Virus record (IMG/VR): IMGVR_UViG_3300032285_004054
Location: 62,001 to 126,000 of that record
Length of the DNA: 64,000 nucleotides
Source of the DNA: a virus
Direction: 5' to 3' (one strand)
Shown here: piece after piece, positions 1 to 64,000 of the stretch
Position numbering within the stretch: the stretch's first letter is position 1
Layout of the letters: each line of letters starts with the position of its first letter
Notes under the pieces: model-generated
Seen by the model: only the letters and a program-made list of their open reading frames with translations
Told to the model about the DNA's origin: nothing
The model's database searches: none
Made by a program: the position numbers and the translations under genes

Positions 1-120
1 CCGCCGGATATTGCTGAAAGATATCTTGTAGAAGAGTATACAGGTGTTCAGCCTTTAACAGCTGTTCTCGCAGAAGACTTTGGTGGTCAATACGAAGGTG
101 ATCTAATTTTTGTACCTTAG
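1..120 (+). CDS. C-terminal end of a probable tail fibre protein (partial)
   Basis: The first 39 codons are open in frame 1 and end at TAG 118-120; the start lies outside the window. The visible peptide begins PPDIAERYLVEEY and ends DLIFVP. The pattern (A)DIAERY followed by a short acidic stretch resembles, from memory, the C-terminal tip region of phage fibre and endosialidase-like proteins. It lies one base upstream of a late promoter box for the next fibre gene, which fits a fibre block. Function is inferred from this short motif and context only. Confidence 0.6.
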   Translation, partial: PPDIAERYLVEEYTGVQPLTAVLAEDFGGQYEGDLIFVP

Positions 121-128
121 TATAAATA
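121..128 (+). promoter_or_regulatory. T4-type late promoter box TATAAATA
   Basis: Exact T4 late consensus, first base 17 nt before the ATG at 138 and directly after the stop codon of the preceding gene. By T4 spacing, transcription would start about 4 nt before the ATG. Confidence 0.75.
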
Positions 129-137
129 ATATATAAT

Positions 138-2186
138 ATGCCTGGCGTAAAAATTTCTGATCTTACACCTTCTCCTGATAATAAAATAGACATAGGTGAT
201 GCTATCCCTATGGCAAGATCAGGTACGACATATCAAGTACCTGGTGGTGCGTTTATAAATACTGTAACAAACGCTACTTCACAAGGAACCTCTCTTGTTA
301 AATCTCAAACATACGCTTCAAATACAGGGTATAATACACAAGTTAAAACCTTATCTGCTAACTCACCTATCGTATTAACGGATTCAGGTAATACAATTTC
401 ATATGACTTACCTTACGATAGTTCGTTAACTGTAACAAACGGACAATTAGGTATAAATTTTTCTACAGGTGGTGGTCTAGAGCTAGGAGCAGGAGGTGTT
501 AAGCTTGCAACTCAATCAGCTCCAGCGGCTGTTATAGCTGTCCGTCCTAGTGATACTAGCTCCCCTGCAGGCGCTGCAACAGATGATCAATGGGTAACAA
601 GAGTTAAGGTAACAACCGGTAATGATCAAGACACATTACAGCCGTATTTTAAAACATTTACAGGAGCTGCTAATTACGCGAATAATAATTTTTCAAGTAA
701 TTGTACAATTTATATTGACGAAAATACTATAGAAGGTACCCCGTCTCCTAACGGGCAGTCTCAGCTTGCAGGTAATTTTGGTAATCAATTAACAGGTCAG
801 TTTTTTACCCAAGCCCAAGTTGATGCAGCCTTTGGTGCCGGTAGCGGTCTTTTAGCGGGTATTTACTGTTTTAATAATCAATACAATGTTGCTAATTCAC
901 CTTATAGTGGGTTTCCTTGGGGAACATCTCTCTATACGCAAGGTGCAACAAACGTTTTTGCACGATATTATAGGTCTAGTATTAATCAGTGGAAAACAGA
1001 ACGCTATTATAACGAAGCTCCAAGAAGGATTTCAAGAAGACATTACCATGATACATCTGCTGTATTAACACCTCCAACATATAACGGTACTACCGGGGTT
1101 TGGTCAGGTGGAAATTTAGGTACAAACGCAAATAACTGGTTAAAATTTTTACCTGATAATTATCCTACAGGTAGAGGTGCCTATCAAGGTGTAAGAAGTT
1201 TTAACTTTAACACACCTAACGCTAGTGTATACAATATATGTTTTGAGGTAATAACAAATGGCGCTGATTGTACAGCTATAGAGTTTAACTCACAGGCTGG
1301 TATATCATTCCGTAACTGTACAGTTGCAGTAGGTGGAAGCGGATGCTTTAATTGGGGATTTTTAAATATTGATCAAAAAGCTAGAGTTTACGCGAGTGGT
1401 TCACCTTTAAGAGATCCAGGAAGTACTAACGATAGTTCTCCTGTTATGTCATTTCCTGGATACGGCTTTGTGTTATATGGTATTAATACAGTAACACCTT
1501 CTAATGTTGGTCACGGTGTAAAGCTTGACAACGACGGAGGTAGTGCTTTTTTCTCTAACTGGTCATATGACGCTTTCGTCTACACAACGGGTGGAGGTTC
1601 CGGTCTTCAAGGTAATCTTATATTAGCTGGTAAAATTAACTTACCGTATGGTGTGTTTTCTGTTAGTCGTAGTAACCAATTAACAACCGGCGGTATCGTA
1701 TTACAAGATAACTTAACAATTTCAACAAGCGCACTTGATCAAAGCTCTGCGCTTGGTTACAGTAATAATAAACAAAACATACCTGCTATTATTCTTGATC
1801 AAACTGCCCAGGTTGCGCAAATAAGTGATTACATTTCTAACTGGACATACCACATTAATAAAGGACCGAGTGTTACAAGTTATACCCAGCCTTCGATATT
1901 TTATCCGTGTACACTCTGGTGTTCAACAACTGCTAATAATACTGCACTAAATTCTGCTGTTGTAAATGGAGGAATAGTAACATATAATTCAAACGTAGTA
2001 AACAGCTCGAATATTAGTATACCTACTTACGCGCAGCAGCCTGCTAGAAGTTCGGTTGCAAATTTAGGTACGGCTAGAGGTGGTTCAGCACCATATGCGG
2101 GTAACACATTCTTAAATCTCACAGATTTATACACATTAACATCACCGTATAACAATACAGCTTATACAAAGCCGACATATTACTAA
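138..2186 (+). CDS. Tail fibre / adhesin protein, 682 aa
   Basis: Predicted virion surface protein. The N-terminus (residues 5-40; KISDLTP, then IDIGDAIPMARSGTTYQV) matches the short head domain I recall from many phage tail fibres, of the form ISxLPxxxxxxxxDxFPIxxxGTTxKV, which probably docks the fibre. The rest is rich in Asn, Thr, Gly and Ser with beta-strand periodicity (residues 120-640) and no recognised enzyme motif. ATG is 17 nt from a perfect late box. The following gene is a tail assembly chaperone starting one base after this stop codon, the usual fibre-chaperone arrangement. The receptor cannot be inferred. Confidence 0.7.
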   Translation: MPGVKISDLTPSPDNKIDIGDAIPMARSGTTYQVPGGAFINTVTNATSQGTSLVKSQTYASNTGYNTQVKTLSANSPIVLTDSGNTISYDLPYDSSLTVTNGQLGINFSTGGGLELGAGGVKLATQSAPAAVIAVRPSDTSSPAGAATDDQWVTRVKVTTGNDQDTLQPYFKTFTGAANYANNNFSSNCTIYIDENTIEGTPSPNGQSQLAGNFGNQLTGQFFTQAQVDAAFGAGSGLLAGIYCFNNQYNVANSPYSGFPWGTSLYTQGATNVFARYYRSSINQWKTERYYNEAPRRISRRHYHDTSAVLTPPTYNGTTGVWSGGNLGTNANNWLKFLPDNYPTGRGAYQGVRSFNFNTPNASVYNICFEVITNGADCTAIEFNSQAGISFRNCTVAVGGSGCFNWGFLNIDQKARVYASGSPLRDPGSTNDSSPVMSFPGYGFVLYGINTVTPSNVGHGVKLDNDGGSAFFSNWSYDAFVYTTGGGSGLQGNLILAGKINLPYGVFSVSRSNQLTTGGIVLQDNLTISTSALDQSSALGYSNNKQNIPAIILDQTAQVAQISDYISNWTYHINKGPSVTSYTQPSIFYPCTLWCSTTANNTALNSAVVNGGIVTYNSNVVNSSNISIPTYAQQPARSSVANLGTARGGSAPYAGNTFLNLTDLYTLTSPYNNTAYTKPTYY

Positions 2187-2187
2187 T

Positions 2188-2412
2188 ATGAACTTAAATT
2201 ATTTTACAAATACAGTAACTGTTGATTCTAAATGGGCTGAAATTAGACAACTACGAGATGATCTTTTGAAGCAAACAGACTGGACACAATTACCTGACGT
2301 ACAGCTAGATGATGCTACTAAAGCAGCTTATACTGCTTATAGACAAGCTTTAAGAGAATTACCTCAAAATAATACTGATCCTTTTAATATTGTATTACCT
2401 AGTAAGCCGTAG
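2188..2412 (+). CDS. Tail fibre assembly chaperone-like protein, 74 aa
   Basis: Small acidic protein with the signature W-x-E-I-R-x-L-R-D-D-L-L-x-x-T-D-W, then Y-R-Q-A-L-R-E-L-P, then a C-terminal DPFNIVLPSKP. I recognise this as the phage tail assembly chaperone family (Phage_tail_APC type), whose members lie directly behind fibre genes and help fibre folding or attachment. It starts one nucleotide after the 682-aa fibre gene stop, so the two are probably translated from one transcript. No SD sequence precedes it. Confidence 0.75.
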   Translation: MNLNYFTNTVTVDSKWAEIRQLRDDLLKQTDWTQLPDVQLDDATKAAYTAYRQALRELPQNNTDPFNIVLPSKP

Positions 2413-2438
2413 AATTTAGAATTAAATAATACTAGCAT

Positions 2439-3896
2439 ATGGCTAGTGTTAATTTTATACCTTTTACAGCTCTTCAACCAGTTGAGCTAAAGTACCAGTA
2501 TAACGTTAATGAACCGTTAAACTCTGAAGTTGTGAGTTATGATGACGGTTTAAGTTTTAAGAAACTTAACGGGTTACAAAACTATCAGGACGTCTCTATT
2601 AATAAAGGTTCGTGTTTTGCTTTAACAACAGCTATTAGTCTTAGTACCTTTTTTTCAACGAATCAAAGCATTGATATAAATCAAATACCTGGTACTGTTT
2701 ATCTACAATCTAGTTATAGTCAAAGCTACTATTTAGTGCATGATGGTTCTACTGATACAGTTAAATTATCTGCTACACCTAATTTAGTTTATATAAACCC
2801 TGTACGTGGTACAGGTTATTCGGAAATAGTTATTAACGGTAACTATTTACAGGTTGATGATTATTACCCTTATACAGTAAGAGCAAATAGTATACCTCTT
2901 GTAGGTGATAACGCTTATAGACAACAGTTTTATTGTAATTTTACAAACGGAACCGCAACTATATACAATTATATCGTTACAGGAGAAAAGAGATATCTAT
3001 CAATTAATACAATTGATAACACATTAAGAGCAACAGGAGTGATATTGAATAATAGTGTTGTAAATGATTATATTTTTCTTGTAACAGATCTAACTGTAAA
3101 CCAAATAAGTTACGGACATTTACCTAATAATAAATGGATTACGTATTATATGGATAATGAAAGTGCTGCAGGTAATAAAAGTATTGAAGTTAATAAAACT
3201 ATTAACGATAACGCAATTAACTTTCTTGTCGATTTTCCATACGATACTGCTATTAACACAGGGGTTGCAAATATTAATATAGCTAACTTAAAAACTGATT
3301 ATACACCAGGCGGAGGACCTGCTCCTGTTGATAATTCATATATACCTACTACTGTTACGTCGAATTTTGTTGTACCTGTAACAGCACCTGGAACTACTCA
3401 AATACCTCAATTGATTAATCCTTTTAGAATAACAAGTAGAGAATTTAGTACATCTCCATTCACTATACCTACCCCTACCTCTACATCAGAACTACCTGTA
3501 TCGTTAAGCGCTATAGGACCCGTTTACGTACGCGGTACAACAATACATACGTTAGGGGTTGGTACAGTTACAATAATCGCAACACAAGATGGTAATCTTG
3601 ACTTTTATCCTGCTGCACCATACTCTACTTCATTCGATATCTTACAGGCTAGCCAGGCTATAGCACCTTTTAGTGTAGATGATCAACTGTATACTGTAAT
3701 ACCGTTTAACATTACAATACCGGTAGCTACTTCTAATTTACCTGTCGTCGTTACTGTACAATCAGGCCCGGCGACCATTAGTGGTAATACTATTACTATG
3801 ACAGGTACAGGTAGAGTTGTACTAGCAGCTAATCAAGCAGGTAGTGCTTTATACACAGCTGCACCAACAGTAACAACTAGCTTTAATATTGCTTAA
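2439..3896 (+). CDS. Virion surface protein with Ig-like repeats, 485 aa
   Basis: Not recognised as a named protein. Residues 1-300 are beta-rich with many Asn and Tyr. Residues 325-485 hold two related segments of about 80 aa, each running I(P)xPxxTSxLPVxxxxxxGP, then G-T-(V/R)-V-(T)-I/L-A-x-Q-x-G, then YxAAPxxTTSFxI. This is the pattern of bacterial Ig-like domains often found at the ends of phage surface proteins. It sits within the fibre block, preceded by TTAAATAAT about 15 nt before the ATG. Likely role: host or surface binding (inference). Confidence 0.6.
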   Translation: MASVNFIPFTALQPVELKYQYNVNEPLNSEVVSYDDGLSFKKLNGLQNYQDVSINKGSCFALTTAISLSTFFSTNQSIDINQIPGTVYLQSSYSQSYYLVHDGSTDTVKLSATPNLVYINPVRGTGYSEIVINGNYLQVDDYYPYTVRANSIPLVGDNAYRQQFYCNFTNGTATIYNYIVTGEKRYLSINTIDNTLRATGVILNNSVVNDYIFLVTDLTVNQISYGHLPNNKWITYYMDNESAAGNKSIEVNKTINDNAINFLVDFPYDTAINTGVANINIANLKTDYTPGGGPAPVDNSYIPTTVTSNFVVPVTAPGTTQIPQLINPFRITSREFSTSPFTIPTPTSTSELPVSLSAIGPVYVRGTTIHTLGVGTVTIIATQDGNLDFYPAAPYSTSFDILQASQAIAPFSVDDQLYTVIPFNITIPVATSNLPVVVTVQSGPATISGNTITMTGTGRVVLAANQAGSALYTAAPTVTTSFNIA

Positions 3897-3911
3897 AATT
3901 AAATAACAACA

Positions 3912-6386
3912 ATGGATAATCTTCAACAGCGTAACTACTACAGAATTTTTTCTGGTACAAATCAAGCCGATGGTTATGAGAATATCCATTTAGGATATAG
4001 TGCTAGTACTACTGAAATAACTTTTACGAGAGATCAATACACATATTTTCACGTACCGTTTTTTACTACAGTTGCAAAATTATCTGAAAGTACTTTATTT
4101 GCAGATGGTGCTGAACCGGGTGTTATTCCTGCAGCATCCGACCGTATTCTTAAAAAGCAAGGCAATTATGGTCAACATACCAATTGGGGGTACAATACAG
4201 GTATTCAAGACGGCACATGGTTATGTAGCTGGTTATGTTCACTAACCGGTGAGACACCTCGTTGGTTAGATCGTTATTATAATCCGGGTAGATTAGCGTA
4301 CGACGAAGCTTTAAACGGTATTACGTCTATTATGGATTCTCTTTCGTATATTAACTCTAACCCAGCGTTTGTTGATATACCTTCTCAAATGACACTTGAA
4401 CCTGGTGTACTATATCAGTACTACCACATGGGTGAAAATACCTCTAGTTTTATTGTTGATACGTTAGCAGGAGATAATAAAGATAAATTAAGACTACAAG
4501 TAGATACGTTTACATCTACGATTTTAGATAAATCTATTTATAATAATGTAGGTTATATTGATAACTATAACCCTGATTGGCAAGGTTATAACACAGATAC
4601 TAACTACGTGTCAGGTGTGTATCTTGATTTTGAAAACCAAGATCTTATTAACGCTAGAATATTGTATAGTGATAACTATAACTTAACTGGTAATTTTACA
4701 TTTAACTTTTTTGTTAAACATAATGATTGGGCTAATGCACAAAGTAGTCAATTAGTTGGTAACTATTATGAAAGCGGTTTTGGTATATTTTATAATAACC
4801 TACACAACTACCCCTATTTTGTAATACCTGAAAATACATACGGTCATATATTATATTTTAATAACGAAGCATATTCATTTCTTGATCAACCTATTGCATC
4901 AAATCCTTTACTTACAGCGAGTCCTATTCAGATATCACTAAACGGTGAAAGAGAAATACTTGTACTTGACGGTTCTGTCGATAACAATAAAGGTAAATAT
5001 TTTGCTAAGTTTAATTCGTATGGTGATATTATTAGTTTTCCTCATGATGATCAAAACGCCTATGTACCGTTAAGTGGTATACCGAAACATTTTGCTGTAG
5101 ATAGAGATAATAATATCTTTATGTATACAACTCAAGGGCAGTATGTATTCGATAAGGATCTCACTTTTGTTAGTTTTATAACTGGTAATGCATACGTTGC
5201 ACATCAAAAGCTCTGTTTGAATAATGAAGGTATCATACATCGGGAGTATAACTGTCTTGACGTATTATACGATAATAGCGGTCAAAAGTGGGTTATACAG
5301 TTAGACGGAACTTTACGCGTTAACGGTGTTTATTATTCTGTATTACCTACTTCAGCTACTAAATTAGCTGTAGATCCTGATAGTAATATCTGGGTACTAA
5401 ACGGTACTAATCAGGTAGTAGTTGTTGACCCTGTTACCTATAATACTATTAATACATTTGCTGTTGGTAGTTCACATATAGATGGATCTACGGAGAGAAA
5501 CGTAAGCTTTATACGTAACTATGATCGTTCTAAAAATGCATTTACTTGGTATTCATTAATATATCAAAATTTTGATAAAATATTATTTGTAACTACTCTA
5601 AAAGGTAATATTGTTCGAACTATATTTTTAAATGATAGTGTTGATATAGTACCTAATAGTCCTAACCCTATTGATGTTAATCGGTTAAGTTACACCGGTG
5701 AAGGTGACTTCACAGGGTATGAATGGAGCCGTATATGTAACCCTGTTGTGTACGACAACAATCCTCAAATACAGTTTAAAATAGCTACGGCTGATATCAC
5801 ACCTGAAACACCTTATAAGAGTTTTTATAAGTGGTATACGTTATCTATACCTGTACAATACTTTATTGATAACTCTTGGTATTTAATAACAGGTATATAT
5901 AATAATCATACATTATCATTATATGTAGATAAAACATTAAGAGATATCCTCCATATACCTTATAATGTTGATATAACGTATAAACGTGAAAACGATATAT
6001 ACATCGGTTGTCCTAACGGTAAAGCTACAAACATTAATAAAGAAATTAATTCAACTGCAATTATCTTTAACGGTCAGATTAGTAATATAAAAATATACGA
6101 TTACGCTTTACCTAGTGAGTTTATTCAGTATTTCTTACGTTCAAAAGTTGTAGGTCAAAATCTAACATGGGATATAAATACAGCTAATTTACAATACGTT
6201 GAAAAGATTGATCGATTCTTTAAGCATAAAATGCCCGGTAGTAAGAGTAATTACTTTAATTTAAAAATAACCGGTACCCAGATTCAAGATCCTAACACAC
6301 GTGCTATTATTGAGAATTATATAAGATCAGTAGCAAAACAAACAAAACCCGGTCATACTGAACTTCTTTCTATTGAATGGGTATAA
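3912..6386 (+). CDS. Large virion protein with LamG-like and beta-propeller-like segments, 824 aa
   Basis: Probable baseplate or fibre-associated structural protein. Residues 235-300 and 640-745 (ending near ATAIIFNGQISNIKIYDYAL) look like concanavalin/LamG folds, used to bind glycans. Residues 345-535 contain repeats of the form hxxDxxxNIxxxxxxGxxxxxD (for example FAVDRDNNIFMYTTQGQYVF and LAVDPDSNIWVLNGTNQVVVV), typical of NHL/Vgb beta-propellers. The C-terminus ends with ELLSIEWV. It starts 16 nt after the previous stop, with AAATTAAATAA before the ATG. Fold calls rest on pattern reading only. Confidence 0.6.
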   Translation: MDNLQQRNYYRIFSGTNQADGYENIHLGYSASTTEITFTRDQYTYFHVPFFTTVAKLSESTLFADGAEPGVIPAASDRILKKQGNYGQHTNWGYNTGIQDGTWLCSWLCSLTGETPRWLDRYYNPGRLAYDEALNGITSIMDSLSYINSNPAFVDIPSQMTLEPGVLYQYYHMGENTSSFIVDTLAGDNKDKLRLQVDTFTSTILDKSIYNNVGYIDNYNPDWQGYNTDTNYVSGVYLDFENQDLINARILYSDNYNLTGNFTFNFFVKHNDWANAQSSQLVGNYYESGFGIFYNNLHNYPYFVIPENTYGHILYFNNEAYSFLDQPIASNPLLTASPIQISLNGEREILVLDGSVDNNKGKYFAKFNSYGDIISFPHDDQNAYVPLSGIPKHFAVDRDNNIFMYTTQGQYVFDKDLTFVSFITGNAYVAHQKLCLNNEGIIHREYNCLDVLYDNSGQKWVIQLDGTLRVNGVYYSVLPTSATKLAVDPDSNIWVLNGTNQVVVVDPVTYNTINTFAVGSSHIDGSTERNVSFIRNYDRSKNAFTWYSLIYQNFDKILFVTTLKGNIVRTIFLNDSVDIVPNSPNPIDVNRLSYTGEGDFTGYEWSRICNPVVYDNNPQIQFKIATADITPETPYKSFYKWYTLSIPVQYFIDNSWYLITGIYNNHTLSLYVDKTLRDILHIPYNVDITYKRENDIYIGCPNGKATNINKEINSTAIIFNGQISNIKIYDYALPSEFIQYFLRSKVVGQNLTWDINTANLQYVEKIDRFFKHKMPGSKSNYFNLKITGTQIQDPNTRAIIENYIRSVAKQTKPGHTELLSIEWV

Positions 6387-6410
6387 TTTTAGTTTAAATA
6401 ATTACTAAGA

Positions 6411-9400
6411 ATGTCTATAGCATTAAGCAGTGTATTAGTTTCAGCGATTGCATTTAACAATGAACCGTTTGTACGTTCATTAACGGCTGCACTTGTTTGG
6501 AATCCGATTGTAGGTAGCCCTGATGTATTTTTACCTTTTAAGGCAACTAATATAACTAATGTATATACAGGTCAGTGGGCTATTGATATAACAACAGCGC
6601 CTGGTGCTCTTTCAGCTTATGTAGGGGCAAACCGTACACCTTATACATTCGATCAACAGCTATCTATTGATAGTATTACACCTATTGTCGTAGAGTTTTC
6701 TACTGATACATATGACCCTACGTACGTACCTCTTGAAGGCCCTAATGAAGATACTATACCTACCCGTACATTATACAATCTATCGCTAACAGGTGTTTGC
6801 GGTAATTGGTACTTAGGAGGTTCGAGTTCTTCTATAACCGTTACGTATGACAATTTTCCAGGATTAAATGCTGATTTTTTAGTAAATTACGAAAGTACAA
6901 CCCGTAATACTAGTTTCTATCGGTTAGTAAGTACAACACCATTTCCTATCACAGTAAATTTAAGTTCAGGTTATTTTCCTTTAAAAACAAAACTAAAAGA
7001 TTGGTATTTCACAACAGACATTGTTTTAAATAGATCTCATCTTAAATATAACTCAATAGCTGAATTTAATCTCGCTTATCCTAATTTTAACTGTAGTACT
7101 CCTACTGTTTGTTCGTTACAAGTATTTGTATCTGCTGTATCCTGTGTAGGTGCTTTAACAGGCTTTTTTACGCCGCATATTATAAACCTTCAGAGGATGG
7201 ATGCGCATTTCATAAATGCGTTTCCTGTTGCTGATTTCGCTGCATACCCGACATATCATTTTAAAAATAGTGTAAGTTATGAAGTACTTGATGCAACAAA
7301 TTACACTAACAGCCCTGGTGTATGTTTTTACGGTGAAGGTCATACAGAAGTTATAAACTTATCTGCTCGTTATGTCGATAGTATGACTAACTACATCTGG
7401 AGTGTAGGTAATAACAATACTGGTATATTCAACGTAGCAGGTAATTTACAAAGTAATACTAATAGTGTATCTATTACTTCAGCGTTATACAACTACCCTG
7501 TTATACCTATAACACTACAAGTATGTAACACTACAATACCGTCATCGGCTCCTATTATTGGGTATAACGATTATAACGGTACGCCTTTTTATTACCCGTA
7601 TTATATAACTACTGTTGATTTTAGCGGTAACCTATTACCTACTAATACAACATTTAGAAATAGTATTAGTGTAGTACCGTACGATGCGACTATAACAATA
7701 TTTAATCCTGGTATAACATCGCAAAATGTCTTCTTAAGCCCTGATGGTAGTATATCGTATTTTACTGCTACATTTACAGCAGGGCTATGTGGCGAGATAA
7801 CTACTGACCCTTGTTATGACAAGTATGGTTTAGTATGGAAGTGGGGTAATTTTACAAACTGTGATACTAATTATTCTTCATTTGTAAATCATCCTTCTTC
7901 TTGGAGAACAACAATGAGATCGGGAGCGTTCCCTAAGAAGTGGAGAAAAGAAGGCGCAGTTCTTGTTGATGGCAGTCAAAATTCATCTCCTATTCAGTGT
8001 TTAGGTGATACGAATTTCTGGACGCTTTCAACATCCGTATGGCCGGGCGTGGTTTATGGTGTAACGGATGTTTATAAATACAACCTTAGAGTCGATAGAA
8101 ATCTACCTCAGGCTTACTACACAGTTCCTCCAGGAACCGTAACCCATGCTAATTTAACCGTAACTAAAAGTGTAACATGTAACGTTAACAATTTAGGTAC
8201 ATTTACAAACGATTGGCAAAATAAAACAACCTTATTACAAGCTACAACATCTTTTAATATTTACGGTACACCGTTAATAAGAATCTACACTCCTAATAGG
8301 TATGTTAAATTAGGTGAAAGTATATTCTTTCAGAACTTAATAGAAGGTGCTAATTTCCTTACTCAATTAACTATTGATTTTGGAGATTCAGATATACCTA
8401 CAACAATTTATACCGGTAAGAATGTTGTTAATAACTTCACTGTGCAGTATAAATCTACAGGACCTAAAACAATTACTGTTACAGGTACTATTGATTACGG
8501 TTATGGTGTTATAGGTTCTGTAACTCAAACATTTACAAATATAGTAACTATAGTTAATGAGTACGATCAAATTGATGAATCTAAATTCATAACACAAGAC
8601 TCTGCTCTTACTATACCATACCCTGATGAACCATTAATAGCTCCAAACGATAATGTTGTAGCGGATAATATTAATAGTATACTAACTAAAATATACGACA
8701 ATTTATTGTACTTAGAAGGTAGAGGTTACGTATACCCTAACACTACAGCAGAATCATTTGGTTGGTTAGGTACTGCATTATATACAACAGCAGCTCCTGC
8801 AACAGGTCTTACCTGGCAGTCTCAAGATTGTACAACTAATCCTTTTGGACTAACATGGACAGAACTATCGTGTGCAACAAATAATGTTCCTATTGTTGTA
8901 GCTCCTAAACCGGTTCAAGCACCGGTAGTTGAAACTGTTACACACGTAAATGTTTTTGCAAAGCCGGTATATATAATTGATGTAAAACAAGACACTTACA
9001 ACTTCAGTCTCATGAATGAGCTTATTCTGAGAGACTGGGATCAGGTGATCGCTATTGATGTAATAGTAAATGTGTGGCCGGGTGTAACTGTTGCGAGTCA
9101 GGACACATCAAGCCCTGCTATGAACCTTCAACCTTTACCTTCAATATCCACTCTTACCTTAAACAATAGCGGCACGATTGTTGGAGCGCAAGGAGCCTCT
9201 TCTACTACAACATACGCTAACAGTACAACATGGAAGGTACTTAAAAATGTAGGTAGTATTTCTGTAACGCTTGTTGGAGCTGGCGGTGCTGGTGGTTCTG
9301 CTGAAGAAGTGGATGCTGGTGGTGCTGGTGGCGGTGGTGGTGGCGGTGGTACATCATCAGGTACTATTGAGGTTACACCAGGTGAAACAGTAACTATTAC

Positions 9401-9932
9401 GGTAGGATCTGGTGGTACATGCCTTGGAGGAAAAAGAGGTTCTGTAAATAATGGCGGTTCAGGTGGTTCTACATATGTAAAATACGGTACCACAACATTA
9501 GTCGCCGGAGGCGGTGGCGGCGGTGGTGGTGGTAGTGATTATTCTGGAGGACGCGGTGGCGGTGGTGGATCTGGTAACGTTACTAAAGGTGCTGATGGTT
9601 CCCCTGGTGGTGCAGGTACAGGTGACCATTCAAGTAGTACAGGTGGTCGTGGTGGTGGTAATGGCGGTCAAGGCGCTTCGGCTTTTGATAGAACCGGACC
9701 GTTATATTGGTCTGGTGCTAGTGGTGGTAACGGTTCGGTAACACTCAGCTATTACTACAACGGTGGTACCGCAATACTACTTGACGAAAATACTACAATT
9801 AACAATAAAAATGGTTCTATTAAAGGTGGTGCTGCTGGAGGAGGTGCAAGTCAGGTCGGTAGTGCTATTGTAGGTATTAGTCATGTTCTAAATTCACCAT
9901 TAGCAGGTACTGTAACTGGAGGTACCTCATAA
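6411..9932 (+). CDS. Giant adhesin with PKD-like and glycine-rich domains, 1173 aa
   Basis: Predicted tail adhesin. Residues about 625-705 look like a PKD/Ig-like domain (LTIDFGDSDIP, then FTVQYKSTGPKTITVTGTIDYG). From about residue 939, WKVLKNVGSISVTLVGAGGAGG starts a long glycine-rich domain (to about 1146) with runs such as eight or more consecutive glycines separated by short polar segments. This resembles the glycine-rich domain of phage receptor-binding proteins and, more loosely, the polyglycine-II sandwich of T2/S16 gp38 adhesins. The coding DNA is correspondingly rich in GGTGGC-type triplets. A six-aa-scale variable tip between glycine runs would be the expected receptor contact site. 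Confidence 0.65.
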   Translation: MSIALSSVLVSAIAFNNEPFVRSLTAALVWNPIVGSPDVFLPFKATNITNVYTGQWAIDITTAPGALSAYVGANRTPYTFDQQLSIDSITPIVVEFSTDTYDPTYVPLEGPNEDTIPTRTLYNLSLTGVCGNWYLGGSSSSITVTYDNFPGLNADFLVNYESTTRNTSFYRLVSTTPFPITVNLSSGYFPLKTKLKDWYFTTDIVLNRSHLKYNSIAEFNLAYPNFNCSTPTVCSLQVFVSAVSCVGALTGFFTPHIINLQRMDAHFINAFPVADFAAYPTYHFKNSVSYEVLDATNYTNSPGVCFYGEGHTEVINLSARYVDSMTNYIWSVGNNNTGIFNVAGNLQSNTNSVSITSALYNYPVIPITLQVCNTTIPSSAPIIGYNDYNGTPFYYPYYITTVDFSGNLLPTNTTFRNSISVVPYDATITIFNPGITSQNVFLSPDGSISYFTATFTAGLCGEITTDPCYDKYGLVWKWGNFTNCDTNYSSFVNHPSSWRTTMRSGAFPKKWRKEGAVLVDGSQNSSPIQCLGDTNFWTLSTSVWPGVVYGVTDVYKYNLRVDRNLPQAYYTVPPGTVTHANLTVTKSVTCNVNNLGTFTNDWQNKTTLLQATTSFNIYGTPLIRIYTPNRYVKLGESIFFQNLIEGANFLTQLTIDFGDSDIPTTIYTGKNVVNNFTVQYKSTGPKTITVTGTIDYGYGVIGSVTQTFTNIVTIVNEYDQIDESKFITQDSALTIPYPDEPLIAPNDNVVADNINSILTKIYDNLLYLEGRGYVYPNTTAESFGWLGTALYTTAAPATGLTWQSQDCTTNPFGLTWTELSCATNNVPIVVAPKPVQAPVVETVTHVNVFAKPVYIIDVKQDTYNFSLMNELILRDWDQVIAIDVIVNVWPGVTVASQDTSSPAMNLQPLPSISTLTLNNSGTIVGAQGASSTTTYANSTTWKVLKNVGSISVTLVGAGGAGGSAEEVDAGGAGGGGGGGGTSSGTIEVTPGETVTITVGSGGTCLGGKRGSVNNGGSGGSTYVKYGTTTLVAGGGGGGGGGSDYSGGRGGGGGSGNVTKGADGSPGGAGTGDHSSSTGGRGGGNGGQGASAFDRTGPLYWSGASGGNGSVTLSYYYNGGTAILLDENTTINNKNGSIKGGAAGGGASQVGSAIVGISHVLNSPLAGTVTGGTS

Positions 9933-9947
9933 ATATTTTTTAACAAT

Positions 9948-11384
9948 ATGTCTATTTCTAATAAACAGTGGGATGATTTTACATGTACGAATGCTCGTAT
10001 TAATCCTAATTGTGTAGGTAAATATTGTGAATCTTGGAGTTGGAGATCTCGAAAATCGGTTAACGCAAAAGATCCTATTACATGGGCTGATACTAAAAAC
10101 GGTCATAAGTATGCTGCTACATGGATTCCTCGATTGGCGGATTGCCCTGATGTTGTTGTAGGTGCTCCTTGTTCGACTGGTATCTGGCATGTAAATATAC
10201 CTAATATTGACGATAACTGGAATAATCTTATTACAACACCTGTAACACAAGATTGCTATTATACTGGTGTAGTTAGTAAGGATAATATTATATATCTAAC
10301 AACATCTACGCAAATTAAGGTTCTTTCATCTAATTATGAAGCAACACTTTTTGACGGTAGATTATTTTTCAGTACTGGTTTTAACTATGTTAATATACAA
10401 GGTATAGGTATTGATAGTAAAAATAAAATTTACGTTTTAGATAAAGGGTTAAATAAAATAGCGTGTTACTTAAACAGTAAGGCAATACCGCTTAATAACG
10501 AACAACCGTTTACTACATGGGGCGGGTTTGGAGGTAGAAGATCATCTACAAGATTTAATCAACCGAGTGATTTACATATTGATAATATTGATTATATATG
10601 GGTCGCAGATACAGGTAACGCTTGTATAAAGAGATATACAAATACAGGTGCTTGGGCGCAAACAATTATCGATGATGTAAATATGGGGTATAGTAATCCA
10701 CCTATTAGTATGTCAGTCGATGTAAGTGGTAACTGTCACGTATTAACTAATAACGGTGTCTACGTTTATAATAGTAGTACATCATCTATCACACTAACAG
10801 GTACACCTATTTATAGTTATAAGTTTAGTCAATATACAACCCAAACACCTAAAAAAATAACAAATAACTATAAAAGAGAAATGATGTATATAGTGTTTGA
10901 TGACATAGTTTTAAAGTATTTTAGAACAGGTGTTTTTGCTAGTAAGATAATTAACACAGTACCAGGGTTAAGCGGTATACAAGCTCTATATCATGATGAG
11001 CATAGAAATTTATTGGTTACATTTCAAGATAATATCTACAAAGATATTGACTTAATGATATTAAAACATAATAAAGGCGTTCTACCGGATAATTTCTGGT
11101 CAAAAGAACAGTTACTAATTAATAAGGAAGAGTATGTACAGAATTGGGTCTATAATAAATCGTTTCAACGCTTATGGGATGATATAGAATTTATGAGACA
11201 TACCATATTCTATAAAAATACTAATAAATGCAATACATACGTGCCACCTATTTACAGTAAAGAGGAGGTTACAGTAGGGCAAAACGAAATTGTTACATCT
11301 ACTGTTATAAACCGTTGTATTGATAAGCTTTGGGCAAATTACGAAACACTAATAAATTACTTTGATCCGAATTGTAAAAGCTAA
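9948..11384 (+). CDS. NHL-type beta-propeller virion protein, 478 aa
   Basis: Residues about 140-280 contain well-formed NHL repeats: FNYVNIQGIGIDSKNKIYVLD, FNQPSDLHIDNIDYIWVADTGNACIKRY and ISMSVDVSGNCHVLTNNGVYVY. Such repeats build a beta-propeller used for protein, glycan or RNA binding. The N-terminus is rich in Trp and Cys, including a Trp-Arg-rich stretch at residues 25-30. The last 100 residues are alpha-helical in character. Located in the fibre block, so a baseplate or fibre-connector role is likely but not shown. TATTTTTTAACAAT precedes the ATG without a good late box. Confidence 0.6.
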   Translation: MSISNKQWDDFTCTNARINPNCVGKYCESWSWRSRKSVNAKDPITWADTKNGHKYAATWIPRLADCPDVVVGAPCSTGIWHVNIPNIDDNWNNLITTPVTQDCYYTGVVSKDNIIYLTTSTQIKVLSSNYEATLFDGRLFFSTGFNYVNIQGIGIDSKNKIYVLDKGLNKIACYLNSKAIPLNNEQPFTTWGGFGGRRSSTRFNQPSDLHIDNIDYIWVADTGNACIKRYTNTGAWAQTIIDDVNMGYSNPPISMSVDVSGNCHVLTNNGVYVYNSSTSSITLTGTPIYSYKFSQYTTQTPKKITNNYKREMMYIVFDDIVLKYFRTGVFASKIINTVPGLSGIQALYHDEHRNLLVTFQDNIYKDIDLMILKHNKGVLPDNFWSKEQLLINKEEYVQNWVYNKSFQRLWDDIEFMRHTIFYKNTNKCNTYVPPIYSKEEVTVGQNEIVTSTVINRCIDKLWANYETLINYFDPNCKS

Positions 11385-11391
11385 TTTATAG

Positions 11392-11399
11392 TATAAATA
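11392..11399 (+). promoter_or_regulatory. T4-type late promoter box TATAAATA
   Basis: Perfect consensus; first base 20 nt before the ATG at 11412. Confidence 0.75.
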
Positions 11400-11411
11400 A
11401 TTTACACACAT

Positions 11412-11882
11412 ATGTCTTGTACTGCTATTTCAAATATACCTGCAACAGAATGTATAGGTAATTCGTTAGCTACTATTAACGGTAATTTTACTTCGTTACA
11501 TACAGATGTTTGTAGTAAAGTGGACCGCGCAGGCGATACTTTAACGGGGCCTTTAAACTTTGATGGTCAACAAATACAACGATTTTCCGCTAATGTTATT
11601 ACAAAAGCATCAGATTTTATACTTGATGCAACTCATAACGGAGCAATAATTTTAGTTGATAGTGGTGCTACTGTAACTGTTACATTCCCTCAAGGTGTTT
11701 TATCTGTTGGTTTTAATTTAGTTTTAATACAGATGGGAGTAGGTACAATAAAAATGGGTACAACAGGCTCTGCAGCAATTATTAACGTAAATAATGCTCT
11801 AGCTACACGTAAGCAATACGCTCAATTAAACTTAGCAGTAGTCCGTGCGGATGTAGCTTGGATATCTGGTGATATTGTCTAA
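11412..11882 (+). CDS. Short fibre protein with conserved docking N-terminus, 156 aa
   Basis: Residues 3-40 (IPATECIGNSLATINGNFTSLHTDVC) carry the same N-terminal block found in five other proteins here (13015, 41352, 42129, 42919, 43617). Residues 40-60 (KVDRAGDTLTGPLNFDGQQI) match the classic tail-fibre motif GDxMTGxLxF. The C-terminal half is beta-rich (VTVTFPQGVLSVGFNLVLIQMG). It therefore looks like a compact fibre or connector that docks to the same site as its relatives. A perfect late promoter box lies just upstream. Confidence 0.7.
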   Translation: MSCTAISNIPATECIGNSLATINGNFTSLHTDVCSKVDRAGDTLTGPLNFDGQQIQRFSANVITKASDFILDATHNGAIILVDSGATVTVTFPQGVLSVGFNLVLIQMGVGTIKMGTTGSAAIINVNNALATRKQYAQLNLAVVRADVAWISGDIV

Positions 11883-11884
11883 TT

Positions 11885-12997
11885 ATGTTTGGGGTATATA
11901 CTTTAAGAGCGACATCAAACAATACGTTTGTAATGCCTGACCCTCTTAATAAGTTTACCTTACAAGGGGAAGGAGGGTATCAATCATACGCATACACTTT
12001 TGTTGATAGAGGTACTTGCTATTTTAGTGCCCAAGAAAAAAACGGATATATTAGTGATATAATTAGTAACCAAAATCTAATAAAAACTTTAACACTTGGT
12101 TCGTATACCTATTATTATGTTGAAAACATATTAAAAATTGCCTCTGGTAATGCAAATAAAGTAATGATATATCAAGACGGTAGTATTGATATCGGGGGTA
12201 AGAGAACAAAATTTCCTTGGATAGCAGATAATCTATATAATTTTGCAGATATTTTTTGTCCGTCGAATTACGCTGCGTATTATACACAGTTTTTTCTTAT
12301 GAAGACTGGTGAATTATATGAAGTTAATTGTAATACGAAAACAAAAACTTTATTATTATCAGATGTTAATAATATTTTATGTAGAAACCCTTCACATGCT
12401 TGTGATATCTTAGTAGCAAAAAATAACGGTGAAGTCTGGCATGCTTGGCTTAAAAATAGTGGTGGTAATAGAAACAGCGGGCAAGCATCAGGTGTTTGTC
12501 AGGTTGTAGGGCTGAACGTACAGGATATCTATTTTTCAACTATAGCAGATAATCCTTGGGGGGCTTTTATCTGTTATAGTAGTGATAAAAGAAAACTTTA
12601 CAGATTAACAACAGATAGTGTAGGTCGTCATACAAGTGTAGATCCTACACCGTATATAACACTCACCGATCCAGACGAACATTACTTACATGGTCAAGGT
12701 AATGAATTTCATACTGTAGTTATTACTAATAAAAAACTATATGATTATCATGATAGAGGATGGAATGCAGATTACTACGACGTACATACGTATGATTTTC
12801 TAAATGGTGTACAGATATCTACACCTACTGCTTATTCTATGATGATTGAAGCAACAGACGGTTACTACTTTATGGATCAAACTGGAGCAGAACAGCAAAA
12901 TGTTACTGAGAGAGAAAAATACGGCTTAAACGCACCTATTAAATATGATTTCTATAACACTTTAGTAACTTATTTGAAGGCAAAACGAACTCTTTAA
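11885..12997 (+). CDS. Virion surface protein, possible propeller fold, 370 aa
   Basis: Not recognised. The N-terminus GVYTLRATSNNTFVMPDPLNKF is followed by several similar beta-strand units with Tyr/Asp turns (for example KVMIYQDGSIDIGG, FFLMKTGELYEVN, ILVAKNNGEVWHAW). The spacing hints at an RCC1/Kelch-like propeller. It begins 2 nt after the preceding short fibre gene and probably shares its transcript. No catalytic motif is apparent. Role within the fibre block is inferred. Confidence 0.55.
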   Translation: MFGVYTLRATSNNTFVMPDPLNKFTLQGEGGYQSYAYTFVDRGTCYFSAQEKNGYISDIISNQNLIKTLTLGSYTYYYVENILKIASGNANKVMIYQDGSIDIGGKRTKFPWIADNLYNFADIFCPSNYAAYYTQFFLMKTGELYEVNCNTKTKTLLLSDVNNILCRNPSHACDILVAKNNGEVWHAWLKNSGGNRNSGQASGVCQVVGLNVQDIYFSTIADNPWGAFICYSSDKRKLYRLTTDSVGRHTSVDPTPYITLTDPDEHYLHGQGNEFHTVVITNKKLYDYHDRGWNADYYDVHTYDFLNGVQISTPTAYSMMIEATDGYYFMDQTGAEQQNVTEREKYGLNAPIKYDFYNTLVTYLKAKRTL

Positions 12998-13005
12998 TAT
13001 AAATA
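12998..13005 (+). promoter_or_regulatory. T4-type late promoter box TATAAATA
   Basis: Perfect consensus; first base 17 nt before the ATG at 13015. It begins at the stop codon of the previous gene. Confidence 0.75.
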
Positions 13006-13014
13006 ATCTTATAT

Positions 13015-13971
13015 ATGTCTTGTGACGGAACAACATACACATCTCAAATACCCGAAACCGACTGCATAGGTGATTCGTTAACTACTATTAATAGTAATTT
13101 CAGTGCACTAGACGTTAGCGTATGTTCATTAAGTGCTGCGATCGGTAGTATTGCAGGAATTGACATTGATAATGTTTATGATGCAACACCAATCGGTACT
13201 GTCGTTTATTTTGCTGCTTCTGCTGCTCCTGTCGGTTGGTTTGAGTGTTACGGACAATCTTTAGATAAAACACTTTATAAACCACTCTTTGATGTTATCG
13301 GTTATACATATGGTGGTTCTGGAAACAATTTTAATCTTCCTGATTTAAGAGGTCAATTCGTAAGAGGCTGGGACCATGGAGCTGGTGTTGATAGTGGAAG
13401 AGCTTTTGGTAGTTCGCAAGATGATGCGTTTAAATCTCACGCTCACGGATTTTCGCTTCCAGATGGAACCGTTGGTGGTGGTGACGCTTATGCAAGCACA
13501 TATACTAGAATAAACGATTACGGTAGAACAACAGGCGCTGAAGGTGATACCGAGACTCGCCCCAAAAACGTAGCACTTCTTCCTTGTATCAAATACGCTC
13601 AAGTTCAAGCGTTAACACAAGTTGGCTTAAGTGCTCAAAATGTTTTAAATGTAGTTAATAATTTAAGCCCAGGGGTTGCTAAAGCTTGGGTGAATTTTGA
13701 CGGTACAACAGGTGTGTATAGAGGTACACCATATAACGTTTCAGGCATTACAAAAAACGGGTCCGGAGACTGGACAGTACATTTTGCAAATAATTTAGCT
13801 GATGCAAATTATACCGTAACAGCTCAATGGGGCAACGCGACTCATACAAGTGATACCGGTATATATGTTAGTTTGGGATCTTTATCAGCTAGTGGATTTG
13901 AAATATTTTCTCAAACTTCTGGTTCTATGTATAACCCTGCAGTTTTTTGTATACAGGTTTTTGGTAGTTAA
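13015..13971 (+). CDS. Tail collar-domain fibre protein, 318 aa
   Basis: Residues 8-40 (IPETDCIGDSLTTINSNFSALDVSVC) are the shared docking block. Residues about 60-125 form a Phage Tail Collar domain: PIGTVVYFAASAAPVGWFECYGQ, then YKPLFDVIGYTYGG, then FNLPDLRGQFVRGWDHG. A collar-type C-terminal element follows (FGSSQDDAFKSHAHG and RPKNVALLPCIKYAQ). The last 100 residues form a further beta-rich domain. The protein is a trimeric short-fibre type in the manner of T4 gp12 and similar receptor-binding fibres. The next gene is a fibre assembly protein. Confidence 0.8.
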   Translation: MSCDGTTYTSQIPETDCIGDSLTTINSNFSALDVSVCSLSAAIGSIAGIDIDNVYDATPIGTVVYFAASAAPVGWFECYGQSLDKTLYKPLFDVIGYTYGGSGNNFNLPDLRGQFVRGWDHGAGVDSGRAFGSSQDDAFKSHAHGFSLPDGTVGGGDAYASTYTRINDYGRTTGAEGDTETRPKNVALLPCIKYAQVQALTQVGLSAQNVLNVVNNLSPGVAKAWVNFDGTTGVYRGTPYNVSGITKNGSGDWTVHFANNLADANYTVTAQWGNATHTSDTGIYVSLGSLSASGFEIFSQTSGSMYNPAVFCIQVFGS

Positions 13972-13979
13972 TTAATGTT

Positions 13980-14399
13980 ATGTCATTTATATTATATCCA
14001 CAAGTTAATAAACAATTAGCAGTAGTAACACCTACAGGCATTCTTTCTATTGAAGAAGTTATTGTACAAACTGTTCCTCCTGATACATCCTATAAAGTTG
14101 TTGATACACTTAATGTTGATCATTACTTTTTTGATGCTTACGAATATGACGAAGAACTAGGAGCTGTAGTTAATTTTGAAAAAGCTAAAGAAATACAGCG
14201 TAATAGATGGAGAGCTGCTAGAACACCGCTTCTACAACAACTCGATATAGAATTTCAAAGAGCACAAGAGTCAGGTGAAACAGCAGCGTTACAGCGTGTT
14301 GTAGCTAAGAAAATAGCACTAAGAGGTGTTACTGACACGCCACTACCTGATGATCTTGAAGGTATAAAAAATACCTGGCCTGACGTATTAAATAGTTAA
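13980..14399 (+). CDS. Tail fibre assembly protein-like, 139 aa
   Basis: The C-terminal half (RNRWRAARTPLLQQLDIEFQ, then RAQESGETAALQRVVAKKIALRGVTDTPL, then WPDVL) matches the helix-rich element common to phage tail fibre assembly proteins (DUF4376-like), in which a long helix is followed by LRDxT and a terminal WP. It lies 8 nt after the collar fibre gene, as expected for a dedicated chaperone. The N-terminal 60 residues are a small beta domain. Likely non-structural or transiently bound. Confidence 0.65.
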   Translation: MSFILYPQVNKQLAVVTPTGILSIEEVIVQTVPPDTSYKVVDTLNVDHYFFDAYEYDEELGAVVNFEKAKEIQRNRWRAARTPLLQQLDIEFQRAQESGETAALQRVVAKKIALRGVTDTPLPDDLEGIKNTWPDVLNS

Positions 14400-14421
14400 A
14401 ATTCTAACAAATTAGCATAAA

Positions 14422-14429
14422 TATAAATA
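14422..14429 (+). promoter_or_regulatory. T4-type late promoter box TATAAATA (tandem with CATAAATA)
   Basis: Two overlapping boxes, CATAAATA at 14416-14423 and TATAAATA at 14422-14429, lie 19 and 13 nt before the ATG at 14435. The first gives the usual spacing. Confidence 0.7.
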
Positions 14430-14434
14430 CATAT

Positions 14435-15163
14435 ATGAGCAATCCTCTATCGGACATCTACTCCAAAATCCTTTTAAACGAAACCGAATCCAATGTCGTA
14501 GTACCTGCTGGCAAATTAGAAATCGCCAAGGGAGGTAAAGAACCTCTTATCAAGGACGGCGGAGATGAGAAGGCCAAGAAGAACCTCAACAAGCCTGAAG
14601 AAGGCAAGGTTGAGGATGGCGAACTCGAGGAACTTAAAGATTCTATGAACACCCCAACAACAAAGAGCGCCTTCGAAGGTACGTTCGAAAAGCTCTTCAA
14701 AGCCACGCTCACAGAAGACGTAGCCGAAGACGCTGCTTCCGCTGTTGAGCCTGAAGTACCAACAACCCCTGAAGATTCTCACGAAGAGATCGAAGACACT
14801 CATGATGAGGTCGGTGATCTTGCTAGTGATCTTCGCGATATCATTGACAAGCTAGAAGCAATTCTTGACAAGGTCGGTGGTGTTGATCACACAGAAGGTG
14901 AACACGATGAAGACATGGAAACCGAACTCGGTGAAGCCGTTTCTGAGCCTGAATTAAAGCCTCTCGGTGATAAGACAGCCTCTTTAAAGAGCACCAAGAA
15001 GTTCACAACTTCCAATGTCAAGCCTCATGGTGGTAAGGCCTCTCATGGAGATATCTCCGAAGAGCCTGAACTCAAGCCTCTCGCTGACAAGTCTGCTGCT
15101 CTAAGAAGCACAAAGAAGTTTGCTGCTAACTCCTCCGTTAAGGTTGGCGATTTCTTCAAATAA
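14435..15163 (+). CDS. Highly charged candidate internal head/core protein, 242 aa
   Basis: Charged, low-complexity protein. Residues 1-17 (SDIYSKILLNET) could be a capsid-targeting peptide with a gp21-type cut after LNE; a second such site is FEKLFKATLTE (residues 84-94). Residues 110-165 are acidic and coiled-coil-like. The C-terminus holds two copies of EPELKPLxDKxAxLxSTKKF (171-190 and 210-229) and ends KVGDFFK. G+C and codon choice (many AAG, CTC, GTC, GAG) are visibly higher than in neighbours, as in the capsid and scaffold genes, suggesting high expression. A tandem late box precedes it and a strong terminator follows it. Function as a head protein is inference. Confidence 0.55.
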   Translation: MSNPLSDIYSKILLNETESNVVVPAGKLEIAKGGKEPLIKDGGDEKAKKNLNKPEEGKVEDGELEELKDSMNTPTTKSAFEGTFEKLFKATLTEDVAEDAASAVEPEVPTTPEDSHEEIEDTHDEVGDLASDLRDIIDKLEAILDKVGGVDHTEGEHDEDMETELGEAVSEPELKPLGDKTASLKSTKKFTTSNVKPHGGKASHGDISEEPELKPLADKSAALRSTKKFAANSSVKVGDFFK

Positions 15164-15185
15164 GACTTAATAAAAGTTAAAATAG

Positions 15186-15215
15186 AAATAGCTCCTAGAA
15201 ATAGGAGCTATTTTT
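15186..15215 (+). terminator. Rho-independent terminator
   Basis: Perfect 12-bp stem (AAATAGCTCCTA / TAGGAGCTATTT) with a GAAA tetraloop, running into a T tract, 23 nt after the stop codon of the 242-aa gene. It isolates this high-expression gene from the next late box. Confidence 0.85.
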
Positions 15216-15229
15216 GTATACCTAAACGG

Positions 15230-15237
15230 CATAAATA
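15230..15237 (+). promoter_or_regulatory. T4-type late promoter box CATAAATA
   Basis: One mismatch to TATAAATA, located just after the terminator; first base 13 nt before the ATG at 15243. Confidence 0.6.
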
Positions 15238-15242
15238 CTATT

Positions 15243-15830
15243 ATGAATTTGTTCGAAAACTCTTATAAAGACGGCTATTTAAAATACCATAACAATTATA
15301 TTGTGCCTAATAGTTTAGATCCTAGAACATTCTATTATCCTCCTGAAGGCGGAGACCCTGTATTACACCCTGAAATTAAATTACAAGTATTAACAGATAT
15401 CGCTAGATTCAATACTCTTGAGGGAGACTTTGGGACAACAAGAGTTAAAGAGTATTATCTAATAGGACCTATACTTAAACCCGGTGCTTCTGATCGCTGT
15501 CCTATTTTTATTAAAGTACAGCTTGAAGAGAATAATCTAACAGATGTACTAAAAGAAAAGATTTTAAATTGTATGAAGGATATTGACGGTAGATTAGCTA
15601 CCGGTACCCAACATCCTGTTATGTATATACCGACAGTTAGACCTTTAAACCCAGATGATTATGATTCTGCCTATCACCCTTATACAGATAAATGGGTTAA
15701 GAAAGTTAGATCATTAGGTGAAGGTGTTAGCTCACTTGAAGGGTTAGCAAAAGACCCTGCTAAAAAGAAAAAGAAGCACGCTTTAGTTCGTGGTCAATTA
15801 CGTAAACATCTACATCAAACTAAACACTAA
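15243..15830 (+). CDS. Unknown protein upstream of gp14; possible degenerate nucleotidyltransferase, 195 aa
   Basis: Residues 60-120 (YYLIGPILKPGASDRCPIFIKVQ, later GTQHPVMYI, then a Trp-Val-Lys-Lys element near residue 150) loosely recall a nucleotidyltransferase-like family that I remember from marine T4-like phages, with GSxLxxxYxxxSDIDVxV. Here the usual paired acidic residues are not evident, so an active enzyme is doubtful. The C-terminus is strongly basic (AKKKKKHALVRGQLRKHLHQ), suggesting nucleic acid contact. The stop overlaps the start of the gp14-like neck gene (TAATG), so the two are translationally coupled. Confidence 0.45.
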   Translation: MNLFENSYKDGYLKYHNNYIVPNSLDPRTFYYPPEGGDPVLHPEIKLQVLTDIARFNTLEGDFGTTRVKEYYLIGPILKPGASDRCPIFIKVQLEENNLTDVLKEKILNCMKDIDGRLATGTQHPVMYIPTVRPLNPDDYDSAYHPYTDKWVKKVRSLGEGVSSLEGLAKDPAKKKKKHALVRGQLRKHLHQTKH

Positions 15831-16507
15831 TGAACAAAGTTCGTTATTTAAATAAAAGTCTTAACGCCAACGAAAGAGAAAATTACTCTAAATGGTGGAA
15901 AGAGCAGATTGAACACTACGGTGTTTCTACGACCTACTATACAAACGGTTTTGGTTTAACCTCCCAAGATTTAATTTACGGAGAAGATCCTACATCAACA
16001 TATCTTAGTTCTGGACCTGTAATTATGGTTACAGATATTACTAACGATTCTATTTTATTATCTAAGTTTGGTATTATGGCTGATTGTGATATGACAGCCG
16101 TTATACATATATCTTCTTTCTATGAAACGTTTGGTTTCGGGGCTGAACCTAAATCTGGTGATCTTATTGAATTAAAAGAATACGGAGGTTTTGGTGATAG
16201 ACCAGGCGGGAGAGGAGCTCCTATCTATCAAATAACCGAGCGTGATGATCAATACTTACCTTTAACTAATCACCTTATGGGTCATTATGTTTGGTATATC
16301 AAGTGCAAGCGCTTCGAGTACTCATCAGAGCCTGGCGTTCACGCTGAACCTGTTAATACCCAACCTGATGATAGTGGCGGATATGGCAGATTACCAGAAG
16401 GTGTTAACCCTGCCGAGCTTACAGTATCAGAACCTGATAGCGCTGATGCTGAAGCCGGAAAGATATTTGAGTATGGTGATCTTAGTAACCCTTACGGTAA
16501 CTATTAA
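15830..16507 (+). CDS. 14: Neck protein, T4 gp14-like, 225 aa
   Basis: Head-completion/neck protein joining head and tail. Key gp14 landmarks in order: YGVSTTYYTNGFGLTSQDLIYGED (T4 has the equivalent YYVPREYVSPDLIFGED), LLSKFGIMADCDMTAVIHI, PKSGDLIELKEYGG, a bridging PIYQITERDDQYLPLTN, and YIKCKRFEYSSE. Length is close to the T4 protein (about 256 aa). The C-terminal 60 residues are acidic and low complexity. It overlaps the upstream gene by one base and ends convergently, overlapping the next minus-strand gene by 4 nt. Confidence 0.75.
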   Translation: MNKVRYLNKSLNANERENYSKWWKEQIEHYGVSTTYYTNGFGLTSQDLIYGEDPTSTYLSSGPVIMVTDITNDSILLSKFGIMADCDMTAVIHISSFYETFGFGAEPKSGDLIELKEYGGFGDRPGGRGAPIYQITERDDQYLPLTNHLMGHYVWYIKCKRFEYSSEPGVHAEPVNTQPDDSGGYGRLPEGVNPAELTVSEPDSADAEAGKIFEYGDLSNPYGNY

Positions 16508-16797
16508 TCAACTTTATCTGCAAGCGCAGCAATATAGTTTACTAGATCAATAGCTGTATCTTTACGATACCCGCCTGCAAACCGTGAATACTTTTGATCG
16601 ATAAAGGTAGCAAGCGCTATCACTTTACACACGTCATCAGTAATTTCAGCATTTTGATATTGCTTCAATAATGACTTTGTAAGATGCCAACAGCCATCCT
16701 TGCCCCAGGTATCAGCGTATTGATCGCCTCGTTCTTGCATTGTCTTTGCAACCTCTTTAAGAGTATTGGTTGCAGAAGAAATAAATTCGTTAGCCAT
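16504..16797 (-). CDS. Small conserved phage protein, possible nucleotide-metabolism family, 97 aa
   Basis: Residues 15-35 (AKTMQERGDQYADTW) and 55-95 (VCKVIALATFIDQKYSRF, then RKDTAIDLVNYIAALAD) follow the pattern ERGxxYGxx...DxxIDLxxYxxL. I recall this from short phage proteins linked to nucleotide modification or MazG-like folds (DUF6378/DUF1599 type). Family assignment is tentative. Start overlaps the previous gene's stop (TAATG at 16797), so it is cotranslated with the 89-aa gene. Confidence 0.45.
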   Translation of the reverse strand: MANEFISSATNTLKEVAKTMQERGDQYADTWGKDGCWHLTKSLLKQYQNAEITDDVCKVIALATFIDQKYSRFAGGYRKDTAIDLVNYIAALADKVD

Positions 16798-17066
16798 TAT
16801 CGGTTACCGAGCCAGTCGATAGTATTAGCGGATGTTACTTCAGTAATGTCAAAATATAGACTATGAGTGGTGCCTCCTGCCTCCACTGCGTAAGCTTTAA
16901 TCTTACGTGGAGTCTTAGAATAAGGTACTACTCTGTCTAAAGTAGATTCACTTACAATGTTGTAATTAGTACCGAACTCAGCTGCAATAGCTGCATTTAA
17001 GAACTGATTAATATCAGTACCTTGTACTTGATGTGGCTTTACTTGAAAGATAGTAGGTGTAGTCAT
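16797..17066 (-). CDS. Hypothetical protein, 89 aa
   Basis: Not recognised. Two halves are visible: a helical segment (INQFLNAAIAAEFGTNY) and a beta-rich C-terminal part with basic residues (YSKTPRKIKAYAVEAGG). Middle gene of a minus-strand trio with tight spacing: 8 nt from the upstream gene and a 1-nt overlap with the downstream gene. The upstream sequence ACTAAATAGAATC has only a weak resemblance to the late box. Confidence 0.6.
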   Translation of the reverse strand: MTTPTIFQVKPHQVQGTDINQFLNAAIAAEFGTNYNIVSESTLDRVVPYSKTPRKIKAYAVEAGGTTHSLYFDITEVTSANTIDWLGNR

Positions 17067-17074
17067 GATTCTAT

Positions 17075-17260
17075 TTAGTTCTTCTTGTTTTTATTAGCAA
17101 CCTCTTTCTTTTCCTTCTTAATAAGACCGAGCATAGTATGCTTAAAGTCACGTGTTTCATTGTACCAGTTCTCAAGATCCTTACCTCCGAGACCCTTTGG
17201 AGGCTGTAGATTCCAGATCTTGCTTGTTTTTAACATTTGTTTAGATGGCCAGATATGCAT
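17075..17260 (-). CDS. Hypothetical basic protein, 61 aa
   Basis: Start chosen at the internal ATG (17260, MHIWPSKQM) rather than the longer hydrophobic upstream extension, whose DNA is the promoter region of the divergent nuclease gene. The C-terminus is Lys-rich (LIKKEKKEVANKNKKN). Residues 16-35 (WNLQPPKGLGGKDLENWYNE) form the likely folded core. First gene of the minus-strand trio. No family recognised. Confidence 0.5.
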   Translation of the reverse strand: MHIWPSKQMLKTSKIWNLQPPKGLGGKDLENWYNETRDFKHTMLGLIKKEKKEVANKNKKN

Positions 17261-17305
17261 AAGATTAGAATTAGATATTAAAATAAAAGATAGATATATC
17301 AAGCT

Positions 17306-17333
17306 TGTTTTTTATTTTTTTGCAGGTATAATG
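17306..17333 (+). promoter_or_regulatory. Possible sigma70-type promoter before the FEN nuclease gene
   Basis: TTGTTT at 17306-17311 and a perfect TATAAT at 17328-17333 are 16 nt apart. The ATG at 17339 lies only 6 nt after the -10 box, so the transcript would be leaderless. This differs from the late boxes elsewhere and suits an earlier-expressed replication gene. Sequence pattern only. Confidence 0.5.
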
Positions 17334-17338
17334 CTTTT

Positions 17339-18238
17339 ATGAATTTAATTATAGACGGCAGCAACGCTCTTCATCGAGCATTTTGGGTTGCAGAAACTCG
17401 ATCACCGCTTGTTAATACTAAGAATGTATGGACAGGTCCTTTGTTTATCTTTCTTAAGTCATTGAAGTCAAATGTTGATCAGTTTAAACCTGACAATATC
17501 TGGGTAACTTGGGACAAGAGACTTAATTACCCTTCAACTAATTTCCGTAAACAGTTGTCACCTGATAACTACAAACAGAATAGAGATCAAGAAAAGATCT
17601 TACGAGTGCACGAACAGCACGATATCATATCTAAGTTTCTTACCGTACTTGGTGTAAAGCAAATTTACCCTTGGGTACTTGAAGCTGATGATATTATTAG
17701 CTGGCTTGTACGTGAGAAGCTTTCTAACTCTGTTATCGTATCTGTTGATAAAGATTTGCTTCAATTGGTTGATGAGAGTACAAAATTCTTTAACCCTATA
17801 AAGAAGAAGATTATTGATGTTAATAATTTTGAGACTGAAACAAATATTAAGGTAGAACACTTTGTTTATTATAAAGCGCTACTCGGTGATAAATCCGATA
17901 ACCTAGACGGTATACCCGGTTACGGTGTACAGAAGAGTAAGAAGCTTGCTGAACAAGGTCACGATAAAATTATCGAGACTTTAACAGAAGAGGAACAAGC
18001 AGTGTTTAATCATAACATTACTATGATGAACTTATTTGGTTCGTATAATAAAGAACAGGGAGAGGTAGAATGTTACGATAAACAATATAATGAACTTTCT
18101 ACACTAAAGTCAGATATTAAAGCGTTTGAAGCACTATGTGAGGAATATGAATTAAATTCCTTCGCTAGAGATATTGATAAATGGAAGCAAAGTTTTACTC
18201 GTACGAATGCTTTAGTTGATCTTCTTTCGCTTCTTTGA
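17339..18238 (+). CDS. rnh: 5'-3' exonuclease / flap endonuclease (RNase H-like), 299 aa
   Basis: PIN-like 5' nuclease of the T4 RNase H / Pol I 5'-exonuclease family, removing RNA primers and flaps during lagging-strand synthesis. Visible metal-site landmarks: IIDGSNALHRAFW (Asp6), WVTWDKR, LEADDIISWLV, VIVSVDKDLLQL, then the helix-hairpin element HFVYYKALLGDKSDNLDGIPGYG that binds duplex DNA. Length matches T4 rnh (305 aa). It is the only clear DNA-replication enzyme in the window and has a sigma70-like rather than late-type promoter. Its end overlaps the convergent HExxH gene by 27 nt. Confidence 0.85.
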   Translation: MNLIIDGSNALHRAFWVAETRSPLVNTKNVWTGPLFIFLKSLKSNVDQFKPDNIWVTWDKRLNYPSTNFRKQLSPDNYKQNRDQEKILRVHEQHDIISKFLTVLGVKQIYPWVLEADDIISWLVREKLSNSVIVSVDKDLLQLVDESTKFFNPIKKKIIDVNNFETETNIKVEHFVYYKALLGDKSDNLDGIPGYGVQKSKKLAEQGHDKIIETLTEEEQAVFNHNITMMNLFGSYNKEQGEVECYDKQYNELSTLKSDIKAFEALCEEYELNSFARDIDKWKQSFTRTNALVDLLSLL

Positions 18239-18583
18239 TTTCTTGAGGGAGTTACGTATAAGCTCTGCTTTATAAAGCTTCGAGGTAAACTCCTTTAAGA
18301 ATCGTGCTATCTCAAAAGAAGTACATACGTTAATAATTCTTGATTCTACGTAGAGAACTTTTGTTTCAGACCAGTCTGGGTATATGTAATGCACACATTC
18401 ATGAAACGCAGTTCTAACAAATTCTCTTCTAGGATCAAATTCTAGAATGTCGTTTTCGTAGTCGCATATACCTTGACTTCTACGCATCTTTTTAAACGTA
18501 AAGAACTCTGGAGGTTTACGTTTAACAAGCTTAAAGCATTGCTGATATACAACAGCTGTCTGTTTTTTTGTTAGCTTTTGCAT
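18212..18583 (-). CDS. Putative zinc metalloprotease-like protein (HExxH), 123 aa
   Basis: HECVH at residues 61-65 is a classic zinc metallopeptidase helix, within FVRTAFHECVHYIYPDWSE. A downstream Glu (residue 80, YVESRI) could be the third ligand. The N-terminal part is basic (KLVKRKPPEFFTFKKMRRSQG) and the C-terminus ends in a Lys cluster. Length and layout recall SprT- or ImmA-like mini-proteases, but the family cannot be fixed. It has its own late box (18595-18602), so a late role such as processing virion or host proteins is possible. Confidence 0.55.
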   Translation of the reverse strand: MQKLTKKQTAVVYQQCFKLVKRKPPEFFTFKKMRRSQGICDYENDILEFDPRREFVRTAFHECVHYIYPDWSETKVLYVESRIINVCTSFEIARFLKEFTSKLYKAELIRNSLKKSKKRKKIN

Positions 18584-18594
18584 ATCTATACTAA

Positions 18595-18602
18595 TATTTA
18601 TT
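18595..18602 (-). promoter_or_regulatory. Late promoter box AATAAATA (minus strand)
   Basis: One mismatch to the T4 consensus, 19 nt before the ATG at 18583, back to back with the plus-strand box at 18623-18630. Confidence 0.6.
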
Positions 18603-18622
18603 TGTTTAACAGGTATAGAACG

Positions 18623-18630
18623 TATAAATA
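18623..18630 (+). promoter_or_regulatory. T4-type late promoter box TATAAATA
   Basis: Perfect consensus, 19 nt before the ATG at 18642. It forms a divergent pair with the box at 18595-18602. Confidence 0.75.
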
Positions 18631-18641
18631 ATAGATAATAT

Positions 18642-18932
18642 ATGTCAATAGAAGGTATCGGTTTTGATCATCAAATGTTAAGCCAAGCTGGGTTAACACC
18701 GCAGCAAAAGAAGCGTTTACCGTTTCCTCTTGAAAACATAGAGGAACAACTTGCAGATGTATACTTTGATCTCGACTTAATACGTAAACGCATTGAAGTT
18801 ACTAAACGTAACAACGTTACCAATCTTACAAAAGAACGTATTAAGCGTTTACGTAAGATGCAGTATAAGATTAATACTGCAATGTCTGTTATTAAGACAT
18901 TAACGAGAGATCTTGATGATTTTTGGATTTAA
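18642..18932 (+). CDS. Hypothetical helical protein, 96 aa
   Basis: Not recognised. Residues 30-96 are one long amphipathic, probably coiled-coil region (NIEEQLADVYFDLDLIRKRI, then LTKERIKRLRKMQYKINTAM). Perfect late promoter box 19 nt upstream of the ATG. It ends convergently with a 4-nt overlap of the next minus-strand gene. A late structural or assembly role is possible from the promoter alone. Confidence 0.6.
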   Translation: MSIEGIGFDHQMLSQAGLTPQQKKRLPFPLENIEEQLADVYFDLDLIRKRIEVTKRNNVTNLTKERIKRLRKMQYKINTAMSVIKTLTRDLDDFWI

Positions 18933-19390
18933 TCCAAAGTAGACTTAAGAGGTACGCTCTCGTCAATAGGAAACGTTAGTCTTTCAAGAGGGGTAGTTAT
19001 TTGTGTTGAAATAAACTGCATCTTGACGCCATTTACTTGTTTACAATGTTCGCAGGTAAATCTATTTTCCTGATTCAATTGAATCGGTACAGGGTTTGTT
19101 TGTTTACAATACGCGCACGTTAAGCTTATTGTAAACTTCGAGATAGCTTCTAGTTGCTGTTGTACAATCTGAGAACTCGTAATAGCGTCTTTTCTTAGAA
19201 GAAACGTATTAACTATTGCAAAGATAATAAACTGTATTCCAAAACCTGAAACAAACCCTGTCCAGAAGTGGTTGTTGTAAAGGTAGAATGCTAATCCAAA
19301 AACTAACGATACAGTGCAGGTTATTAGCAATGATATAGCAATAACTCTAATGAGAGGGTTTTCTAGAATTGCTTTGAGTTTATTAAACAT
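18929..19390 (-). CDS. Membrane protein with zinc-ribbon tail, 153 aa
   Basis: Two transmembrane helices are visible (about residues 13-35, VIAISLLITCTVSLVFGLAF; and 43-64, FVSGFGIQFIIFAIVNTFLL). They are followed by a soluble domain with two CxxC pairs (LTCAYCKQTNPVPI and FTCEHCKQVNGVK, about 18 residues apart), a typical zinc ribbon. The ribbon probably faces the cytoplasm. Function unknown. Followed upstream by two other small minus-strand genes with short gaps. Confidence 0.6.
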   Translation of the reverse strand: MFNKLKAILENPLIRVIAISLLITCTVSLVFGLAFYLYNNHFWTGFVSGFGIQFIIFAIVNTFLLRKDAITSSQIVQQQLEAISKFTISLTCAYCKQTNPVPIQLNQENRFTCEHCKQVNGVKMQFISTQITTPLERLTFPIDESVPLKSTLD

Positions 19391-19402
19391 ATAGTAATTA
19401 TA

Positions 19403-19636
19403 TTAGGTTGTAGAAATTTTCTCGTAGATAATATCGGTTGCATTGTCTACGTACTTTAGGATATCAAGAGGTTTAAGTTCAACTGTTTCGAAATCGATAT
19501 TTCTTTCCTCGCATTTTTCACCGATTAGATTAACTGCTTCTTCAAGCGCTGTCCATCGACATAGCTCATAAAGAGACAACTTTGTGATATCAACATCGGA
19601 GACTTTTGGCAATCGTTTATTGTTATGTGTTTTCAT
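19403..19636 (-). CDS. Hypothetical protein, 77 aa
   Basis: Not recognised. Mostly helical and acidic (LSLYELCRWTALEEAVNLIG, then EERNIDFETVELKPLDILKYV). Middle of a minus-strand trio between the zinc-ribbon membrane protein (12 nt gap) and the 94-aa gene (45 nt gap). No promoter box at its start. Confidence 0.55.
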   Translation of the reverse strand: MKTHNNKRLPKVSDVDITKLSLYELCRWTALEEAVNLIGEKCEERNIDFETVELKPLDILKYVDNATDIIYEKISTT

Positions 19637-19681
19637 ACAACACCAATATACAAAAAACTACTTTTACAGTCAAGAAAAAAA

Positions 19682-19966
19682 TTAAATTTTTTCTAGTTCA
19701 TTGATATTTGCAGCACAAACAGAGAAAACATCTACCGGTACCTGTTCCACAAAATCGAGTAACTTTGTAGATATAGCTGCTGTATATTCTTCTTTAGAAA
19801 GAGATAATTTATATCTATCCGGTATCTGCATAAACTCTAAAACATCATTATCCCGTTTTAGAAATAAAAGAAACTCTCCTCTTCTATGCTTAGTAAAAGC
19901 GTACATACCTCTTTCCTGAGGTAGAACAATAGGTACTTTTATCTTCTTTTTAAAGAAGTTGAACAT
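19682..19966 (-). CDS. Hypothetical protein, 94 aa
   Basis: Not recognised. The basic N-terminus FNFFKKKIKVPIVLPQERG is followed by a small alpha/beta domain (YAFTKHRRGEFLLFLKRDND, then KLLDFVEQVPVDVFSVC). Lies 22 nt downstream of the 685-aa fibre gene on the same strand and may be co-transcribed with it; a chaperone role is possible but there is no motif evidence. Confidence 0.55.
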   Translation of the reverse strand: MFNFFKKKIKVPIVLPQERGMYAFTKHRRGEFLLFLKRDNDVLEFMQIPDRYKLSLSKEEYTAAISTKLLDFVEQVPVDVFSVCAANINELEKI

Positions 19967-19988
19967 CTAATAAATTTAGATTCTTTTA

Positions 19989-22046
19989 TTAGAAGTTCCA
20001 GAGTTGAATAGCTCTTTGCTTACCGTTGATCGTCAGTACTAAGAAATCTCCTGTTGCTGTAATCGGATCAGCAAATGTTTGTACTTGAGCTCCTGTAAAT
20101 ACTACATTACTTAGTGTAGCAGTATTTGTTGAACTAATTGTACCTACAACTGTTAATGTGTTGTTCGGATTAGATGTATTAATACCGACATTACCACCTG
20201 ATTTAATTCTTAAGCGTTCATTAGGTGTTGCAGCAGGAGACCCTGTTGTTGTACCGCTCAACGCACCTCCTGTGAATAATACTAAATCACCTGTTGTAGA
20301 TTGTGTACCTAAAACAAAGTTATTTGCTGTTGAATTTGTATAGATGTACCCGTCATTAGCATTTGTAATATTAAATGTAGGGCTATACGAATTTCCGTTA
20401 TACGCATCACTATTAATACCTACATCAATATAGGCATTAGCACTATTGTATATAGAAAGATCTGTTGAAGCGGATATACCTGTATATTGATTTTGTATAC
20501 TTACATATCCAGAAGCTGTACTACTACTTTGTATGTTAAGTGTTTTATCGTTACCGTTTATATTGACACTCTTACCATATGAGCTATCTATAACTCCGTA
20601 TCTACTGTAAATTGTACCTGTATTAGAAGCACTAATATCACCGTAAACTGTTAATTGCTTATTAGGATATGCTGTATTAACCCCTACATTACCTGTTGAC
20701 TTAACTCTAATACGTTCATTGCCGCTGTTAATAGACGTACCGCTTAACGTACCTCCTGCGAAAAGTATTAAGTCACCTGAACTACTTGAAGTACCTAAAG
20801 CTAAATCATTAGCTGTTGAACTGCTATATGCATAAGCATCTCTAGGACCTGCTATTGTAAAAGCTGGTCCGTAACTGGCACCAACCCAGCCAGAGCTGTT
20901 AATACCTATATCAAAAAAGTCTCCTAAATTGTTTGTTGCGGTGAAATCAGCAGAAGCTGAAACACCGTTATTTGTAGATTGCACTTTTACATACCCTGAT
21001 TGTGTAGTGTTACTTTTAACGTAAACAACAGCATCATTACCGCTTGTGACCTGTCCTATAACAGTTAACTGATTGGTAGGGTTGTTTGTATTGATACCAA
21101 CATAACCGTCGTTTGTTTTTGTTGAATCACCTGCGATAAACAGTTTAGTTACACCGTCATCTTTGAAATTAATTACATCAGCGTCTCCTGCTTGATTAAC
21201 AGCTAATGCGACACCCCAACCGTAATTTGTTACGTCAATACTTACTGAACTTAATACCTTTTCGAATGATTGTAATCTTGTTGCGGAACCTATAACGTTT
21301 AGATTACCGTAAATGGTGACATCACCGTAATCGGTAAACCCGCCACTAATAGTATTAGTACCTACAATTACGTTTGTACCTGTTATGGTATTTGTACCGT
21401 TAAGAGTGTTAGTACCATAAGCAGATAGTGTACCCCAACCGGTAATTGTGTTGTTACCGTTAATAGTGTTTGTACCTCTAAGGGTGTTTGTACCATAGGA
21501 TGATAATTCACCCCAACCAGTAATTGTGTTGTTACCGTATATAGTATTGATACCCGTTAAAGCGTTTGTACCGTGCGCAGTAAACGTGCCTTCTTGAAGA
21601 AAATTGCCATCTGAGCTTACATCACCGTATATAGTGAGAGTAGTAGTGTTACCGAGAATATGTCCTAGGTAGTTAGGAGGACCTTGTAGGAATACACTAC
21701 CGTAATTTAAAATATCACCTGCTCCGTAAAAATTACCTGTTGATGAAATACTACCTACACTGACTATATTCCCTACTGATGATACAGCAAAGGAAGACAG
21801 ATTCATATTTTGTAAGTCAAAATTCGGATTGCTGATTATTACAGCTGTAGATAGGTTGAAAAAGTATGCAGCGTAAGAACTTAACGGTGAGAAGCAAGAT
21901 AAGGGCCCTAGTAACACAAAATCACCAAAGAAGGGAGATTCCTTTGAAGCAATTGGATCGTGACTACTATCAGGATATCTAGGATCTAAACTTCCATAAG
22001 TGTGGTGATTATGTCTGTGGAATTTATTATGTAATCTTGAGGACAT
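19989..22046 (-). CDS. Repeat-rich trimeric tail fibre/adhesin, 685 aa
   Basis: Residues 75-245 are a ladder of short beta-helix repeats built on (I/L)xGxNTITGW, G(T/N)NT(L/I)xG and YGTNTLRG, with some repeat units nearly identical at the DNA level (about 21380-21560). Residues 320-650 contain three repeats of about 155 aa, each starting (R)xKSxGNVGxNTxxPNxxLTVxGxIS and including ANDLALGTxSSxGDLxLFxGGxLSG. This is the adhesin head-repeat type common in Bacteroidota and marine phage fibres. No S74 autocleavage motif is seen at the C-terminus (QLWNF). CATAAATA lies 16 nt before the ATG. Confidence 0.75.
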   Translation of the reverse strand: MSSRLHNKFHRHNHHTYGSLDPRYPDSSHDPIASKESPFFGDFVLLGPLSCFSPLSSYAAYFFNLSTAVIISNPNFDLQNMNLSSFAVSSVGNIVSVGSISSTGNFYGAGDILNYGSVFLQGPPNYLGHILGNTTTLTIYGDVSSDGNFLQEGTFTAHGTNALTGINTIYGNNTITGWGELSSYGTNTLRGTNTINGNNTITGWGTLSAYGTNTLNGTNTITGTNVIVGTNTISGGFTDYGDVTIYGNLNVIGSATRLQSFEKVLSSVSIDVTNYGWGVALAVNQAGDADVINFKDDGVTKLFIAGDSTKTNDGYVGINTNNPTNQLTVIGQVTSGNDAVVYVKSNTTQSGYVKVQSTNNGVSASADFTATNNLGDFFDIGINSSGWVGASYGPAFTIAGPRDAYAYSSSTANDLALGTSSSSGDLILFAGGTLSGTSINSGNERIRVKSTGNVGVNTAYPNKQLTVYGDISASNTGTIYSRYGVIDSSYGKSVNINGNDKTLNIQSSSTASGYVSIQNQYTGISASTDLSIYNSANAYIDVGINSDAYNGNSYSPTFNITNANDGYIYTNSTANNFVLGTQSTTGDLVLFTGGALSGTTTGSPAATPNERLRIKSGGNVGINTSNPNNTLTVVGTISSTNTATLSNVVFTGAQVQTFADPITATGDFLVLTINGKQRAIQLWNF

Positions 22047-22054
22047 CTTTAATA

Positions 22055-22062
22055 TATTTATG
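22055..22062 (-). promoter_or_regulatory. Late promoter box CATAAATA (minus strand)
   Basis: 16 nt before the ATG at 22046 of the 685-aa fibre; divergent from the plus-strand box at 22073-22080, with 10 nt between boxes. Confidence 0.6.
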
Positions 22063-22072
22063 CCTCAAAGAG

Positions 22073-22080
22073 AATAAATA
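22073..22080 (+). promoter_or_regulatory. Late promoter box AATAAATA
   Basis: One mismatch; 22 nt before the ATG at 22095. Confidence 0.55.
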
Positions 22081-22094
22081 ACATTACATAATAT

Positions 22095-22754
22095 ATGAGT
22101 TTGTGGTTTACTATAGAGAGTGAAATAATAAAGCTCCTTCCTTTAATTTCTGCCGTACTAATAGGTATACTAGGGCCTGTTGGTGTTGTATATTATAAAC
22201 ATTGGCTATATCGTAAAACATCTGCTATTAGACGTAAAAAGGAAGACTTCGATCATGCTCTTGTTATCCAGCAAAGTATTAACGATTCATTTAATAAACT
22301 ACAAGCACGTTTTGATTTAGATAGATTATGGATATCACTCTTTCACAATGGAGGTAATTATTACCCAGGTAATAAATCTATGAAAAAGATGTCTGTAGCT
22401 TTTGAATCTACAGCACCAGGTGTAGCAGCAGACATACTAAAAATGCAAAATTTACCTATTTCATTTTTTAGTAGTTACTTACAAAAACTTAATACAGATA
22501 ATACAGGTAGCGGTATAATGGTGGATGTATATAAGGAAGAAGATTACGCTTTAAAGAGTTATTGGGAAACAAAAGGTGCAAATACAGTTTATCTATTCCC
22601 TATAAAAAGCTTAGATGGTTTGTTTATTGCAGTACTAGGTGTCGAGTTTGTTAAAAGAGATGGTGAGTTATCTCCTGACGTGTACAGAGAAGTAGCAGAT
22701 GAAGCTAAACTTTTAAGCGGTTACGTAGCTGCAATTTCTGTAGATAAGAGCTAA
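22095..22754 (+). CDS. Membrane-anchored GAF-like protein, 219 aa
   Basis: One transmembrane helix (residues about 12-33, LLPLISAVLIGILGPVGVVYYK) is followed by a basic stop-transfer segment (RKTSAIRRKK). A helical linker then leads to a domain with LDRLWISLFHNGGNYYPGN (residues 75-93), the start of GAF-like sensor domains as I recall from phage and bacterial membrane proteins. The domain continues with YLFPIKSLDGLFIAVLGVEF. Cytoplasmic domain at the C-terminus is the likely topology. The ligand is unknown; roles in sensing host state or superinfection control are speculation. Confidence 0.6.
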   Translation: MSLWFTIESEIIKLLPLISAVLIGILGPVGVVYYKHWLYRKTSAIRRKKEDFDHALVIQQSINDSFNKLQARFDLDRLWISLFHNGGNYYPGNKSMKKMSVAFESTAPGVAADILKMQNLPISFFSSYLQKLNTDNTGSGIMVDVYKEEDYALKSYWETKGANTVYLFPIKSLDGLFIAVLGVEFVKRDGELSPDVYREVADEAKLLSGYVAAISVDKS

Positions 22755-22762
22755 ATAGTTTG

Positions 22763-23095
22763 GTGACAGCTTTTGAACTAAACGAAGAACTAAAAGAGCG
22801 TTGTGTAAAGTTAGGTGCTAGTAAAGCTGTTACTACTTTTTATAAAAAAGGTGTACCTATAATACCGGAAACGTTTTACGAAACTATAATTGATATACCT
22901 AGTTCATTATCGAATAATGAAATAACTAAAATAGTACAATTGGTTTTAGGGTATAAATTTATCTTCGACGAAGAGTACGAATTTACTGATCCTTTATTAG
23001 AAGGTAATAAAGGAGATTTTAGAATAGCATATGCTATATTCTTAAACGATAAACCTTTTAACTCAGAGATTAATTTTGTTGGTAAATTACCTTAA
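22763..23095 (+). CDS. Hypothetical acidic protein, 110 aa
   Basis: Not recognised. GTG at 22763 is preferred; an in-frame TTG lies one codon upstream. It follows the GAF-like gene by 8 nt, with TAAATAG in the gap. Contains ELNEELKERCVKLG and an acidic patch (FDEEYEFTDPLLEG). Likely cotranscribed with its neighbours. Confidence 0.55.
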   Translation: MTAFELNEELKERCVKLGASKAVTTFYKKGVPIIPETFYETIIDIPSSLSNNEITKIVQLVLGYKFIFDEEYEFTDPLLEGNKGDFRIAYAIFLNDKPFNSEINFVGKLP

Positions 23096-23108
23096 ATAAA
23101 AAAATATT

Positions 23109-23291
23109 ATGACTCCTAGTAAAAAACAAGAAATAGAAGTTATTGTCGATCAAGCTATTGAAGCTTTAATTTTTGAAATTTTTGACGGTAACCTAAGTAA
23201 CGAAGAAGAAGTTGAATACGGTTTACGTATTTTAAAGCATAAGATTGATAATCTTGATGCTAGCGATTTCGATCACTTAATTGATTACTGA
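23109..23291 (+). CDS. Hypothetical acidic protein, 60 aa
   Basis: Not recognised. Entirely helical-looking and acidic (EIEVIVDQAIEALIFEIFDG, then EEEVEYGLRILKHKIDNLD). The start is preceded by TAAATAAAAAAATATT. It overlaps the convergent 169-aa gene by 7 nt. Confidence 0.5.
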   Translation: MTPSKKQEIEVIVDQAIEALIFEIFDGNLSNEEEVEYGLRILKHKIDNLDASDFDHLIDY

Positions 23292-23794
23292 AGACCTTTC
23301 AGGTAGTTACTTGTATTAGTAGTACCTGGTGTACCGGCTGGAGCTGTTCCTCCGGGAAGAGCGGAAGGTTCTTGGCTTGTTTGTAGAGGTTTTTCACTGT
23401 CACCTTTAGCCTTTTTAACTACCTCGTTAAACTTATCAACAACGGCGTCGAATGTCTCTTCGTCATGCTGATCTATTGTAGTAATATCTGTTTTATCTTT
23501 TGTATTGATAATTCTTACCTCAAAGTTACCATCAGCTGTAGGAATTACCTTTACTAGGTAGGAAAGTTTATATGTCGGGTTATCCCATATAAAGTAAAAG
23601 TTCTTATTGATATCGTCTCCTGCAATAAGCTCTCTTACATCAACAGGCTTCATTAAGCCTGTATCAATTAACTTTTTAACTAACTCTACAGTGAAATCAT
23701 ACGCACTTGTACTTGCTCTGTTAACCATAGACGGTATAACACCTGTATTATCTTCAGTAAGGAATTTCTCTACGTAGTAATCAAATCGGCTCAT
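23285..23794 (-). CDS. Candidate internal head protein with capsid-targeting-like N-terminus, 169 aa
   Basis: The N-terminus SRFDYYVEKFLTEDN resembles T4 capsid-targeting peptides (MKTYQEFIAE type), with a possible gp21 cut after LTE (residue 14). Residues 30-120 form a mixed domain (FTVELVKKLIDTG, NFYFIWDNPTYKLSYLVKVI). The C-terminal 45 residues are Pro/Gly/Thr-rich and probably disordered. A late box lies 15 nt upstream. Encapsidation is inference from the N-terminal pattern and late timing. Confidence 0.5.
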   Translation of the reverse strand: MSRFDYYVEKFLTEDNTGVIPSMVNRASTSAYDFTVELVKKLIDTGLMKPVDVRELIAGDDINKNFYFIWDNPTYKLSYLVKVIPTADGNFEVRIINTKDKTDITTIDQHDEETFDAVVDKFNEVVKKAKGDSEKPLQTSQEPSALPGGTAPAGTPGTTNTSNYLKGLQ

Positions 23795-23801
23795 TGTGTA
23801 T

Positions 23802-23809
23802 TATTTATT
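23802..23809 (-). promoter_or_regulatory. Late promoter box AATAAATA (minus strand)
   Basis: 15 nt before the ATG at 23794. The remaining gap (23810-23947) is AT-rich and holds no credible gene or strong hairpin. Confidence 0.6.
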
Positions 23810-23947
23810 AAATAAAATAGTGAAAGGCTTCTTATATTATTTCTGGTTAGTATATTTTTTTATTAAGAGAGCTCCAGAGTTAATTTGTTTATTAATTTAC
23901 AGAGAGTATCTTTATATTTTACTCTTTATTCAGAGCCTTTTTGAAGA

Positions 23948-24253
23948 TTAGCACTTCCAGCGTCTTCTAGCAGCACACCCTCTTGTATTTTTACCAGCAC
24001 AGCCCCCTGCTGGAATCCAAGCTTTACTTCTAGCACAAAAACTCTTTCTACGTTTAGAAGCTTTAGAGCCTTTTTTAACTTTACCGGTAACTGGAGCTTT
24101 GAGATGGGATCCTGTAGCACGGTTATATTTTGCTCTACCTTTTGCAGTTAAACCACCTCCACGGTTTACAGAAAGCTTTTCTCCTCTTTTTACAGAAAGA
24201 CTAGGTCCGTTTTTTTCTTCCAGTAATTGTTCTACTAATAATGTAAAATTCAT
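23948..24253 (-). CDS. Small very basic protein (DUF6321-like), candidate internal head protein, 101 aa
   Basis: Residues 25-70 (GGGLTAKGRAKYNRATGSHL, KAPVTGKVKKGSKASKRRKSFCARS) match a short phage family I recall as DUF6321, whose members run GGLSAKGRxxYxRxTGxxLKPPV and RRxSFCAR. The C-terminus is Cys-rich (GGCAGKNTRGCAARRRWKC). Strong positive charge suggests DNA binding. The N-terminus NFTLLVEQLLEEK is amphipathic with an LLE site that gp21 could cut, so packaging into the head is plausible. It lies 4 nt after the 82-aa gene. Confidence 0.6.
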   Translation of the reverse strand: MNFTLLVEQLLEEKNGPSLSVKRGEKLSVNRGGGLTAKGRAKYNRATGSHLKAPVTGKVKKGSKASKRRKSFCARSKAWIPAGGCAGKNTRGCAARRRWKC

Positions 24254-24257
24254 ATCA

Positions 24258-24506
24258 TTATATAATAGCTGCTAATTCTCTTAATGCGTCTTCAAATGAA
24301 ACAACATCAACATTGTTTGTTTTAGTATCTAGTTTAGTTTGCTCTTCTACAGGTATAACAGATCTTAACCGTTCAAATACACCTCTTTCAAATGCATTAG
24401 CTTCAGGATCTCTTATTATGGTAGGAGAGTGTCTTCCATGACTTAAACTGGGGAGATGAATGGTCTCCTTAGGGACACACTTAGTATAAACGTCTTCTAA
24501 ATTCAT
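24258..24506 (-). CDS. Hypothetical protein, 82 aa
   Basis: Start set at ATG 24506 (MNLEDVYTKCVPK), one base after the endolysin stop; an upstream GTG at 24515 would overlap endolysin. Not recognised. The acidic C-terminus (VSFEDALRELAAII) is helical. It sits between endolysin and the basic 101-aa gene, all with near-zero spacing, so it is part of the late minus-strand operon. Confidence 0.55.
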   Translation of the reverse strand: MNLEDVYTKCVPKETIHLPSLSHGRHSPTIIRDPEANAFERGVFERLRSVIPVEEQTKLDTKTNNVDVVSFEDALRELAAII

Positions 24507-24507
24507 A

Positions 24508-25119
24508 TTAAGCACAGCTTTCTACTAGTTTTGCTTCTGCTTCTCGTCTAGCTAGTAAACCATCGAGACCTTTGCCTTCCCAGATACGTTTCATAGAACG
24601 GAGTTCTTCAGCAATTCCTTTATAATCTTTCTTAGGTACAAGCTCTCTTATTACTCTCATTTCTGATCTACTAGGACCTGATAAGCTAGATCCTCTATTG
24701 AATACCAACGATACAATAGCGCCGTAAGCATCATCGCATAATTGATCTAAACCAGGGAATGCTTTTTCTGCTAATTTAGCAAACTTAGCCCAGATGAGCT
24801 TATTAAACATTTCAATTGCTTGATCCCAAGTAACAACTATACCGCTGTTTTTATGTTGTTGTGTATATGCTTTACCTGCTTGACCTGTCTTACCAGATGC
24901 TCCTTTAACAATATCTAATTGTTCTTTAGGTAGAAAGTAAAATAGCTTTTCGAGTTCGGTTGGTGTATAGTAACCACAATCAACACCGATACCTAATGTA
25001 AAGCCTGATGCCCCGCCTGGCCACTCCGGCTTTGTTAAATGTCTTTCGTAATAAGATTTACCGCCACCGACTTCGTATTCTAAAATTAAGTCTAATGCTT
25101 TTGGTGATGGCTGTTTCAT
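24508..25119 (-). CDS. Endolysin, lysozyme-like muramidase, 203 aa
   Basis: Cell-wall hydrolase for lysis. Residues 8-52 (ALDLILEYEVGGG, then PEWPGGASGFTLGIGVDCGYYTP) match the catalytic N-lobe of GH24/pesticin-type muramidases, with a catalytic Glu at residue 14 or 16 and a Gly-rich beta-hairpin GFTLGIGVDCGYYT. The C-lobe has DDAYGAIVSLVFNRGSSLSG, then REL and an R-R element (LLARREAEAKLV), as in the family. No signal peptide, so export depends on a holin. Its ATG overlaps the holin-like gene stop (4 nt). Confidence 0.75.
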   Translation of the reverse strand: MKQPSPKALDLILEYEVGGGKSYYERHLTKPEWPGGASGFTLGIGVDCGYYTPTELEKLFYFLPKEQLDIVKGASGKTGQAGKAYTQQHKNSGIVVTWDQAIEMFNKLIWAKFAKLAEKAFPGLDQLCDDAYGAIVSLVFNRGSSLSGPSRSEMRVIRELVPKKDYKGIAEELRSMKRIWEGKGLDGLLARREAEAKLVESCA

Positions 25120-25469
25120 ACTTCTATCTCCGATATATGATAATCTTCTTCTTTTGCGTTATTTGTTAATCTCTCTTCCTTAATATTGATATCTTTTCTT
25201 TCATAGCTACGTTCATTAGTATTTTGATTCTCTGTCGTAGAATCCGCTCTAAACAGCTTCATTGTTTCTGTACCTGAATAACCGAGAATAAACGAACCAG
25301 CACAGAAGGTTAAGAACGTAAGATAGGGTGTCGGATCTTTAAGAACATTTAAGGCATCAACAATAAGAACTAATAAACCAAAACACAAAAAAACAACAAG
25401 CCATTTCTGACGATTGCCTTCAAGAAATCGTTCTTTAGTAAATAACTTTCTTCTCTGTTGATACGCCAT
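25116..25469 (-). CDS. Holin-like two-helix membrane protein, 117 aa
   Basis: Two hydrophobic segments (about residues 23-41, WLVVFLCFGLLVLIVDAL; and 49-66, YLTFLTFCAGSFILGYSG) are followed by a charged cytoplasmic tail (residues 70-117). The N-terminus is basic (QQRRKLFTKERFLEGNRQK). Topology, size and a 4-nt overlap with endolysin support a class II-type holin, though phage holins have little conserved sequence. GATAAATA lies 15 nt before the ATG. Confidence 0.6.
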   Translation of the reverse strand: MAYQQRRKLFTKERFLEGNRQKWLVVFLCFGLLVLIVDALNVLKDPTPYLTFLTFCAGSFILGYSGTETMKLFRADSTTENQNTNERSYERKDINIKEERLTNNAKEEDYHISEIEV

Positions 25470-25476
25470 TTAAAAT

Positions 25477-25484
25477 TATTTATC
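25477..25484 (-). promoter_or_regulatory. Late promoter box GATAAATA (minus strand)
   Basis: 15 nt before the holin-like ATG at 25469; overlaps the end of the 36-aa gene. Confidence 0.55.
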
Positions 25485-25590
25485 TCAAATAATAATACAT
25501 AACATGAGCCATACCATAGCCGAATAATAAGCTATAGATACAGATCCAGATAGGAGGATAGGAAGAGTGTGGTCGGTATTCGTCCGTCAT
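25480..25590 (-). CDS. Mini membrane protein, 36 aa
   Basis: Short reading frame: MTDEYRPHSSYPPIWICI, then YSLLFGYGMAHVMYYYLR and stop. One hydrophobic helix near residues 13-34 with a short acidic/polar N-terminus. It fills the gap between two other lysis-cassette genes on the same strand, ending 10 nt before the holin-like start. Could be an antiholin or holin partner. Supported by fit, frame and context rather than homology. Confidence 0.5.
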   Translation of the reverse strand: MTDEYRPHSSYPPIWICIYSLLFGYGMAHVMYYYLR

Positions 25591-25607
25591 AATCTTAAAC
25601 TTAAAGA

Positions 25608-25736
25608 TTAGAATAAAAGACCAGCAATAAAGCCGAGCACGAAAATAAGAATAACTAATGCGGCTTTAGGATGGGTTTCAATCCACGAAAACGTAGTATT
25701 GAAAGCAGATGAAATTATTTGTTTTAATTTATCCAT
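25608..25736 (-). CDS. Mini membrane protein with one helix, 42 aa
   Basis: Short reading frame: MDKLKQIISSAFNTTFSWIE, then THPKAALVILIFVLGFIAGL and LF. Residues 24-42 are a transmembrane helix with GxxxG-like spacing; residues 1-20 are amphipathic. CATAAATA lies 13 nt before the ATG, so it appears to be separately transcribed late. Size and place suggest a class III-like holin or holin regulator in the lysis cassette. Confidence 0.6.
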   Translation of the reverse strand: MDKLKQIISSAFNTTFSWIETHPKAALVILIFVLGFIAGLLF

Positions 25737-25741
25737 ATTAT

Positions 25742-25749
25742 TATTTATG
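25742..25749 (-). promoter_or_regulatory. Late promoter box CATAAATA (minus strand)
   Basis: 13 nt before the ATG at 25736 of the 42-aa membrane protein. Confidence 0.55.
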
Positions 25750-25769
25750 GATAAATTAAACAGAAACCA

Positions 25770-26351
25770 CTATAAAAGCAGGAACCTACTGGCTCTCAAC
25801 CAGATATAACCACCGATAAGAGCAGATAGAGCAAGGATAATTACATTACGCTTCCAGATAGCAGCGTCTTTCTTATAAATTTCTGACTGCAGATGATTGA
25901 GATCTGCTACCATCTTATCACTCATTTCTTTTTGCTTAACTAATTCGTTTTGATTTACAATCAACTGATTAGCCATATTTTTATTATCTGTCTCCAGCTG
26001 CTTTTTAATCTCTCTATCTTTTAGAAGTGTTTGATATTCGGTAGAACCTACTACAACTACCTTGTCGTTTTTATAAACATCGGGTACAATAACTACTCTT
26101 GTCTTGTCAGTGTTTTTTGAATTCTTAACGACTTGACCTGCTTCGTAGATTGCACTAATTTTAATAGGTTGTTTAGGAGGCTTAATAAACTTTGTAGTTT
26201 CGTTTGAATAGAAGAACGCTAAATCAACTCTTGCTTTTGCAAGAGAATCATTAGTAGCATAAACATTCTGGCTAACTGCTTGAGATTGTTTTTCGGTGTA
26301 CAATGTACAACCTGCTATTAATAGCACTGCTGTTAGTATAATCTTTTTCAT
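25770..26351 (-). CDS. Putative unimolecular spanin (u-spanin), 193 aa
   Basis: The N-terminus MKKIILTAVLLIAGC is a lipoprotein signal peptide with lipobox IAG-C (Cys15), so the mature end would be in the outer membrane. Residues 115-165 are coiled-coil (LLKDREIKKQLETDNKNMAN, then QNELVKQKEMSDKMVADLNH). The C-terminus is a transmembrane helix (about 169-187, VIILALSALIGGYIWL) for the inner membrane. Lipoprotein end plus C-terminal helix is the u-spanin design known from T1 gp11 (131 aa), which fuses outer and inner membranes at lysis. It is adjacent to holin-like and endolysin genes. TATAAATA lies 13 nt upstream. Confidence 0.7.
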   Translation of the reverse strand: MKKIILTAVLLIAGCTLYTEKQSQAVSQNVYATNDSLAKARVDLAFFYSNETTKFIKPPKQPIKISAIYEAGQVVKNSKNTDKTRVVIVPDVYKNDKVVVVGSTEYQTLLKDREIKKQLETDNKNMANQLIVNQNELVKQKEMSDKMVADLNHLQSEIYKKDAAIWKRNVIILALSALIGGYIWLRASRFLLL

Positions 26352-26356
26352 TTTTT

Positions 26357-26364
26357 TATTTATA
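26357..26364 (-). promoter_or_regulatory. T4-type late promoter box TATAAATA (minus strand)
   Basis: Perfect consensus, 13 nt before the spanin ATG at 26351; it overlaps the end of the APS kinase gene. Confidence 0.7.
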
Positions 26365-26920
26365 AAATAGGTTTGGATATATCAAGTATGGTATTATAGA
26401 TAATATCTCTGGCTCGTTCAACGGTCATTTCACCAAAAAGTGTAGATCTTGGATGTATTCGTACTTCTGGAAACTCTGGTGGCTCGTAAGGAGAATCGAT
26501 ACCTGTAAAGTCTTTTATCTCCCCTGCACGTGCTTTTTTATACAAACCTTTAGGATCTCTTAACTCGCAAGTACGTAAAGGTGTATCCATATACACTTCA
26601 ATAAATCTAGCGCTAGCGTATTTCTCTAGCATATCTCGAGCTTCATCTCGCATTGATCGGAGAGGGGAAATCATAGCTACAATAACAAGATTAGCCTTTT
26701 GAAAAGTAAGCATATTTTTAGCACAATAAATAGCTTCAGATACCATTCTCTGTCTACTCTTCATATCAAAGCCTTTTGGTATATCATAACTAGCTCTCAA
26801 AGCATCACCATCAATAAGACCTGTCCGGAATTGAAATATACACTTGTTATACAAAGCATTTGCAACGGTTGTTTTGCCAGCTCCAGATAAACCTGTAATC
26901 CAAACAACAGTAGGTTTCAT
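26360..26920 (-). CDS. cysC: Adenylylsulfate (APS) kinase, 186 aa
   Basis: Phosphorylates APS with ATP to give PAPS, the universal sulfate donor. Clear family landmarks: Walker A GLSGAGKTT (residues 10-18), LIDGDALRASYD, AMISPLRSMRDEAR (the FISPxRxxR element), and RDPKGLYKKARAGEIKDFTG followed by GIDSPYEPPE. Start set at ATG 26920, which overlaps the upstream stop (ATGA) and gives the normal N-terminus just before Walker A; a longer start inside the neighbour is unlikely. No ATP sulfurylase is visible, so APS must come from the host. A PAPS-using sulfotransferase is encoded at 40426. Confidence 0.9.
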   Translation of the reverse strand: MKPTVVWITGLSGAGKTTVANALYNKCIFQFRTGLIDGDALRASYDIPKGFDMKSRQRMVSEAIYCAKNMLTFQKANLVIVAMISPLRSMRDEARDMLEKYASARFIEVYMDTPLRTCELRDPKGLYKKARAGEIKDFTGIDSPYEPPEFPEVRIHPRSTLFGEMTVERARDIIYNTILDISKPIL

Positions 26921-27147
26921 CGATTTAAGTCGAGATGGTAAGACTCTAACAAGTTCCAAAGTTCTTGTCTCGCTGCTTCCATAGCATTAGTATACTCTTC
27001 ATGAGCATCCTCTGCTGGATACTTGACTTTGTTTCTAAGATATTGATCTAGTTCCCAAAGAACAGAATAGAACTTTCCGCCATTGTTGGCAAAGTCAAAG
27101 TCGTCTTGTTCTTCTGGTAGGTCGTAGGTTATGGTTGCTTTTGGCAT
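26917..27147 (-). CDS. Conserved phage hypothetical protein, 76 aa
   Basis: MPKATITYDLPEEQDDFDFA is followed by FYSVLWELDQYLRNKVKY and a helical C-terminus (AMEAARQELWNLLESYHLDL). I recall short proteins of this pattern (TLxFDLPEDxxEF...ALxxxDxxLRxxxKY) in many T4-like phages; their function is unknown. Overlaps the APS kinase start by 4 nt, so the two are coupled. Confidence 0.6.
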   Translation of the reverse strand: MPKATITYDLPEEQDDFDFANNGGKFYSVLWELDQYLRNKVKYPAEDAHEEYTNAMEAARQELWNLLESYHLDLNR

Positions 27148-27150
27148 ATA

Positions 27151-27627
27151 TTACAAATTATCCCATTCTCTACGAGATTCAAGGTTATTCTTTTTACAAA
27201 TATTACAAGGGCACTTCCATTCTTCTTCCTCCCTAGTCCATCCTCCCCAATGAATAGGGTATGAAGAATGATAAGGTTTAGGTTCTTTTTCTACGGTGTT
27301 ATTAACAATATGATTCTTTAACTTTGCAATTTCTTCTATTAGCCTGACATTCTCTTCTTTAAGATGTCTCAAATTAATAACTTCTTTTAAGAGTTCATTG
27401 TTTTTGTCTACTACTTCTTGATAAAGATTCATCCAATTTTTATTGCCCTTTTTATATTCAAGAATTTCATCTTTTAGTTCTCGATTCTCTTTATAGAACT
27501 TCTCAGACTCTCCTTTAAAGTACTCTGCTGTCTCGATAGGTACATATTGCCAACCAAATGGATTAGTACCTAGAGCATCATCAATAATTTCTTGTTCGTT
27601 TTTATTAGATCCGAATAGATTGAACAT
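27151..27627 (-). CDS. Coiled-coil protein with terminal Cys motif, 158 aa
   Basis: Not recognised. Residues 35-115 are a long coiled coil (FYKENRELKDEILEYKKGNK, then LLKEVINLRHLKEENVRLIE). The C-terminus has CPCNICKKN (C-x-C-x-x-C), a possible metal site, within a Trp-rich segment (HWGGWTREEEEWKCPC). It starts the minus-strand run leading to APS kinase, divergent from the phosphoesterase gene. No clear late box. Confidence 0.55.
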   Translation of the reverse strand: MFNLFGSNKNEQEIIDDALGTNPFGWQYVPIETAEYFKGESEKFYKENRELKDEILEYKKGNKNWMNLYQEVVDKNNELLKEVINLRHLKEENVRLIEEIAKLKNHIVNNTVEKEPKPYHSSYPIHWGGWTREEEEWKCPCNICKKNNLESRREWDNL

Positions 27628-27661
27628 AAGCTTGATTATAGAGCAAAAGAAAGGTAAGTCA

Positions 27662-27669
27662 AATAAATA
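27662..27669 (+). promoter_or_regulatory. Late promoter box AATAAATA
   Basis: 14 nt before the ATG at 27676. Confidence 0.55.
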
Positions 27670-27675
27670 GTATAG

Positions 27676-28347
27676 ATGTCCAATATTCTAGTCATTTCAG
27701 ACATTCATCTCGGAAGCCCTATTTCTAAAGTTAAATCGTTAGTTAAAGTTCTTAAGAATGAGAAGTATAATCATTTAATTCTTAACGGAGATATATTCGA
27801 TAACAAGCATATTCATAGATATAAGAAAAGACACTGGAATATTCTGAGTTTGTTAAGAAAGATATCAAAGAAGAAAAGGGTAACTTTTATTCTCGGTAAT
27901 CACGATATAAAGTCAAAGAACATTATCAAGATTCTAGGCCTGGAGTTTGTTGAAAGATTAGAACTAGAAGTAAATGGAAAGAAGATGCTGTTTATTCATT
28001 TTCATCAGTTCGATCCTTTTATCTTTAAACACCCTTGGATAACAGATATAGCAGAACAGATTTATTATTTTTTCCAGAGCATAGATAGATCAAAGAGATT
28101 CAGTAGATGGTTAAAGAGAACATCTAAAAGGTTCTTAAAAATCAAAACCAATATAAGAGACAAGGCTCTAAACTATATCAAAGACAAAAACTATGATGCC
28201 ATTTTTGGAGGACATATCCATTTTGCCGAAAGCTTTGTATGCCTAGAATCAGGAAAAGAGTATCACAACTCAGGCTCTTTTTGTGATGAACCTTGTCACT
28301 ATCTAATAATTGACAAGGAAGGTAAGGTTACTTTGAAAGAGATTTAA
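27676..28347 (+). CDS. Calcineurin-like metallophosphoesterase, LpxH-like, 223 aa
   Basis: All five metallophosphoesterase motifs are visible: ILVISDIHLGS (Asp9, His11), LILNGDIFDN, FILGNHDIK, MLFIHFHQFDP and FGGHIHFAE. A long basic helical insert (residues 125-170, RSKRFSRWLKRTSKRFLKIK) precedes GHIH. Overall layout is closest to the UDP-2,3-diacylglucosamine hydrolase (LpxH/LpxG-like) group, which acts at the inner membrane in lipid A synthesis. The substrate of this phage enzyme is not determined by motifs. Ends in a 4-nt convergent overlap. Confidence 0.75.
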   Translation: MSNILVISDIHLGSPISKVKSLVKVLKNEKYNHLILNGDIFDNKHIHRYKKRHWNILSLLRKISKKKRVTFILGNHDIKSKNIIKILGLEFVERLELEVNGKKMLFIHFHQFDPFIFKHPWITDIAEQIYYFFQSIDRSKRFSRWLKRTSKRFLKIKTNIRDKALNYIKDKNYDAIFGGHIHFAESFVCLESGKEYHNSGSFCDEPCHYLIIDKEGKVTLKEI

Positions 28348-28700
28348 GCAGTTGTATCGTCGTTGTTGAACCTACCTGCAGCCTGCACACCTTTACCAAA
28401 TGTTTTAAGTTCTCTTGCTCCTGAAATTGCAGCTTTAGCAACAGGTTTTACTTTACGTAATTTTAATAAATTAATTAATGAAGCAAAAGGTATTATTGCA
28501 ATAGCACTAATACCGGCATTTATAATATGCTTCTTTCTTTCATCAGAAGTATCTGCAGCAGCAGCTCGAAATGTAGAAATAACTGTGTTAGCGATATCAG
28601 CAGGAGCTCCTACTTCTGGAACCGCACCGACAAGATCTAAAGCTGCTTGTACTTTATTAACTGAATCTTCGTTGCTCTTATAAAAATCCTTAAAAGACAT
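28344..28700 (-). CDS. Hypothetical protein with hydrophobic core, 118 aa
   Basis: Not recognised with confidence. Residues 18-75 (KVQAALDLVGAVPEVGAPAD, then HIINAGISAIAIIPFASLINL) resemble the pre-toxin helical segments I recall from polymorphic toxins (two glycine- and alanine-rich hydrophobic helices around PxxGxxxD). The C-terminus is basic. The N-terminus SFKDFYKSNED resembles a capsid-targeting peptide but lacks a clear L/I-x-E cut site. Could be an injected or membrane-inserted virion protein. Confidence 0.45.
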   Translation of the reverse strand: MSFKDFYKSNEDSVNKVQAALDLVGAVPEVGAPADIANTVISTFRAAAADTSDERKKHIINAGISAIAIIPFASLINLLKLRKVKPVAKAAISGARELKTFGKGVQAAGRFNNDDTTA

Positions 28701-28717
28701 AGTGTGTTATTACTTAA

Positions 28718-28915
28718 TCAAATTTCATAGAACCAATTCTTCTTAAACTCTTCAAACTTTTTTTTCCATAGAGTATACTTCTTAAATCTCTTTCCAGCTT
28801 TTCTGCCTTTCTTTTTTACTTTCTTAACCCCTTTAAAGATCATCCAAAAGAACCCAAGCATTCCTAGAGCAAAGAGAGCCATAGTGACATGACCTATGAG
28901 TTGAAAAGGTGTCAT
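28718..28915 (-). CDS. Small membrane protein with basic tail, 65 aa
   Basis: One transmembrane helix (residues about 5-28, QLIGHVTMALFALGMLGFFWMIF) is followed by a very Lys-rich tail (KGVKKVKKKGRKAGKRFKK). By the positive-inside rule the tail is cytoplasmic. GAATATTAAATAATACT precedes the ATG. Function unknown; it lies between the glycosyltransferase and the 118-aa gene. Confidence 0.6.
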   Translation of the reverse strand: MTPFQLIGHVTMALFALGMLGFFWMIFKGVKKVKKKGRKAGKRFKKYTLWKKKFEEFKKNWFYEI

Positions 28916-28919
28916 AGTA

Positions 28920-29777
28920 TTATTTAATATTCAATATATCGGAAATAAACTTTTTAGCTGTTTGAGAAGTTGTATTGTTGTTTAAGAAATGATTCTCAAA
29001 ACGTTCAATATATTTTTCATATACTGTTTCGTATTTCTCGTTTAGAATATCTTTATTTACATTAATACATAGTTCTTTAGGAAAAGAAGTCATTGTGTTA
29101 GTAGGACATAGTTCGATATTTTTAAACAACGGTATACAACCATTACCTAAAATTTCGTAATGCCTCATACAATCCCAGCCTGCTTTTTTACATGTAACTC
29201 CGAACCGAGCATCATTATAGTCTTTATAATAATCTGTTTCATTATTATAAATGTATGTTGTTTTGTCTAGCGGTGTTATGTATGATGTATCTTTTATTTT
29301 CTTCTTATTAAAGTTTACTTTACTAGTTGGTAATCCAAACGAAATCGGTAGTAGTCGTTCTTTTGTGTATATTAATTCTCTCTTAAAATAGCAAATTCCT
29401 AAATCATATACAGGGTGTATATTAACTTCATCTTCACCGTCTACACAAATAATTTTATCTTTTGAATAATACTCTAGAATATTTTCTATATAGTCGTTAC
29501 ATCTCCAAATAGAGCCGTATACTATTAAATCGAAGTATTTGTTTTTAATTTTATTTGTTATATCCGTTCTATCTACTTCTAAATCCTCTAGTACTCTTGT
29601 TACGGTCATACCTTTACCGTACATTTGTTTAGCAACGTTCTCGCTGTAGCTTAGATAGCTGTGTTGTTGCTTTTGTATATCTACAACATTAGCCCCGTAC
29701 AACTCTTTTAACCCTATTAAAAGACAATCGTTTTGATAATCAAGATGATCACCTTTTGTGAAGTACAATATTTTCAT
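28920..29777 (-). CDS. Glycosyltransferase-like protein, 285 aa
   Basis: Resembles the CgeB/exostosin-type glycosyltransferases. The N-terminal KILYFTKGDHLDYQNDCLLI starts a Rossmann-like lobe. The C-terminal lobe has ARFGVTCKKAGWDCMRHYEILGNGCIPLF, the nucleotide-sugar motif usually read as R-x-x-E-x-x-x-x-G-x-x-P. The protein is Tyr/Lys/Asn-rich and very AT-rich. Acceptor unknown: virion protein, DNA or a host glycan are all possible. One nt from the 56-aa gene upstream. Confidence 0.6.
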   Translation of the reverse strand: MKILYFTKGDHLDYQNDCLLIGLKELYGANVVDIQKQQHSYLSYSENVAKQMYGKGMTVTRVLEDLEVDRTDITNKIKNKYFDLIVYGSIWRCNDYIENILEYYSKDKIICVDGEDEVNIHPVYDLGICYFKRELIYTKERLLPISFGLPTSKVNFNKKKIKDTSYITPLDKTTYIYNNETDYYKDYNDARFGVTCKKAGWDCMRHYEILGNGCIPLFKNIELCPTNTMTSFPKELCINVNKDILNEKYETVYEKYIERFENHFLNNNTTSQTAKKFISDILNIK

Positions 29778-29778
29778 A

Positions 29779-29949
29779 TTAATATAATTCTTTGTACTCT
29801 ATATAGCTCTCTAAAATCTTGTCTTCAAACTTAAATTGAAGACACTCTTTACCGTCTTGTGTATATCTTTGAATAAAGATAACTTGTGTCAAGGGTACCC
29901 ATTGTTTGATATCCTCTACCCATACTGATGCTATTCTTACACCATACAT
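29779..29949 (-). CDS. Hypothetical protein, 56 aa
   Basis: Short frame MYGVRIASVWVEDIKQWVPL, continuing TQVIFIQRYTQDGKECLQFK and FEDKILESYIEYKELY. Reads like a small beta-sheet domain. The start overlaps the stop of the 63-aa gene (TAATG) and the stop is one base before the glycosyltransferase ATG, so it fits exactly into a translationally coupled series. No family recognised. Confidence 0.6.
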   Translation of the reverse strand: MYGVRIASVWVEDIKQWVPLTQVIFIQRYTQDGKECLQFKFEDKILESYIEYKELY

Positions 29950-30140
29950 TATTTGTTGCAGTGATAATTTATAAAGCGTTGAGCGGCTTTTGCAACATTA
30001 CTACCTTTATTCTTTTGCCCTGCTTTAATAGAACGAGCTTTTGAACAAGTAACCTTACCAGATACTCTACGCTTGAGTATACCTGGTCTTACTGGGTCAT
30101 TAATATTCTTTTCCAGTAGGTATTGTTTGAACGTTTGCAT
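29949..30140 (-). CDS. Small basic candidate internal head protein, 63 aa
   Basis: The N-terminus MQTFKQYLLEKN closely resembles the T4 internal-protein targeting peptide (MKTYQEFIAE), with a gp21-type L-L-E site at residues 8-10. The rest is strongly basic (PGILKRRVSGKVTCSKARSI, then KAGQKNKGSNVAKAAQRF), as expected of a DNA-associated injected protein. The start lies 41 nt inside the end of the upstream 433-aa gene in another frame. Encapsidation is inference. Confidence 0.55.
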   Translation of the reverse strand: MQTFKQYLLEKNINDPVRPGILKRRVSGKVTCSKARSIKAGQKNKGSNVAKAAQRFINYHCNK

Positions 30141-31401
30141 TTGGATGTTTAATAGCTATTTTCGGTCCACCGAGTGATATAGTTGCGATAGTAATATATT
30201 TTTCTAAATCATTATGAGGTACGTAAATATAACCTGCTGGCGATACAACGAATAGACCTGTAAGATGAGAAGGAAATAAACTCTTAATGCTTTCAGGACT
30301 CTTAATCATTTCCTGAATATCATTTACTTTATCAAGTATGTTTAGTTTTGAAACGGATTTAAAAAATTCTCTCCAACTAGATTCTCCTTCACCTGTAATA
30401 TGTACTTTAGCTTTTGAAAGTTTTTTGTCAACTATTTTAGCTGTCTTTTCAATTTCTTGATCTAAAGCTGAAGCTTTTTCGGAATTTGGTGCACTGTAAT
30501 AGCTCTTAAAGGTCTTTTTAAGAGCAGCGACTCTAGGATTATCTTCTTGAGATTTATGATCACTAGGTTCTTCACCTGCTTCTACTTGTTCATTTTCTTC
30601 TATATTGTTAATAATTGTACCGAACGTTTTAACAGACATTAAAACTCTAATACCGCCTCTAGTAAGTGCAGGTTCTTTATCAGAGTAAATAAGTGAAAAA
30701 GGAAACTCTTTTGTGTCAGATAAAATACCTTTAACCCATTTTTCAATAGACCAGCTTGTTCTTCTAAGCATTAGTTTATCGTACTGTGCACGTCCTTTAA
30801 CTGCTCTTTTACCGGGTTCTTTAACTTCTGGTAAATGAGAAACAATATAGTTGTTGATATAGGTCTTATCTTCCTCGCTTAATAGATCATATTCATCTAA
30901 AATATCGTTTAAAACATGCTTAACTTCACTAAAAAATTTCTTTGTAAAATTGGCGCCATGTTTCGCAATACGTACAGACCCTTCTTCAATCATTTTAACC
31001 TCGAAAGTATATTCAGGATGTTCTTTTGTAGGCCAAGAAACATCATAAGATTTGTTCTGTCCTGAAATAAGCTTCAAACACTGATTAGGATCTGTTATAC
31101 CTGTAATAACAGATGCAACAGCTAATTCACCCGGACCTGCGCCTGACTTTTCCTCTTCGAGTTCTGGGTAATCACTTGTTGTTTCTATCTGTTTACTAGC
31201 TGTAAGATTGTACAGATTTTGCTGTACTGGTGTCCAGGGTACAACATTTAGTATTGGTTTTGTTACATCTATACGAATACCTTCTTGAGCCTCTTCGTGT
31301 ATAGAGGTATATGCTTCATTGAGGGTACGATATTGAGATTTGTAATTGGTGTCACCAATAACTTTTTCGTATGTCTGTGTTAAAAAATGATTTTGTGACA
31401 T
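30100..31401 (-). CDS. Unknown protein with possible PD-(D/E)xK nuclease core, 433 aa
   Basis: Start set at ATG 31401 (MSQNHFLTQTYEKV); the longer reading frame runs into the divergent promoter region. Residues about 85-140 (SGAGPGELAVASVITG, then KSYDVSW...YTFEVKMIEEGSVRI) show D-(x)n-E-V-K after a G-P-G-E helix, a layout seen in PD-(D/E)xK nuclease folds and in restriction-like phage proteins. The remainder is helical and charged, with acidic segment EENEQVEAGEEPSDHKSQED. No further catalytic support, so the nuclease reading is a guess worth testing. Confidence 0.45.
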   Translation of the reverse strand: MSQNHFLTQTYEKVIGDTNYKSQYRTLNEAYTSIHEEAQEGIRIDVTKPILNVVPWTPVQQNLYNLTASKQIETTSDYPELEEEKSGAGPGELAVASVITGITDPNQCLKLISGQNKSYDVSWPTKEHPEYTFEVKMIEEGSVRIAKHGANFTKKFFSEVKHVLNDILDEYDLLSEEDKTYINNYIVSHLPEVKEPGKRAVKGRAQYDKLMLRRTSWSIEKWVKGILSDTKEFPFSLIYSDKEPALTRGGIRVLMSVKTFGTIINNIEENEQVEAGEEPSDHKSQEDNPRVAALKKTFKSYYSAPNSEKASALDQEIEKTAKIVDKKLSKAKVHITGEGESSWREFFKSVSKLNILDKVNDIQEMIKSPESIKSLFPSHLTGLFVVSPAGYIYVPHNDLEKYITIATISLGGPKIAIKHPNANVQTIPTGKEY

Positions 31402-31475
31402 TTGTGTATAGTATTTAAGGTCGAATATAAAGGAAAATGCTGTGATGTGCAAGTCCAAAAGTTACTCTAACTTTG

Positions 31476-31483
31476 AATAAATA
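31476..31483 (+). promoter_or_regulatory. Late promoter box AATAAATA
   Basis: 15 nt before the PhoH-like ATG at 31491. Confidence 0.5.
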
Positions 31484-31490
31484 TTAATAG

Positions 31491-32285
31491 ATGAGCAAAA
31501 AAAGCTCTCGTCGAAAGACGAATAAGCAAGACGGGTCTACCCAGATGGTAACAGTATCTGGTGGTGATCACTCCCCTTACGTGTTCCAACGCGATAAGAT
31601 AAACTTCGACCTCATTATAAGAGAACTACCCTGGACGGAAAAACAGAGAGAGATAATAAACCTGTTTTTAGACAAATCCTGTAAAGTATTGTTTTTAAAA
31701 GGTGTGGCTGGTTCTTCCAAGACATTGTTATCAATGTATCTCGGATTACAGCTTTTAAATACTAGAAAGGTATCAGATATTGTTTTAGTTCGTTCAGCTG
31801 TTGAATCTGCTGATTCAAAACTTGGTTTCTTACCAGGAGATCTTGTAGATAAGTTTAACGTCTATTTGACACCTTTTAACGAAAAGTTCTCTGAGCTTTT
31901 ACCAAAACCTATTATCGATAAACTTGAAAAAGATAATAGATTAACAATGTGCCCGGTTAATTTTGCTAGAGGGTTGCACTTCTCAGCTAAGTTCGTTTGC
32001 TGTGATGAAGCTCAAAACTTAACACGTAAAGAACTATTAACTGTGTTAACACGTTTAGGTTTATTTACAAAAACAATTATTTGTGGGGATCCTGATCAGT
32101 CTGACTTACCTACAGGTAGATCAGGCTTTAAAGAAGTGTATAACTTATTTGATTGCGAAGAAGCAAAAGAAATGGGAATACATTGTATTGAATTAACAGA
32201 ACTAGATGTAGTTAGATCTGAACTATGTAAGTTTGTTGTTAAGAAGTTTAAAGAGCTTCCTCAGGTAGTAATTAAACACCACTAG
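31491..32285 (+). CDS. phoH: PhoH-like ATPase, 264 aa
   Basis: P-loop ATPase of the PhoH family, common in marine phages. Landmarks: LPWTEKQREIINLFL, Walker A GVAGSSKT (residues 71-78), IVLVRSAVESADSKLGFLPG (VRPxVExxxxLGFLPGxxxEK motif), Walker B FVCCDEAQN, and IICGDPDQSDLP. PhoH proteins combine ATPase activity with a proposed RNA-helicase role; the benefit to phage is unsettled. The N-terminal 30 residues are basic and extra. No pho box was seen upstream, only a late-type box. Confidence 0.85.
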   Translation: MSKKSSRRKTNKQDGSTQMVTVSGGDHSPYVFQRDKINFDLIIRELPWTEKQREIINLFLDKSCKVLFLKGVAGSSKTLLSMYLGLQLLNTRKVSDIVLVRSAVESADSKLGFLPGDLVDKFNVYLTPFNEKFSELLPKPIIDKLEKDNRLTMCPVNFARGLHFSAKFVCCDEAQNLTRKELLTVLTRLGLFTKTIICGDPDQSDLPTGRSGFKEVYNLFDCEEAKEMGIHCIELTELDVVRSELCKFVVKKFKELPQVVIKHH

Positions 32286-32318
32286 CATCTGTTATTTTTT
32301 AACATAAGTAGTAGTACT

Positions 32319-32873
32319 ATGTTAAACGATGACCTGACGTTTGTACCTCATTTATCAACAGTATTTGGGGAGGAAGTATTTACCTACTCCCCAGAACTTA
32401 CAAGTGCTTTACATTCTGCACTTACTGCTAATAACTTCTTTGATCATTTAACAACTATCCAGTCCTTTCTGTCGAGTTTCAGAGGTATACCTGAACATCC
32501 ATGGGAAGCGTTAAAGTATCAACATCTAGGCCCTGATTGGACTCCTCCTGCTCTTTCAAGTCTTGAAGTACCGGAAGACTTTAAACCGCACGAGCATATT
32601 AAAATAATGAATAATATTTCAACGAAGTATCATAATGTCTTAATGGACGAGATACAAAATGCTGAAGGAGGGTTACTTGATACTAATAAACTATCTAATG
32701 TACATTATACGGTTCTTTCGGCAGATGAACATGTTTACCATCCTGATGTACATCGTAACTATATCGGGTTTATAGAGACATTACGTTCTATTGAAACAGC
32801 TGATATTAAAGCAGATCCTCACACGGTAGCTAAAAAATTAATACATCACTATACATCCGGGTTTAGTGTTTAA
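32319..32873 (+). CDS. Hypothetical protein, 184 aa
   Basis: Not recognised. A soluble, His-rich helical protein (residues 25-60 LTSALHSALTANNFFDHLTT; 125-145 NVHYTVLSADEHVYHPDVHR). No late box at its start; probably read through from phoH, 33 nt upstream. Ends convergently with a 4-nt overlap of the spike gene. Confidence 0.55.
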   Translation: MLNDDLTFVPHLSTVFGEEVFTYSPELTSALHSALTANNFFDHLTTIQSFLSSFRGIPEHPWEALKYQHLGPDWTPPALSSLEVPEDFKPHEHIKIMNNISTKYHNVLMDEIQNAEGGLLDTNKLSNVHYTVLSADEHVYHPDVHRNYIGFIETLRSIETADIKADPHTVAKKLIHHYTSGFSV

Positions 32874-34816
32874 ACTGCGTATGTATCTGTAGCTTTTGCT
32901 ACAACTATCTTGAGAGGCTGTAAGATAGGCTCTAAGAACCCTGGTCTGTCTTGATCTGGGTTTGCTGTTGCAGGTATTTTCTCTTTCTTAGCAGATGAAT
33001 TTTCTCGAACTGATTTAGCGTCATCTAATAACTTAATATTAGGTGCTTCAAATTCGTGAGTATGGAACATATCAGGTAACTGATGCTGGTGAGGGAAGTT
33101 GTTTAAATCACATGGTCCAACTGCTTCAATAGTAGCAGGGTAACCATCTATTAATACTGACCATGTAGTACCCGGTATAATCCAGCCTGTAGGTTCCTGT
33201 TCATAAGGATTACACAGATATGATAAATGCTTCATATGATCATTTAACTTCTGTTGACCCTTAGGAGATGCAAGAGATAAGGAAGGATCTGTAGCCCATA
33301 TAGCAACATCTCTCTGCATATTTTCGATATGTTTAGATATTGCTTTTACAGCTATACCTCCCCAGGCAGCCATACCTGAATTCATATCAGGTGGACCAGA
33401 AAATTTTGTACGCTTAATAGTTGAAGGAGCTGATGCGGATATAAACGACAAGTCTCCTTCAACGTGAGCGCCGCCACCTACAACCATATTACTTGCTACT
33501 CCTAACGTACCCTGAACAACAACTTGACTGTCGCCGTCAGTTGCATTTAATGCAAGTGTTTTACCTGTTAATTGTAAATGATGACCTGAAACTGTAACAG
33601 GCCCTGACTGCGAACCTATTGTTACTTCTGGCCCTGTAATCTTAGTTATACCTCCTGCAATATTAACAGGACCGTGAGTAACAAGTTCAATACCTTGTGC
33701 TCCACTAAAAGCAGTAAATTTATTACTGCATTTAATAACGTAATGGCCTCCGGGAGTTGAAGGAGGATTTGTACCATAAACAGCTGGTGACTTCTTATTA
33801 ACAGTAACTTGCGCAACATCAGTACCGTGATATCCTGGAGCCTGAGTACCTTCAGGATCAACACGATAAGAGGTAGCGTTATTCATACCTAGTCCTACTT
33901 CCAAGCAATCATGACCTGCAATAATAGAATAACGGTTACCGCAACCTGATGGAGCACCAGCATTAGCTTCATGTTTCATTATCTCATCTTTTTTACTATC
34001 TAAATGCTGAGCGGCTTTTTTAGCATTTATACCTGATTGACCAGACGAATCTTTAACCTTATTTTTACCTTCGCATGTAGGACACTTACCTTTTTTAAAT
34101 AGTGAAGTAACATCTACTGCGTGTATTGTACCGTTAATGAAATCATCAATACCACCTACAACAGATCTTATTGCAAGAGGCGCACGAGGAAAGAAAGCTG
34201 TTAAATCGATATACTTTTTACCTGCTTTATTTTCTAGTGTTTTCTTCTTACCGCCATCACAAGTTGGGCAAGGAATTGTTAGAAGTTCCCAAGGAAAAGT
34301 ATCGCATAAGTTACTATTAACGCTATGTTTTCTATTGGGGTTGTTTAGAGGATCGTTAGGACCAAATGATGGTATATTAGGGTCATCAATAGGAGGACCA
34401 AAACGATAATAAGCAGCGTACGTACCTGATCTTGAACCTGTTTGTGTTCTAGGTACATCGTATACACTAACAGTTGAAGACGGGCTAGGTATCGTTGTAT
34501 GTAAATTTTGATCAAAAACCGGTACAGGTGTCTGAGAAATATCTGCTATTTTTGTACGTATTATGTCATTACCTACATTCGGAGAAGGAGTAGATACACT
34601 CTCTACTGATATACCTGAAGGTCCTAAGTTACTATAGTTACCTGCTAAATTAGATGCAGCTTGTGTAACCGGTATAACCGGAGCTGCAGTATTACCTGTT
34701 GCACACGGTTCTACAGATAACGCTACATTAAACGTTCCTGTAATATCGGTTGAGTTTAAAAGTGAAGCGTTTATATTTTGATCTTCAAACGCTGTATAAT
34801 TGTTACTAATGTCCAT
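32870..34816 (-). CDS. Tail spike/needle-like virion protein with zinc and HxH motifs, 648 aa
   Basis: Last gene of the hub trio. Residues about 185-260 contain two DnaJ-like Cys motifs (CPTCDGGKK and CPTCEGKNK), probably one zinc site. Residues 360-460 are beta-helix-like (FSGAQGIELVTHGPVNIAGG, then VTISGHHLQLTGKTL-type strands), like the C-terminal shafts of VgrG/gp5 spikes. Near residue 580 comes NFPHQHQLPDMFHTHEF; HxH pairs bind iron at the tip of phage spikes such as P2 gpV. Order and motifs suggest a membrane-piercing or hub-cap component. Assignment is by pattern only. Confidence 0.55.
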   Translation of the reverse strand: MDISNNYTAFEDQNINASLLNSTDITGTFNVALSVEPCATGNTAAPVIPVTQAASNLAGNYSNLGPSGISVESVSTPSPNVGNDIIRTKIADISQTPVPVFDQNLHTTIPSPSSTVSVYDVPRTQTGSRSGTYAAYYRFGPPIDDPNIPSFGPNDPLNNPNRKHSVNSNLCDTFPWELLTIPCPTCDGGKKKTLENKAGKKYIDLTAFFPRAPLAIRSVVGGIDDFINGTIHAVDVTSLFKKGKCPTCEGKNKVKDSSGQSGINAKKAAQHLDSKKDEIMKHEANAGAPSGCGNRYSIIAGHDCLEVGLGMNNATSYRVDPEGTQAPGYHGTDVAQVTVNKKSPAVYGTNPPSTPGGHYVIKCSNKFTAFSGAQGIELVTHGPVNIAGGITKITGPEVTIGSQSGPVTVSGHHLQLTGKTLALNATDGDSQVVVQGTLGVASNMVVGGGAHVEGDLSFISASAPSTIKRTKFSGPPDMNSGMAAWGGIAVKAISKHIENMQRDVAIWATDPSLSLASPKGQQKLNDHMKHLSYLCNPYEQEPTGWIIPGTTWSVLIDGYPATIEAVGPCDLNNFPHQHQLPDMFHTHEFEAPNIKLLDDAKSVRENSSAKKEKIPATANPDQDRPGFLEPILQPLKIVVAKATDTYAV

Positions 34817-34825
34817 TTTATATTA

Positions 34826-37021
34826 TTAGTTTTGTTTCATTATTTCGTTTGCTTGATTAAGAATATCTTGTATACCTTTAACAGCATCAAACGCTTTTTG
34901 TGTTATATTACCAACTTTAACAAAGTGATCGCCCATAGTTACCATATTGTGATCTCCTTGTGTGTAATGTTCTCTATTACCTAAGGCAGCATCAAAAGAA
35001 TGTCCATCAGATTGTTTATAAAAATCATCTGGTGAATATAATACGGTGTGATCATTTTGAAATGCTAAGTGGGCACCATTATGATTAGCAATTTTAATGC
35101 CTCGTTGATCACCAATAGAATCTCCTGACGAATCATTGAATAAAATAGCTCCTGAACCGTTCGGTCTAAAGACAGAAGACTGCGTATATACTTTATTATC
35201 ACTACTATCGTTTGCGTTAGGGTAGTAAAGTGGTGGCGAGCTACCATGATATGCACTCGCCCATTCAGTAGGCCCGAAGCTTGCTGCAAAATAAACTGGG
35301 AATAACGGATTACCTTCTTGGAAGAATACCCATAAAAACGCTCCTTCATTGGGTACTGCAAACATACCTTGTGCCATACCGTTAGTATCTGTCGGAGAAG
35401 GTCCTTTACCTGTTGTTGTTTGAATTACATTTGAACTCGGTGCTTTACCACCTGTGCCCTTTGAACCGCCTCCGCCGTCACCAACGGTCTTATCAGACAT
35501 TGGCTGTCCGCCATAAGCGGCTTGCGCTTTTCTATACTGACTATTTGTTTTAGACCCTAAACTCTGAACAGCACAAAATAGATTACTCAATTTACCTTCA
35601 TACGCTGCAGGTGTATTAGTAAAGAAGTCAAAATGGAAATAACAACGCTCAGCGTTACCGGTATCAGTAACAGTGTATGTACCTGCAGGATTATTACCTG
35701 AAGGATTAAACGGTGATTTATCGTTATTGAATATACTTAAAACAGTACCTCCGGGGTAGTGAGTTGAGCCTACAGTGTGATCTGCATTTAATGGTCCGTA
35801 ACAACCGTTGTAAGCGTCTGCAAGGTTCAGGGTACCTGTTCTCATACCTCGGGCGTTCATACTAGCTTCCTGTCTTGCAATAAATTCAGGTGAATATTTT
35901 GCTAAAATTTCAGGAGGTCGCTGAGACGGTTTAATATCAAGAAGAGTGGTAAGATCGGTTTCTGGTCCTCCGTAGGTTGTACCGCTACAAGGTTCAAGAG
36001 ATGAATTAGGAAATTGAGGTGTAACACCTTTTGTATCTGGTTTAGCGTCTTGTCCTTCTTGACCTTGTAAAGCAGGTGCACCCTCAGGGTTTTTAAAAGG
36101 CATTGCAGCAGGTCTTAGCCCTTGGGCACTACCATCTGGAGCAGCAGTTGTAGCATTAGCTGTTGTAGGGGCTTGATCTGTTGCAGTTGAGTTATTCGTA
36201 ACAGCTGTAGGATCAATTTGAGCACCAGGTTCAGCTCGTTGATACATTTCCTGTGAAGGTAGGTATACCTGAATGTTTGAAGCATTACCGTTATACGCAT
36301 TACCTGGCCCTGCTTCACTCCAAACCCATTTACCGGTACCATCTGATAATTCCATATGGCCGTTTTCACCGCCATTAGAAACCTTTACAGCACCAGGAGG
36401 ATATGTTGCATTAGGATCATATGCTACAGGCTGAAAACCTGCTTTGACTAAATTTGGACCAAAATCTTTAGCAGATGCTGTTGGTGCAATATTAACACCG
36501 AATGTCTTATTAAGAGCGTTTGTACTAATAGCTGCACAATACGTACTAGCACCTGTTGTACCTGTTTTAGGGTTATAATGCTTTGGGTAGTTGGTTGCAG
36601 CTATAATTTTTTGACCTAACGAAGAAGCTGACGAAGAATCTAGTAATGATTTACCTGCTGCAAGAGCACCAGAAGCAAGATTTGTTGCACCTGCTACTGC
36701 TCTACCTAGTACATCTTTTGCACTTTGTAGCCAATTACCTGTACTGGAATCTCTGTGCCCTGCAGTACATGAACCAATAATCGGTGAAGCTGCTTCGCAC
36801 CAGGGAAGAATTTTCTGTAATGTTTTTAAAACATTGTCATCTAATGCTCCGTTTAAATTTGCACCTAATGATTTTATATTAATATCAGTACCTGCTTGAT
36901 TCCATTTTTCATATAGAGCAGGCATGATATGAGGAATGAATACCTTAACACGACCTCTAAATTCAGGGTCTTTGTTATAAACACAAACTCCCAAATAATT
37001 ACCGTAATATTCTTTCATCAT
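34826..37021 (-). CDS. Baseplate hub, gp5-like, with inserted CHAP-like and RlpA/3D-like domains, 731 aa
   Basis: The N-terminus (residues 7-35, GNYLGVCVYNKDPEFRGRVKVFIP) and LPWCEAASPI (72-81) plus GMFAVPNEGAFLWVFFQEGN (552-571) and PLFPVYFAA form the OB-fold of T4 gp5, split by a large insertion. Inside it, residues 135-260 look like a CHAP/NlpC-like peptidase (TYCAAISTNAL with Cys162; ENGHMELSDGTGKWVWSE with His222). Residues 395-460 look like a double-psi barrel (YNGCYGPL, PGGTVLSIFN, GTYTVTDTGN). T4 gp5 instead carries one lysozyme domain. The role is local wall digestion during DNA entry. 10 nt from the spike gene downstream. Confidence 0.65.
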   Translation of the reverse strand: MMKEYYGNYLGVCVYNKDPEFRGRVKVFIPHIMPALYEKWNQAGTDINIKSLGANLNGALDDNVLKTLQKILPWCEAASPIIGSCTAGHRDSSTGNWLQSAKDVLGRAVAGATNLASGALAAGKSLLDSSSASSLGQKIIAATNYPKHYNPKTGTTGASTYCAAISTNALNKTFGVNIAPTASAKDFGPNLVKAGFQPVAYDPNATYPPGAVKVSNGGENGHMELSDGTGKWVWSEAGPGNAYNGNASNIQVYLPSQEMYQRAEPGAQIDPTAVTNNSTATDQAPTTANATTAAPDGSAQGLRPAAMPFKNPEGAPALQGQEGQDAKPDTKGVTPQFPNSSLEPCSGTTYGGPETDLTTLLDIKPSQRPPEILAKYSPEFIARQEASMNARGMRTGTLNLADAYNGCYGPLNADHTVGSTHYPGGTVLSIFNNDKSPFNPSGNNPAGTYTVTDTGNAERCYFHFDFFTNTPAAYEGKLSNLFCAVQSLGSKTNSQYRKAQAAYGGQPMSDKTVGDGGGGSKGTGGKAPSSNVIQTTTGKGPSPTDTNGMAQGMFAVPNEGAFLWVFFQEGNPLFPVYFAASFGPTEWASAYHGSSPPLYYPNANDSSDNKVYTQSSVFRPNGSGAILFNDSSGDSIGDQRGIKIANHNGAHLAFQNDHTVLYSPDDFYKQSDGHSFDAALGNREHYTQGDHNMVTMGDHFVKVGNITQKAFDAVKGIQDILNQANEIMKQN

Positions 37022-37046
37022 GTTAGTTACTTAATTTTGTTATCAA

Positions 37047-39419
37047 TTATTCTCCAAGGAATTGTTTACGTGCATTCATTTTTTGTTGGTACTGAGCAGC
37101 GGTTGCTTTATCGAATGTTGCAGGTTCTTGGCTAGCGCTACCTGCTGGTTGAGGGGCTTGTGCGCTACTATTACCTAAGAACTGATCAGCTGCTGCATTT
37201 GACGATGCAGTACTATTACCTAAGAACTCATCTGTAGCAGGATTTGTTGGTGTTGGTGTACTATTACTGTTACCTAAGAATTGTTCTGCTGCCGCACTAG
37301 AAGGTGTACTACTATTTCCTAAGAACTGATCTGCTCCTGCACTTGACGGTGCACTACTGTTACCGAGGAACTGATCTGCTCCTGCACTCGAAGGAGCGCT
37401 CTCATTACCTAAAAATTGATCTGCGGATTGTGTACTCGGTGTAGGGGTAGTATCAGCATTATCATCATTGTAAATGCCTGAACTTGTTGCACTTGCTCCT
37501 GTACCTAACGATTCTTCAGTGTCAGCATATGTTATAGGTGATTCTTCACCCGCTAAATCATTAGCAGCAGATGTGGGTTCGGGTTGAGCTACATCCATAC
37601 TACCGGGAGAAGCAAGATCTGTCATATTGAATGCAGCATCAGACATATTATTATAAATTCTTTCTTGATTGTTGAATGTTTCTTGACCGTTATCAGCCAT
37701 AGCTAACTCAACAGGTGATAATGTTGCAGCTTCAATCGGGCTTGTTACATTGCTGTAATCTAGATTGAAAGGTTTGTCTGCTGCAGCAGTTGCAGCTGCG
37801 GAAGCATCTCCGTATGTTTTTTGAGCATCAGCTGCATTACTCGGAGCATTTGCTGTAGATGTAGCAGGATCAAGTGAGTAAGGTGCTTTAGGTGCACCGA
37901 GACAGGGATCCTTAACAACCTGTCCACTTCTATCTGTGTTATAATTAGGACGACCAGGGGCAGATACGTTATTGTATTTGTAGCTAAAAGCCGGTGGAAC
38001 AGGAGGAGCAGTAGGTTTAAAAATAGAATTTAAAATTTGAAATTGACTACTAAAAGCGCCTATTATGCCTGCAAGTACACCACCTTTAATTTGGTCTAAA
38101 GCAGTAGTGAGACCATACCCCATATTGTAGTTATAACCGTATCCGGATATCTTATTAAGAATACATAGTATCGTACTAAACGGCGGTGGTAATGCGCTTA
38201 CCAAAGCTTCAGGATTATTTAAAAACGCCATTCCTTGTTGAACTTGCGGTGGTAGGAAACGAGCAGCTAATGCAGCAGGGTTGGAAATAATAGACCCTAG
38301 CTGTCCTGTAACATTTGTTAATTGGCTTGTAAATTGTGTTATTTGGTTTAAACCTCCAAATGCGCTTGCTATAGAACCTACACTACCTGCGATCTGGGTA
38401 ACAGCTTGTAAAAAGCCTAATACCATATTAAGAGGTATCAATTCATTTATAATCATGAATACAAATTTTTGTAACATGTAAAATAAATCATTAATAAATT
38501 TACCGATGCTTTTGATAATATTCATAGCACCTAGATACATGTCCTTAATAAACTGTACAGGTCCGAATAACTTACCTCCTGCCATAGCGCTTTGTAAGTG
38601 TTGAATACTACCGTATATATTACCTGGTAGATGGGATATCTCCTCCATCTTAATAGCTAGAAAAGAAGCTTCATGGGATTGAGCAAATTTTGGATTTACC
38701 TTGTTAATAACCCCGCCTATTGTAGGTATAATACCATGGGCACCTAAAGGATCTCTTAGCATACCAGTTAAACCGTATAAAGTTGAACCGATAAACTTAT
38801 TAACAGGTTTAAACTTGTCATGCATTATCTGTACTGCTTGACCAAGTGATGATGCAATACCTGCTTCAGCACCAGCTAACCCGTTAGCAATACTACCTAC
38901 TGCACAATTTATAGAATTATTAGCGGTATTAACAAATAGATTAGCGTATTGATTACGTACAATAGCGTGTACATCCTGGGTTAAAGCACCAGGTGCGGCT
39001 TGAATACCAGCACCGTTTAACATTGCATTTGATTGCATCAACGCAGCTTCCATACCGGAATTTGTTGCTTGTGCTTGATTTAGCATGTTAAATGCATTAT
39101 CAAAAAGACCTAAATGAGGTATAACTTTATCCTTTTTAGCAGGGTCTAGTATACCGGTTAACCAAGTATCAGGCCCGTTTAAGTAAGTAGTACCTTTACC
39201 GCTAGCAGATGATGGTGTACTACTTTCTCCTAAGAACTGATCTGCTCCAGCACTCGAAGGAGCGCTACTATTGCCAAGAAATTGGTTCGCTCCTGTACTT
39301 GATGGTGCGCTGCTATTGCCAAGAAATTGGTTTGCTCCAGCACTTGAAGCAGCGTTCCGAGCAGCAAGTTGATCAAACTGCGCTCTAGCAGCATCTCCAG
39401 TTAGTTTTTGTACAGACAT
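37047..39419 (-). CDS. Virion protein with QFLG repeats at both ends, 790 aa
   Basis: First gene of the hub trio. Three copies of (A/D)QFLGxSSxPSS lie near residues 29-75, six more between about 660 and 760, and the protein ends RKQFLGE, ten in all. The centre (residues 80-560) is helical with long hydrophobic stretches (FINDLFYMLQKFVFMIINEL, then IPLNMVLGFLQAVTQIAGSV), resembling tape-measure or membrane-inserting hub proteins. It is 26 nt upstream of the gp5-like gene. Which T4 protein it replaces is unclear; gp29 (tape measure) or gp27/gp28-type hub roles are options. Confidence 0.5.
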   Translation of the reverse strand: MSVQKLTGDAARAQFDQLAARNAASSAGANQFLGNSSAPSSTGANQFLGNSSAPSSAGADQFLGESSTPSSASGKGTTYLNGPDTWLTGILDPAKKDKVIPHLGLFDNAFNMLNQAQATNSGMEAALMQSNAMLNGAGIQAAPGALTQDVHAIVRNQYANLFVNTANNSINCAVGSIANGLAGAEAGIASSLGQAVQIMHDKFKPVNKFIGSTLYGLTGMLRDPLGAHGIIPTIGGVINKVNPKFAQSHEASFLAIKMEEISHLPGNIYGSIQHLQSAMAGGKLFGPVQFIKDMYLGAMNIIKSIGKFINDLFYMLQKFVFMIINELIPLNMVLGFLQAVTQIAGSVGSIASAFGGLNQITQFTSQLTNVTGQLGSIISNPAALAARFLPPQVQQGMAFLNNPEALVSALPPPFSTILCILNKISGYGYNYNMGYGLTTALDQIKGGVLAGIIGAFSSQFQILNSIFKPTAPPVPPAFSYKYNNVSAPGRPNYNTDRSGQVVKDPCLGAPKAPYSLDPATSTANAPSNAADAQKTYGDASAAATAAADKPFNLDYSNVTSPIEAATLSPVELAMADNGQETFNNQERIYNNMSDAAFNMTDLASPGSMDVAQPEPTSAANDLAGEESPITYADTEESLGTGASATSSGIYNDDNADTTPTPSTQSADQFLGNESAPSSAGADQFLGNSSAPSSAGADQFLGNSSTPSSAAAEQFLGNSNSTPTPTNPATDEFLGNSTASSNAAADQFLGNSSAQAPQPAGSASQEPATFDKATAAQYQQKMNARKQFLGE

Positions 39420-39493
39420 TGGTTAATAAATATTTAACCGTTAATTTTAAAAATTAAAGTTGAATATATACTGTTCTAATATAAAATTAATAC

Positions 39494-40426
39494 GTGAACG
39501 AATATGAATATATTATACTACATATTGATGGAGGTATGGGTAAAAACGTTGCTGCAACTGCTGTTGCGCATGCAATTAAAAAACAACATTTTGTAAGTAA
39601 GTTAATTATTGTTACAGCATGGCCTGAAGTATGGATACATAATCCAGACGTACATAGGGTTTATAAGTTTGGTACTTTGCTATATTTTTACGAGGATTAC
39701 ATTAAGGATAAAAAGACTAAAATAATGCGTCTTGAGCCTTATCATTCTGAAGATCTTCTTCTAAAGAGAAAGCATCTTGCAGAGGTTTGGTGTGATCTTT
39801 ATGATATTCCCTGTGATAGCGTACAGCCTAGAATTTATCTAAGTAACAGGGAATTAATGGCTGCAAACGCTCTGGTTAAAAAGCAAGGACCTATACTTGT
39901 TGTTCAGTCCTCAGGTGGTGCAGATGGTCAAGGATACCCCTATTCATGGGCTAGAGACCTACCACCTCAGGTAGCTCAAGAAACCGTAAATCTTGTTAAA
40001 TCACAATTTAGTAAGGTATATCAAATAAGACGAGATAATCAGATTGTAATCGATGGTACGGAACAATTAACAGGTAATCTTCGAGACATTATTAGTGTTA
40101 TTGCATTATCTGATAAGTTTTTAGGTATTGATTCACTTATGCAGCATGCTTGTGCTGCTCTTAATAAGCCTGCTACCGTAGGATGGATTGCTAATTCGCC
40201 AACTGTGTTTGGTTATAAGTTGCATAATAATATAATTGCAAAAGGTAGTACTGAGTTTAAGCATTACGTTGAATCGTATTTAGAAGAGTATGACTGGGTA
40301 GGTAGTCGATTCCATGAATGTCCTTATACTGATGTAAATAGTATTTTTGATATTAAAGAATTAGCTAATTCTTTGCTTGAACCTGGTACAAAGTTAGTAG
40401 ATAATAATGGTCTGCTTTTAAACTAA
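39494..40426 (+). CDS. GT9-like glycosyltransferase, 310 aa
   Basis: Start is GTG 39494. Residues 6-25 (YIILHIDGGMGKNVAATAVA) match the Gly-rich N-terminus of ADP-heptose-type (GT9) transferases. The C-terminal lobe has ILVVQSSGGADGQGYPYSWA and SDKFLGIDSLMQHACAALNK followed by PATVGWIANSP, the usual donor-site layout (D-S-x-x-x-H-x-A). It acts on a sugar acceptor in the cytoplasm. The stop codon overlaps the ATG of the sulfotransferase gene, which suggests both modify the same glycan. Confidence 0.7.
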   Translation: MNEYEYIILHIDGGMGKNVAATAVAHAIKKQHFVSKLIIVTAWPEVWIHNPDVHRVYKFGTLLYFYEDYIKDKKTKIMRLEPYHSEDLLLKRKHLAEVWCDLYDIPCDSVQPRIYLSNRELMAANALVKKQGPILVVQSSGGADGQGYPYSWARDLPPQVAQETVNLVKSQFSKVYQIRRDNQIVIDGTEQLTGNLRDIISVIALSDKFLGIDSLMQHACAALNKPATVGWIANSPTVFGYKLHNNIIAKGSTEFKHYVESYLEEYDWVGSRFHECPYTDVNSIFDIKELANSLLEPGTKLVDNNGLLLN

Positions 40427-41250
40427 TGAAAAATATATTCTTTAATTCATCAATGCCTAGAAGTTGTTCTACCCTTCTTCAGTGCATTTTTAATCAGCAT
40501 CCGGAGATTCAAGCTACACAAACCGACCCTGTACTTGAATATCTTTATGGTGCTAGGATGAATTATACGAGTACACCAGAGGTTAAAGCTATGGATAAAG
40601 ATCTAGCTTTGAATACCTGGCGTGGGTTCTGTTGGGGTGGTCTTCAAGGATATGCTGATGCTTATACCGATAAACCTAATCTTTGTATTAAGACGAGAGG
40701 CGCTTCAATTCATTATTCTTGGTTTAATGCTTTTATGCCCTATCAGCCTAAAATGATCTGTATGGTAAGAGACCTTAAAGGTATAATTGCTTCTATGGAA
40801 AAGCTCTATAGAGCAAATCAAGAACATCATCAGGAGATACAAAATCATAGAGATATGAAAGGTACATCTACAGCAAAGAGAGTAGATGCTTGGTTTGCCT
40901 CCCCACCTGTTGGTTTAGCATTAGAACGTTTACAGCAATGCGTACACGAAGGTATTAATAAGAATATACTTTATGTACGAGCAGAAGATCTTTCTTCTAA
41001 TCCTTCCGAGCAAATGGAACGAATTTATAGTTATCTTGATCTACCTAATTTCGAACACGACTTTAAAAACGTCGAGCAGTCTATTAAGGAAGATGACTCT
41101 GTTTATGGTTTAACAGATACTCTTCACACAATACGCAGAGAGGTAAAAGCACTTAAGGATGATTCAAGGGAGATCCTGGGAGAACCAGTTTGTACTTGGA
41201 TTGATAATACCTTTCAATGGTACCAGAAAGGCTTTGGATACCTTAAATAA
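40426..41250 (+). CDS. PAPS-dependent sulfotransferase, 274 aa
   Basis: The 5'-phosphosulfate loop is FFNSSMPRSCSTLLQ (residues 4-18) and the 3'-phosphate element is MICMVRDLKGIIASME (about 106-121), both standard in the sulfotransferase superfamily. A terminal segment LYVRAEDLSSNPSEQMERIY is also typical. Transfers sulfate from PAPS to a hydroxyl or amine; the coupled GT9-like gene makes a glycan the likeliest acceptor. The same phage encodes APS kinase at 26360, which makes PAPS. Overlaps the GT gene by 1 nt. Confidence 0.8.
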   Translation: MKNIFFNSSMPRSCSTLLQCIFNQHPEIQATQTDPVLEYLYGARMNYTSTPEVKAMDKDLALNTWRGFCWGGLQGYADAYTDKPNLCIKTRGASIHYSWFNAFMPYQPKMICMVRDLKGIIASMEKLYRANQEHHQEIQNHRDMKGTSTAKRVDAWFASPPVGLALERLQQCVHEGINKNILYVRAEDLSSNPSEQMERIYSYLDLPNFEHDFKNVEQSIKEDDSVYGLTDTLHTIRREVKALKDDSREILGEPVCTWIDNTFQWYQKGFGYLK

Positions 41251-41350
41251 AACGCTTTATATAAGCTGTTACTTTCTGTAGGAAAGTTTTCTTTTTACTG
41301 GCTGTTTGTACATGAACAGTTCTGTACTTTCTTTGACTATAATTAGCCAT
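41243..41350 (-). CDS. Small basic protein, 35 aa
   Basis: Short frame MANYSQRKYRTVHVQTASKK, then KTFLQKVTAYIKRFI and stop. It starts one base after the stop of the C1q-like fibre gene and overlaps the sulfotransferase end by 8 nt. Basic, possibly amphipathic. Accepted because of the exact coupling to the upstream gene; no homology seen. Confidence 0.45.
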   Translation of the reverse strand: MANYSQRKYRTVHVQTASKKKTFLQKVTAYIKRFI

Positions 41351-41351
41351 A

Positions 41352-42113
41352 TTAACCTACTTTCCAGAGTTTTATCCAAACACGCTTATCGAGTGTGGTT
41401 GTGCTATTGTTTATTTGGTTGCCGTACTGATCACCAGATTTAATAAAGACATATCCTGCGGGGTCTGCAAAATCTTGACCTACCATTCTCAAAGTCAATG
41501 ACGCCTGAGTATTGAATGTTACTACGCCCTTCATTGAACAGGTTCCTGAATTAAAAGTTGAACCGGCTACAGTACCGTCTTGATTACCTATCAACGTACT
41601 ACCATTATAAAGTAATAATTTTGCATCGTAGTTGTGTAATGATCCGGTCTCCGCACCTGCTTCATAAGAATAAGTACCTGGATCAACAGTTATTGTGCTA
41701 TTAACGGGGTCATATCCTATACCTTGCGTATCAACAATTTTTGTTGTACAGCTTAGAGTGGTTACTGTGTTACGGATGTTTTGAGGTGCTGCGTTCAGTG
41801 CAGTAACCCAGCCGTACTCAAGATAAGGATAATTTCCAATGTTTTGCATATCGCTTGTTAATTTTCGTACTAAAGAGTATAAATTACTTATATCACCTCC
41901 AATATAATCAGCAGATAATTTAGCTACATTTGCAGTTTGTGATAATGTTAAATTAATTGTAGGTGAATCAATAACCTGTAACGTAAAAGGGTGTGTCGAT
42001 AAATTACAAACAGCTACGTCTAAATTATTAAAGTTAGCATTAATAACCGGTAATGTATCACCTATACATTGATTACCTGAAATGGCAGTTGTTAAATTAC
42101 AAAGCGTTGACAT
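41352..42113 (-). CDS. Fibre with docking N-terminus and C1q-like tip, 253 aa
   Basis: Residues 5-37 (LTTAISGNQCIGDTLPVINAN, then NFNNLDVAVC) are the shared docking block. The C-terminal 140 residues have a C1q/TNF-like jelly-roll pattern: ITVDPGTYSYEAGAETGSLH, then AKLLLYNGSTLIGNQ, CSMKGVVTFNTQASLTLRM and a final VWIKLWKV. Such trimeric tips bind receptors or decorate virions. Last of four related tandem genes. AATAAATA lies 17 nt before the ATG. Confidence 0.65.
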   Translation of the reverse strand: MSTLCNLTTAISGNQCIGDTLPVINANFNNLDVAVCNLSTHPFTLQVIDSPTINLTLSQTANVAKLSADYIGGDISNLYSLVRKLTSDMQNIGNYPYLEYGWVTALNAAPQNIRNTVTTLSCTTKIVDTQGIGYDPVNSTITVDPGTYSYEAGAETGSLHNYDAKLLLYNGSTLIGNQDGTVAGSTFNSGTCSMKGVVTFNTQASLTLRMVGQDFADPAGYVFIKSGDQYGNQINNSTTTLDKRVWIKLWKVG

Positions 42114-42122
42114 ATTGTTTAT

Positions 42123-42130
42123 TATTTATT
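42123..42130 (-). promoter_or_regulatory. Late promoter box AATAAATA (minus strand)
   Basis: 17 nt before the ATG at 42113; lies across the end of the upstream fibre gene. Confidence 0.6.
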
Positions 42131-42917
42131 AGGAGGGTGGAGTGTAGTCCTGTATTTTTTGTATATTAATAAAAGCAAAATATAAATTAGGGGTTGTCTT
42201 AGTTAAAACGCTACTCATACCGTTTGCTGAAGCATGGGAGAATGTATAACCTAACCCGGTGTAAAGACTCGCATCTTTATTATTAACAACAGTTTTTATG
42301 TATTGTTTAATACGTATTTTCGTTTCTGTCGGAAACACTAACCTACCATGCATTTTTGAATACGTCGTTGTAGTAGGATAATAAGCTGTGTCAGAATACT
42401 CAGCGGTACCATATAATAATACATCATCGGTTACTGCATTAACTAAATTAGAAATATGAGTATCTGTATAGTATGCTGATACTTCACTATCTACTCTATA
42501 GATACCTGCTGGTACAGTTACAATACCCGTGGACGGGTCGAGTGTATAAAAACCGTTATTACCTGTTGTGAGAGTACCGTCTGCTTTACAATTATAATCG
42601 GCAGCATTAAGCTGTCTATATATAAGATTCGTGGTAGGTCTAAGAGGGTTTGATCCTGTAGGTGGGTATATGTTAGCAAACGATATACCATAATCACTAG
42701 CTAACGCAGATCGATTTTCAACAAATCTTGCTGAAAAGTATACACTATGATCAAGACTAGTAATACCAATAGCGCGTGAACCAAACGCACTACTTAATGT
42801 ATCTAAAAACGTTAATATATTACATAATTCTCCGCTTATGTTTCCAAAATTATTAAAAATTTTTGAATAAGAATCTCCTATATATTCAGTAGCTGAAATA
42901 GTTTGTATAGTTGTCAT
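42129..42917 (-). CDS. Paralogous fibre with docking N-terminus, 262 aa
   Basis: Begins TTIQTISATEYIGDSYSKIF, then NNFGNISGELC, a divergent version of the docking block. Middle: ITSLDHSVYFSARF. C-terminal domain: VTVPAGIYRVDSEVSAYYTD, then HISNLVNAVTDDVLLYGTAEYS, KMHGRLVFPTETKIRIKQYI and YFAFINIQKIQD. Clearly a paralogue of the two upstream genes (42919 and 43617). Starts one base after its neighbour's stop. Confidence 0.65.
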   Translation of the reverse strand: MTTIQTISATEYIGDSYSKIFNNFGNISGELCNILTFLDTLSSAFGSRAIGITSLDHSVYFSARFVENRSALASDYGISFANIYPPTGSNPLRPTTNLIYRQLNAADYNCKADGTLTTGNNGFYTLDPSTGIVTVPAGIYRVDSEVSAYYTDTHISNLVNAVTDDVLLYGTAEYSDTAYYPTTTTYSKMHGRLVFPTETKIRIKQYIKTVVNNKDASLYTGLGYTFSHASANGMSSVLTKTTPNLYFAFINIQKIQDYTPPS

Positions 42918-42918
42918 A

Positions 42919-43620
42919 TTATATACTCTTAATTTTTTGTATACCTAAATACGCGAGATAAAATTTATCAAAATTAGTTGGAGGTGTTGTGTTAGGTGAA
43001 ACACCTACATATCCTTTTTGCGCAAAATAATGCTTAATAAATACAGTTGTGTCTTGGTTAAATACAACTCTACCTCTTATTTTAACATTATTGGATGAAC
43101 CGAATGAATCACCTGTTGAAGAATACTCAGATGAACCATATAAAAGTGGTAAAGGTGTTGTGATAGATGCAGTTGTATACATTATATTTGCAGTATGAGC
43201 AAAACAATAATACCCTGAACATCCTGCATTAATATCGTAAATACCTTTAGGTATAAAGATTTTACTGTTATTAAGTTTGTAATATGAAGTATTATTATTT
43301 GTAGTTGCTTGACCGTTTATATCTACATTGTAATTTACAGTATTAAGATTTCTTATAATAGGATTAGTACCATATAAAGTATCAATCGCGAGACTACTTT
43401 GGGAAATAGTAGCCGGGTATGTCTCTGTAAAAAAAGCTCCATAAGGACCGCAGTTATCAATGCTTGTAATACCGACTATACGGGTACTGAATGCAGCACT
43501 TAATGCAGCAGCAGCTGTTTCGAGAAATTGAAGACTACTATAAAGATTATTAAAATTACCATTAATAATCGGTAGCGTATCCCCTATATACTGTTGCGGG
43601 TTAATATTAGTAACACTCAT
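42919..43620 (-). CDS. Paralogous fibre with docking N-terminus, 233 aa
   Basis: Docking block INPQQYIGDTLPIINGNFNN. Then ITSIDNCGPYGAFFTETYPA and a C-terminal jelly-roll-like domain IFIPKGIYDINAGCSGYYCF, LLYGSSEYSSTGD, KIRGRVVFNQDTTVFIKHYF and FYLAYLGIQKIKS. The ATG overlaps the stop of the 259-aa gene (4 nt), so it is translationally coupled to it. A paralogue of the adjacent fibres. Confidence 0.65.
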   Translation of the reverse strand: MSVTNINPQQYIGDTLPIINGNFNNLYSSLQFLETAAAALSAAFSTRIVGITSIDNCGPYGAFFTETYPATISQSSLAIDTLYGTNPIIRNLNTVNYNVDINGQATTNNNTSYYKLNNSKIFIPKGIYDINAGCSGYYCFAHTANIMYTTASITTPLPLLYGSSEYSSTGDSFGSSNNVKIRGRVVFNQDTTVFIKHYFAQKGYVGVSPNTTPPTNFDKFYLAYLGIQKIKSI

Positions 43621-44396
43621 ACGTCTTTAATTTTTTGTATGTTGAAAAAAGCATAATACATTAACGGTATATCATCTGTAAATCCTGGTAGAGAGTTATT
43701 AATATTATCTCTTGTATATGATGTACCTGCTGTAAAACATCTACCTTTTGCAGCTAGATTAACACCTGCATTAATATAATGTACTATATGCATATCAGTG
43801 TAATCTGTAAATTTTACTCTACCTCTCATTTTACACCAAATAGGTGCCCATTCTCCTGTGTGCCTTGGTAATACACCTTGCTCAGTATATTCTGATGAAC
43901 CTTGTAATATAACATCATCAGGTGAATTTTGTACACGGTTATAAACAAGATTTGCACAATGGGATTCTGTTCTCATTGCAGAAGCTTCTGCATCGATATC
44001 ATAAATACCTGGAGGCACTGTTATAACACCTGTAGTTGTATTAAGCTTATAATATCCTTGTGAAGCGTCACCTGTAAGTATTTGATTACCGTCTGTATCG
44101 CAGTTATAATCAACATGATTTAAAATGCGGTTGTTTGTTGCACCTCCTGTTAAACCTAACTTTGAATTATCAAATGGGTCGTAAGCTTCTGTAAAACGCG
44201 CATAATATAATATACTTTTATCGATACTTACTAAACCGGGTGTAAATGCTCCAAAATCTCTTTGAAGTTTATTAAACATATCTTGAGCTAGTGCAATACC
44301 AGCATCCAATGCTGAAAAATTATTGTTAAGTGTTGTTAGAGAATCACCTAAACATGTTCTAATATCAAAGGTGTTAACAAAATTACAATCAATCAT
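43617..44396 (-). CDS. Paralogous fibre with docking N-terminus, 259 aa
   Basis: First gene of the four-fibre group. Docking block FDIRTCLGDSLTTLNNNFSA (residues 10-29). Middle SIDKSILYYARFTEAYDPFD. C-terminal domain: ITVPPGIYDIDAEASAMRTE, then VILQGSSEYTEQG, KMRGRVKFTDYTDMHIVHYI and YYAFFNIQKIKD. Own late box (TATAAATA, 15 nt from ATG) after the terminator at 44414-44449. Location next to the capsid gene could mean head fibres rather than tail fibres. Confidence 0.65.
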   Translation of the reverse strand: MIDCNFVNTFDIRTCLGDSLTTLNNNFSALDAGIALAQDMFNKLQRDFGAFTPGLVSIDKSILYYARFTEAYDPFDNSKLGLTGGATNNRILNHVDYNCDTDGNQILTGDASQGYYKLNTTTGVITVPPGIYDIDAEASAMRTESHCANLVYNRVQNSPDDVILQGSSEYTEQGVLPRHTGEWAPIWCKMRGRVKFTDYTDMHIVHYINAGVNLAAKGRCFTAGTSYTRDNINNSLPGFTDDIPLMYYAFFNIQKIKDV

Positions 44397-44403
44397 TGTA
44401 AGT

Positions 44404-44411
44404 TATTTATA
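44404..44411 (-). promoter_or_regulatory. T4-type late promoter box TATAAATA (minus strand)
   Basis: Perfect consensus, 15 nt before the ATG at 44396; immediately after the terminator of the capsid-side operon. Confidence 0.7.
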
Positions 44412-44413
44412 CA

Positions 44414-44449
44414 TAAAAAAGAAAAGAGCCAACTTTTGAGGTTGGCTCT
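44414..44449 (-). terminator. Rho-independent terminator
   Basis: Stem AGAGCCAAC (44425-44433) / GTTGGCTCT (44441-44449) with a 7-nt loop. On the minus strand it is followed by TTTTCTTTTTT. Sits 27 nt after the 117-aa gene. Confidence 0.85.
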
Positions 44450-44475
44450 AATCAGTATTAATTTATTAGTATATT

Positions 44476-44829
44476 TTAGAACTGCTCTAAGTGGCGAAGT
44501 CTACGCTCTGTAGGACCCCATGCATTAAACCCGTTAGCAGTTAATGTAATTGTACTACTGGTACCAGGTAATGTACCAGCAAAGGATGTACGGTCATTTA
44601 AAATAAAATATACAACGTCGCCTGCGTAAGCAGTATCATAAACAAGTTTACCAGCTCCAGAGGAGAGAGTTGCACCAGCTGTATTAACGAATGTTGATGT
44701 TAAAGCAACATTGTTAAGTGTACCAGAGTCATTGAAGAGAACTCTTGTTGCGTTAGTTGCGGAAAGTAAGTTAACACCGTTTGTTGCAGGGCTACCTACT
44801 GCGTCTTCGTATTGATATACAATTGCCAT
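44476..44829 (-). CDS. Small structural protein next to the capsid gene, 117 aa
   Basis: Not recognised. Beta-rich, Ala/Thr/Ser/Asn-rich (NGVNLLSATNATRVLFNDSG, then LVYDTAYAGDVVYFILNDRT) ending with a helix ERRLRHLEQF. Enclosed by terminators on both sides, with its own late box 17 nt from the ATG, directly downstream of gp23. This placement fits a head decoration or vertex protein, but only by position. Confidence 0.5.
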   Translation of the reverse strand: MAIVYQYEDAVGSPATNGVNLLSATNATRVLFNDSGTLNNVALTSTFVNTAGATLSSGAGKLVYDTAYAGDVVYFILNDRTSFAGTLPGTSSTITLTANGFNAWGPTERRLRHLEQF

Positions 44830-44838
44830 ATGTACATA

Positions 44839-44846
44839 TATTTATT
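44839..44846 (-). promoter_or_regulatory. Late promoter box AATAAATA (minus strand)
   Basis: 17 nt before the ATG at 44829. Confidence 0.6.
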
Positions 44847-44873
44847 CTACTCAGTAGTATTTTTAGTGTTTAA

Positions 44874-44907
44874 TACAAAAAGAAAACCCCATTCTTTCGA
44901 ATGGGGT
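44874..44907 (-). terminator. Rho-independent terminator after gp23
   Basis: Stem ACCCCATTC (44886-44894) / GAATGGGGT (44899-44907), TTTC loop, followed on the minus strand by TTTTCTTTTT. 27 nt after the capsid gene stop. Confidence 0.85.
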
Positions 44908-44934
44908 CTCTTTTGATTGTTTGCGATCTCAGTA

Positions 44935-46404
44935 TTAGAGATAGACAGCGGCGGATCCAGGTGTGAAGGACTGGCCCAGACCGGTGCAGATTACTAAGTG
45001 ATAGTAAAGGTTAGCACCGAAAATGTGGTCAACAACACCGTAACGGGTTAAGAGACCAACACGAGGACTGAAGTCATTCGGACCGATTGTACGCTGAACC
45101 ATTACAGGGATGTAAGGGCAGTATACGATACCGGTATCATAATACTCAGGGCCCTTATAGCCGAGCAGGGCGTAATCGACCTGTCCGACGGGACGCTTGT
45201 TACCACCAGCACTGTAGCCAGCGCCTGCGGGATTGTACCCAGCGTTGACTTGTGCCTCTGTACGAGTATCACGATAGATCTGGAAACGACCACCAACGGC
45301 ACCAACTTTAGCAATACCAACGGGTGTGGTATTTACTGAGCCAGTAACGGGCTGCCATGTGAATGTGGGCAGTGACTCAAGAATAGCGCAAATACGAGGT
45401 GTAGCAATAATGAAATTGGCTGCACCACGGCGGTTGCGGATAGCGACACGATTGGCCTCAACAACAATTCTGTTGTAGAAGTCACGAGCGCGCTCACCGG
45501 ACCAGCGACCGTCAGCAGAAATTGCTGACCATGTGCTGTAACCAACACCGGCGCCTGCGGTTAAGCAGGTCTGAATCATACGTGAAATCATTTCACGGTC
45601 AATTTCAGCCTGAATTTCGTAGGACATGGCGTTTGTGAGCTCGGCATCGATGTCGATACCATTCATATTCTTAAGATCCTGCTCTAATTCGACAGACCAC
45701 TTAGCGGCGAGACGGCGTGTGCCGGCCTCGACAGCGGTCTTCTCAAATGATACTGTTACCTGAGGGATGTTGGAGCTGAGTTCAAACTGGCTGAGGATCG
45801 CGGCTACGCCGGCGTCTTCAGGCAGAATGGCCCAATCATCGTTACCGGTTAAGTTACCACTGGTAACGCCTGTGAAGGCGGTATTCAGATAGTTGTAACC
45901 GATTTCCTTACCCTTGCTAGCACTAGCAGGTCCATACATTGATGTTGCCTGAGCCCCACCGAGGGTGAGATCATTACGGCCATCACCGTATGTGCTATTA
46001 CCGAGGGAAGATGCCTCGTAGCGGTAACGCATGGCGAATGCCAGACCAACGGGTCCTGTCATGGGCTGTACACCAACGATCTCATTTGTGATGAGTTCGG
46101 GGAATGTACGGCGGATCATGGGGATCAGAACCTTAGGAAGACGAGCATCACCGTTTGCGTATGTGTCGCTGTTAGGAATGGTACCAGGGTTAACCTGATA
46201 GGCATTACCACCAAAGACACCACCACTAGCAGTGTTGGAAGACTCAAAGCACCACTTCTCCTGGTTTTCCAGAAGGATGGCGGTATTGAGACGTGTGTTA
46301 TCATTTTCGATAGCAGCTACCTTGTCAGAAGAGTAGTCCAGAACTGGAGCCCACTTTTCAACTAAAGATGTAGCCTTGGATTTATCGATATGCAGAAGTT
46401 CCAT
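44935..46404 (-). CDS. 23: Major capsid protein, T4 gp23-like, 489 aa
   Basis: Forms the head shell. The N-terminal part (residues 16-60, VEKWAPVLDYSSDKVAAIEN, then TAILLENQEKW) aligns with the cleaved propeptide and start of T4 gp23 (LLNKWKPLLEG...KIFENQEKDF). LIPMIRRTFPELITNEIVGV, QPMTGPVGLAFAMRYRYE, and the C-terminal PVMVQRTIGPNDFSPRVGLL, TRYGVVDHI are standard gp23 blocks. G+C and codon use are clearly higher than in neighbours. It has an AAGGA sequence 12 nt upstream of the ATG, unlike most genes here, and an own terminator. Confidence 0.92.
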   Translation of the reverse strand: MELLHIDKSKATSLVEKWAPVLDYSSDKVAAIENDNTRLNTAILLENQEKWCFESSNTASGGVFGGNAYQVNPGTIPNSDTYANGDARLPKVLIPMIRRTFPELITNEIVGVQPMTGPVGLAFAMRYRYEASSLGNSTYGDGRNDLTLGGAQATSMYGPASASKGKEIGYNYLNTAFTGVTSGNLTGNDDWAILPEDAGVAAILSQFELSSNIPQVTVSFEKTAVEAGTRRLAAKWSVELEQDLKNMNGIDIDAELTNAMSYEIQAEIDREMISRMIQTCLTAGAGVGYSTWSAISADGRWSGERARDFYNRIVVEANRVAIRNRRGAANFIIATPRICAILESLPTFTWQPVTGSVNTTPVGIAKVGAVGGRFQIYRDTRTEAQVNAGYNPAGAGYSAGGNKRPVGQVDYALLGYKGPEYYDTGIVYCPYIPVMVQRTIGPNDFSPRVGLLTRYGVVDHIFGANLYYHLVICTGLGQSFTPGSAAVYL

Positions 46405-46461
46405 AGTTATAAATTTTCCTTTTTGTTAAAAGATTTTCGACCTTGTTGAGTATGAAAAATT
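46405..46461 (-). promoter_or_regulatory. gp23 leader with Shine-Dalgarno-like AAGGA
   Basis: The minus strand reads AAAAAGGAAAATTTATAACT directly before the ATG at 46404. This is one of very few SD-like sequences in the window and fits the need for very high capsid output. No exact late box here; transcription probably comes from the gp22 promoter. Confidence 0.5.
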
Positions 46462-47436
46462 TTAGTGATTGAAACGGATACTAGATCCGTCAATCTTTTT
46501 CATCTCATTCAGATATCCGCCTACTCCTGTACTTGATACAGGTCTTGGAGCAGAAATTTCTTCTGAAAGAACCTCGGTTTCTGGACGGTCGATTGATTCA
46601 ACAATGCGAGCGGTCAGACCTTCTTTGGCGGTTTCTTCCAGTTCGGAAACTTCTTTCTCGAACATCTCAACTACGTACTGATAGTTCTCATTAATATACT
46701 CAGGGGTCTTACCCTTGAGAAGCTTAGTTACATAAGCTTTAGCAGACCCAGGTAAATCCTTTGTCTTGCTTTCAAGCAATAAGGAAGCTTCTGTACGGCT
46801 TAACTTGTGGTTAAGATCGGTGTTAGCTTCTATTGCTTCGTTTAACTCCTTCTTTAAGGAATCGATTGTTCTCTTGCCGTCAAGAAGAGCTTCTTTGATT
46901 TCATTATCAATGTACTCTTCATTAACTGCAACAAGCTGACGAATGGCGTCAAGAGTCTTACGAGCCTTGATGTTTTCAACAGCTTCATTGACTTGATCGA
47001 CAGGTACTGTCTTATCAAGGTAAAGATCTAGGTAATTGGAAACCTCATCAACGATACGGTTACTGAAAGCTTCAGCACTTTCAGATAATTCAACCTTAGC
47101 ATCGGCAAGCTTGGCTTCATAAGACTCGATGATCTGCTGAAGCATGCCTGTGTGGTTTTCGTCAATTTTAGCAAGTACTTTTTGAAGCTTATTGGAGTGA
47201 TCAAAATCAATTGTCTCGACGAGCTTCTGGAGCTTGGCGGTGTGATCCTCATCAATAGCTTCAACTAAGGCTTTAAGTTTCTCAGCATGATCATCGTCAA
47301 TTTTAGCGATGGCTGCTTCGGTTTGAAGATTGGCTTTTTCTTTAACAGCTGTTTCGAAAGCTTCGTGAACGGCTGAGAGTGTTTCTTCGGTAATAAGATC
47401 TTTAAATTGATCTTTTAGAATTTCCTTAAAGTTCAT
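46462..47436 (-). CDS. 22: Prohead scaffold protein, T4 gp22-like, 324 aa
   Basis: Internal scaffold around which gp23 assembles, later cut by gp21. Identified by position between gp21 and gp23 and by composition: acidic, helical throughout. Residues 46-105 are four tandem 15-aa repeats of ID(D/E/F)DHxxKLQxLVExx. The N-terminus MNFKEILKDQFKDLITEE has an I-T-E cleavage-like site. The C-terminal region (ELNEAIEANTDLNHKLSRTE, then LLESKTKDLPGSAKAYVTKL, KGKTPEYINENY) is typical of T4-like gp22. Raised G+C like gp23. Confidence 0.85.
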   Translation of the reverse strand: MNFKEILKDQFKDLITEETLSAVHEAFETAVKEKANLQTEAAIAKIDDDHAEKLKALVEAIDEDHTAKLQKLVETIDFDHSNKLQKVLAKIDENHTGMLQQIIESYEAKLADAKVELSESAEAFSNRIVDEVSNYLDLYLDKTVPVDQVNEAVENIKARKTLDAIRQLVAVNEEYIDNEIKEALLDGKRTIDSLKKELNEAIEANTDLNHKLSRTEASLLLESKTKDLPGSAKAYVTKLLKGKTPEYINENYQYVVEMFEKEVSELEETAKEGLTARIVESIDRPETEVLSEEISAPRPVSSTGVGGYLNEMKKIDGSSIRFNH

Positions 47437-47446
47437 AAGTGTTGTA

Positions 47447-47454
47447 TATTTATT
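47447..47454 (-). promoter_or_regulatory. Late promoter box AATAAATA (minus strand)
   Basis: 18 nt before the gp22 ATG at 47436; likely drives gp22 and gp23. Confidence 0.6.
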
Positions 47455-47466
47455 TAATCTAATTGG

Positions 47467-47619
47467 TTACTTTTTCACCTGTTCGTTACTAATACTTGAA
47501 CGAATTCTTGATTTTAATTTTTCAGCTACTGCACTTTCTAAGTTAGTACGAGCCTGGGAGTAATCTTTACTAACTAAACTGTTAATAAATGTTTGGATTG
47601 CTTGTTTTTCGTTTGACAT
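47467..47619 (-). CDS. Small prohead core protein-like, 50 aa
   Basis: Short frame MSNEKQAIQTFINSLVSKDY, then SQARTNLESAVAEKLKSRIR and SSISNEQVKK. Fully helical. It lies 3 nt after gp21 and 30 nt before gp22. T4 has small core genes 67 and 68 next to gp21, and I recall short proteins of this type (F-x-x-A-L-x-x-K-D-(x)n-V-x-x-K-L-x-x-R-I) in related marine phages. Likely a core or portal-side scaffold component. Confidence 0.65.
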   Translation of the reverse strand: MSNEKQAIQTFINSLVSKDYSQARTNLESAVAEKLKSRIRSSISNEQVKK

Positions 47620-47622
47620 AAA

Positions 47623-48297
47623 TTAAGCTCTTTTTATTAGATTAATAAAGTTGAGTAATGACTCTTTTAAGAAAGCATCTGTTTCGTGCTTAGGTAAATG
47701 TGATAAACTCTTTTCTAATTTATTGTATGCATTCTTAATGTACTCAACAATTCTACCGTCGTTACCGATCATCCATTCTTTTGACTCCATGACGGATTCA
47801 AGCATTGCATTCTGAACAGAAGGTTGATGAACAACGTCAAGACAGATAAGATGGAAATTAGATACGTGCTTAGCATCAGATGACTCTGTAACGTTACCAA
47901 GAGCACGAGAAGAGATACCCATTCTTACACCATCGGTGATGAGAGACTTGAGAAGTTTACCCATGGGTGTATCTAATACTTTAGACTTACCTACGAAGTA
48001 GTTACCGTTTTGTTTTAATTCAGTAACAATATGACAGGCGTTAATTGGATTAACTTCTGTTGACTGAGGGTGATTCATCTCACCGATAGCACGGTTTGTT
48101 ACAACCATGTCCTTTGTGTAACGTTCTACTTCCTTAACCATTTCGTCAAGTTTGTAGATACGACCGTTTTGATTTTTTTGTTCAGCCATCATGAAAGGGC
48201 CTGTAATGTAAACATTACGATCGGCGCCGCGCTTCTGCTCCTCAACTAAAAAGTCGAGGCCTTCGTGATAGTCTTCTACTAAGAATTTAAGTCCCAT
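47623..48297 (-). CDS. 21: Prohead core protease, T4 gp21-like, 224 aa
   Basis: Serine protease that matures the prohead by cutting after L/I-x-E. Landmarks: VYITGPFMMAEQKNQNGRIY (T4-type GxFxxAxxxNxNGRxY), AIGEMNHPQS with catalytic His76, KVLDTPMGKLLKSL with Asp109, and VRMGISSRALGNV with the catalytic Ser at 129 or 130. Length close to T4 gp21 (212 aa). Perfect late box 21 nt before the ATG. It presumably cleaves gp22, gp23 and the capsid-targeting peptides suggested elsewhere in this window. Confidence 0.9.
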   Translation of the reverse strand: MGLKFLVEDYHEGLDFLVEEQKRGADRNVYITGPFMMAEQKNQNGRIYKLDEMVKEVERYTKDMVVTNRAIGEMNHPQSTEVNPINACHIVTELKQNGNYFVGKSKVLDTPMGKLLKSLITDGVRMGISSRALGNVTESSDAKHVSNFHLICLDVVHQPSVQNAMLESVMESKEWMIGNDGRIVEYIKNAYNKLEKSLSHLPKHETDAFLKESLLNFINLIKRA

Positions 48298-48310
48298 AGA
48301 TTGATAACAT

Positions 48311-48318
48311 TATTTATA
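48311..48318 (-). promoter_or_regulatory. T4-type late promoter box TATAAATA (minus strand)
   Basis: Perfect consensus, 21 nt before the gp21 ATG at 48297. Confidence 0.7.
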
Positions 48319-48347
48319 CCGGTTAGTCACAATTTCACCTGTAGATT

Positions 48348-48355
48348 AATAAATA
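48348..48355 (+). promoter_or_regulatory. Late promoter box AATAAATA
   Basis: 16 nt before the ATG at 48364; divergent from the gp21 box. Confidence 0.6.
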
Positions 48356-48363
48356 CTTATGTT

Positions 48364-49170
48364 ATGTTTATATTTTTATTATCACTATCATCTTTACTGG
48401 TTGCAGGTACTGCTGCGCTGTTTTCAGTATTAGGTATAGCTACTCTCTTTTCTGGTAGTTACTATCAAGTAATGGTAATGGCTGGTGCTCTTGAATTTGG
48501 TAAACTAATAGCAACATCTTTTCTTTATCGTTATTGGAATAAAACAAATGTATTATTAAGAACATATCTATTAATAGCTGTTGCCGTTCTTATGGTAATT
48601 ACATCTGCAGGTATTTTCGGTTACTTGTCTGCAGCATACGAAAAGAATGCTTCATTAAGCACGTTAGGGGATAATAAAATTACTTTAATTGAATCTCAAA
48701 AAGCATCTGTTGATAGCGAGATACAACAAATACAAGGACGTATTAATACCCTTAATGAAGCTCGTAAAGCACAAGAAGCAAGACTACCTAGTATGACATC
48801 CCGTAATGCTAGAATTGTTTATGAGGATATTAAACAATCAAGCAGTGAAATAAAAACACTTACTGAACGCCTACAAACACTTCAAACAACTAAGTTTGAA
48901 AAAGATAATGAACTTATAACCATTAAAACTGATTCTGGTAAAGCTAATGATATCGGTACATTTAAGTTTATTGCTAAATCTTTTAATGCACCTCTTGATA
49001 GCGTTGTTAAGATTTTTATCTTAATACTTGTATCGGTATTTGATCCGTTATCGGTTAGTTTAGTTTTAGCACTTAATATAGCATTAACTGGTGGTATGTT
49101 AAAAGAACCTAAAACAGAAGAACCTAACAATAAAGGTTTTGTAGGTATAGGTAAAATTAAAAGTAAGTAA
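48364..49170 (+). CDS. Multi-pass membrane protein with coiled-coil, 268 aa
   Basis: Start set at ATG 48364, 16 nt after a late box, rather than the upstream TTG that would translate through the promoter. Three hydrophobic segments near the N-terminus (residues 1-22, 25-45, 58-82) are followed by a coiled-coil domain of about 120 residues (DSEIQQIQGRINTLNEARKA, then SSEIKTLTERLQTLQTTKFE) and a last helix pair (VVKIFILILVSVFDPLSVSL). Layout recalls DUF4407-type membrane proteins. Its place inside the head module on the opposite strand is unusual. Function unknown. Confidence 0.6.
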   Translation: MFIFLLSLSSLLVAGTAALFSVLGIATLFSGSYYQVMVMAGALEFGKLIATSFLYRYWNKTNVLLRTYLLIAVAVLMVITSAGIFGYLSAAYEKNASLSTLGDNKITLIESQKASVDSEIQQIQGRINTLNEARKAQEARLPSMTSRNARIVYEDIKQSSSEIKTLTERLQTLQTTKFEKDNELITIKTDSGKANDIGTFKFIAKSFNAPLDSVVKIFILILVSVFDPLSVSLVLALNIALTGGMLKEPKTEEPNNKGFVGIGKIKSK

Positions 49171-49629
49171 CTATATACCGAGTTCTTTTTCGGTTAGTAT
49201 AGTGAATGTGTAGTTGTGCTTTTTAGCCCACTCATTAGCTGCTTTCCATTTTGCCTGATTCTTAATATACTCTGCCTGCTTTCGTAGCAAACCTTTTGTA
49301 TGTCTTTTTGCTACAGGCGGTCTTGTTTGTATAGACGGTTTCACCTCTATTAAAAATTTTTGTAGTTTACCTTCTTTGTTTTTTATAGTAATATTATTAT
49401 CGACAAAATATCTACTAAGGTTACCTGTTAAAGGGTTTTGATACGGTATTATAATCGATTCTGAACCCCATGTAACTACACTCGGGTTATGATCACACCA
49501 ACGAAATAATTTTAACTCGTACGATGAACGATAGATGATAGGATGAGTACCTTTATACTTGTCAGGGTTTGTAGGTGTGAAGAGCCCCTGTTTAAACTTT
49601 CTAGACTTAGTTATACCCGCGGGGTTCAT
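49171..49629 (-). CDS. 4: Head completion protein, T4 gp4-like, 152 aa
   Basis: gp4 (gp50) completes the filled head. Landmarks: FTPTNPDKYKGTHPIIYRSS, then YELKLFRWCDHNPSVVTWGS, ESIIIPYQNPLTGNLSRYFV and KFLIEVKPS. These match the T4-like gp4 family, which has a TnsA-like nuclease fold; Glu38, Asp77 and Glu95-x-Lys97 occupy the catalytic positions. C-terminal QAKWKAANEWAKKHNYTFTI, LTEKELG is also typical. Its start overlaps the gp13 stop. Confidence 0.8.
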   Translation of the reverse strand: MNPAGITKSRKFKQGLFTPTNPDKYKGTHPIIYRSSYELKLFRWCDHNPSVVTWGSESIIIPYQNPLTGNLSRYFVDNNITIKNKEGKLQKFLIEVKPSIQTRPPVAKRHTKGLLRKQAEYIKNQAKWKAANEWAKKHNYTFTILTEKELGI

Positions 49630-50489
49630 TAACCTCTAAAGAACATAGGAGGCTGTGCATCAATATAACTTGTTTCAAGTTCTACTTCAAGATCATCTCT
49701 TTCTTTTATACCCTGTCCCATTAAATCAGAATAGTTAACATTACCACCTCCAAAGAGAGAAGTACCTGAATATTTACCACGAACATTTGCTACGGTTATC
49801 TTACATAACGCAAGTGTATATTTGTAAATCCAACGTTCGTCGATTAGCTCTCTAATAGGTCTTTCAATGTAACAACCTACAACACCTACGTATTGATTTT
49901 CAGGAATTGGTTCAGGTATAATCTTTAAGACTTGAGTCTTAGGATCAAATCTAAAACGAGGTCTCATTGCAAGAACAACATCTCTAACTTTAATAAACTC
50001 TTTTAATACTTCCCAGGATGTTAAATCGAAACCAAAATTACCGATCATATACGATGAGTAAATTTGCTGAGCCATTGACTGTTCAAGTGTAAAGAGTGTA
50101 TTAATACCGGTTGACTCACCGTAATTAAATTCAAAGCAATCTATTACTCTTCTGTAATCATTTAAATCATAATCAAAATCAGCTGATAGACCTGCTGAGT
50201 TAGTTGTATTAAGTTCTGGTGTTTGGTTAACTAGTAAAGATACATCTAAACCGTAATTAGGTTTATATAAACTAGATTGAAATACAAGATATTCTTCTGA
50301 GAATCCTGCCCACTTTGTAAAAATTTCTATAGCAGTATTAATGTTGTCATAAATTTGTTCGTTAGCTATTTCAACATTGATGAGTGGTTCACCTAACTGT
50401 CTACGAATGCGCTGAGCTAAAGCATCATAACTATCAATAGTACTATTAAGGCTTGTTGAACCTCTTACGTTTCTAGGGAGTGTGCTCAT
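49629..50489 (-). CDS. 13: Neck protein, T4 gp13-like, 286 aa
   Basis: Head-tail connector protein. RIRRQLGEPLINVEIANEQI, then YDNINTAIEIFTKWAG matches the N-terminus of T4 gp13 ([27 protein letters not shown]). Further: FDPKTQVLKIIPEPIPENQY, GVVGCYIERPIRELIDERWI and YKYTLALCKITVANVRGKYS, all conserved in gp13. Length near T4 (309 aa). The gene is separated from gp14 by 33 kb here, whereas the two are adjacent in T4. TTAAATAAT precedes the ATG. Confidence 0.8.
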   Translation of the reverse strand: MSTLPRNVRGSTSLNSTIDSYDALAQRIRRQLGEPLINVEIANEQIYDNINTAIEIFTKWAGFSEEYLVFQSSLYKPNYGLDVSLLVNQTPELNTTNSAGLSADFDYDLNDYRRVIDCFEFNYGESTGINTLFTLEQSMAQQIYSSYMIGNFGFDLTSWEVLKEFIKVRDVVLAMRPRFRFDPKTQVLKIIPEPIPENQYVGVVGCYIERPIRELIDERWIYKYTLALCKITVANVRGKYSGTSLFGGGNVNYSDLMGQGIKERDDLEVELETSYIDAQPPMFFRG

Positions 50490-50514
50490 TACGTATTATT
50501 TAATACAGTACACT

Positions 50515-50522
50515 GATAAATA
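50515..50522 (+). promoter_or_regulatory. Late promoter box GATAAATA
   Basis: 14 nt before the ATG at 50529. Confidence 0.55.
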
Positions 50523-50528
50523 TTATAC

Positions 50529-51953
50529 ATGTCAAGCGTTTTAACAGGTAAAAACGGTATCGTATTAGCACAGACTCCTGTTACCCAGCCTTCTAATTTT
50601 TCATTTGTTCATCCAGGTATTCCTCATACCATACAACAGCTTAATACGCTTAAAGTTAATTTAACAGCCGAACCTTGGAGAACCGGGTATGCTGCATTAA
50701 CAGCTACGTATGAAGCTTCACCAACTTATCTATTTAAAACAGTACCTACTACATGGAGTAGAAACCCTGATTCGTATTTGAATCAGTTTTATTCTGAAAT
50801 GTTAGCTATTTACTTGTATGCTTTACAGTGGTACTTTACAGGTAATGATACATGGGCTCAAGCCGCTCGAGACGCTCTTATAAGATGGGCGACTACTAAT
50901 ACTTCTATGGGCGGTGCTGAACCATATCTTGCAATTGGTTTTACATCATGGAATATATTTGGAGGAGCTGAAATTCTTAGATATACATGGCCTGGATGGA
51001 CTGATGCGGATTCTAAAATCGTGGAGAATTATTTTCTTACTGTATTTTGGGGTAAAGGAGGTAATGGTATAATTGATTCAACAAGCCCGCTTCGTGGCGG
51101 TAATCAAGGTTTAGCTTGTCTTGCAGCTGCATTAGGCATAGCAATCTTTTGTAATGATAGAAATAAATTTGATCAATGCGTTCAGCAATTTAGAATGGAT
51201 CTTAATGCCGGGATAGGTGAGAACTCGTCAGTTGGTTTTGATGGCGAAGCAGGAAGAGATCAAGGTCACCACTATGATCACGTACTATTGATGGCATGGA
51301 TTGCTGAAGTTTTATATACTCAAGGGGTTGATGTTTATTCTGAACTTGATAATAGAATTCTTGCAACATGTGAAATGTTTAGTAGATACAATTACGGGCA
51401 AAATACAATCTGGCCCTTTTCTGGTTACGGTCAACAGATGGGGTATTATTCTGGTTGGGGAGGTGCACCAAATAGTTCTCCCCAACCTCCTGATATGTTA
51501 AACATGGTTTATAGTCACTATGTTACAAGAAAAGGATTACCTGCACCTTGGACAAGCCTTTATAGAGATACACGACCTGAAGGACGATCAAGCTTTATGT
51601 ACAGGTTGTCAGCTAATGATGGTAGAACAGCTAAAACTCGAAAACCTGTTCCTTATCCGTCTACATCATCTGTTACAAAAAGTTTATCAGTTGCAAATAT
51701 TGGTGGATCTGCACCAGCTGGTGTTGCTACATACAATAACACTTCCCAAACTTGGACTCTATCAGCTGGTGGTACAAATATTTGGCAAACTCAAAACTTT
51801 AGTTTCTTCTATCTTCCTATAAAAGGAGATTGTACAGTTATAGCAAAATTAAATTCACTTTATCTAAACGATACAAACTATACAAGAGCTGGTGTGATGA
51901 TAAGAAATTCGCTTGATACGAACGCTGCTGAATTACTAATTAAATTACTATAA
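50529..51953 (+). CDS. Alginate lyase-like depolymerase, C-terminally truncated, 474 aa
   Basis: Residues 28-330 match the alginate lyase family PF05426: AGYAALTATYEASP-like start, LNQFYSEMLAIYLYALQWYF, SWNIFGGAEILRYTW, then FDGEAGRDQGHHYDHVLLMA and VYSELDNRILATCEMFSRYN. It would degrade uronate-rich exopolysaccharide. Residues 385-474 begin a second domain (FFYLPIKGDCTVIAKLNSLY, then YTRAGVMIRNSLDTNAAEL) of the DUF1349 laminin-like type, which normally runs about 180 aa but here stops after roughly half. The 3' end overlaps a truncated antisense fibre gene, so the gene looks broken. Confidence 0.7.
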   Translation: MSSVLTGKNGIVLAQTPVTQPSNFSFVHPGIPHTIQQLNTLKVNLTAEPWRTGYAALTATYEASPTYLFKTVPTTWSRNPDSYLNQFYSEMLAIYLYALQWYFTGNDTWAQAARDALIRWATTNTSMGGAEPYLAIGFTSWNIFGGAEILRYTWPGWTDADSKIVENYFLTVFWGKGGNGIIDSTSPLRGGNQGLACLAAALGIAIFCNDRNKFDQCVQQFRMDLNAGIGENSSVGFDGEAGRDQGHHYDHVLLMAWIAEVLYTQGVDVYSELDNRILATCEMFSRYNYGQNTIWPFSGYGQQMGYYSGWGGAPNSSPQPPDMLNMVYSHYVTRKGLPAPWTSLYRDTRPEGRSSFMYRLSANDGRTAKTRKPVPYPSTSSVTKSLSVANIGGSAPAGVATYNNTSQTWTLSAGGTNIWQTQNFSFFYLPIKGDCTVIAKLNSLYLNDTNYTRAGVMIRNSLDTNAAELLIKLL

Positions 51954-52519
51954 GCAGTATTCCAATTACCACTAACACTTAAAAAGCTAAGATCTACTGA
52001 AGATAAGTAAGCAGCACTATTAGTTACTAGGTTTGTATAAGCTGTATGACCACCAACCCATCCTGAAGTTAAAGATTTTAAATCTGTACCTTGATAGTTC
52101 CACGCTGTAGCAGAATTAGACCGAACAGTTGAATAAGCACTATTCCAATTACCACTAACACTTAAAAAACTAAGATCGACTGATGATAGGTAAGCGGCGC
52201 TGTTTGTTAATAAATTAGTGTAAGCACTATTCCAATTACCTGAATTGCTATTTAATAATGTATTATGTCTGTTTGTAGTAGATGAGACAGATAATAAATC
52301 AGTTTGTTGCGCTTTAGCTGTTAGAGCGTTTTTTAAATCGGTTTGTAAGTTTATGTTACCAATAATATTACCCCAAAGAGTAGGGGTACCTGCTTCATTA
52401 ATTGTAATATTAACGTTATCAGTGCTTACTGTTAGTGTGATTGTTTCATTAATTGCACTTGTTGCGATTGTGACAGTTTCATTAACTGCGCTTGTTACAA
52501 CTGTAATTGAGTCGCTCAT
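51878..52519 (-). CDS. Tail fibre with GNWN repeats, C-terminally truncated, 213 aa
   Basis: The N-terminus repeats TSA(V/I)NET(V/I)T(I/L) motifs, then TLWGNIIGNINLQTDLKNAL, a fibre-type trimerisation start. From residue 90, two long copies of NSAAYLSSVDLSFLSVSGNW occur, nearly identical at DNA level, with a third copy starting and then breaking off at NSAAFVSS. The last ten residues (EFLIITPALV) are simply the antisense of the depolymerase gene. No receptor-binding tip is present. Stop/start overlap with the 113-aa gene upstream. Confidence 0.6.
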   Translation of the reverse strand: MSDSITVVTSAVNETVTIATSAINETITLTVSTDNVNITINEAGTPTLWGNIIGNINLQTDLKNALTAKAQQTDLLSVSSTTNRHNTLLNSNSGNWNSAYTNLLTNSAAYLSSVDLSFLSVSGNWNSAYSTVRSNSATAWNYQGTDLKSLTSGWVGGHTAYTNLVTNSAAYLSSVDLSFLSVSGNWNTAYSNLISNSAAFVSSEFLIITPALV

Positions 52520-52860
52520 TATTCAGTAATATCAGCTATAATTGTCCAACTACCTTCAATATATGTTTTATTAAACGTACCGTCAAAAGAGGTTACTTGT
52601 AAATCATATTTGTATGTACCAGGTAGTATGTTTATAATTTGTGGTGGTATTTGTAAGGAATTATTATTATCGTTGTATAATATTTTACCATTCTCAATCG
52701 AGAGTTCTAATACAACAGGAGAGTCAATATCTTCTCTTAATTGCATTTTTGCTGTTTTATCAGCAAGATTAAAAGGTAAATCGTTTCTACTGATAGAGAT
52801 AGAAGATATACCATCCCATGTATCACCTCGACGGTGTGTAGGTATATTATATAAAGCCAT
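52519..52860 (-). CDS. BppU-like small baseplate protein, 113 aa
   Basis: HRRGDTWDGISSISISRNDL, then PFNLADKTAKMQLREDID and LPGTYKYDLQVTSFDGTFNK match the N-terminal domain seen in BppU-type baseplate proteins and related short phage proteins (GDTxxxxFxIxxNGxPxDLTGxxIxMQxR). It probably anchors or supports a fibre. Coupled to the GNWN fibre gene (1-nt overlap). TTAAATAAG lies upstream of the ATG. Confidence 0.6.
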   Translation of the reverse strand: MALYNIPTHRRGDTWDGISSISISRNDLPFNLADKTAKMQLREDIDSPVVLELSIENGKILYNDNNNSLQIPPQIINILPGTYKYDLQVTSFDGTFNKTYIEGSWTIIADITE

Positions 52861-52879
52861 ATAGCTTATTTAAGCTAAA

Positions 52880-54802
52880 TTATGCTGCTCCTGGAGAACC
52901 TACTGCTGGAGAAGAACCTTGTGTAGGTGCTAAACCTGGAGTCTCAGATGGTGCTCCTGCGCCTGGAGGAGGAGGACTAGCTGTACCTACGTTAGCACTA
53001 CCTTCTTCACCGCCTGGAGATGGCGACGATCCTCCAAATTCAGGTATTGCGGAACCTCCACCGCCACCACCACCTCCAGAGGTTAGAGGTGGTAGACCAC
53101 CAGCTCCTTCTTCCCCTGTACCGAGACCGGCTTGAGCTGCTAATTGCTCTCTGAAGTTAGGTCCTGAAGTTTGTATTTGTGTTAATTCCCATAAGAGTGC
53201 GGCATCTTTCTTCTGCCACTCTCTATTTTCTTTCATTAAATCGTCAGATAAACCTAGATAATATTTTTGAGCATATGACTTAGATATAGACTCGTTGCCT
53301 GTAATCTTAAGGAAATTATCAAACTTGAGATCAAGCAGCTGTTGCTCTCTCATCGCCATGAACGATGTAGGTATATTAAACTCTACATGCATTGAACGTT
53401 CACGTAACTTAAATTGCTTCCAAAGACCTTTTAACTTGAGATGCGCTATAAATGTATCTCTAATGCTAGTGGCAAACTGGCGCTGAAGACGAATAACGAA
53501 TCTAGCAAATCTTAATTCATCTCTTGTTATTTCAGTACCGTCTTTAAATGGTGAATCAGCTACAAGGAATCTACTTACAGGTATCTTTAGAGAGTTATAA
53601 AGCTTCTTTAAGAAATAATTTAAATCATCTAACTGACCTAAATTAGCACCACCTTGCATCATTTCAACATCTGTACCTTTTCCTTGGGCGTCTACAGGGA
53701 ACCAATATGAATCTAACATCGACTGTGGATCGTAAACGTTAGTCATTGAGCCTTTTTCTCCGTGAGATGTGTCAAAGTTTTTCTTTGACCAGTACTGCTG
53801 CATTAATCTCTTAACGTATGCTTCTGCTTTAGGTGCAGGCATTGTACCTGTATATACTTTAAACTTAAGACGTTCAGGTGCTCTAACTAAACGATAGATA
53901 ATAATAGAATCCTCAAGTAATGATAACTGACGATAAGCACGTTTTGAGTTCTCAATATAAGGTAAACGAATTGTCTTAAACTCATTCCAAATACCAGAGT
54001 GAACATATGTTACCTGAGCTTTCTGCATAAAGAAAAGCTCTTCCTGGTCTTTCTTATTAATTGATGAAGCGGGTGCTTTGACTGTCTTTCTTAATAAGAA
54101 CCCCTTTACAAGTTCGTTCTGTACGTTAGAATAAACAGGGTTAATAATTTCAGATGGTATGCTAACTAAACCAATTATACCTAGTTCAGGTTTATCGTTA
54201 TCTATAATATTTTCCCAGAACAGTTCACCGTCAATTAAGAACTGTCTAAAATACTCCCAACCAGAGTCTTCTAGATCATAGATAACTACGTGTTTTTGGA
54301 ATTCTTTTTCGATTAAATCTTTAACTTCTTTTGTATATTCACCTCTTAATTGGAAGTTGACAATAATATCATTTTCGTCTTTTACAACACATTCATCGCA
54401 AATTTCATCTAAACAATCTGCAAGTTCAGCGTATGCAGCCATACGTCTATAATCTTGCAAGCGGCGTGTTTTGTCTTTATCAACACTTGCATAGATAAAG
54501 GCCTGATAATCTTTGTTAATTAAGATGTTACCTGGAGCAGAACTATCACCGATACCTGCACCTGCAGGGTCTTGTAAAAAGACGGACTGTGCTTGTATAA
54601 ACTCTTCTCTCTTAGGAGCTACACCCTTAAAGTCATAAAACTTAGGATTACGCTGAATCATCGAATCAATGATCTGGTATGCGTAAGGGAGTCTCGATAT
54701 AAACGCGCCTAGGAGAGATGTTGACGGATAGGCCTGATCCTGAACAGGACCTGTAGAACTTCCCGGGATAGCGTTGTTATATGTTTGCTGATTGTAAATC
54801 AC
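52880..54802 (-). CDS. 20: Portal vertex protein, T4 gp20-like, 640 aa
   Basis: Dodecameric portal for DNA packaging and exit. Start is GTG 54802. Landmarks: RLQDYRRMAAYAELADCLDE, then ICDECVVKDENDIIVNFQLR; WEYFRQFLIDGELFWENII; RLVRAPERLKFKVYTGTMPA, KAEAYVKRLMQQYW; KIPVSRFLVADSPFKDGTEI and RDELRFARFVIRLQRQFATS, all standard in gp20. Slightly longer than T4 gp20 (524 aa) because of a Gly/Pro/Ser-rich disordered tail of about 80 residues. Confidence 0.9.
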   Translation of the reverse strand: MIYNQQTYNNAIPGSSTGPVQDQAYPSTSLLGAFISRLPYAYQIIDSMIQRNPKFYDFKGVAPKREEFIQAQSVFLQDPAGAGIGDSSAPGNILINKDYQAFIYASVDKDKTRRLQDYRRMAAYAELADCLDEICDECVVKDENDIIVNFQLRGEYTKEVKDLIEKEFQKHVVIYDLEDSGWEYFRQFLIDGELFWENIIDNDKPELGIIGLVSIPSEIINPVYSNVQNELVKGFLLRKTVKAPASSINKKDQEELFFMQKAQVTYVHSGIWNEFKTIRLPYIENSKRAYRQLSLLEDSIIIYRLVRAPERLKFKVYTGTMPAPKAEAYVKRLMQQYWSKKNFDTSHGEKGSMTNVYDPQSMLDSYWFPVDAQGKGTDVEMMQGGANLGQLDDLNYFLKKLYNSLKIPVSRFLVADSPFKDGTEITRDELRFARFVIRLQRQFATSIRDTFIAHLKLKGLWKQFKLRERSMHVEFNIPTSFMAMREQQLLDLKFDNFLKITGNESISKSYAQKYYLGLSDDLMKENREWQKKDAALLWELTQIQTSGPNFREQLAAQAGLGTGEEGAGGLPPLTSGGGGGGGGSAIPEFGGSSPSPGGEEGSANVGTASPPPPGAGAPSETPGLAPTQGSSPAVGSPGAA

Positions 54803-54842
54803 TTAAGATATTTAATTTGAAGTTTTGATAAAACAAATAGTT

Positions 54843-57800
54843 TTATGTAGGCTGATAGACGTTAAAGTTAATTATTGTAGGTGTTGAGGTATCGCTAATT
54901 TTTAACTCAAACAAGTACTTTACGTGTGTAATGCTCGTTCCTAAGAACGCAAGTACATACTCTCTAGCAACAGAATTGTGACTAATAATAGGCGGATCAA
55001 CAGAAATAATCTGTAAGAATGATAAGCTTTGAAGAATATCAAAATCCTGCTGTAGTGTTGGAAATGTTTTTGTTAAGGAGATAGTATTAATATTATACTG
55101 ATATAATTCAGGTGCAATAATATAATCTTTAACGTCATTAAATGACAACACGATGATTTTTTCCTGAGGTAGGAACCAAGTCTCACCTGCATTACCCCTA
55201 AATGGGTAGAGCTGTTTAAAGTTATTTTCGTTATTAATTGGTACGGTTGCTAACTCTCTTGTTATAGATGGTGTAATAGGTGTTGCGAGAGATATGTGGC
55301 GAGAATTATCTGCAATACTTGTTATAATATCATTATTATAATCGTATTGTAGTTTCTCGAGATAAACAACACCTGGTGTTTGTATTAACAACGTATCAAA
55401 GAATATATCAATTTTTGTTATACCACCTGTGAGGTAGTTATATAAAAATGTACTTTCATACGATTTAAAGGTGCTTGATAAAGCAATATAGGCCGGTGAA
55501 ACAAAACGTGAATTTTTCTTTATCCAAATATCACCAGTTACTTTATTACGGTCACTAGGGTAAACACCATCTAGTTTTTTATATAAACCGTACTGGTTGC
55601 CAAAAATATCTGATGCCCAGCAATCTAATTGCTTATTTGTTTCTTTTAAAATTTGTGTATTTGTCCAGTTATCGACGTTTACCTGACCTGTAAAGCTTAC
55701 AGGTTTATTGTAGTAATCTGTCCACTCGGCGTCGTTTACGCCTCCCCAGGGAGACATTCTACTTGTAGGGGTTATTAATCCTAATTCGTAATATGATGTT
55801 GTTTCGTTACTAGACTGATACGGTATAAACTTTTGATATTTTTTAGTAATACTTTTTTTAATATTACCTGCTGCAGAGCCTGATGTTACAGGTTCCTTTA
55901 ACCAAGCGTTATTTTCTTCTGTTATAATGTACGGTGAAATCTGGTCCTGCATTGTTAACCCTCTGCCTCCAATATGGATATAAGGGTTATTAAACAGGCC
56001 TGTTAAGCTTGTAGATGATGTTACAATTGAAGCGGTGTAGTCTTTGTTTATGTAATATGACGCTCCTAGATTAGAAGGGCAAAAGAAGCCACCGAATTGG
56101 GAAATACTAGATAATGAACCTACAAAAGGTAGTACTGCAAAAGTAGGATAAAAGGTATTGGTTAAATTAGTCCAAGGATTCGCTACGGTAATTTCGGTTT
56201 TAACAGCAGGTGTTGCATACTCATTTATTAGTAATTCAGGTACTGCAGTAATATTCCATATAAAATTATTAACAGAGTTATAATAAACCTCAACGGGTTG
56301 ATTATTAATATGGTTGCGTAACAACATTGTTGATGGTGTTGTTAGCGGTGTTGTTATTAATGTTGTATTAATATTTTTTGATAATCCCGATAATGTCGGA
56401 ATAGCAGTTGTATTAAACAATAATGTACACCAAGCTTTGCTGTTTACATAGTAAGATAACGGTAAAGGCTCTGACCAAGTAAATGGTTGATTATAATTTC
56501 TCTCATACCTAATATAATTACCTGCACTGAGCACTATTGTGCTTATATCTGGCTGAGTTATAAGGTTATGGCCATCGACGAATTTTTGTGGTGTACCGTA
56601 ACTAATAAAACCTTTATATTGGGTTTTTGCATCTTTAGAGTTGTTACCTATAGCCCAGAAAGGACGTGCACCTTGATTTATGCTTCCATTAGTATCGTAG
56701 TTACTTGTATTGTAATTCCAACCATTGAGAGGTACATTTAAAACATACCCTGGTGTTGGTACGAGATACGTCGTGAGAGTTGTTGTATTAGTGTATGGTG
56801 AAACAACAGACAATACAGGTATGTTTGTAAACAGTGCGTTTGGTACTGTATTTACAATATCTGTTGTTGTGTTGTAAGATGTAACACCGTTATTAACAGT
56901 TTTTGTTGTTGTTGTTACAGCGGAAACATTTGCATTATAAGTCGTACCTGTAAGGGCGTGTAATGTTATTGTATAATGCCCTGTAACGGTAGGGCTAAAT
57001 GAAAAGCTCGGGACATTATTATATGTTGTTGTTTCAGATGTTTCGTTATTTGTAACAGTCCATTGTATAAACTGATTTACAATAATATTACTATCGTACG
57101 GGTAAGATACATATACGGTTTGCTTTGCATCGACATAGTCATATGTCATCCATGACGTACCGTTAATATTGTTAGTTATTTGAGATGGTACGATATGATA
57201 AGTATATTTTGTAAATGTAGAAAGACCGGGTCGTTCAAATCGTAGAACATCTCCAGCTCTGATGATCATATCAGACGGTAAATTAGAATTAATCCAAGTA
57301 CCGTCAGGCTGTTTAGTACCTTTTAACCAAACAGTTTTATTATTACTGTATGGGTAGCGTGTGACTAAAGCAGGTAAAGTTATCTTACTAGGATCGACAT
57401 TGAAAACATTTGCACGGCCATAGACATAGACTCTGTTTGGCTTAAAACCGAAGTACGGGTTTACCCAATATCCGTCTCCCCAACCTATTGTATTGTTTGT
57501 TCTAAACCAAGTAAAATCTGGACTGGTTGTATAGTCATTACCGTCGTCGTCTACCCATGTGTTTAAATCGAAACTATTATGCTGATCGGTGTTTGCAAGC
57601 GCTATAAAATCAGCTAACTGATTATTATCAGTTAAATTATCTCCAGGATGACCGAACGGTGTAAATAAAACTGATCTGCAAGTACATGCATTACCGCTAA
57701 GATATGTCAAGTTTGAAGTAATATAACTACAATTCGATTGATGATTTATAGATGGAAAAACTTTATTAGCAGATGGATATGTTGTGTCCTGCCAAATAAA

Positions 57801-59612
57801 CTGTGTATTAAAACCTGCTTGAAAATAGCAATTTAAACCTGGTTGATAGCAACCTGTAACATCTCCTGTGTCGAAAGGAGCACCTGATAACCAAGCACAC
57901 TCAGTAGCCTGTGTAGAATCGCTTGTGTAGTTAGCTAATTTAAAAATTTTATCAGCTGTTTTTATATCATTCGAAGCAGTTGCATGACGTATATTAATAT
58001 CTGATAACCTAACTGGTGAGCATGATTTAGTTATATCGCTAGGTATATTTGTAGGAAATGTACTTGTAGGTACTATTCGTTGATATGGCCATAAAACAGT
58101 ACTAACTGTATTATTACCTGCAATAGGTATATCAGTATTATACATACTGTACAGCCATGCTTCTTGTACATCTCCTGAAAAAATATTATCCGTGTATGCC
58201 GGTACTTTTGTTTGTACTTTTATTTTATCTGCTGCGTTATAATCTTTACTAGCATACGCTGCACCGTTACCGTTATTGTAAATAAGCTGTGTGTCATTTA
58301 TATTAACCGGATTTACATAAGAGAGTAAAGTTGTATTACTCCAATACGCACGCTGTACAGCGTTTTTATATACTTCTTCAAGATAGTTATAACCTTGTGT
58401 TGTTGATGTACTATAACCAGTCCATTCGACGTCTTCTCCTGACAGCCCGTAACCCGGAAAAGGATATCTAAAAACGGTTTGACTGTTAGAGTTGAACACA
58501 GCATTCATTGTACCTTGACCTGTTGTATAGTCTGTGCGTTTATACCAAGCACCTTCAATACCTAATGCATGTTTTATAAAAATTGTATCTGCTGTCGTAA
58601 TATCACTACCTGCAGTAGCGTCTTGTAGTCCTGCGCTTGATAGAGGTATCGGGTTGTAATACGGCGTGTTTAACGCTTGATCGTAATATGTGCTACCTGG
58701 CCAGTAGAAGAAATTATTACCTTTTAAAACCGATAAACTATAATAATCGGTATTCGTAGAAACTGGAGGTACAGAAGATGAATATTTATTTTCACCTAAA
58801 TATTTTGATGTAATGAAATTTTGTACTTGTGCTATATTCAGACCTAACGTATCAATGTATATTGGATCAGCGCTTAAGTCAAGATTACCTGCACTATAAA
58901 TCCATTCACTAGAGCTTAAAGATAAACCTAAATCAGCAAAATAGTTAGTAGTTGCTTCATCAGTCAGATTAAAGTAACTACTTACAGATACTGTCGGGCT
59001 TTGTCCGAGATAAGTTTGAAAATCATATAAATCTTCAATAGTTAAAGATATTGTATCTTTAATAGCACTTAGCTGAGGTATAGCATTCCACACTGAAGCA
59101 GGTACTGTAATTGAGCTATTTGGTCTTTGTGTGTAGTTTGTTAAAATATCTGTGATGATATTTTGATATAAGCCTATATTTGAACCAACAAGGTTGTACT
59201 GTAGTTTTGTTTTTTGGAGTTTGTCTCTTAACTGACAGTAATAAAGTGCAATATCGCGTAATTTTTTTGCGTAATACGGAATTGCTAACAGCAATTCTTT
59301 TTCATCATATATATTAACCTGGTTATACCATTCTTCTAGTTCTTGATTAGGTATAAAAAGATGTAATTGCTTTAGTAACAGTAAATAATTTTGACGTATT
59401 TGATCAGCTGTAGTAACACGATCAGTTGTTTTATTTTTATACCAATTAGTTAGATAGTCATTATACTGTCTGTATTCTTGACCTGGTATTAAATTACGAT
59501 ACGCTGCATACCAATCTTGATACGATAACGGACTAGCTAAATCAGAAGTATACCCTGCTATACTTGTAGGGGCTGAGTAACGGTTTAGCTGCTGGGTACT
59601 ACTAGTTTCCAC
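54843..59612 (-). CDS. Giant virion structural protein, 1589 aa
   Basis: Start is GTG 59612. The N-terminal 190 residues (SPLSYQDWYAAYRNLIPGQE, then YNDYLTNWYKNKTTDRVTTA, LLAIPYYAKKLRDIALYYCQ, LRDKL) match an N-terminal region I recall from very large virion proteins of marine T4-like phages. The remainder is beta-rich with many Tyr/Asn/Thr, and includes a PKD/Ig-like segment near residues 880-915 (WTVTNNETSETTTYNNVPSF, then SFSPTVTGHYTITLHAL). Lies between the 1200-aa protein and the portal. Probably a baseplate or tail-fibre network component; no T4 gene can be named. Confidence 0.6.
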   Translation of the reverse strand: METSSTQQLNRYSAPTSIAGYTSDLASPLSYQDWYAAYRNLIPGQEYRQYNDYLTNWYKNKTTDRVTTADQIRQNYLLLLKQLHLFIPNQELEEWYNQVNIYDEKELLLAIPYYAKKLRDIALYYCQLRDKLQKTKLQYNLVGSNIGLYQNIITDILTNYTQRPNSSITVPASVWNAIPQLSAIKDTISLTIEDLYDFQTYLGQSPTVSVSSYFNLTDEATTNYFADLGLSLSSSEWIYSAGNLDLSADPIYIDTLGLNIAQVQNFITSKYLGENKYSSSVPPVSTNTDYYSLSVLKGNNFFYWPGSTYYDQALNTPYYNPIPLSSAGLQDATAGSDITTADTIFIKHALGIEGAWYKRTDYTTGQGTMNAVFNSNSQTVFRYPFPGYGLSGEDVEWTGYSTSTTQGYNYLEEVYKNAVQRAYWSNTTLLSYVNPVNINDTQLIYNNGNGAAYASKDYNAADKIKVQTKVPAYTDNIFSGDVQEAWLYSMYNTDIPIAGNNTVSTVLWPYQRIVPTSTFPTNIPSDITKSCSPVRLSDINIRHATASNDIKTADKIFKLANYTSDSTQATECAWLSGAPFDTGDVTGCYQPGLNCYFQAGFNTQFIWQDTTYPSANKVFPSINHQSNCSYITSNLTYLSGNACTCRSVLFTPFGHPGDNLTDNNQLADFIALANTDQHNSFDLNTWVDDDGNDYTTSPDFTWFRTNNTIGWGDGYWVNPYFGFKPNRVYVYGRANVFNVDPSKITLPALVTRYPYSNNKTVWLKGTKQPDGTWINSNLPSDMIIRAGDVLRFERPGLSTFTKYTYHIVPSQITNNINGTSWMTYDYVDAKQTVYVSYPYDSNIIVNQFIQWTVTNNETSETTTYNNVPSFSFSPTVTGHYTITLHALTGTTYNANVSAVTTTTKTVNNGVTSYNTTTDIVNTVPNALFTNIPVLSVVSPYTNTTTLTTYLVPTPGYVLNVPLNGWNYNTSNYDTNGSINQGARPFWAIGNNSKDAKTQYKGFISYGTPQKFVDGHNLITQPDISTIVLSAGNYIRYERNYNQPFTWSEPLPLSYYVNSKAWCTLLFNTTAIPTLSGLSKNINTTLITTPLTTPSTMLLRNHINNQPVEVYYNSVNNFIWNITAVPELLINEYATPAVKTEITVANPWTNLTNTFYPTFAVLPFVGSLSSISQFGGFFCPSNLGASYYINKDYTASIVTSSTSLTGLFNNPYIHIGGRGLTMQDQISPYIITEENNAWLKEPVTSGSAAGNIKKSITKKYQKFIPYQSSNETTSYYELGLITPTSRMSPWGGVNDAEWTDYYNKPVSFTGQVNVDNWTNTQILKETNKQLDCWASDIFGNQYGLYKKLDGVYPSDRNKVTGDIWIKKNSRFVSPAYIALSSTFKSYESTFLYNYLTGGITKIDIFFDTLLIQTPGVVYLEKLQYDYNNDIITSIADNSRHISLATPITPSITRELATVPINNENNFKQLYPFRGNAGETWFLPQEKIIVLSFNDVKDYIIAPELYQYNINTISLTKTFPTLQQDFDILQSLSFLQIISVDPPIISHNSVAREYVLAFLGTSITHVKYLFELKISDTSTPTIINFNVYQPT

Positions 59613-59624
59613 GGTTGTCTATTA

Positions 59625-62600
59625 TTAATTAATGATAAGATTCTTAGTTAGATAGTAACTAAACATACTTTCTATAATACCTCCATCAGCATATAAATCA
59701 TCAGCTGTAGATAGCGTTCTATTAATAGTTGTAAAAGGACTATTCCAATCTATAACACTTTCAATAAAACGTTCATTAAAGCTTACATCAGATAATTTAG
59801 CATATAGCGCTGCACCTGTTAAATTAGGATATAATGTATTAAGCGTTAGTAACGGGTTAGGGTAATAGACAGGATGATACTCATAAAAACGGTATTTTGT
59901 AGGGTCTGATATATTTTGCAATAAACCAAAGGAAGGGTATAGGTTTAACGGGTAGTGTTGTTGATGTTCTTCGGGTAAGAATGTATTAACAGGTACTACA
60001 TTTAAAACAGGTCTAGAATCGTAAATACTTTGTATGTATATTCTTTGACCCGCTGTTACAAAAGCAGTATTAACATCTAACGGATATTTCATACTTTCGT
60101 TTATACTTTCAGATGATAAAGGAGTACTATCTAATATACCCCATAATTTTGTACGAGGTATTGAAGCAATATCAATCATGTTTTGTACTTCAGCAGGATA
60201 TACATTGCTAAAATTAATAGCTGAAACATCCATTGAGCGTGCTAGAGACATTAATTGTGTTATATTACATGTATCAACATCGCTGTGATTGGGTACGAAA
60301 TTCGCAATTCGTTCGTATGTCTTTTGACCTATATCTTCGTAACCGCTAGGGGCTGCAGTACCTACCATAGCGCCTAAATAGCTATCAAAAAGTTTGTCAT
60401 TTTGAGATAAAATATCCGGTAAAGCAAGAGATTTATAATAATCTGCTGTACTAAAACTTTCATTAAGTCTTCTTAAACCAAACGATTTATTAAAGTTATA
60501 GATGTTAAAGTTGTTAGATGCACCGCTTATTGTATCTGTAAAATTAGCATATTTCTGAAACCATTTATTACCTGTCCAGTCTCCAGTAGCTTGAGCAGAT
60601 TTGTAAGGAGGGGCTGTCTGGGTGTATGTAAAAGTGTTTTCGAGGTTATTAAGATACCCGATACTTGTCCATGGTTGTATTTTAAAATAACGAGGGCGAA
60701 TTGACTTTTCTAAAGATGGTGTAGCTGATAATAAAAATACATTATTCATCTTCGAATCAATAACCCAAAGACGATTATAAGGGTCAACAGCTATACCGCC
60801 TAATTCTTCATCATAACCTTTTGCAAAATCAGGATTTAATTCTTTATTTGTAAAATCATCATCACCAGCATTATCATAATAGAAAATATTATTACTAGAG
60901 TCTATATTATTAAATGATAAAAACGCCTTACTAACGTCAAGGTAACTCAATTTTAAATCATTATTGTAAACTGTGGGGTATGTTTCTTTAGGCGGTATAT
61001 ACCAGGAGGATACAGCTGCTGTTGCTCTATCAATAAAACCTATATTTCGTATACCATGTGTAAACCAAATATTATTGTGTTTGTCAAGGCACATATTATT
61101 AGGTCTTGAAAACCAAGTAGGTGTTAGAGGCGGACCGCTACTTACTGTGCTTAAGAGTGTGTACTTTGTATTAACGTATCCTTTAACACTACCTTTACTG
61201 TAATAAACATTAGGGTCACCGTATAGTCTAAAACAACCACCGAAATCCGTGTCATGCATTTCGTCCATTACCCATACCTGATTTTTTTTGTTAATAGCTA
61301 TACCTAGTGTTGTACTTGTATTACCGAGATTAATTTGGTTGAGTACATCCCCTGTTGGACTATATTGTACTAGTAAACTACAAACAGGGTGAGTGTATGT
61401 AACCCAAGCGTTACTATTTGAATCTGTTTCAACAATAGACGGTCTTAATAATTCGTCACCGGTAAAGTTATTATAAGGGGCATCAAATGTATAGTTTATA
61501 GGTATACCTGAGGGAGCAGCAATAGCAGATAAATTGAAATGATAGTCAAGCTTAATTACAGATGCTGTATCAAATAATGTAATCCATGTATTACCGCATC
61601 TATCAATACTTGTATAAGCTGGGGTACAACCTGCTGTGAGATTATTAATACCTGTTATACTTGAAAGTGAAACTGAGCATAAAATTGTACCGGTTGTGTC
61701 TATACGATATAATCTGTCTAATTCAGCATCAGCAGCAACAACGGTATGATCACCCGGAAATAACGATATACTATAGATACCCGAATAACCAGACATTCCG
61801 TAGTTAAACGTATTACCTGGTGTATCTACCCAAGGAGTATCTGTAATAGTTATTGTTGTATCAATTAACGTTCCGTTGCTCTTGTAAATATCAATAGTTG
61901 TACATCCTTCAGGATAAGGCATTGATAATATTTGATATAAGTTTTTATTTTCAGCATTTGAAATCCAAGCTATTGGTGTTGGACCGTAACCACCCGCGTA
62001 GGGAAAATCCCATTCAGCTAAATAAGGATTTTCGTTCGGAACAGTATACGCAACTATAGTAGCGTTTTCAGCAGTAGCGGTAGCTGCAGGTGTAATTGTT
62101 GTAAATACGTAACCGCCTGTATCAAACCCGTTGACATCGGTACGTTGAAAATGTATAGCGTCAGGATCAGTAGTGTAGGGTGTTGTAGCAGAAACATTAA
62201 TCACAGAAGGTACTATATTACCATCTTGATCTATTATATCTAAATTTAAGACTGTTGATAACCCTGTAGGATTATCTACAGGGAAATTGTAAATTATACC
62301 ACTACTTGTTGTCGGTACACCAGTATAACAAAAACGATTTGCAAGATTTGAATGACCGGTTATTAATACCGGTATGGGGTAACCAGCCCATTTACTTGTT
62401 GATATACCGTCAATATAATTACCTGTTACTTTAAAATAATCAGGCTTATAATCATAGAACTGCCAGGCAATAGTAGCACGGGTTACTGTTGTATTACTAT
62501 AACTAAAATATTTGTATGTATTGGTTTCAAGCGGTACAGGTAGTGCTGATGTCTGCAATGTAGCGATAATAACTAACGGGCAATTTTCTGTAGGGTTACC

Positions 62601-63227
62601 TATACTTTGATCATCTCTAAATTTGAATTGACCGGAACCTGAAACAGCTACAACGTTACCGTCTTTATTATACAGATTAACAGTTTCAATATTTAGAGTA
62701 TCAATGGCGTTACCACTTAAATCGTAAAAACTCCAAGTAGGTGTTAAGAATTTCCATTTACCAGTAGCAAAATCAAGCGGTATAGAAGGAGAGTTTGCCG
62801 CAAATAATTTTACTTTAATGGGTTCATTTATTTGAGCAGATATTATGTTAACAGTAAACGGTTCAGGAGAAATTTCTCCGGGTGTACCGAACTGTTTCGG
62901 GTAATTTGCAAACGATATATAATCTCTATAAACGTAGTCAACAGAAATACTCGCAGTATTAGTACTATAGGTATTATCATACCCAAAAGCAGATAATGTA
63001 ACCGTATATATACCTGGAAATTTATATACATGAGACGGGAACAATGTATCGTATGCAATATTACCGTCACCGAAATTCCATATAACTTGTTTTACATTAG
63101 GGTCATACGCGGAAATACTCGTATATGTAGGACCGTTAAAATAAAAAACAGTACCATATACGTCTCCTGATAATTGAGGAACACCTGTAAGTGATGTTGA
63201 GTATATACTAATAGGAGGCGTAACCAT
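59625..63227 (-). CDS. Giant baseplate-region protein with PKD and NHL repeats, 1200 aa
   Basis: Directly follows gp6 on the same strand (9 nt), the place of gp7 in T4 (1032 aa). Residues 30-100 are a PKD-like domain (KQVIWNFGDGNIAYDTLFPS, then HVYKFPGIYTVTLSAFG). Residues about 490-850 carry NHL/Vgb propeller repeats (ITAGCTPAYTSIDRCGNTWI-type, LCLDKHNNIWFTHGIRNIGF, IAVDPYNRLWVIDSKMNNVF). The C-terminal 300 residues (NHSDVDTCNITQLMSLARSM, then IDIASIPRTKLWGI) look like a conserved wedge-associated region. Likely wedge protein with a grafted propeller. Confidence 0.6.
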   Translation of the reverse strand: MVTPPISIYSTSLTGVPQLSGDVYGTVFYFNGPTYTSISAYDPNVKQVIWNFGDGNIAYDTLFPSHVYKFPGIYTVTLSAFGYDNTYSTNTASISVDYVYRDYISFANYPKQFGTPGEISPEPFTVNIISAQINEPIKVKLFAANSPSIPLDFATGKWKFLTPTWSFYDLSGNAIDTLNIETVNLYNKDGNVVAVSGSGQFKFRDDQSIGNPTENCPLVIIATLQTSALPVPLETNTYKYFSYSNTTVTRATIAWQFYDYKPDYFKVTGNYIDGISTSKWAGYPIPVLITGHSNLANRFCYTGVPTTSSGIIYNFPVDNPTGLSTVLNLDIIDQDGNIVPSVINVSATTPYTTDPDAIHFQRTDVNGFDTGGYVFTTITPAATATAENATIVAYTVPNENPYLAEWDFPYAGGYGPTPIAWISNAENKNLYQILSMPYPEGCTTIDIYKSNGTLIDTTITITDTPWVDTPGNTFNYGMSGYSGIYSISLFPGDHTVVAADAELDRLYRIDTTGTILCSVSLSSITGINNLTAGCTPAYTSIDRCGNTWITLFDTASVIKLDYHFNLSAIAAPSGIPINYTFDAPYNNFTGDELLRPSIVETDSNSNAWVTYTHPVCSLLVQYSPTGDVLNQINLGNTSTTLGIAINKKNQVWVMDEMHDTDFGGCFRLYGDPNVYYSKGSVKGYVNTKYTLLSTVSSGPPLTPTWFSRPNNMCLDKHNNIWFTHGIRNIGFIDRATAAVSSWYIPPKETYPTVYNNDLKLSYLDVSKAFLSFNNIDSSNNIFYYDNAGDDDFTNKELNPDFAKGYDEELGGIAVDPYNRLWVIDSKMNNVFLLSATPSLEKSIRPRYFKIQPWTSIGYLNNLENTFTYTQTAPPYKSAQATGDWTGNKWFQKYANFTDTISGASNNFNIYNFNKSFGLRRLNESFSTADYYKSLALPDILSQNDKLFDSYLGAMVGTAAPSGYEDIGQKTYERIANFVPNHSDVDTCNITQLMSLARSMDVSAINFSNVYPAEVQNMIDIASIPRTKLWGILDSTPLSSESINESMKYPLDVNTAFVTAGQRIYIQSIYDSRPVLNVVPVNTFLPEEHQQHYPLNLYPSFGLLQNISDPTKYRFYEYHPVYYPNPLLTLNTLYPNLTGAALYAKLSDVSFNERFIESVIDWNSPFTTINRTLSTADDLYADGGIIESMFSYYLTKNLIIN

Positions 63228-63235
63228 ATAAAGTA

Positions 63236-64000
63236 TTAATTTATAACAATGTAATTAGTTATATTATTGAGATTATTATAGTAAGGAAATTCAAAATAAT
63301 TTAACGAGACGTTGTTTGATGTTGATATGGCATCCTGATAAGGATAGTTAGGGTTCCAGACATATATAGATAGTCCTTCAACTTTAACATCAGGAACGTC
63401 TGTACGGGCCGTGTAAAATGTTTGTACACCATCTACAGCTAAAATTTCTTGTGTTAAGCCTCTAACATCGAGTGTCATACCTAATGATAATCTTAGATTG
63501 CTAAAATAATTTGTAAAAATATTTAGAATGTCGTTTGCAATGGCTTGCTTATTACGTAAAGAATTAGGTAACTGCTTAACTTGTAATTGAATACAGGATT
63601 GATCTCCTGCAGGGTATAACAGCTTACCGGGATTTGCTATACCGATACTAACAGCTTTGTAAACAGGGTCAATAAAGACAATCTCAGCTGTTGTTAAAGC
63701 AGTATCAGATAATGATGATTTTATTAACTGTTTTTGTGCAGGTGCTAAATAGTTAAATGTTGTGTTGGTAGCGCGAGGTGCAACAACTAGATATATATTG
63801 TTAAAGTTACAACTATCAGCGTATAATACCTGATTTATTAAAGCTCTATCTGTTAGGTTAGGGTTATTAACACCAAGCTTATAAAAATATTGTAAATATT
63901 GAGATACGTAATCGGTATTGTTTACAACTCTAACGTCGGTAATAAGATTTGCAAAGTTTGTTTGTATAAACGTTTGAAAATCTTTGGTAGTTACAAGGCG
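63236..64000 (-). CDS. 6: Baseplate wedge protein, T4 gp6-like, C-terminal part (partial)
   Basis: I read the minus frame from 64000 to the stop at 63236 without interruption (about 254 codons); the ATG at 63478 is internal. Landmarks: VVTTKDFQTFIQTNFANLIT, then DVRVVNNTDYVSQYLQYFYK; NNIYLVVAPRATNTTFNYLA; EIVFIDPVYKAVSIGIANPG; SLGMTLDVRGLTQEILAVDG and VQTFYTARTDVPDVKVEGLS. Order and style match the C-terminal half of T4-like gp6, which dimerises to form the baseplate ring. The start lies beyond the window. Confidence 0.75.
   Translation of the reverse strand, partial: RLVTTKDFQTFIQTNFANLITDVRVVNNTDYVSQYLQYFYKLGVNNPNLTDRALINQVLYADSCNFNNIYLVVAPRATNTTFNYLAPAQKQLIKSSLSDTALTTAEIVFIDPVYKAVSIGIANPGKLLYPAGDQSCIQLQVKQLPNSLRNKQAIANDILNIFTNYFSNLRLSLGMTLDVRGLTQEILAVDGVQTFYTARTDVPDVKVEGLSIYVWNPNYPYQDAISTSNNVSLNYFEFPYYNNLNNITNYIVIN

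Follow-up and report, generated by a model that had tools for sequence, protein, structure and literature searches.

The stretch of viral DNA analysed here (the window, 64,000 nucleotides) appears to carry T4-type late promoters set so close to their start codons that the late mRNAs would be leaderless or nearly so (leaders of 0 to ∼9 nt) and would be translated by initiation independent of a Shine-Dalgarno (SD) element, a reading to which we assign a probability of roughly 0.78. The window comprises bases 62001-126000 of a 218,400-base IMG/VR virus record and encodes a distant T4-type virion, including the major capsid protein gp23 (phrog_138, E 2e-86), the prohead protease gp21, and head-closure and neck proteins. 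Identity of gp23 to cultured phages is at most ∼34%, the nearest being cyanophages together with marine contigs, and relatives at 65-82% are encoded by 79 IMG/VR contigs. An ordinary cyanophage was considered and rejected: the first 25 kb have no DNA match in phage records, psbA is absent and the best gp23 match is ∼34%. No tRNA genes were found in the stretches scanned and no Rfam families within the window.

In the mechanism that we propose the boxes would be recognised by host RNA polymerase carrying a gp55-like sigma of the phage, and transcription would begin, as it does in T4, 13 nt downstream of the octamer's first base. Since box and ATG are 13-22 nt apart, the 5' end of a late mRNA would fall at the A of the AUG or up to ∼9 nt ahead of it, and any leader would be A/C-rich, G-poor and devoid of an SD. 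Initiation at late genes would then be SD-independent; with a host ribosome not reliant on SD a leader would be unneeded and promoters could sit against start codons. We infer RNA 5' ends, late timing, the mode of ribosome entry and the host from sequence.

An earlier first-pass annotation had reported at least 22 octamers lying 13-22 nt before genes on both strands, with any of the four letters in first position. Both points hold, as we count 24 boxes serving 23 gene starts and find T, A, C and G as first base. These are 24 of the 34 ATAAATA sites on the two strands of the window; measured from the first base of the octamer to the A of the ATG, none is closer than 13 nt. Start-linked boxes span 121 to 50522 on both strands, and starts within operons can also carry one. 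The abundance of the box was rejected as evidence, the 34 sites comparing with 42 expected from dinucleotide shuffles and thus not exceeding chance; the non-random property of ATAAATA is its placement, not its abundance. Under a uniform rule (ORFs of at least 60 aa, start near the ORF 5' end) 21 of the 34 sites lie at 13-22 nt, 0 at 3-12 and 0 at 23-32, whereas 7-mers made by the other 20 permutations of its letters have on average 3.7 of 47 sites at 13-22 nt, a background that is partly overlap with ATAAATA itself (TAAATAA 17, AAATAAT 11); equal frequency at random positions relative to starts is not seen. The genome is AT-rich and ATAAATA is not over-represented in it, as chance or AT-rich intergenic DNA would have it, but such an origin is highly improbable given that permuted 7-mers lack this placement and that the 13-nt edge described below recurs in hundreds of genes. 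The ten ATAAATA sites that are not at such starts (254, 6173, 8073, 26725, 39425, 43036 and 44000 on the + strand; 4542, 10815 and 58790 on the − strand) fall mostly inside genes and may be due to chance.

On the + strand the box TATAAATA is found at 121-128 (17 nt before the ATG at 138), 11392-11399 (20 nt, ATG 11412), 12998-13005 (17 nt, ATG 13015) and 18623-18630 (19 nt, ATG 18642), and CATAAATA at 9928-9935 (20 nt, ATG 9948) and 15230-15237 (13 nt, ATG 15243), the latter gene being predicted leaderless, with orthologues mostly at 13. The form AATAAATA occurs at 22073-22080 (22 nt, ATG 22095), 27662-27669 (14 nt, ATG 27676), 31476-31483 (15 nt, ATG 31491 of a PhoH-like gene) and 48348-48355 (16 nt before the ATG of a 268-aa ORF, with similar N-termini after boxes in relatives), and GATAAATA at 50515-50522 (14 nt, ATG 50529), while two overlapping boxes at 14416-14429 lie 19 and 13 nt before the ATG at 14435. 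On the − strand TATAAATA is found at 26357-26364 (13 nt, ATG 26351; predicted leaderless), 44404-44411 (15 nt, ATG 44396) and 48311-48318 (21 nt, ATG 48297 of the gp21 prohead protease); CATAAATA at 22055-22062 (16 nt, ATG 22046) and 25742-25749 (13 nt before the ATG of a 42-aa ORF); AATAAATA at 18595-18602 (19 nt, ATG 18583), 23802-23809 (15 nt, ATG 23794), 42123-42130 (17 nt, ATG 42113), 44839-44846 (17 nt, ATG 44829) and 47447-47454 (18 nt, ATG 47436, in a gp22-like position); and GATAAATA at 25477-25484 (15 nt, ATG 25469). Variant boxes are exemplified by ATTAAATA at 3898-3905 (+), 14 nt before the ATG at 3912, with others before 2439, 6411 and 23109 (+) and before the genes at 28718-28915, 49629-50489 and 52519-52860 (−). 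The exception is the gp23 major capsid gene (44935-46404, −), which has no box within 60 nt and carries an SD-like AAGGA in its leader.

In the 79 related contigs the spacing falls at 12 nt in 3 cases, at 13 in 46 and at 14 in 33 (3, 34 and 23, respectively, once near-identical genes are removed), making 13 nt the modal value, and the variant TTAAATA has the same lower edge. A replicate set of new genes, from loci around gp55, gives 0 at 12 nt and 9 at 13. The edge is spread across ∼100 gene families and hundreds of genes, although the relatives share ancestry, so that counts of box genes are not independent events, a dependence that the family-level view and the replicate lessen but do not remove. 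The first base of the T4 octamer is numbered −13 (PMC2988020), and with this numbering a spacing of 13 nt would place +1 at the A of the ATG; a hard lower edge would be expected because no use could be made of a start codon that precedes +1. At spacings of at least 18 nt position 12 is mostly T and position 13 mostly A, and the bases after them are rich in A and C and poor in G; this T/A boundary would locate +1 in silico, independently of T4. The replicate set contains only n=17 genes at these spacings and has the same 12/13 tendency, weakly. In the 14-nt class position 12 has A and position 13 has T, so that the start position may wobble by ∼1 base.

These data also bear on whether the TAAATA box is mainly, or additionally, an AU-rich ribosome-recruiting element in mRNAs transcribed from promoters further upstream, which we regard as unlikely. 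Such an element would fit with almost every start of the cluster having a box nearby, as well as with boxes at operon-internal starts, which read-through mRNAs would contain, but in T4-even phages this octamer acts as a promoter 22-57 nt from the start. Moreover, the spacing among orthologues ranges from 13 to 24 nt and yet stops abruptly, at its lower end, precisely where T4 numbering puts +1, and the 12/13 base boundary is present whatever the distance to the ATG; neither is predicted by a ribosome signal. Nothing positive was found for the earlier suggestion that the box doubles as an initiation signal, and transcription, if it starts 13 nt on, begins past the box, which would therefore be absent from the mRNA.

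Late promoters could also be real and the functional start lie elsewhere, with RNA beginning further upstream or translation at a downstream codon, in which case leaders would be of ordinary length. Gene starts were indeed taken from ORFs, not from proteins; nevertheless, several box genes have orthologues that are conserved from residue 2 or 3, for example the MNFKEILKEQFKDLITEETL and MALRLLVETPAPEEQFEYIL types, and wrong starts would not create an edge at 13, leaving this explanation a doubtful one relative to leaderless or near-leaderless late mRNAs. Among 147 non-redundant box genes the start codon is ATG in 138, GTG in 8 and TTG in 1, a strong preference for AUG. One family with an N-terminus like VKQQTYHFEIKDLVTQF (L065, L071, L074-L076 and L079) uses GTG in 8 of 12 members at a spacing of 13-14 nt, an apparent leaderless GUG start.

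Boxes in T4-even loci lie mostly 22-57 nt from the ATG with a peak near 37, and an SD is present in 136 of 167 such genes; in cyanophage-type loci most are found at 24-60 nt, and 59 of 93 genes have an SD. The boxes studied here thus resemble T4 late promoters (TATAAATA; gp55/gp33/gp45; PMC2988020) in the octamer, in occurring on both strands before virion genes, in the presence of a gp55 homologue and in an inferred transcription start 13 nt after the octamer first base, and differ from them in lying 13-22 nt from the ATG without an SD and in an octamer whose first base can be any letter and whose second is A or sometimes T. Late promoters of cyanomyoviruses (NATAAATA; S-PM2, Syn9; PMC2984593) share the degenerate octamer and related gp23 and gp55 proteins, and differ in the larger distance and in having SDs. 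Cyanophage-type and pelagiphage loci do contain a small class of genes, notably a gp3-type tail gene after gp23, with a spacing of exactly 13 nt, and their close-box genes have an SD in 6 of 37 cases versus 4 expected, not beyond chance. Because such exact-13 boxes without an SD occur there, single predicted leaderless late genes seem to recur in the superfamily, and the clade of the window would have made them the rule.

Outside the window lies part of the late transcription machinery that the first-pass annotation had proposed looking for elsewhere in the genome: a gp55-type late sigma homologue was found (phrog_234, E 2e-24; L095:3825-4385, −), as was the clamp loader gp44, whereas the sliding clamp gp45 was not found outside the window in searches run without a positive control. 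The C-termini of gp55 are acidic, and on inspection by eye a T4-like hydrophobic clamp-binding end is not obvious. The leaderless or near-leaderless reading first put forward in that annotation is supported by the gp55 homologue, by the 13-nt edge in the 79 relatives and in the gp55-locus replicate, by the T/A boundary at 12/13, and by the finding that the distant boxes of T4-even and cyanophage-type loci come with SDs.

In the window together with 60 kb of adjoining DNA, 1 of 40 genes with a box and 4 of 75 without have a 4-base SD match, numbers about equal to the 0.7 and 2.8 expected from shuffles, bearing out the early observation that SDs are nearly absent except before gp23, whose AAGGA is real. 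In the clade of the window an SD precedes 1 of 174 box genes, and 0 of 88 in the replicate set around gp55. Clade genes without a box are also SD-poor, the G-rich bump at −8 to −13 being absent, unlike in the T4-even and cyanophage-type groups, and residual SDs are found in 89 of 993 of these genes versus 1 of 262 box genes (Fisher p ∼1e-8). That a short leader explains the missing SD, as had been argued, therefore holds in part: SDs are nearly absent at box genes, but the link is incomplete and the absence not specific to short leaders, because genes without boxes are SD-poor too. For the same reason the ribosome of the host can probably dispense with SD. Ribosomes of Bacteroidia do not use it (PMC9976891), and an SD-independent host ribosome of this kind would be the simplest cause of the clade-wide scarcity. 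In the Thermus phage phiYS40 (PMC3594737) most late mRNAs are leaderless and translated without SDs, as is predicted here from sequence, and a shift in IF2/IF3 has been reported; unlike the present clade, phiYS40 has unrelated promoters and an unrelated host. The closest cellular matches of NrdA are mostly Bacteroidota (50-59%), with one 62% match labelled Paceibacterota; because NrdA of unrelated phages reaches 60-65%, this similarity is ambiguous as an indicator of host.

The gp23 leader (46405-46461, −) has a weak AAGGA and no box close by, while in relatives (L013-L092) it contains GGTCGA(C) and, 11-15 nt ahead of the ATG, a strong and conserved AAGGAG(A); the clade has no other clear SD-like element. 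In two relatives, L056 and L062, gp23 has lost its SD and instead has a box at 15 or 24 nt from the ATG. GGTCGA was rejected as a window-wide element since it is not enriched. A homologue of ribosomal protein bS21 is also encoded (L334:1456-1671, −, near G000:C1:190766-190903; Pfam E 2e-11). Its best matches among solved structures include Flavobacterium 7JIL, with weak E-values and an ambiguous host signal. As in the bS21-encoding phages of freshwater Bacteroidetes (PMC9723584), a large phage combines a bS21 gene with genes that are SD-poor as in Bacteroidetes; unlike in those phages, bS21 (C1:190766-190903) is here outside the terminase/portal/protease/capsid cluster, gp23 being at about C1:107000, and it is not seen in the 79 gp23-centred relatives. 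In Flavobacterium bS21 adjoins the anti-SD tail in the ribosome (PMC9976891), and a link between the gp23 SD and the phage bS21 is speculation. It is conceivable, if improbable, that translation is of two classes, with nearly all late genes leaderless, SD-less and served by ribosomes that carry the phage's own bS21, and gp23 alone, with its conserved SD and GGTCGA leader, served by ribosomes in a different state, for example without bS21, an analogy to Flavobacterium rpsU (PMC9976891).

Late transcription of the T4 kind and leaderless translation are both familiar when taken separately. In the open-access literature we found no report of a T4-type phage clade in which leaderless late mRNAs are predicted as the norm. 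If the prediction is correct, giving up SD use would allow the T4 promoter to be shifted right up to start codons across a genome, and the boxes would let start sites be mapped from sequence alone and would supply a large collection of naturally leaderless genes. In the cultured pelagiphages Mosig (MT647606, L394:151) and HTVC008M (KC465899, L395:15560) a box lies exactly 13 nt before the gene following gp23, which is predicted to be leaderless; the arrangement occurs singly in these phages and is thus open to testing in culture.

Follow-up and report, generated by a model that had tools for sequence, protein, structure and literature searches.

An uncultivated T4-like phage with two wall-cutting-type domains inside the OB-fold of its spike hub

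In the usual account of phage entry through the cell wall, each spike has a single, fixed lysozyme. We examined a spike-hub gene in which two further domains lie inside the OB-fold itself. The locus raises the question of what these domains are, and whether their presence is a peculiarity of one virus or the mark of a family of hubs.

The gene lies in a stretch of 64,000 nucleotides (the window) taken from a 218.4-kb record of an uncultivated T4-like phage. The major head protein encoded at 44935-46404 is about 34% identical to cyanophage gp23, and the portal (52880-54802) is about 31% identical to cyanophage gp20, so we place the virus in the T4 superfamily. Across the 16 kb compared, the window shows 100% identity to a 93-kb IMG/VR contig, which we regard for this reason as the same virus.

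The hub gene is an intact ORF at exactly 34826-37021, on the minus strand like all of its parts described below, and encodes a gp5N-like protein of 731 amino acids. The reading that we consider probable is that this protein is the OB half of a two-gene spike of the T4 gp5 type, carrying an exchangeable cassette of a peptide cutter and a glycan cutter.

The interrupted OB frame

About 80 related loci, all of them on uncultivated metagenome contigs, were found in IMG/VR with the C-terminal OB piece and alignment A1. A single branch (support 100/99) separates the hub loci into two groups. On one side, 28 hubs (25 in the tree, as well as L045, L050 and L053) form a clade with the same interrupted OB frame, which we call class a. 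Their inserts are 290-560 amino acids long and contain two domains each, except for the one-domain inserts of L043 and L051. Class b hubs have an OB linker of 57-116 amino acids, in which no recognisable enzyme was detected, and carry the beta-helix in the same chain. The sister clade L063-L102 consists of hubs without an enzyme in the OB linker.

Outside these contigs, neither the hub or its domains nor the downstream gene found a convincing relative by tblastn among 50,697 phage records, and a scan of genome contigs with the hub alignment found none. The cyanophage Syn19 "peptidase" Syn19_136, considered as a possible hub, proved to be unrelated.

A preliminary description of this DNA had proposed that the OB-fold of a gp5-type hub is interrupted here, and our results agree. 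The second half of the PF04717 profile (positions 41-73) matches hub residues 548-580 (E 1.9e-4); the hub scores 22.2 bits against a cut-off of 23.8, which several relatives exceed. Relatives match the first half of the profile at their N-terminus (e.g., residues 8-39 of L047 correspond to profile positions 1-32), and the second half follows several hundred residues further on. Given that both halves are matched apart in relatives, the insert splits a single OB profile. In the hub alignment, strong conservation is seen mainly at residues 2-83 and 552-595. The N-terminal OB half, with strands 1-3 (residues 2-83; 36773-37018), and the C-terminal half, with strands 4-5 (residues 548-583; 35273-35380), flank about 460 enclosed residues.

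The structure prediction proposed in the same description for the 731-residue protein was carried out with AlphaFold2 and Foldseek, and gave a gp5/VgrG OB match and a weak CHAP match. The model (alignment A3; mean pLDDT 58) has OB strands at residues 9-15, 25-28, near 75, 562-567 and 575-578. These positions put the insert between the third and the fourth OB strand. Foldseek matched the model to VgrG, eCIS spikes, the R2 pyocin spike and T4 gp5 (1k28, prob 1.00).

The remaining C-terminal region (residues 584-731; 34829-35272) is beta-rich, with confident strands at 612-662; the Gp5_trimer_C profile (PF22178) is weakly matched in the relatives L007 and L025. The hub has the PF04717 OB domain of gp5/VgrG-type spikes, and the beta-helix expected after it is represented by residues 612-662 together with a separate downstream gene. 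It lacks the arrangement specific to T4 gp5, in which one precursor chain has a single lysozyme between its OB-fold and its beta-helix.

The two inserted domains

The first inserted domain (residues 146-262; 36236-36586) is CHAP/NlpC amidase-like. Its residues 161-234 match the crystallised type VI secretion (T6SS) amidase Tae3 (PDB 4hz9; phmmer E 6e-4), a T6SS effector that is its nearest relative. Cys162 (codon 36536-36538) and His222 (codon 36356-36358) align with Cys23 and His81 of Tae3, which form the catalytic dyad of that enzyme (PMC11796386). A separate, weak Foldseek signal linked the model to CHAP domains, those of LysGH15 and LysK (prob 0.4-0.7, E 0.4-0.7). Among the CHAP-type hub domains seen complete, the Cys and the Gly-His are kept in 12 of 12. 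The CHAP/NlpC-like segment around Cys162 and His222, already recognised in the preliminary description, is thus confirmed; at the level of sequence, slot 1 is shown to be homologous to Tae3, a solved member of the family with catalytic Cys and His, and it is a candidate amidase.

A low-complexity linker (residues 263-345; 35987-36235), with low pLDDT at 277-360, separates the two domains. When viral contigs were scanned with the window domains singly, and with the L030 domain, the identical contig was the only one recovered.

The second inserted domain spans residues 346-505 (35507-35986). Blastp relates residues 348-468 to a domain of L030 (30% identity, E 4e-6), and alignment A5 has Asp402, Asp453 and Asp465 (numbered as in the 731-aa hub) kept in three sequences (P0001, L030 and L038). 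The homology indicates that this segment is a real conserved domain.

Its fold is harder to assign. Pfam and PDB sequence searches returned no match for it, no profile match to DPBB_1, 3D, MltA or RlpA was obtained, and hhalign comparisons with RlpA, MltA, the barrel of Anabaena phage A-1(L), L038, L044 and L060 were not significant. The barrel of L044/L046 resembled that of A-1(L) (hhalign probability 54, E 1e-4). In the AlphaFold2 model, the window domain has a pLDDT of 59. Its Foldseek matches are non-significant (E above 0.5), yet enriched in what we take to be double-psi barrels: the p97 N domain, expansin, kiwellin and a viral chitosanase. A 3D/double-psi-barrel fold fits both the motif and this weak list, and is somewhat more probable than other folds. 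The RlpA/3D-like double-psi barrel that had been described here therefore survives in part: the domain is conserved and the fold plausible, but no match to an RlpA or MltA profile was found.

A changing cassette in a constant frame

The families occupying the slots of related hubs suggest what the window pair might do. The peptide side of the repertoire comprises CHAP/NlpC, M15/VanY, M23 and Tlde1-like domains, and the glycan side SLT, lysozyme-like, DPBB, GH75-like, SleB-like and endolysin-like domains. By Pfam or PHROG we found, on the peptide side, VanY in L038, L044 and L046 (values of 2e-10, 9e-9 and 6e-8 among them), Amidase_5/CHAP in L048, L052 and L054 (Amidase_5 3e-5; CHAP 1e-3), NlpC in L033, M23 in L062 (7e-5; also PHROG metallo-endopeptidase and endolysin) and a Tlde1-like domain in L036 (0.03). 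On the glycan side, SLT occurs in L031, L034, L047 and L052 (1e-3 to 5e-3, but 0.1 in L052), GH75 in L060 (2e-5), DPBB_1 in L044 (E 0.012) and an endolysin-like RNNNPGN domain in L032, L036 and L059 (PDB Gp29 and endolysin 7q47). L032 and L038 match endolysin or tape-measure PHROGs. The lysozyme-like E..GDYGxxQ, IHWREAS, SleB-like and some M15-like classes were assigned by motif; a PDB search with the profile of the lysozyme-like group, A4, returned nothing.

Two observations concern individual slots. In L043 and L051 the first slot is empty and only a lysozyme-like domain is present; both hubs nevertheless retain a linker akin to the one that joins the two domains elsewhere in the family. Residues 164-244 of L047, in slot 1, resemble (43%, 8e-6) a protein that Glutamicibacter phage Montesquieu encodes beside its holin, and this suggests that the L047 domain may have originated from a lysin.

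All two-domain hubs (26/26) pair one peptide-type with one glycan-type domain on our class assignments. Random matching would give this result with a chance of 1e-7 for 26 pairs, or 1.5e-3 if 12 are independent, values that serve as a guide and not as a blind test because the assignments were made knowing the hypothesis. The peptide-type domain comes first except in one clade (L032, L033, L034, L036 and L037), which is the sister of the window hub. The slot families of relatives thus give strong indirect support to the idea that the window hub carries a putative peptide cutter and a putative glycan cutter.

Alternatively, domain 1 might be the sole enzyme, and domain 2 a wall-binding or structural barrel that aids a single lytic activity. 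Kiwellin and expansin are examples of double-psi barrels that can lack hydrolytic activity, and both the fold and the catalytic residues of domain 2 are putative, its hhalign and Foldseek matches being non-significant. However, the partners of peptidase slots in relatives often belong to glycan-cleaving families (SLT, GH75, endolysin-like), and the three Asp residues are kept between P0001, L030 and L038. We consider this alternative unlikely, though it is the most credible of those weighed here.

The pairing of a peptide-type with a glycan-type domain persists while the domains themselves change. On the 25-tip frame tree, the domain combination changes at least 19 times, with 14 changes of the glycan part, 9 of the peptide part and one of the order. 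Related domains also occupy different slots: the RNNNPGN domain of L032 (slot 1) is 66% identical to that of L059 (slot 2), and SLT sits in slot 2 of L031 but in slot 1 of L034. Close pairs of phages reveal recent changes. L030 and L052 have frames that are 94% identical and flanking DNA that is about 86% identical; their homology extends through the frame and the linker between the domains, and is lost only in the two slots. L032 and L050 share 99.5% identity across 6.8 kb that end where slot 2 begins; from there on they differ, and the L050 contig stops inside this slot. Comparison of these predicted proteins thus shows slots exchanged between phages around a constant OB frame.

Apparent swapping could also arise from chimeric metagenome assembly, given that the relatives are all uncultivated contigs and that repeats and linkers can mislead assemblers. 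This explanation is improbable: several hubs are present in identical form on two or more contigs (L034/L035, L038-L042, L054/L055), reading frames are intact through both slots, and the divergence of frame and slots spans a deep tree.

With exchange between phages as the preferred reading, the conserved linkers are likely recombination sites. Whether the loop between strands 3 and 4 is a dedicated two-slot socket and recombination hot-spot, in which selection keeps one peptide and one glycan cutter, appears to us evenly balanced. On that reading, trading of the socket's contents would possibly follow the wall chemistry of the host, or escape periplasmic inhibitors of the Spackle or Tai type.

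A two-gene spike and its relation to known tail tips

The gene downstream of the hub (32870-34816, minus strand; 648 amino acids) encodes a putative gp5C-like beta-helix and tip. Class b hubs have a homologous C-terminal portion (7e-30 to 2e-23), so that the region lies in-chain in the sister clade, and a homologue of the gene comes next in all 25 cassette loci tested. These comparisons show a spike that is split at the gene level, with the predicted beta-helix in its own downstream gene. In maturation, T4 gp5 is proteolytically cut into two chains, gp5* and gp5C (PMC3004832). The same two-chain state would thus be reached by a split between genes here and by proteolysis in T4.

The cut of T4 gp5 (PMC3004832) makes a protease in the hub imaginable, and the CHAP-type insert might then be a morphogenetic protease or a structural decoration, in cassettes without a role in peptidoglycan; this is very improbable, because no maturation cut is needed when the beta-helix is already a separate gene, and unrelated wall-hydrolase families substitute in the same slot.

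We therefore return to the wall-cutting cassette, for which we infer the following mechanism. OB strands 3 and 4 flank a plug-in cassette of two wall-cutting-type domains. Slot 1, a Tae3-like CHAP/NlpC peptidase or amidase, would cut stem peptides, and slot 2, with its presumed 3D/double-psi-barrel-like fold, would probably act on glycan strands. In a trimer, three copies of each cassette domain would stand beside the spike. After tail contraction, the separately encoded beta-helix tip would pierce the outer membrane, and cutting of stem peptides and glycan strands by the cassette would open a local hole for the tube. Recombination, probably at the conserved linkers, would swap the cassette while one peptide and one glycan type are retained, and different host wall chemistry or inhibitors may be the reason for the turnover.

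T4 gp5 resembles the window hub in joining an OB-fold to a beta-helix spike and in placing a lytic domain at the tail tip. As the preliminary description correctly stated, T4 has one lysozyme, located after the intact OB-fold, in one precursor that is cut (PMC3004832). By contrast, the window hub has two domains inside the OB-fold, and its spike is encoded by two genes.

Dual-enzyme tail tips are already known from A-1(L), CBB and Tae17. In the Anabaena myophage A-1(L), the hub gp15 carries lysozyme, endoglucanase and peptidase domains, and lytic activity was demonstrated for the latter two (PMC10966104). Like the window hub, gp15 thus combines glycan-type and peptidase domains on one baseplate protein. 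However, its enzymes sit on a hub with a conserved barrel domain, the OB spike gp25 is separate and enzyme-free, and exchange is unreported. Protein CBB_240 of the Rak2-like phage vB_PcaM_CBB has a gp5-type OB domain, an M23 peptidase and a lysozyme (PMC5259590; in our Pfam search M23 0.0046, Phage_lysozyme 3e-9), but there the OB-fold is uninterrupted (about 28-120), with both enzymes located after the beta-helix. Tae17 combines a lytic transglycosylase and a Tae3-like amidase on VgrG, with activity shown (PMC11796386). Tae3 and Tae17 share with the window hub a Tae3-like amidase with a Cys/His dyad and a gp5-related spike. They differ in being cargo on the VgrG C-terminus, not inside the OB-fold, that kills rivals, and Tae3 comes with an immunity protein. 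We found no report of an OB-internal, exchangeable enzyme pair in the open-access papers searched.

Neither the swapping across the family nor the separate gene for the beta-helix was noticed in the preliminary description, and both are more interesting results than its observation of one interrupted hub. A conserved structural core appears to act as a natural interchange platform for wall-enzyme pairs, with recent exchanges visible between close phages. The system offers a direct way of asking whether wall chemistry or inhibitors select the enzymes used for entry, and the cassettes are a potential source of paired muralytic-type domains.

We now note properties of other genes in the window. 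Just upstream of the hub, a 790-aa gene (37047-39419, minus strand) has 45-bp (15-aa, ADQFLGNSSAPSSAG-type) repeats near both of its ends (37160-37424 and 39244-39354). Tandem repeats of 78 bp occur at 21391-21572, inside a 685-aa ORF (19989-22046, minus strand) without a PHROG match. Two adjoining plus-strand genes (40426-41250 and 39494-40426) have a Sulfotransferase-family match (Pfam 1e-11) and a very weak glycosyltransferase-9 match, respectively, and are possible surface or glycan modification genes. Finally, a 1200-aa protein encoded at 59625-63227 (minus strand) contains a PKD domain (6e-8) and is possibly a virion surface protein.
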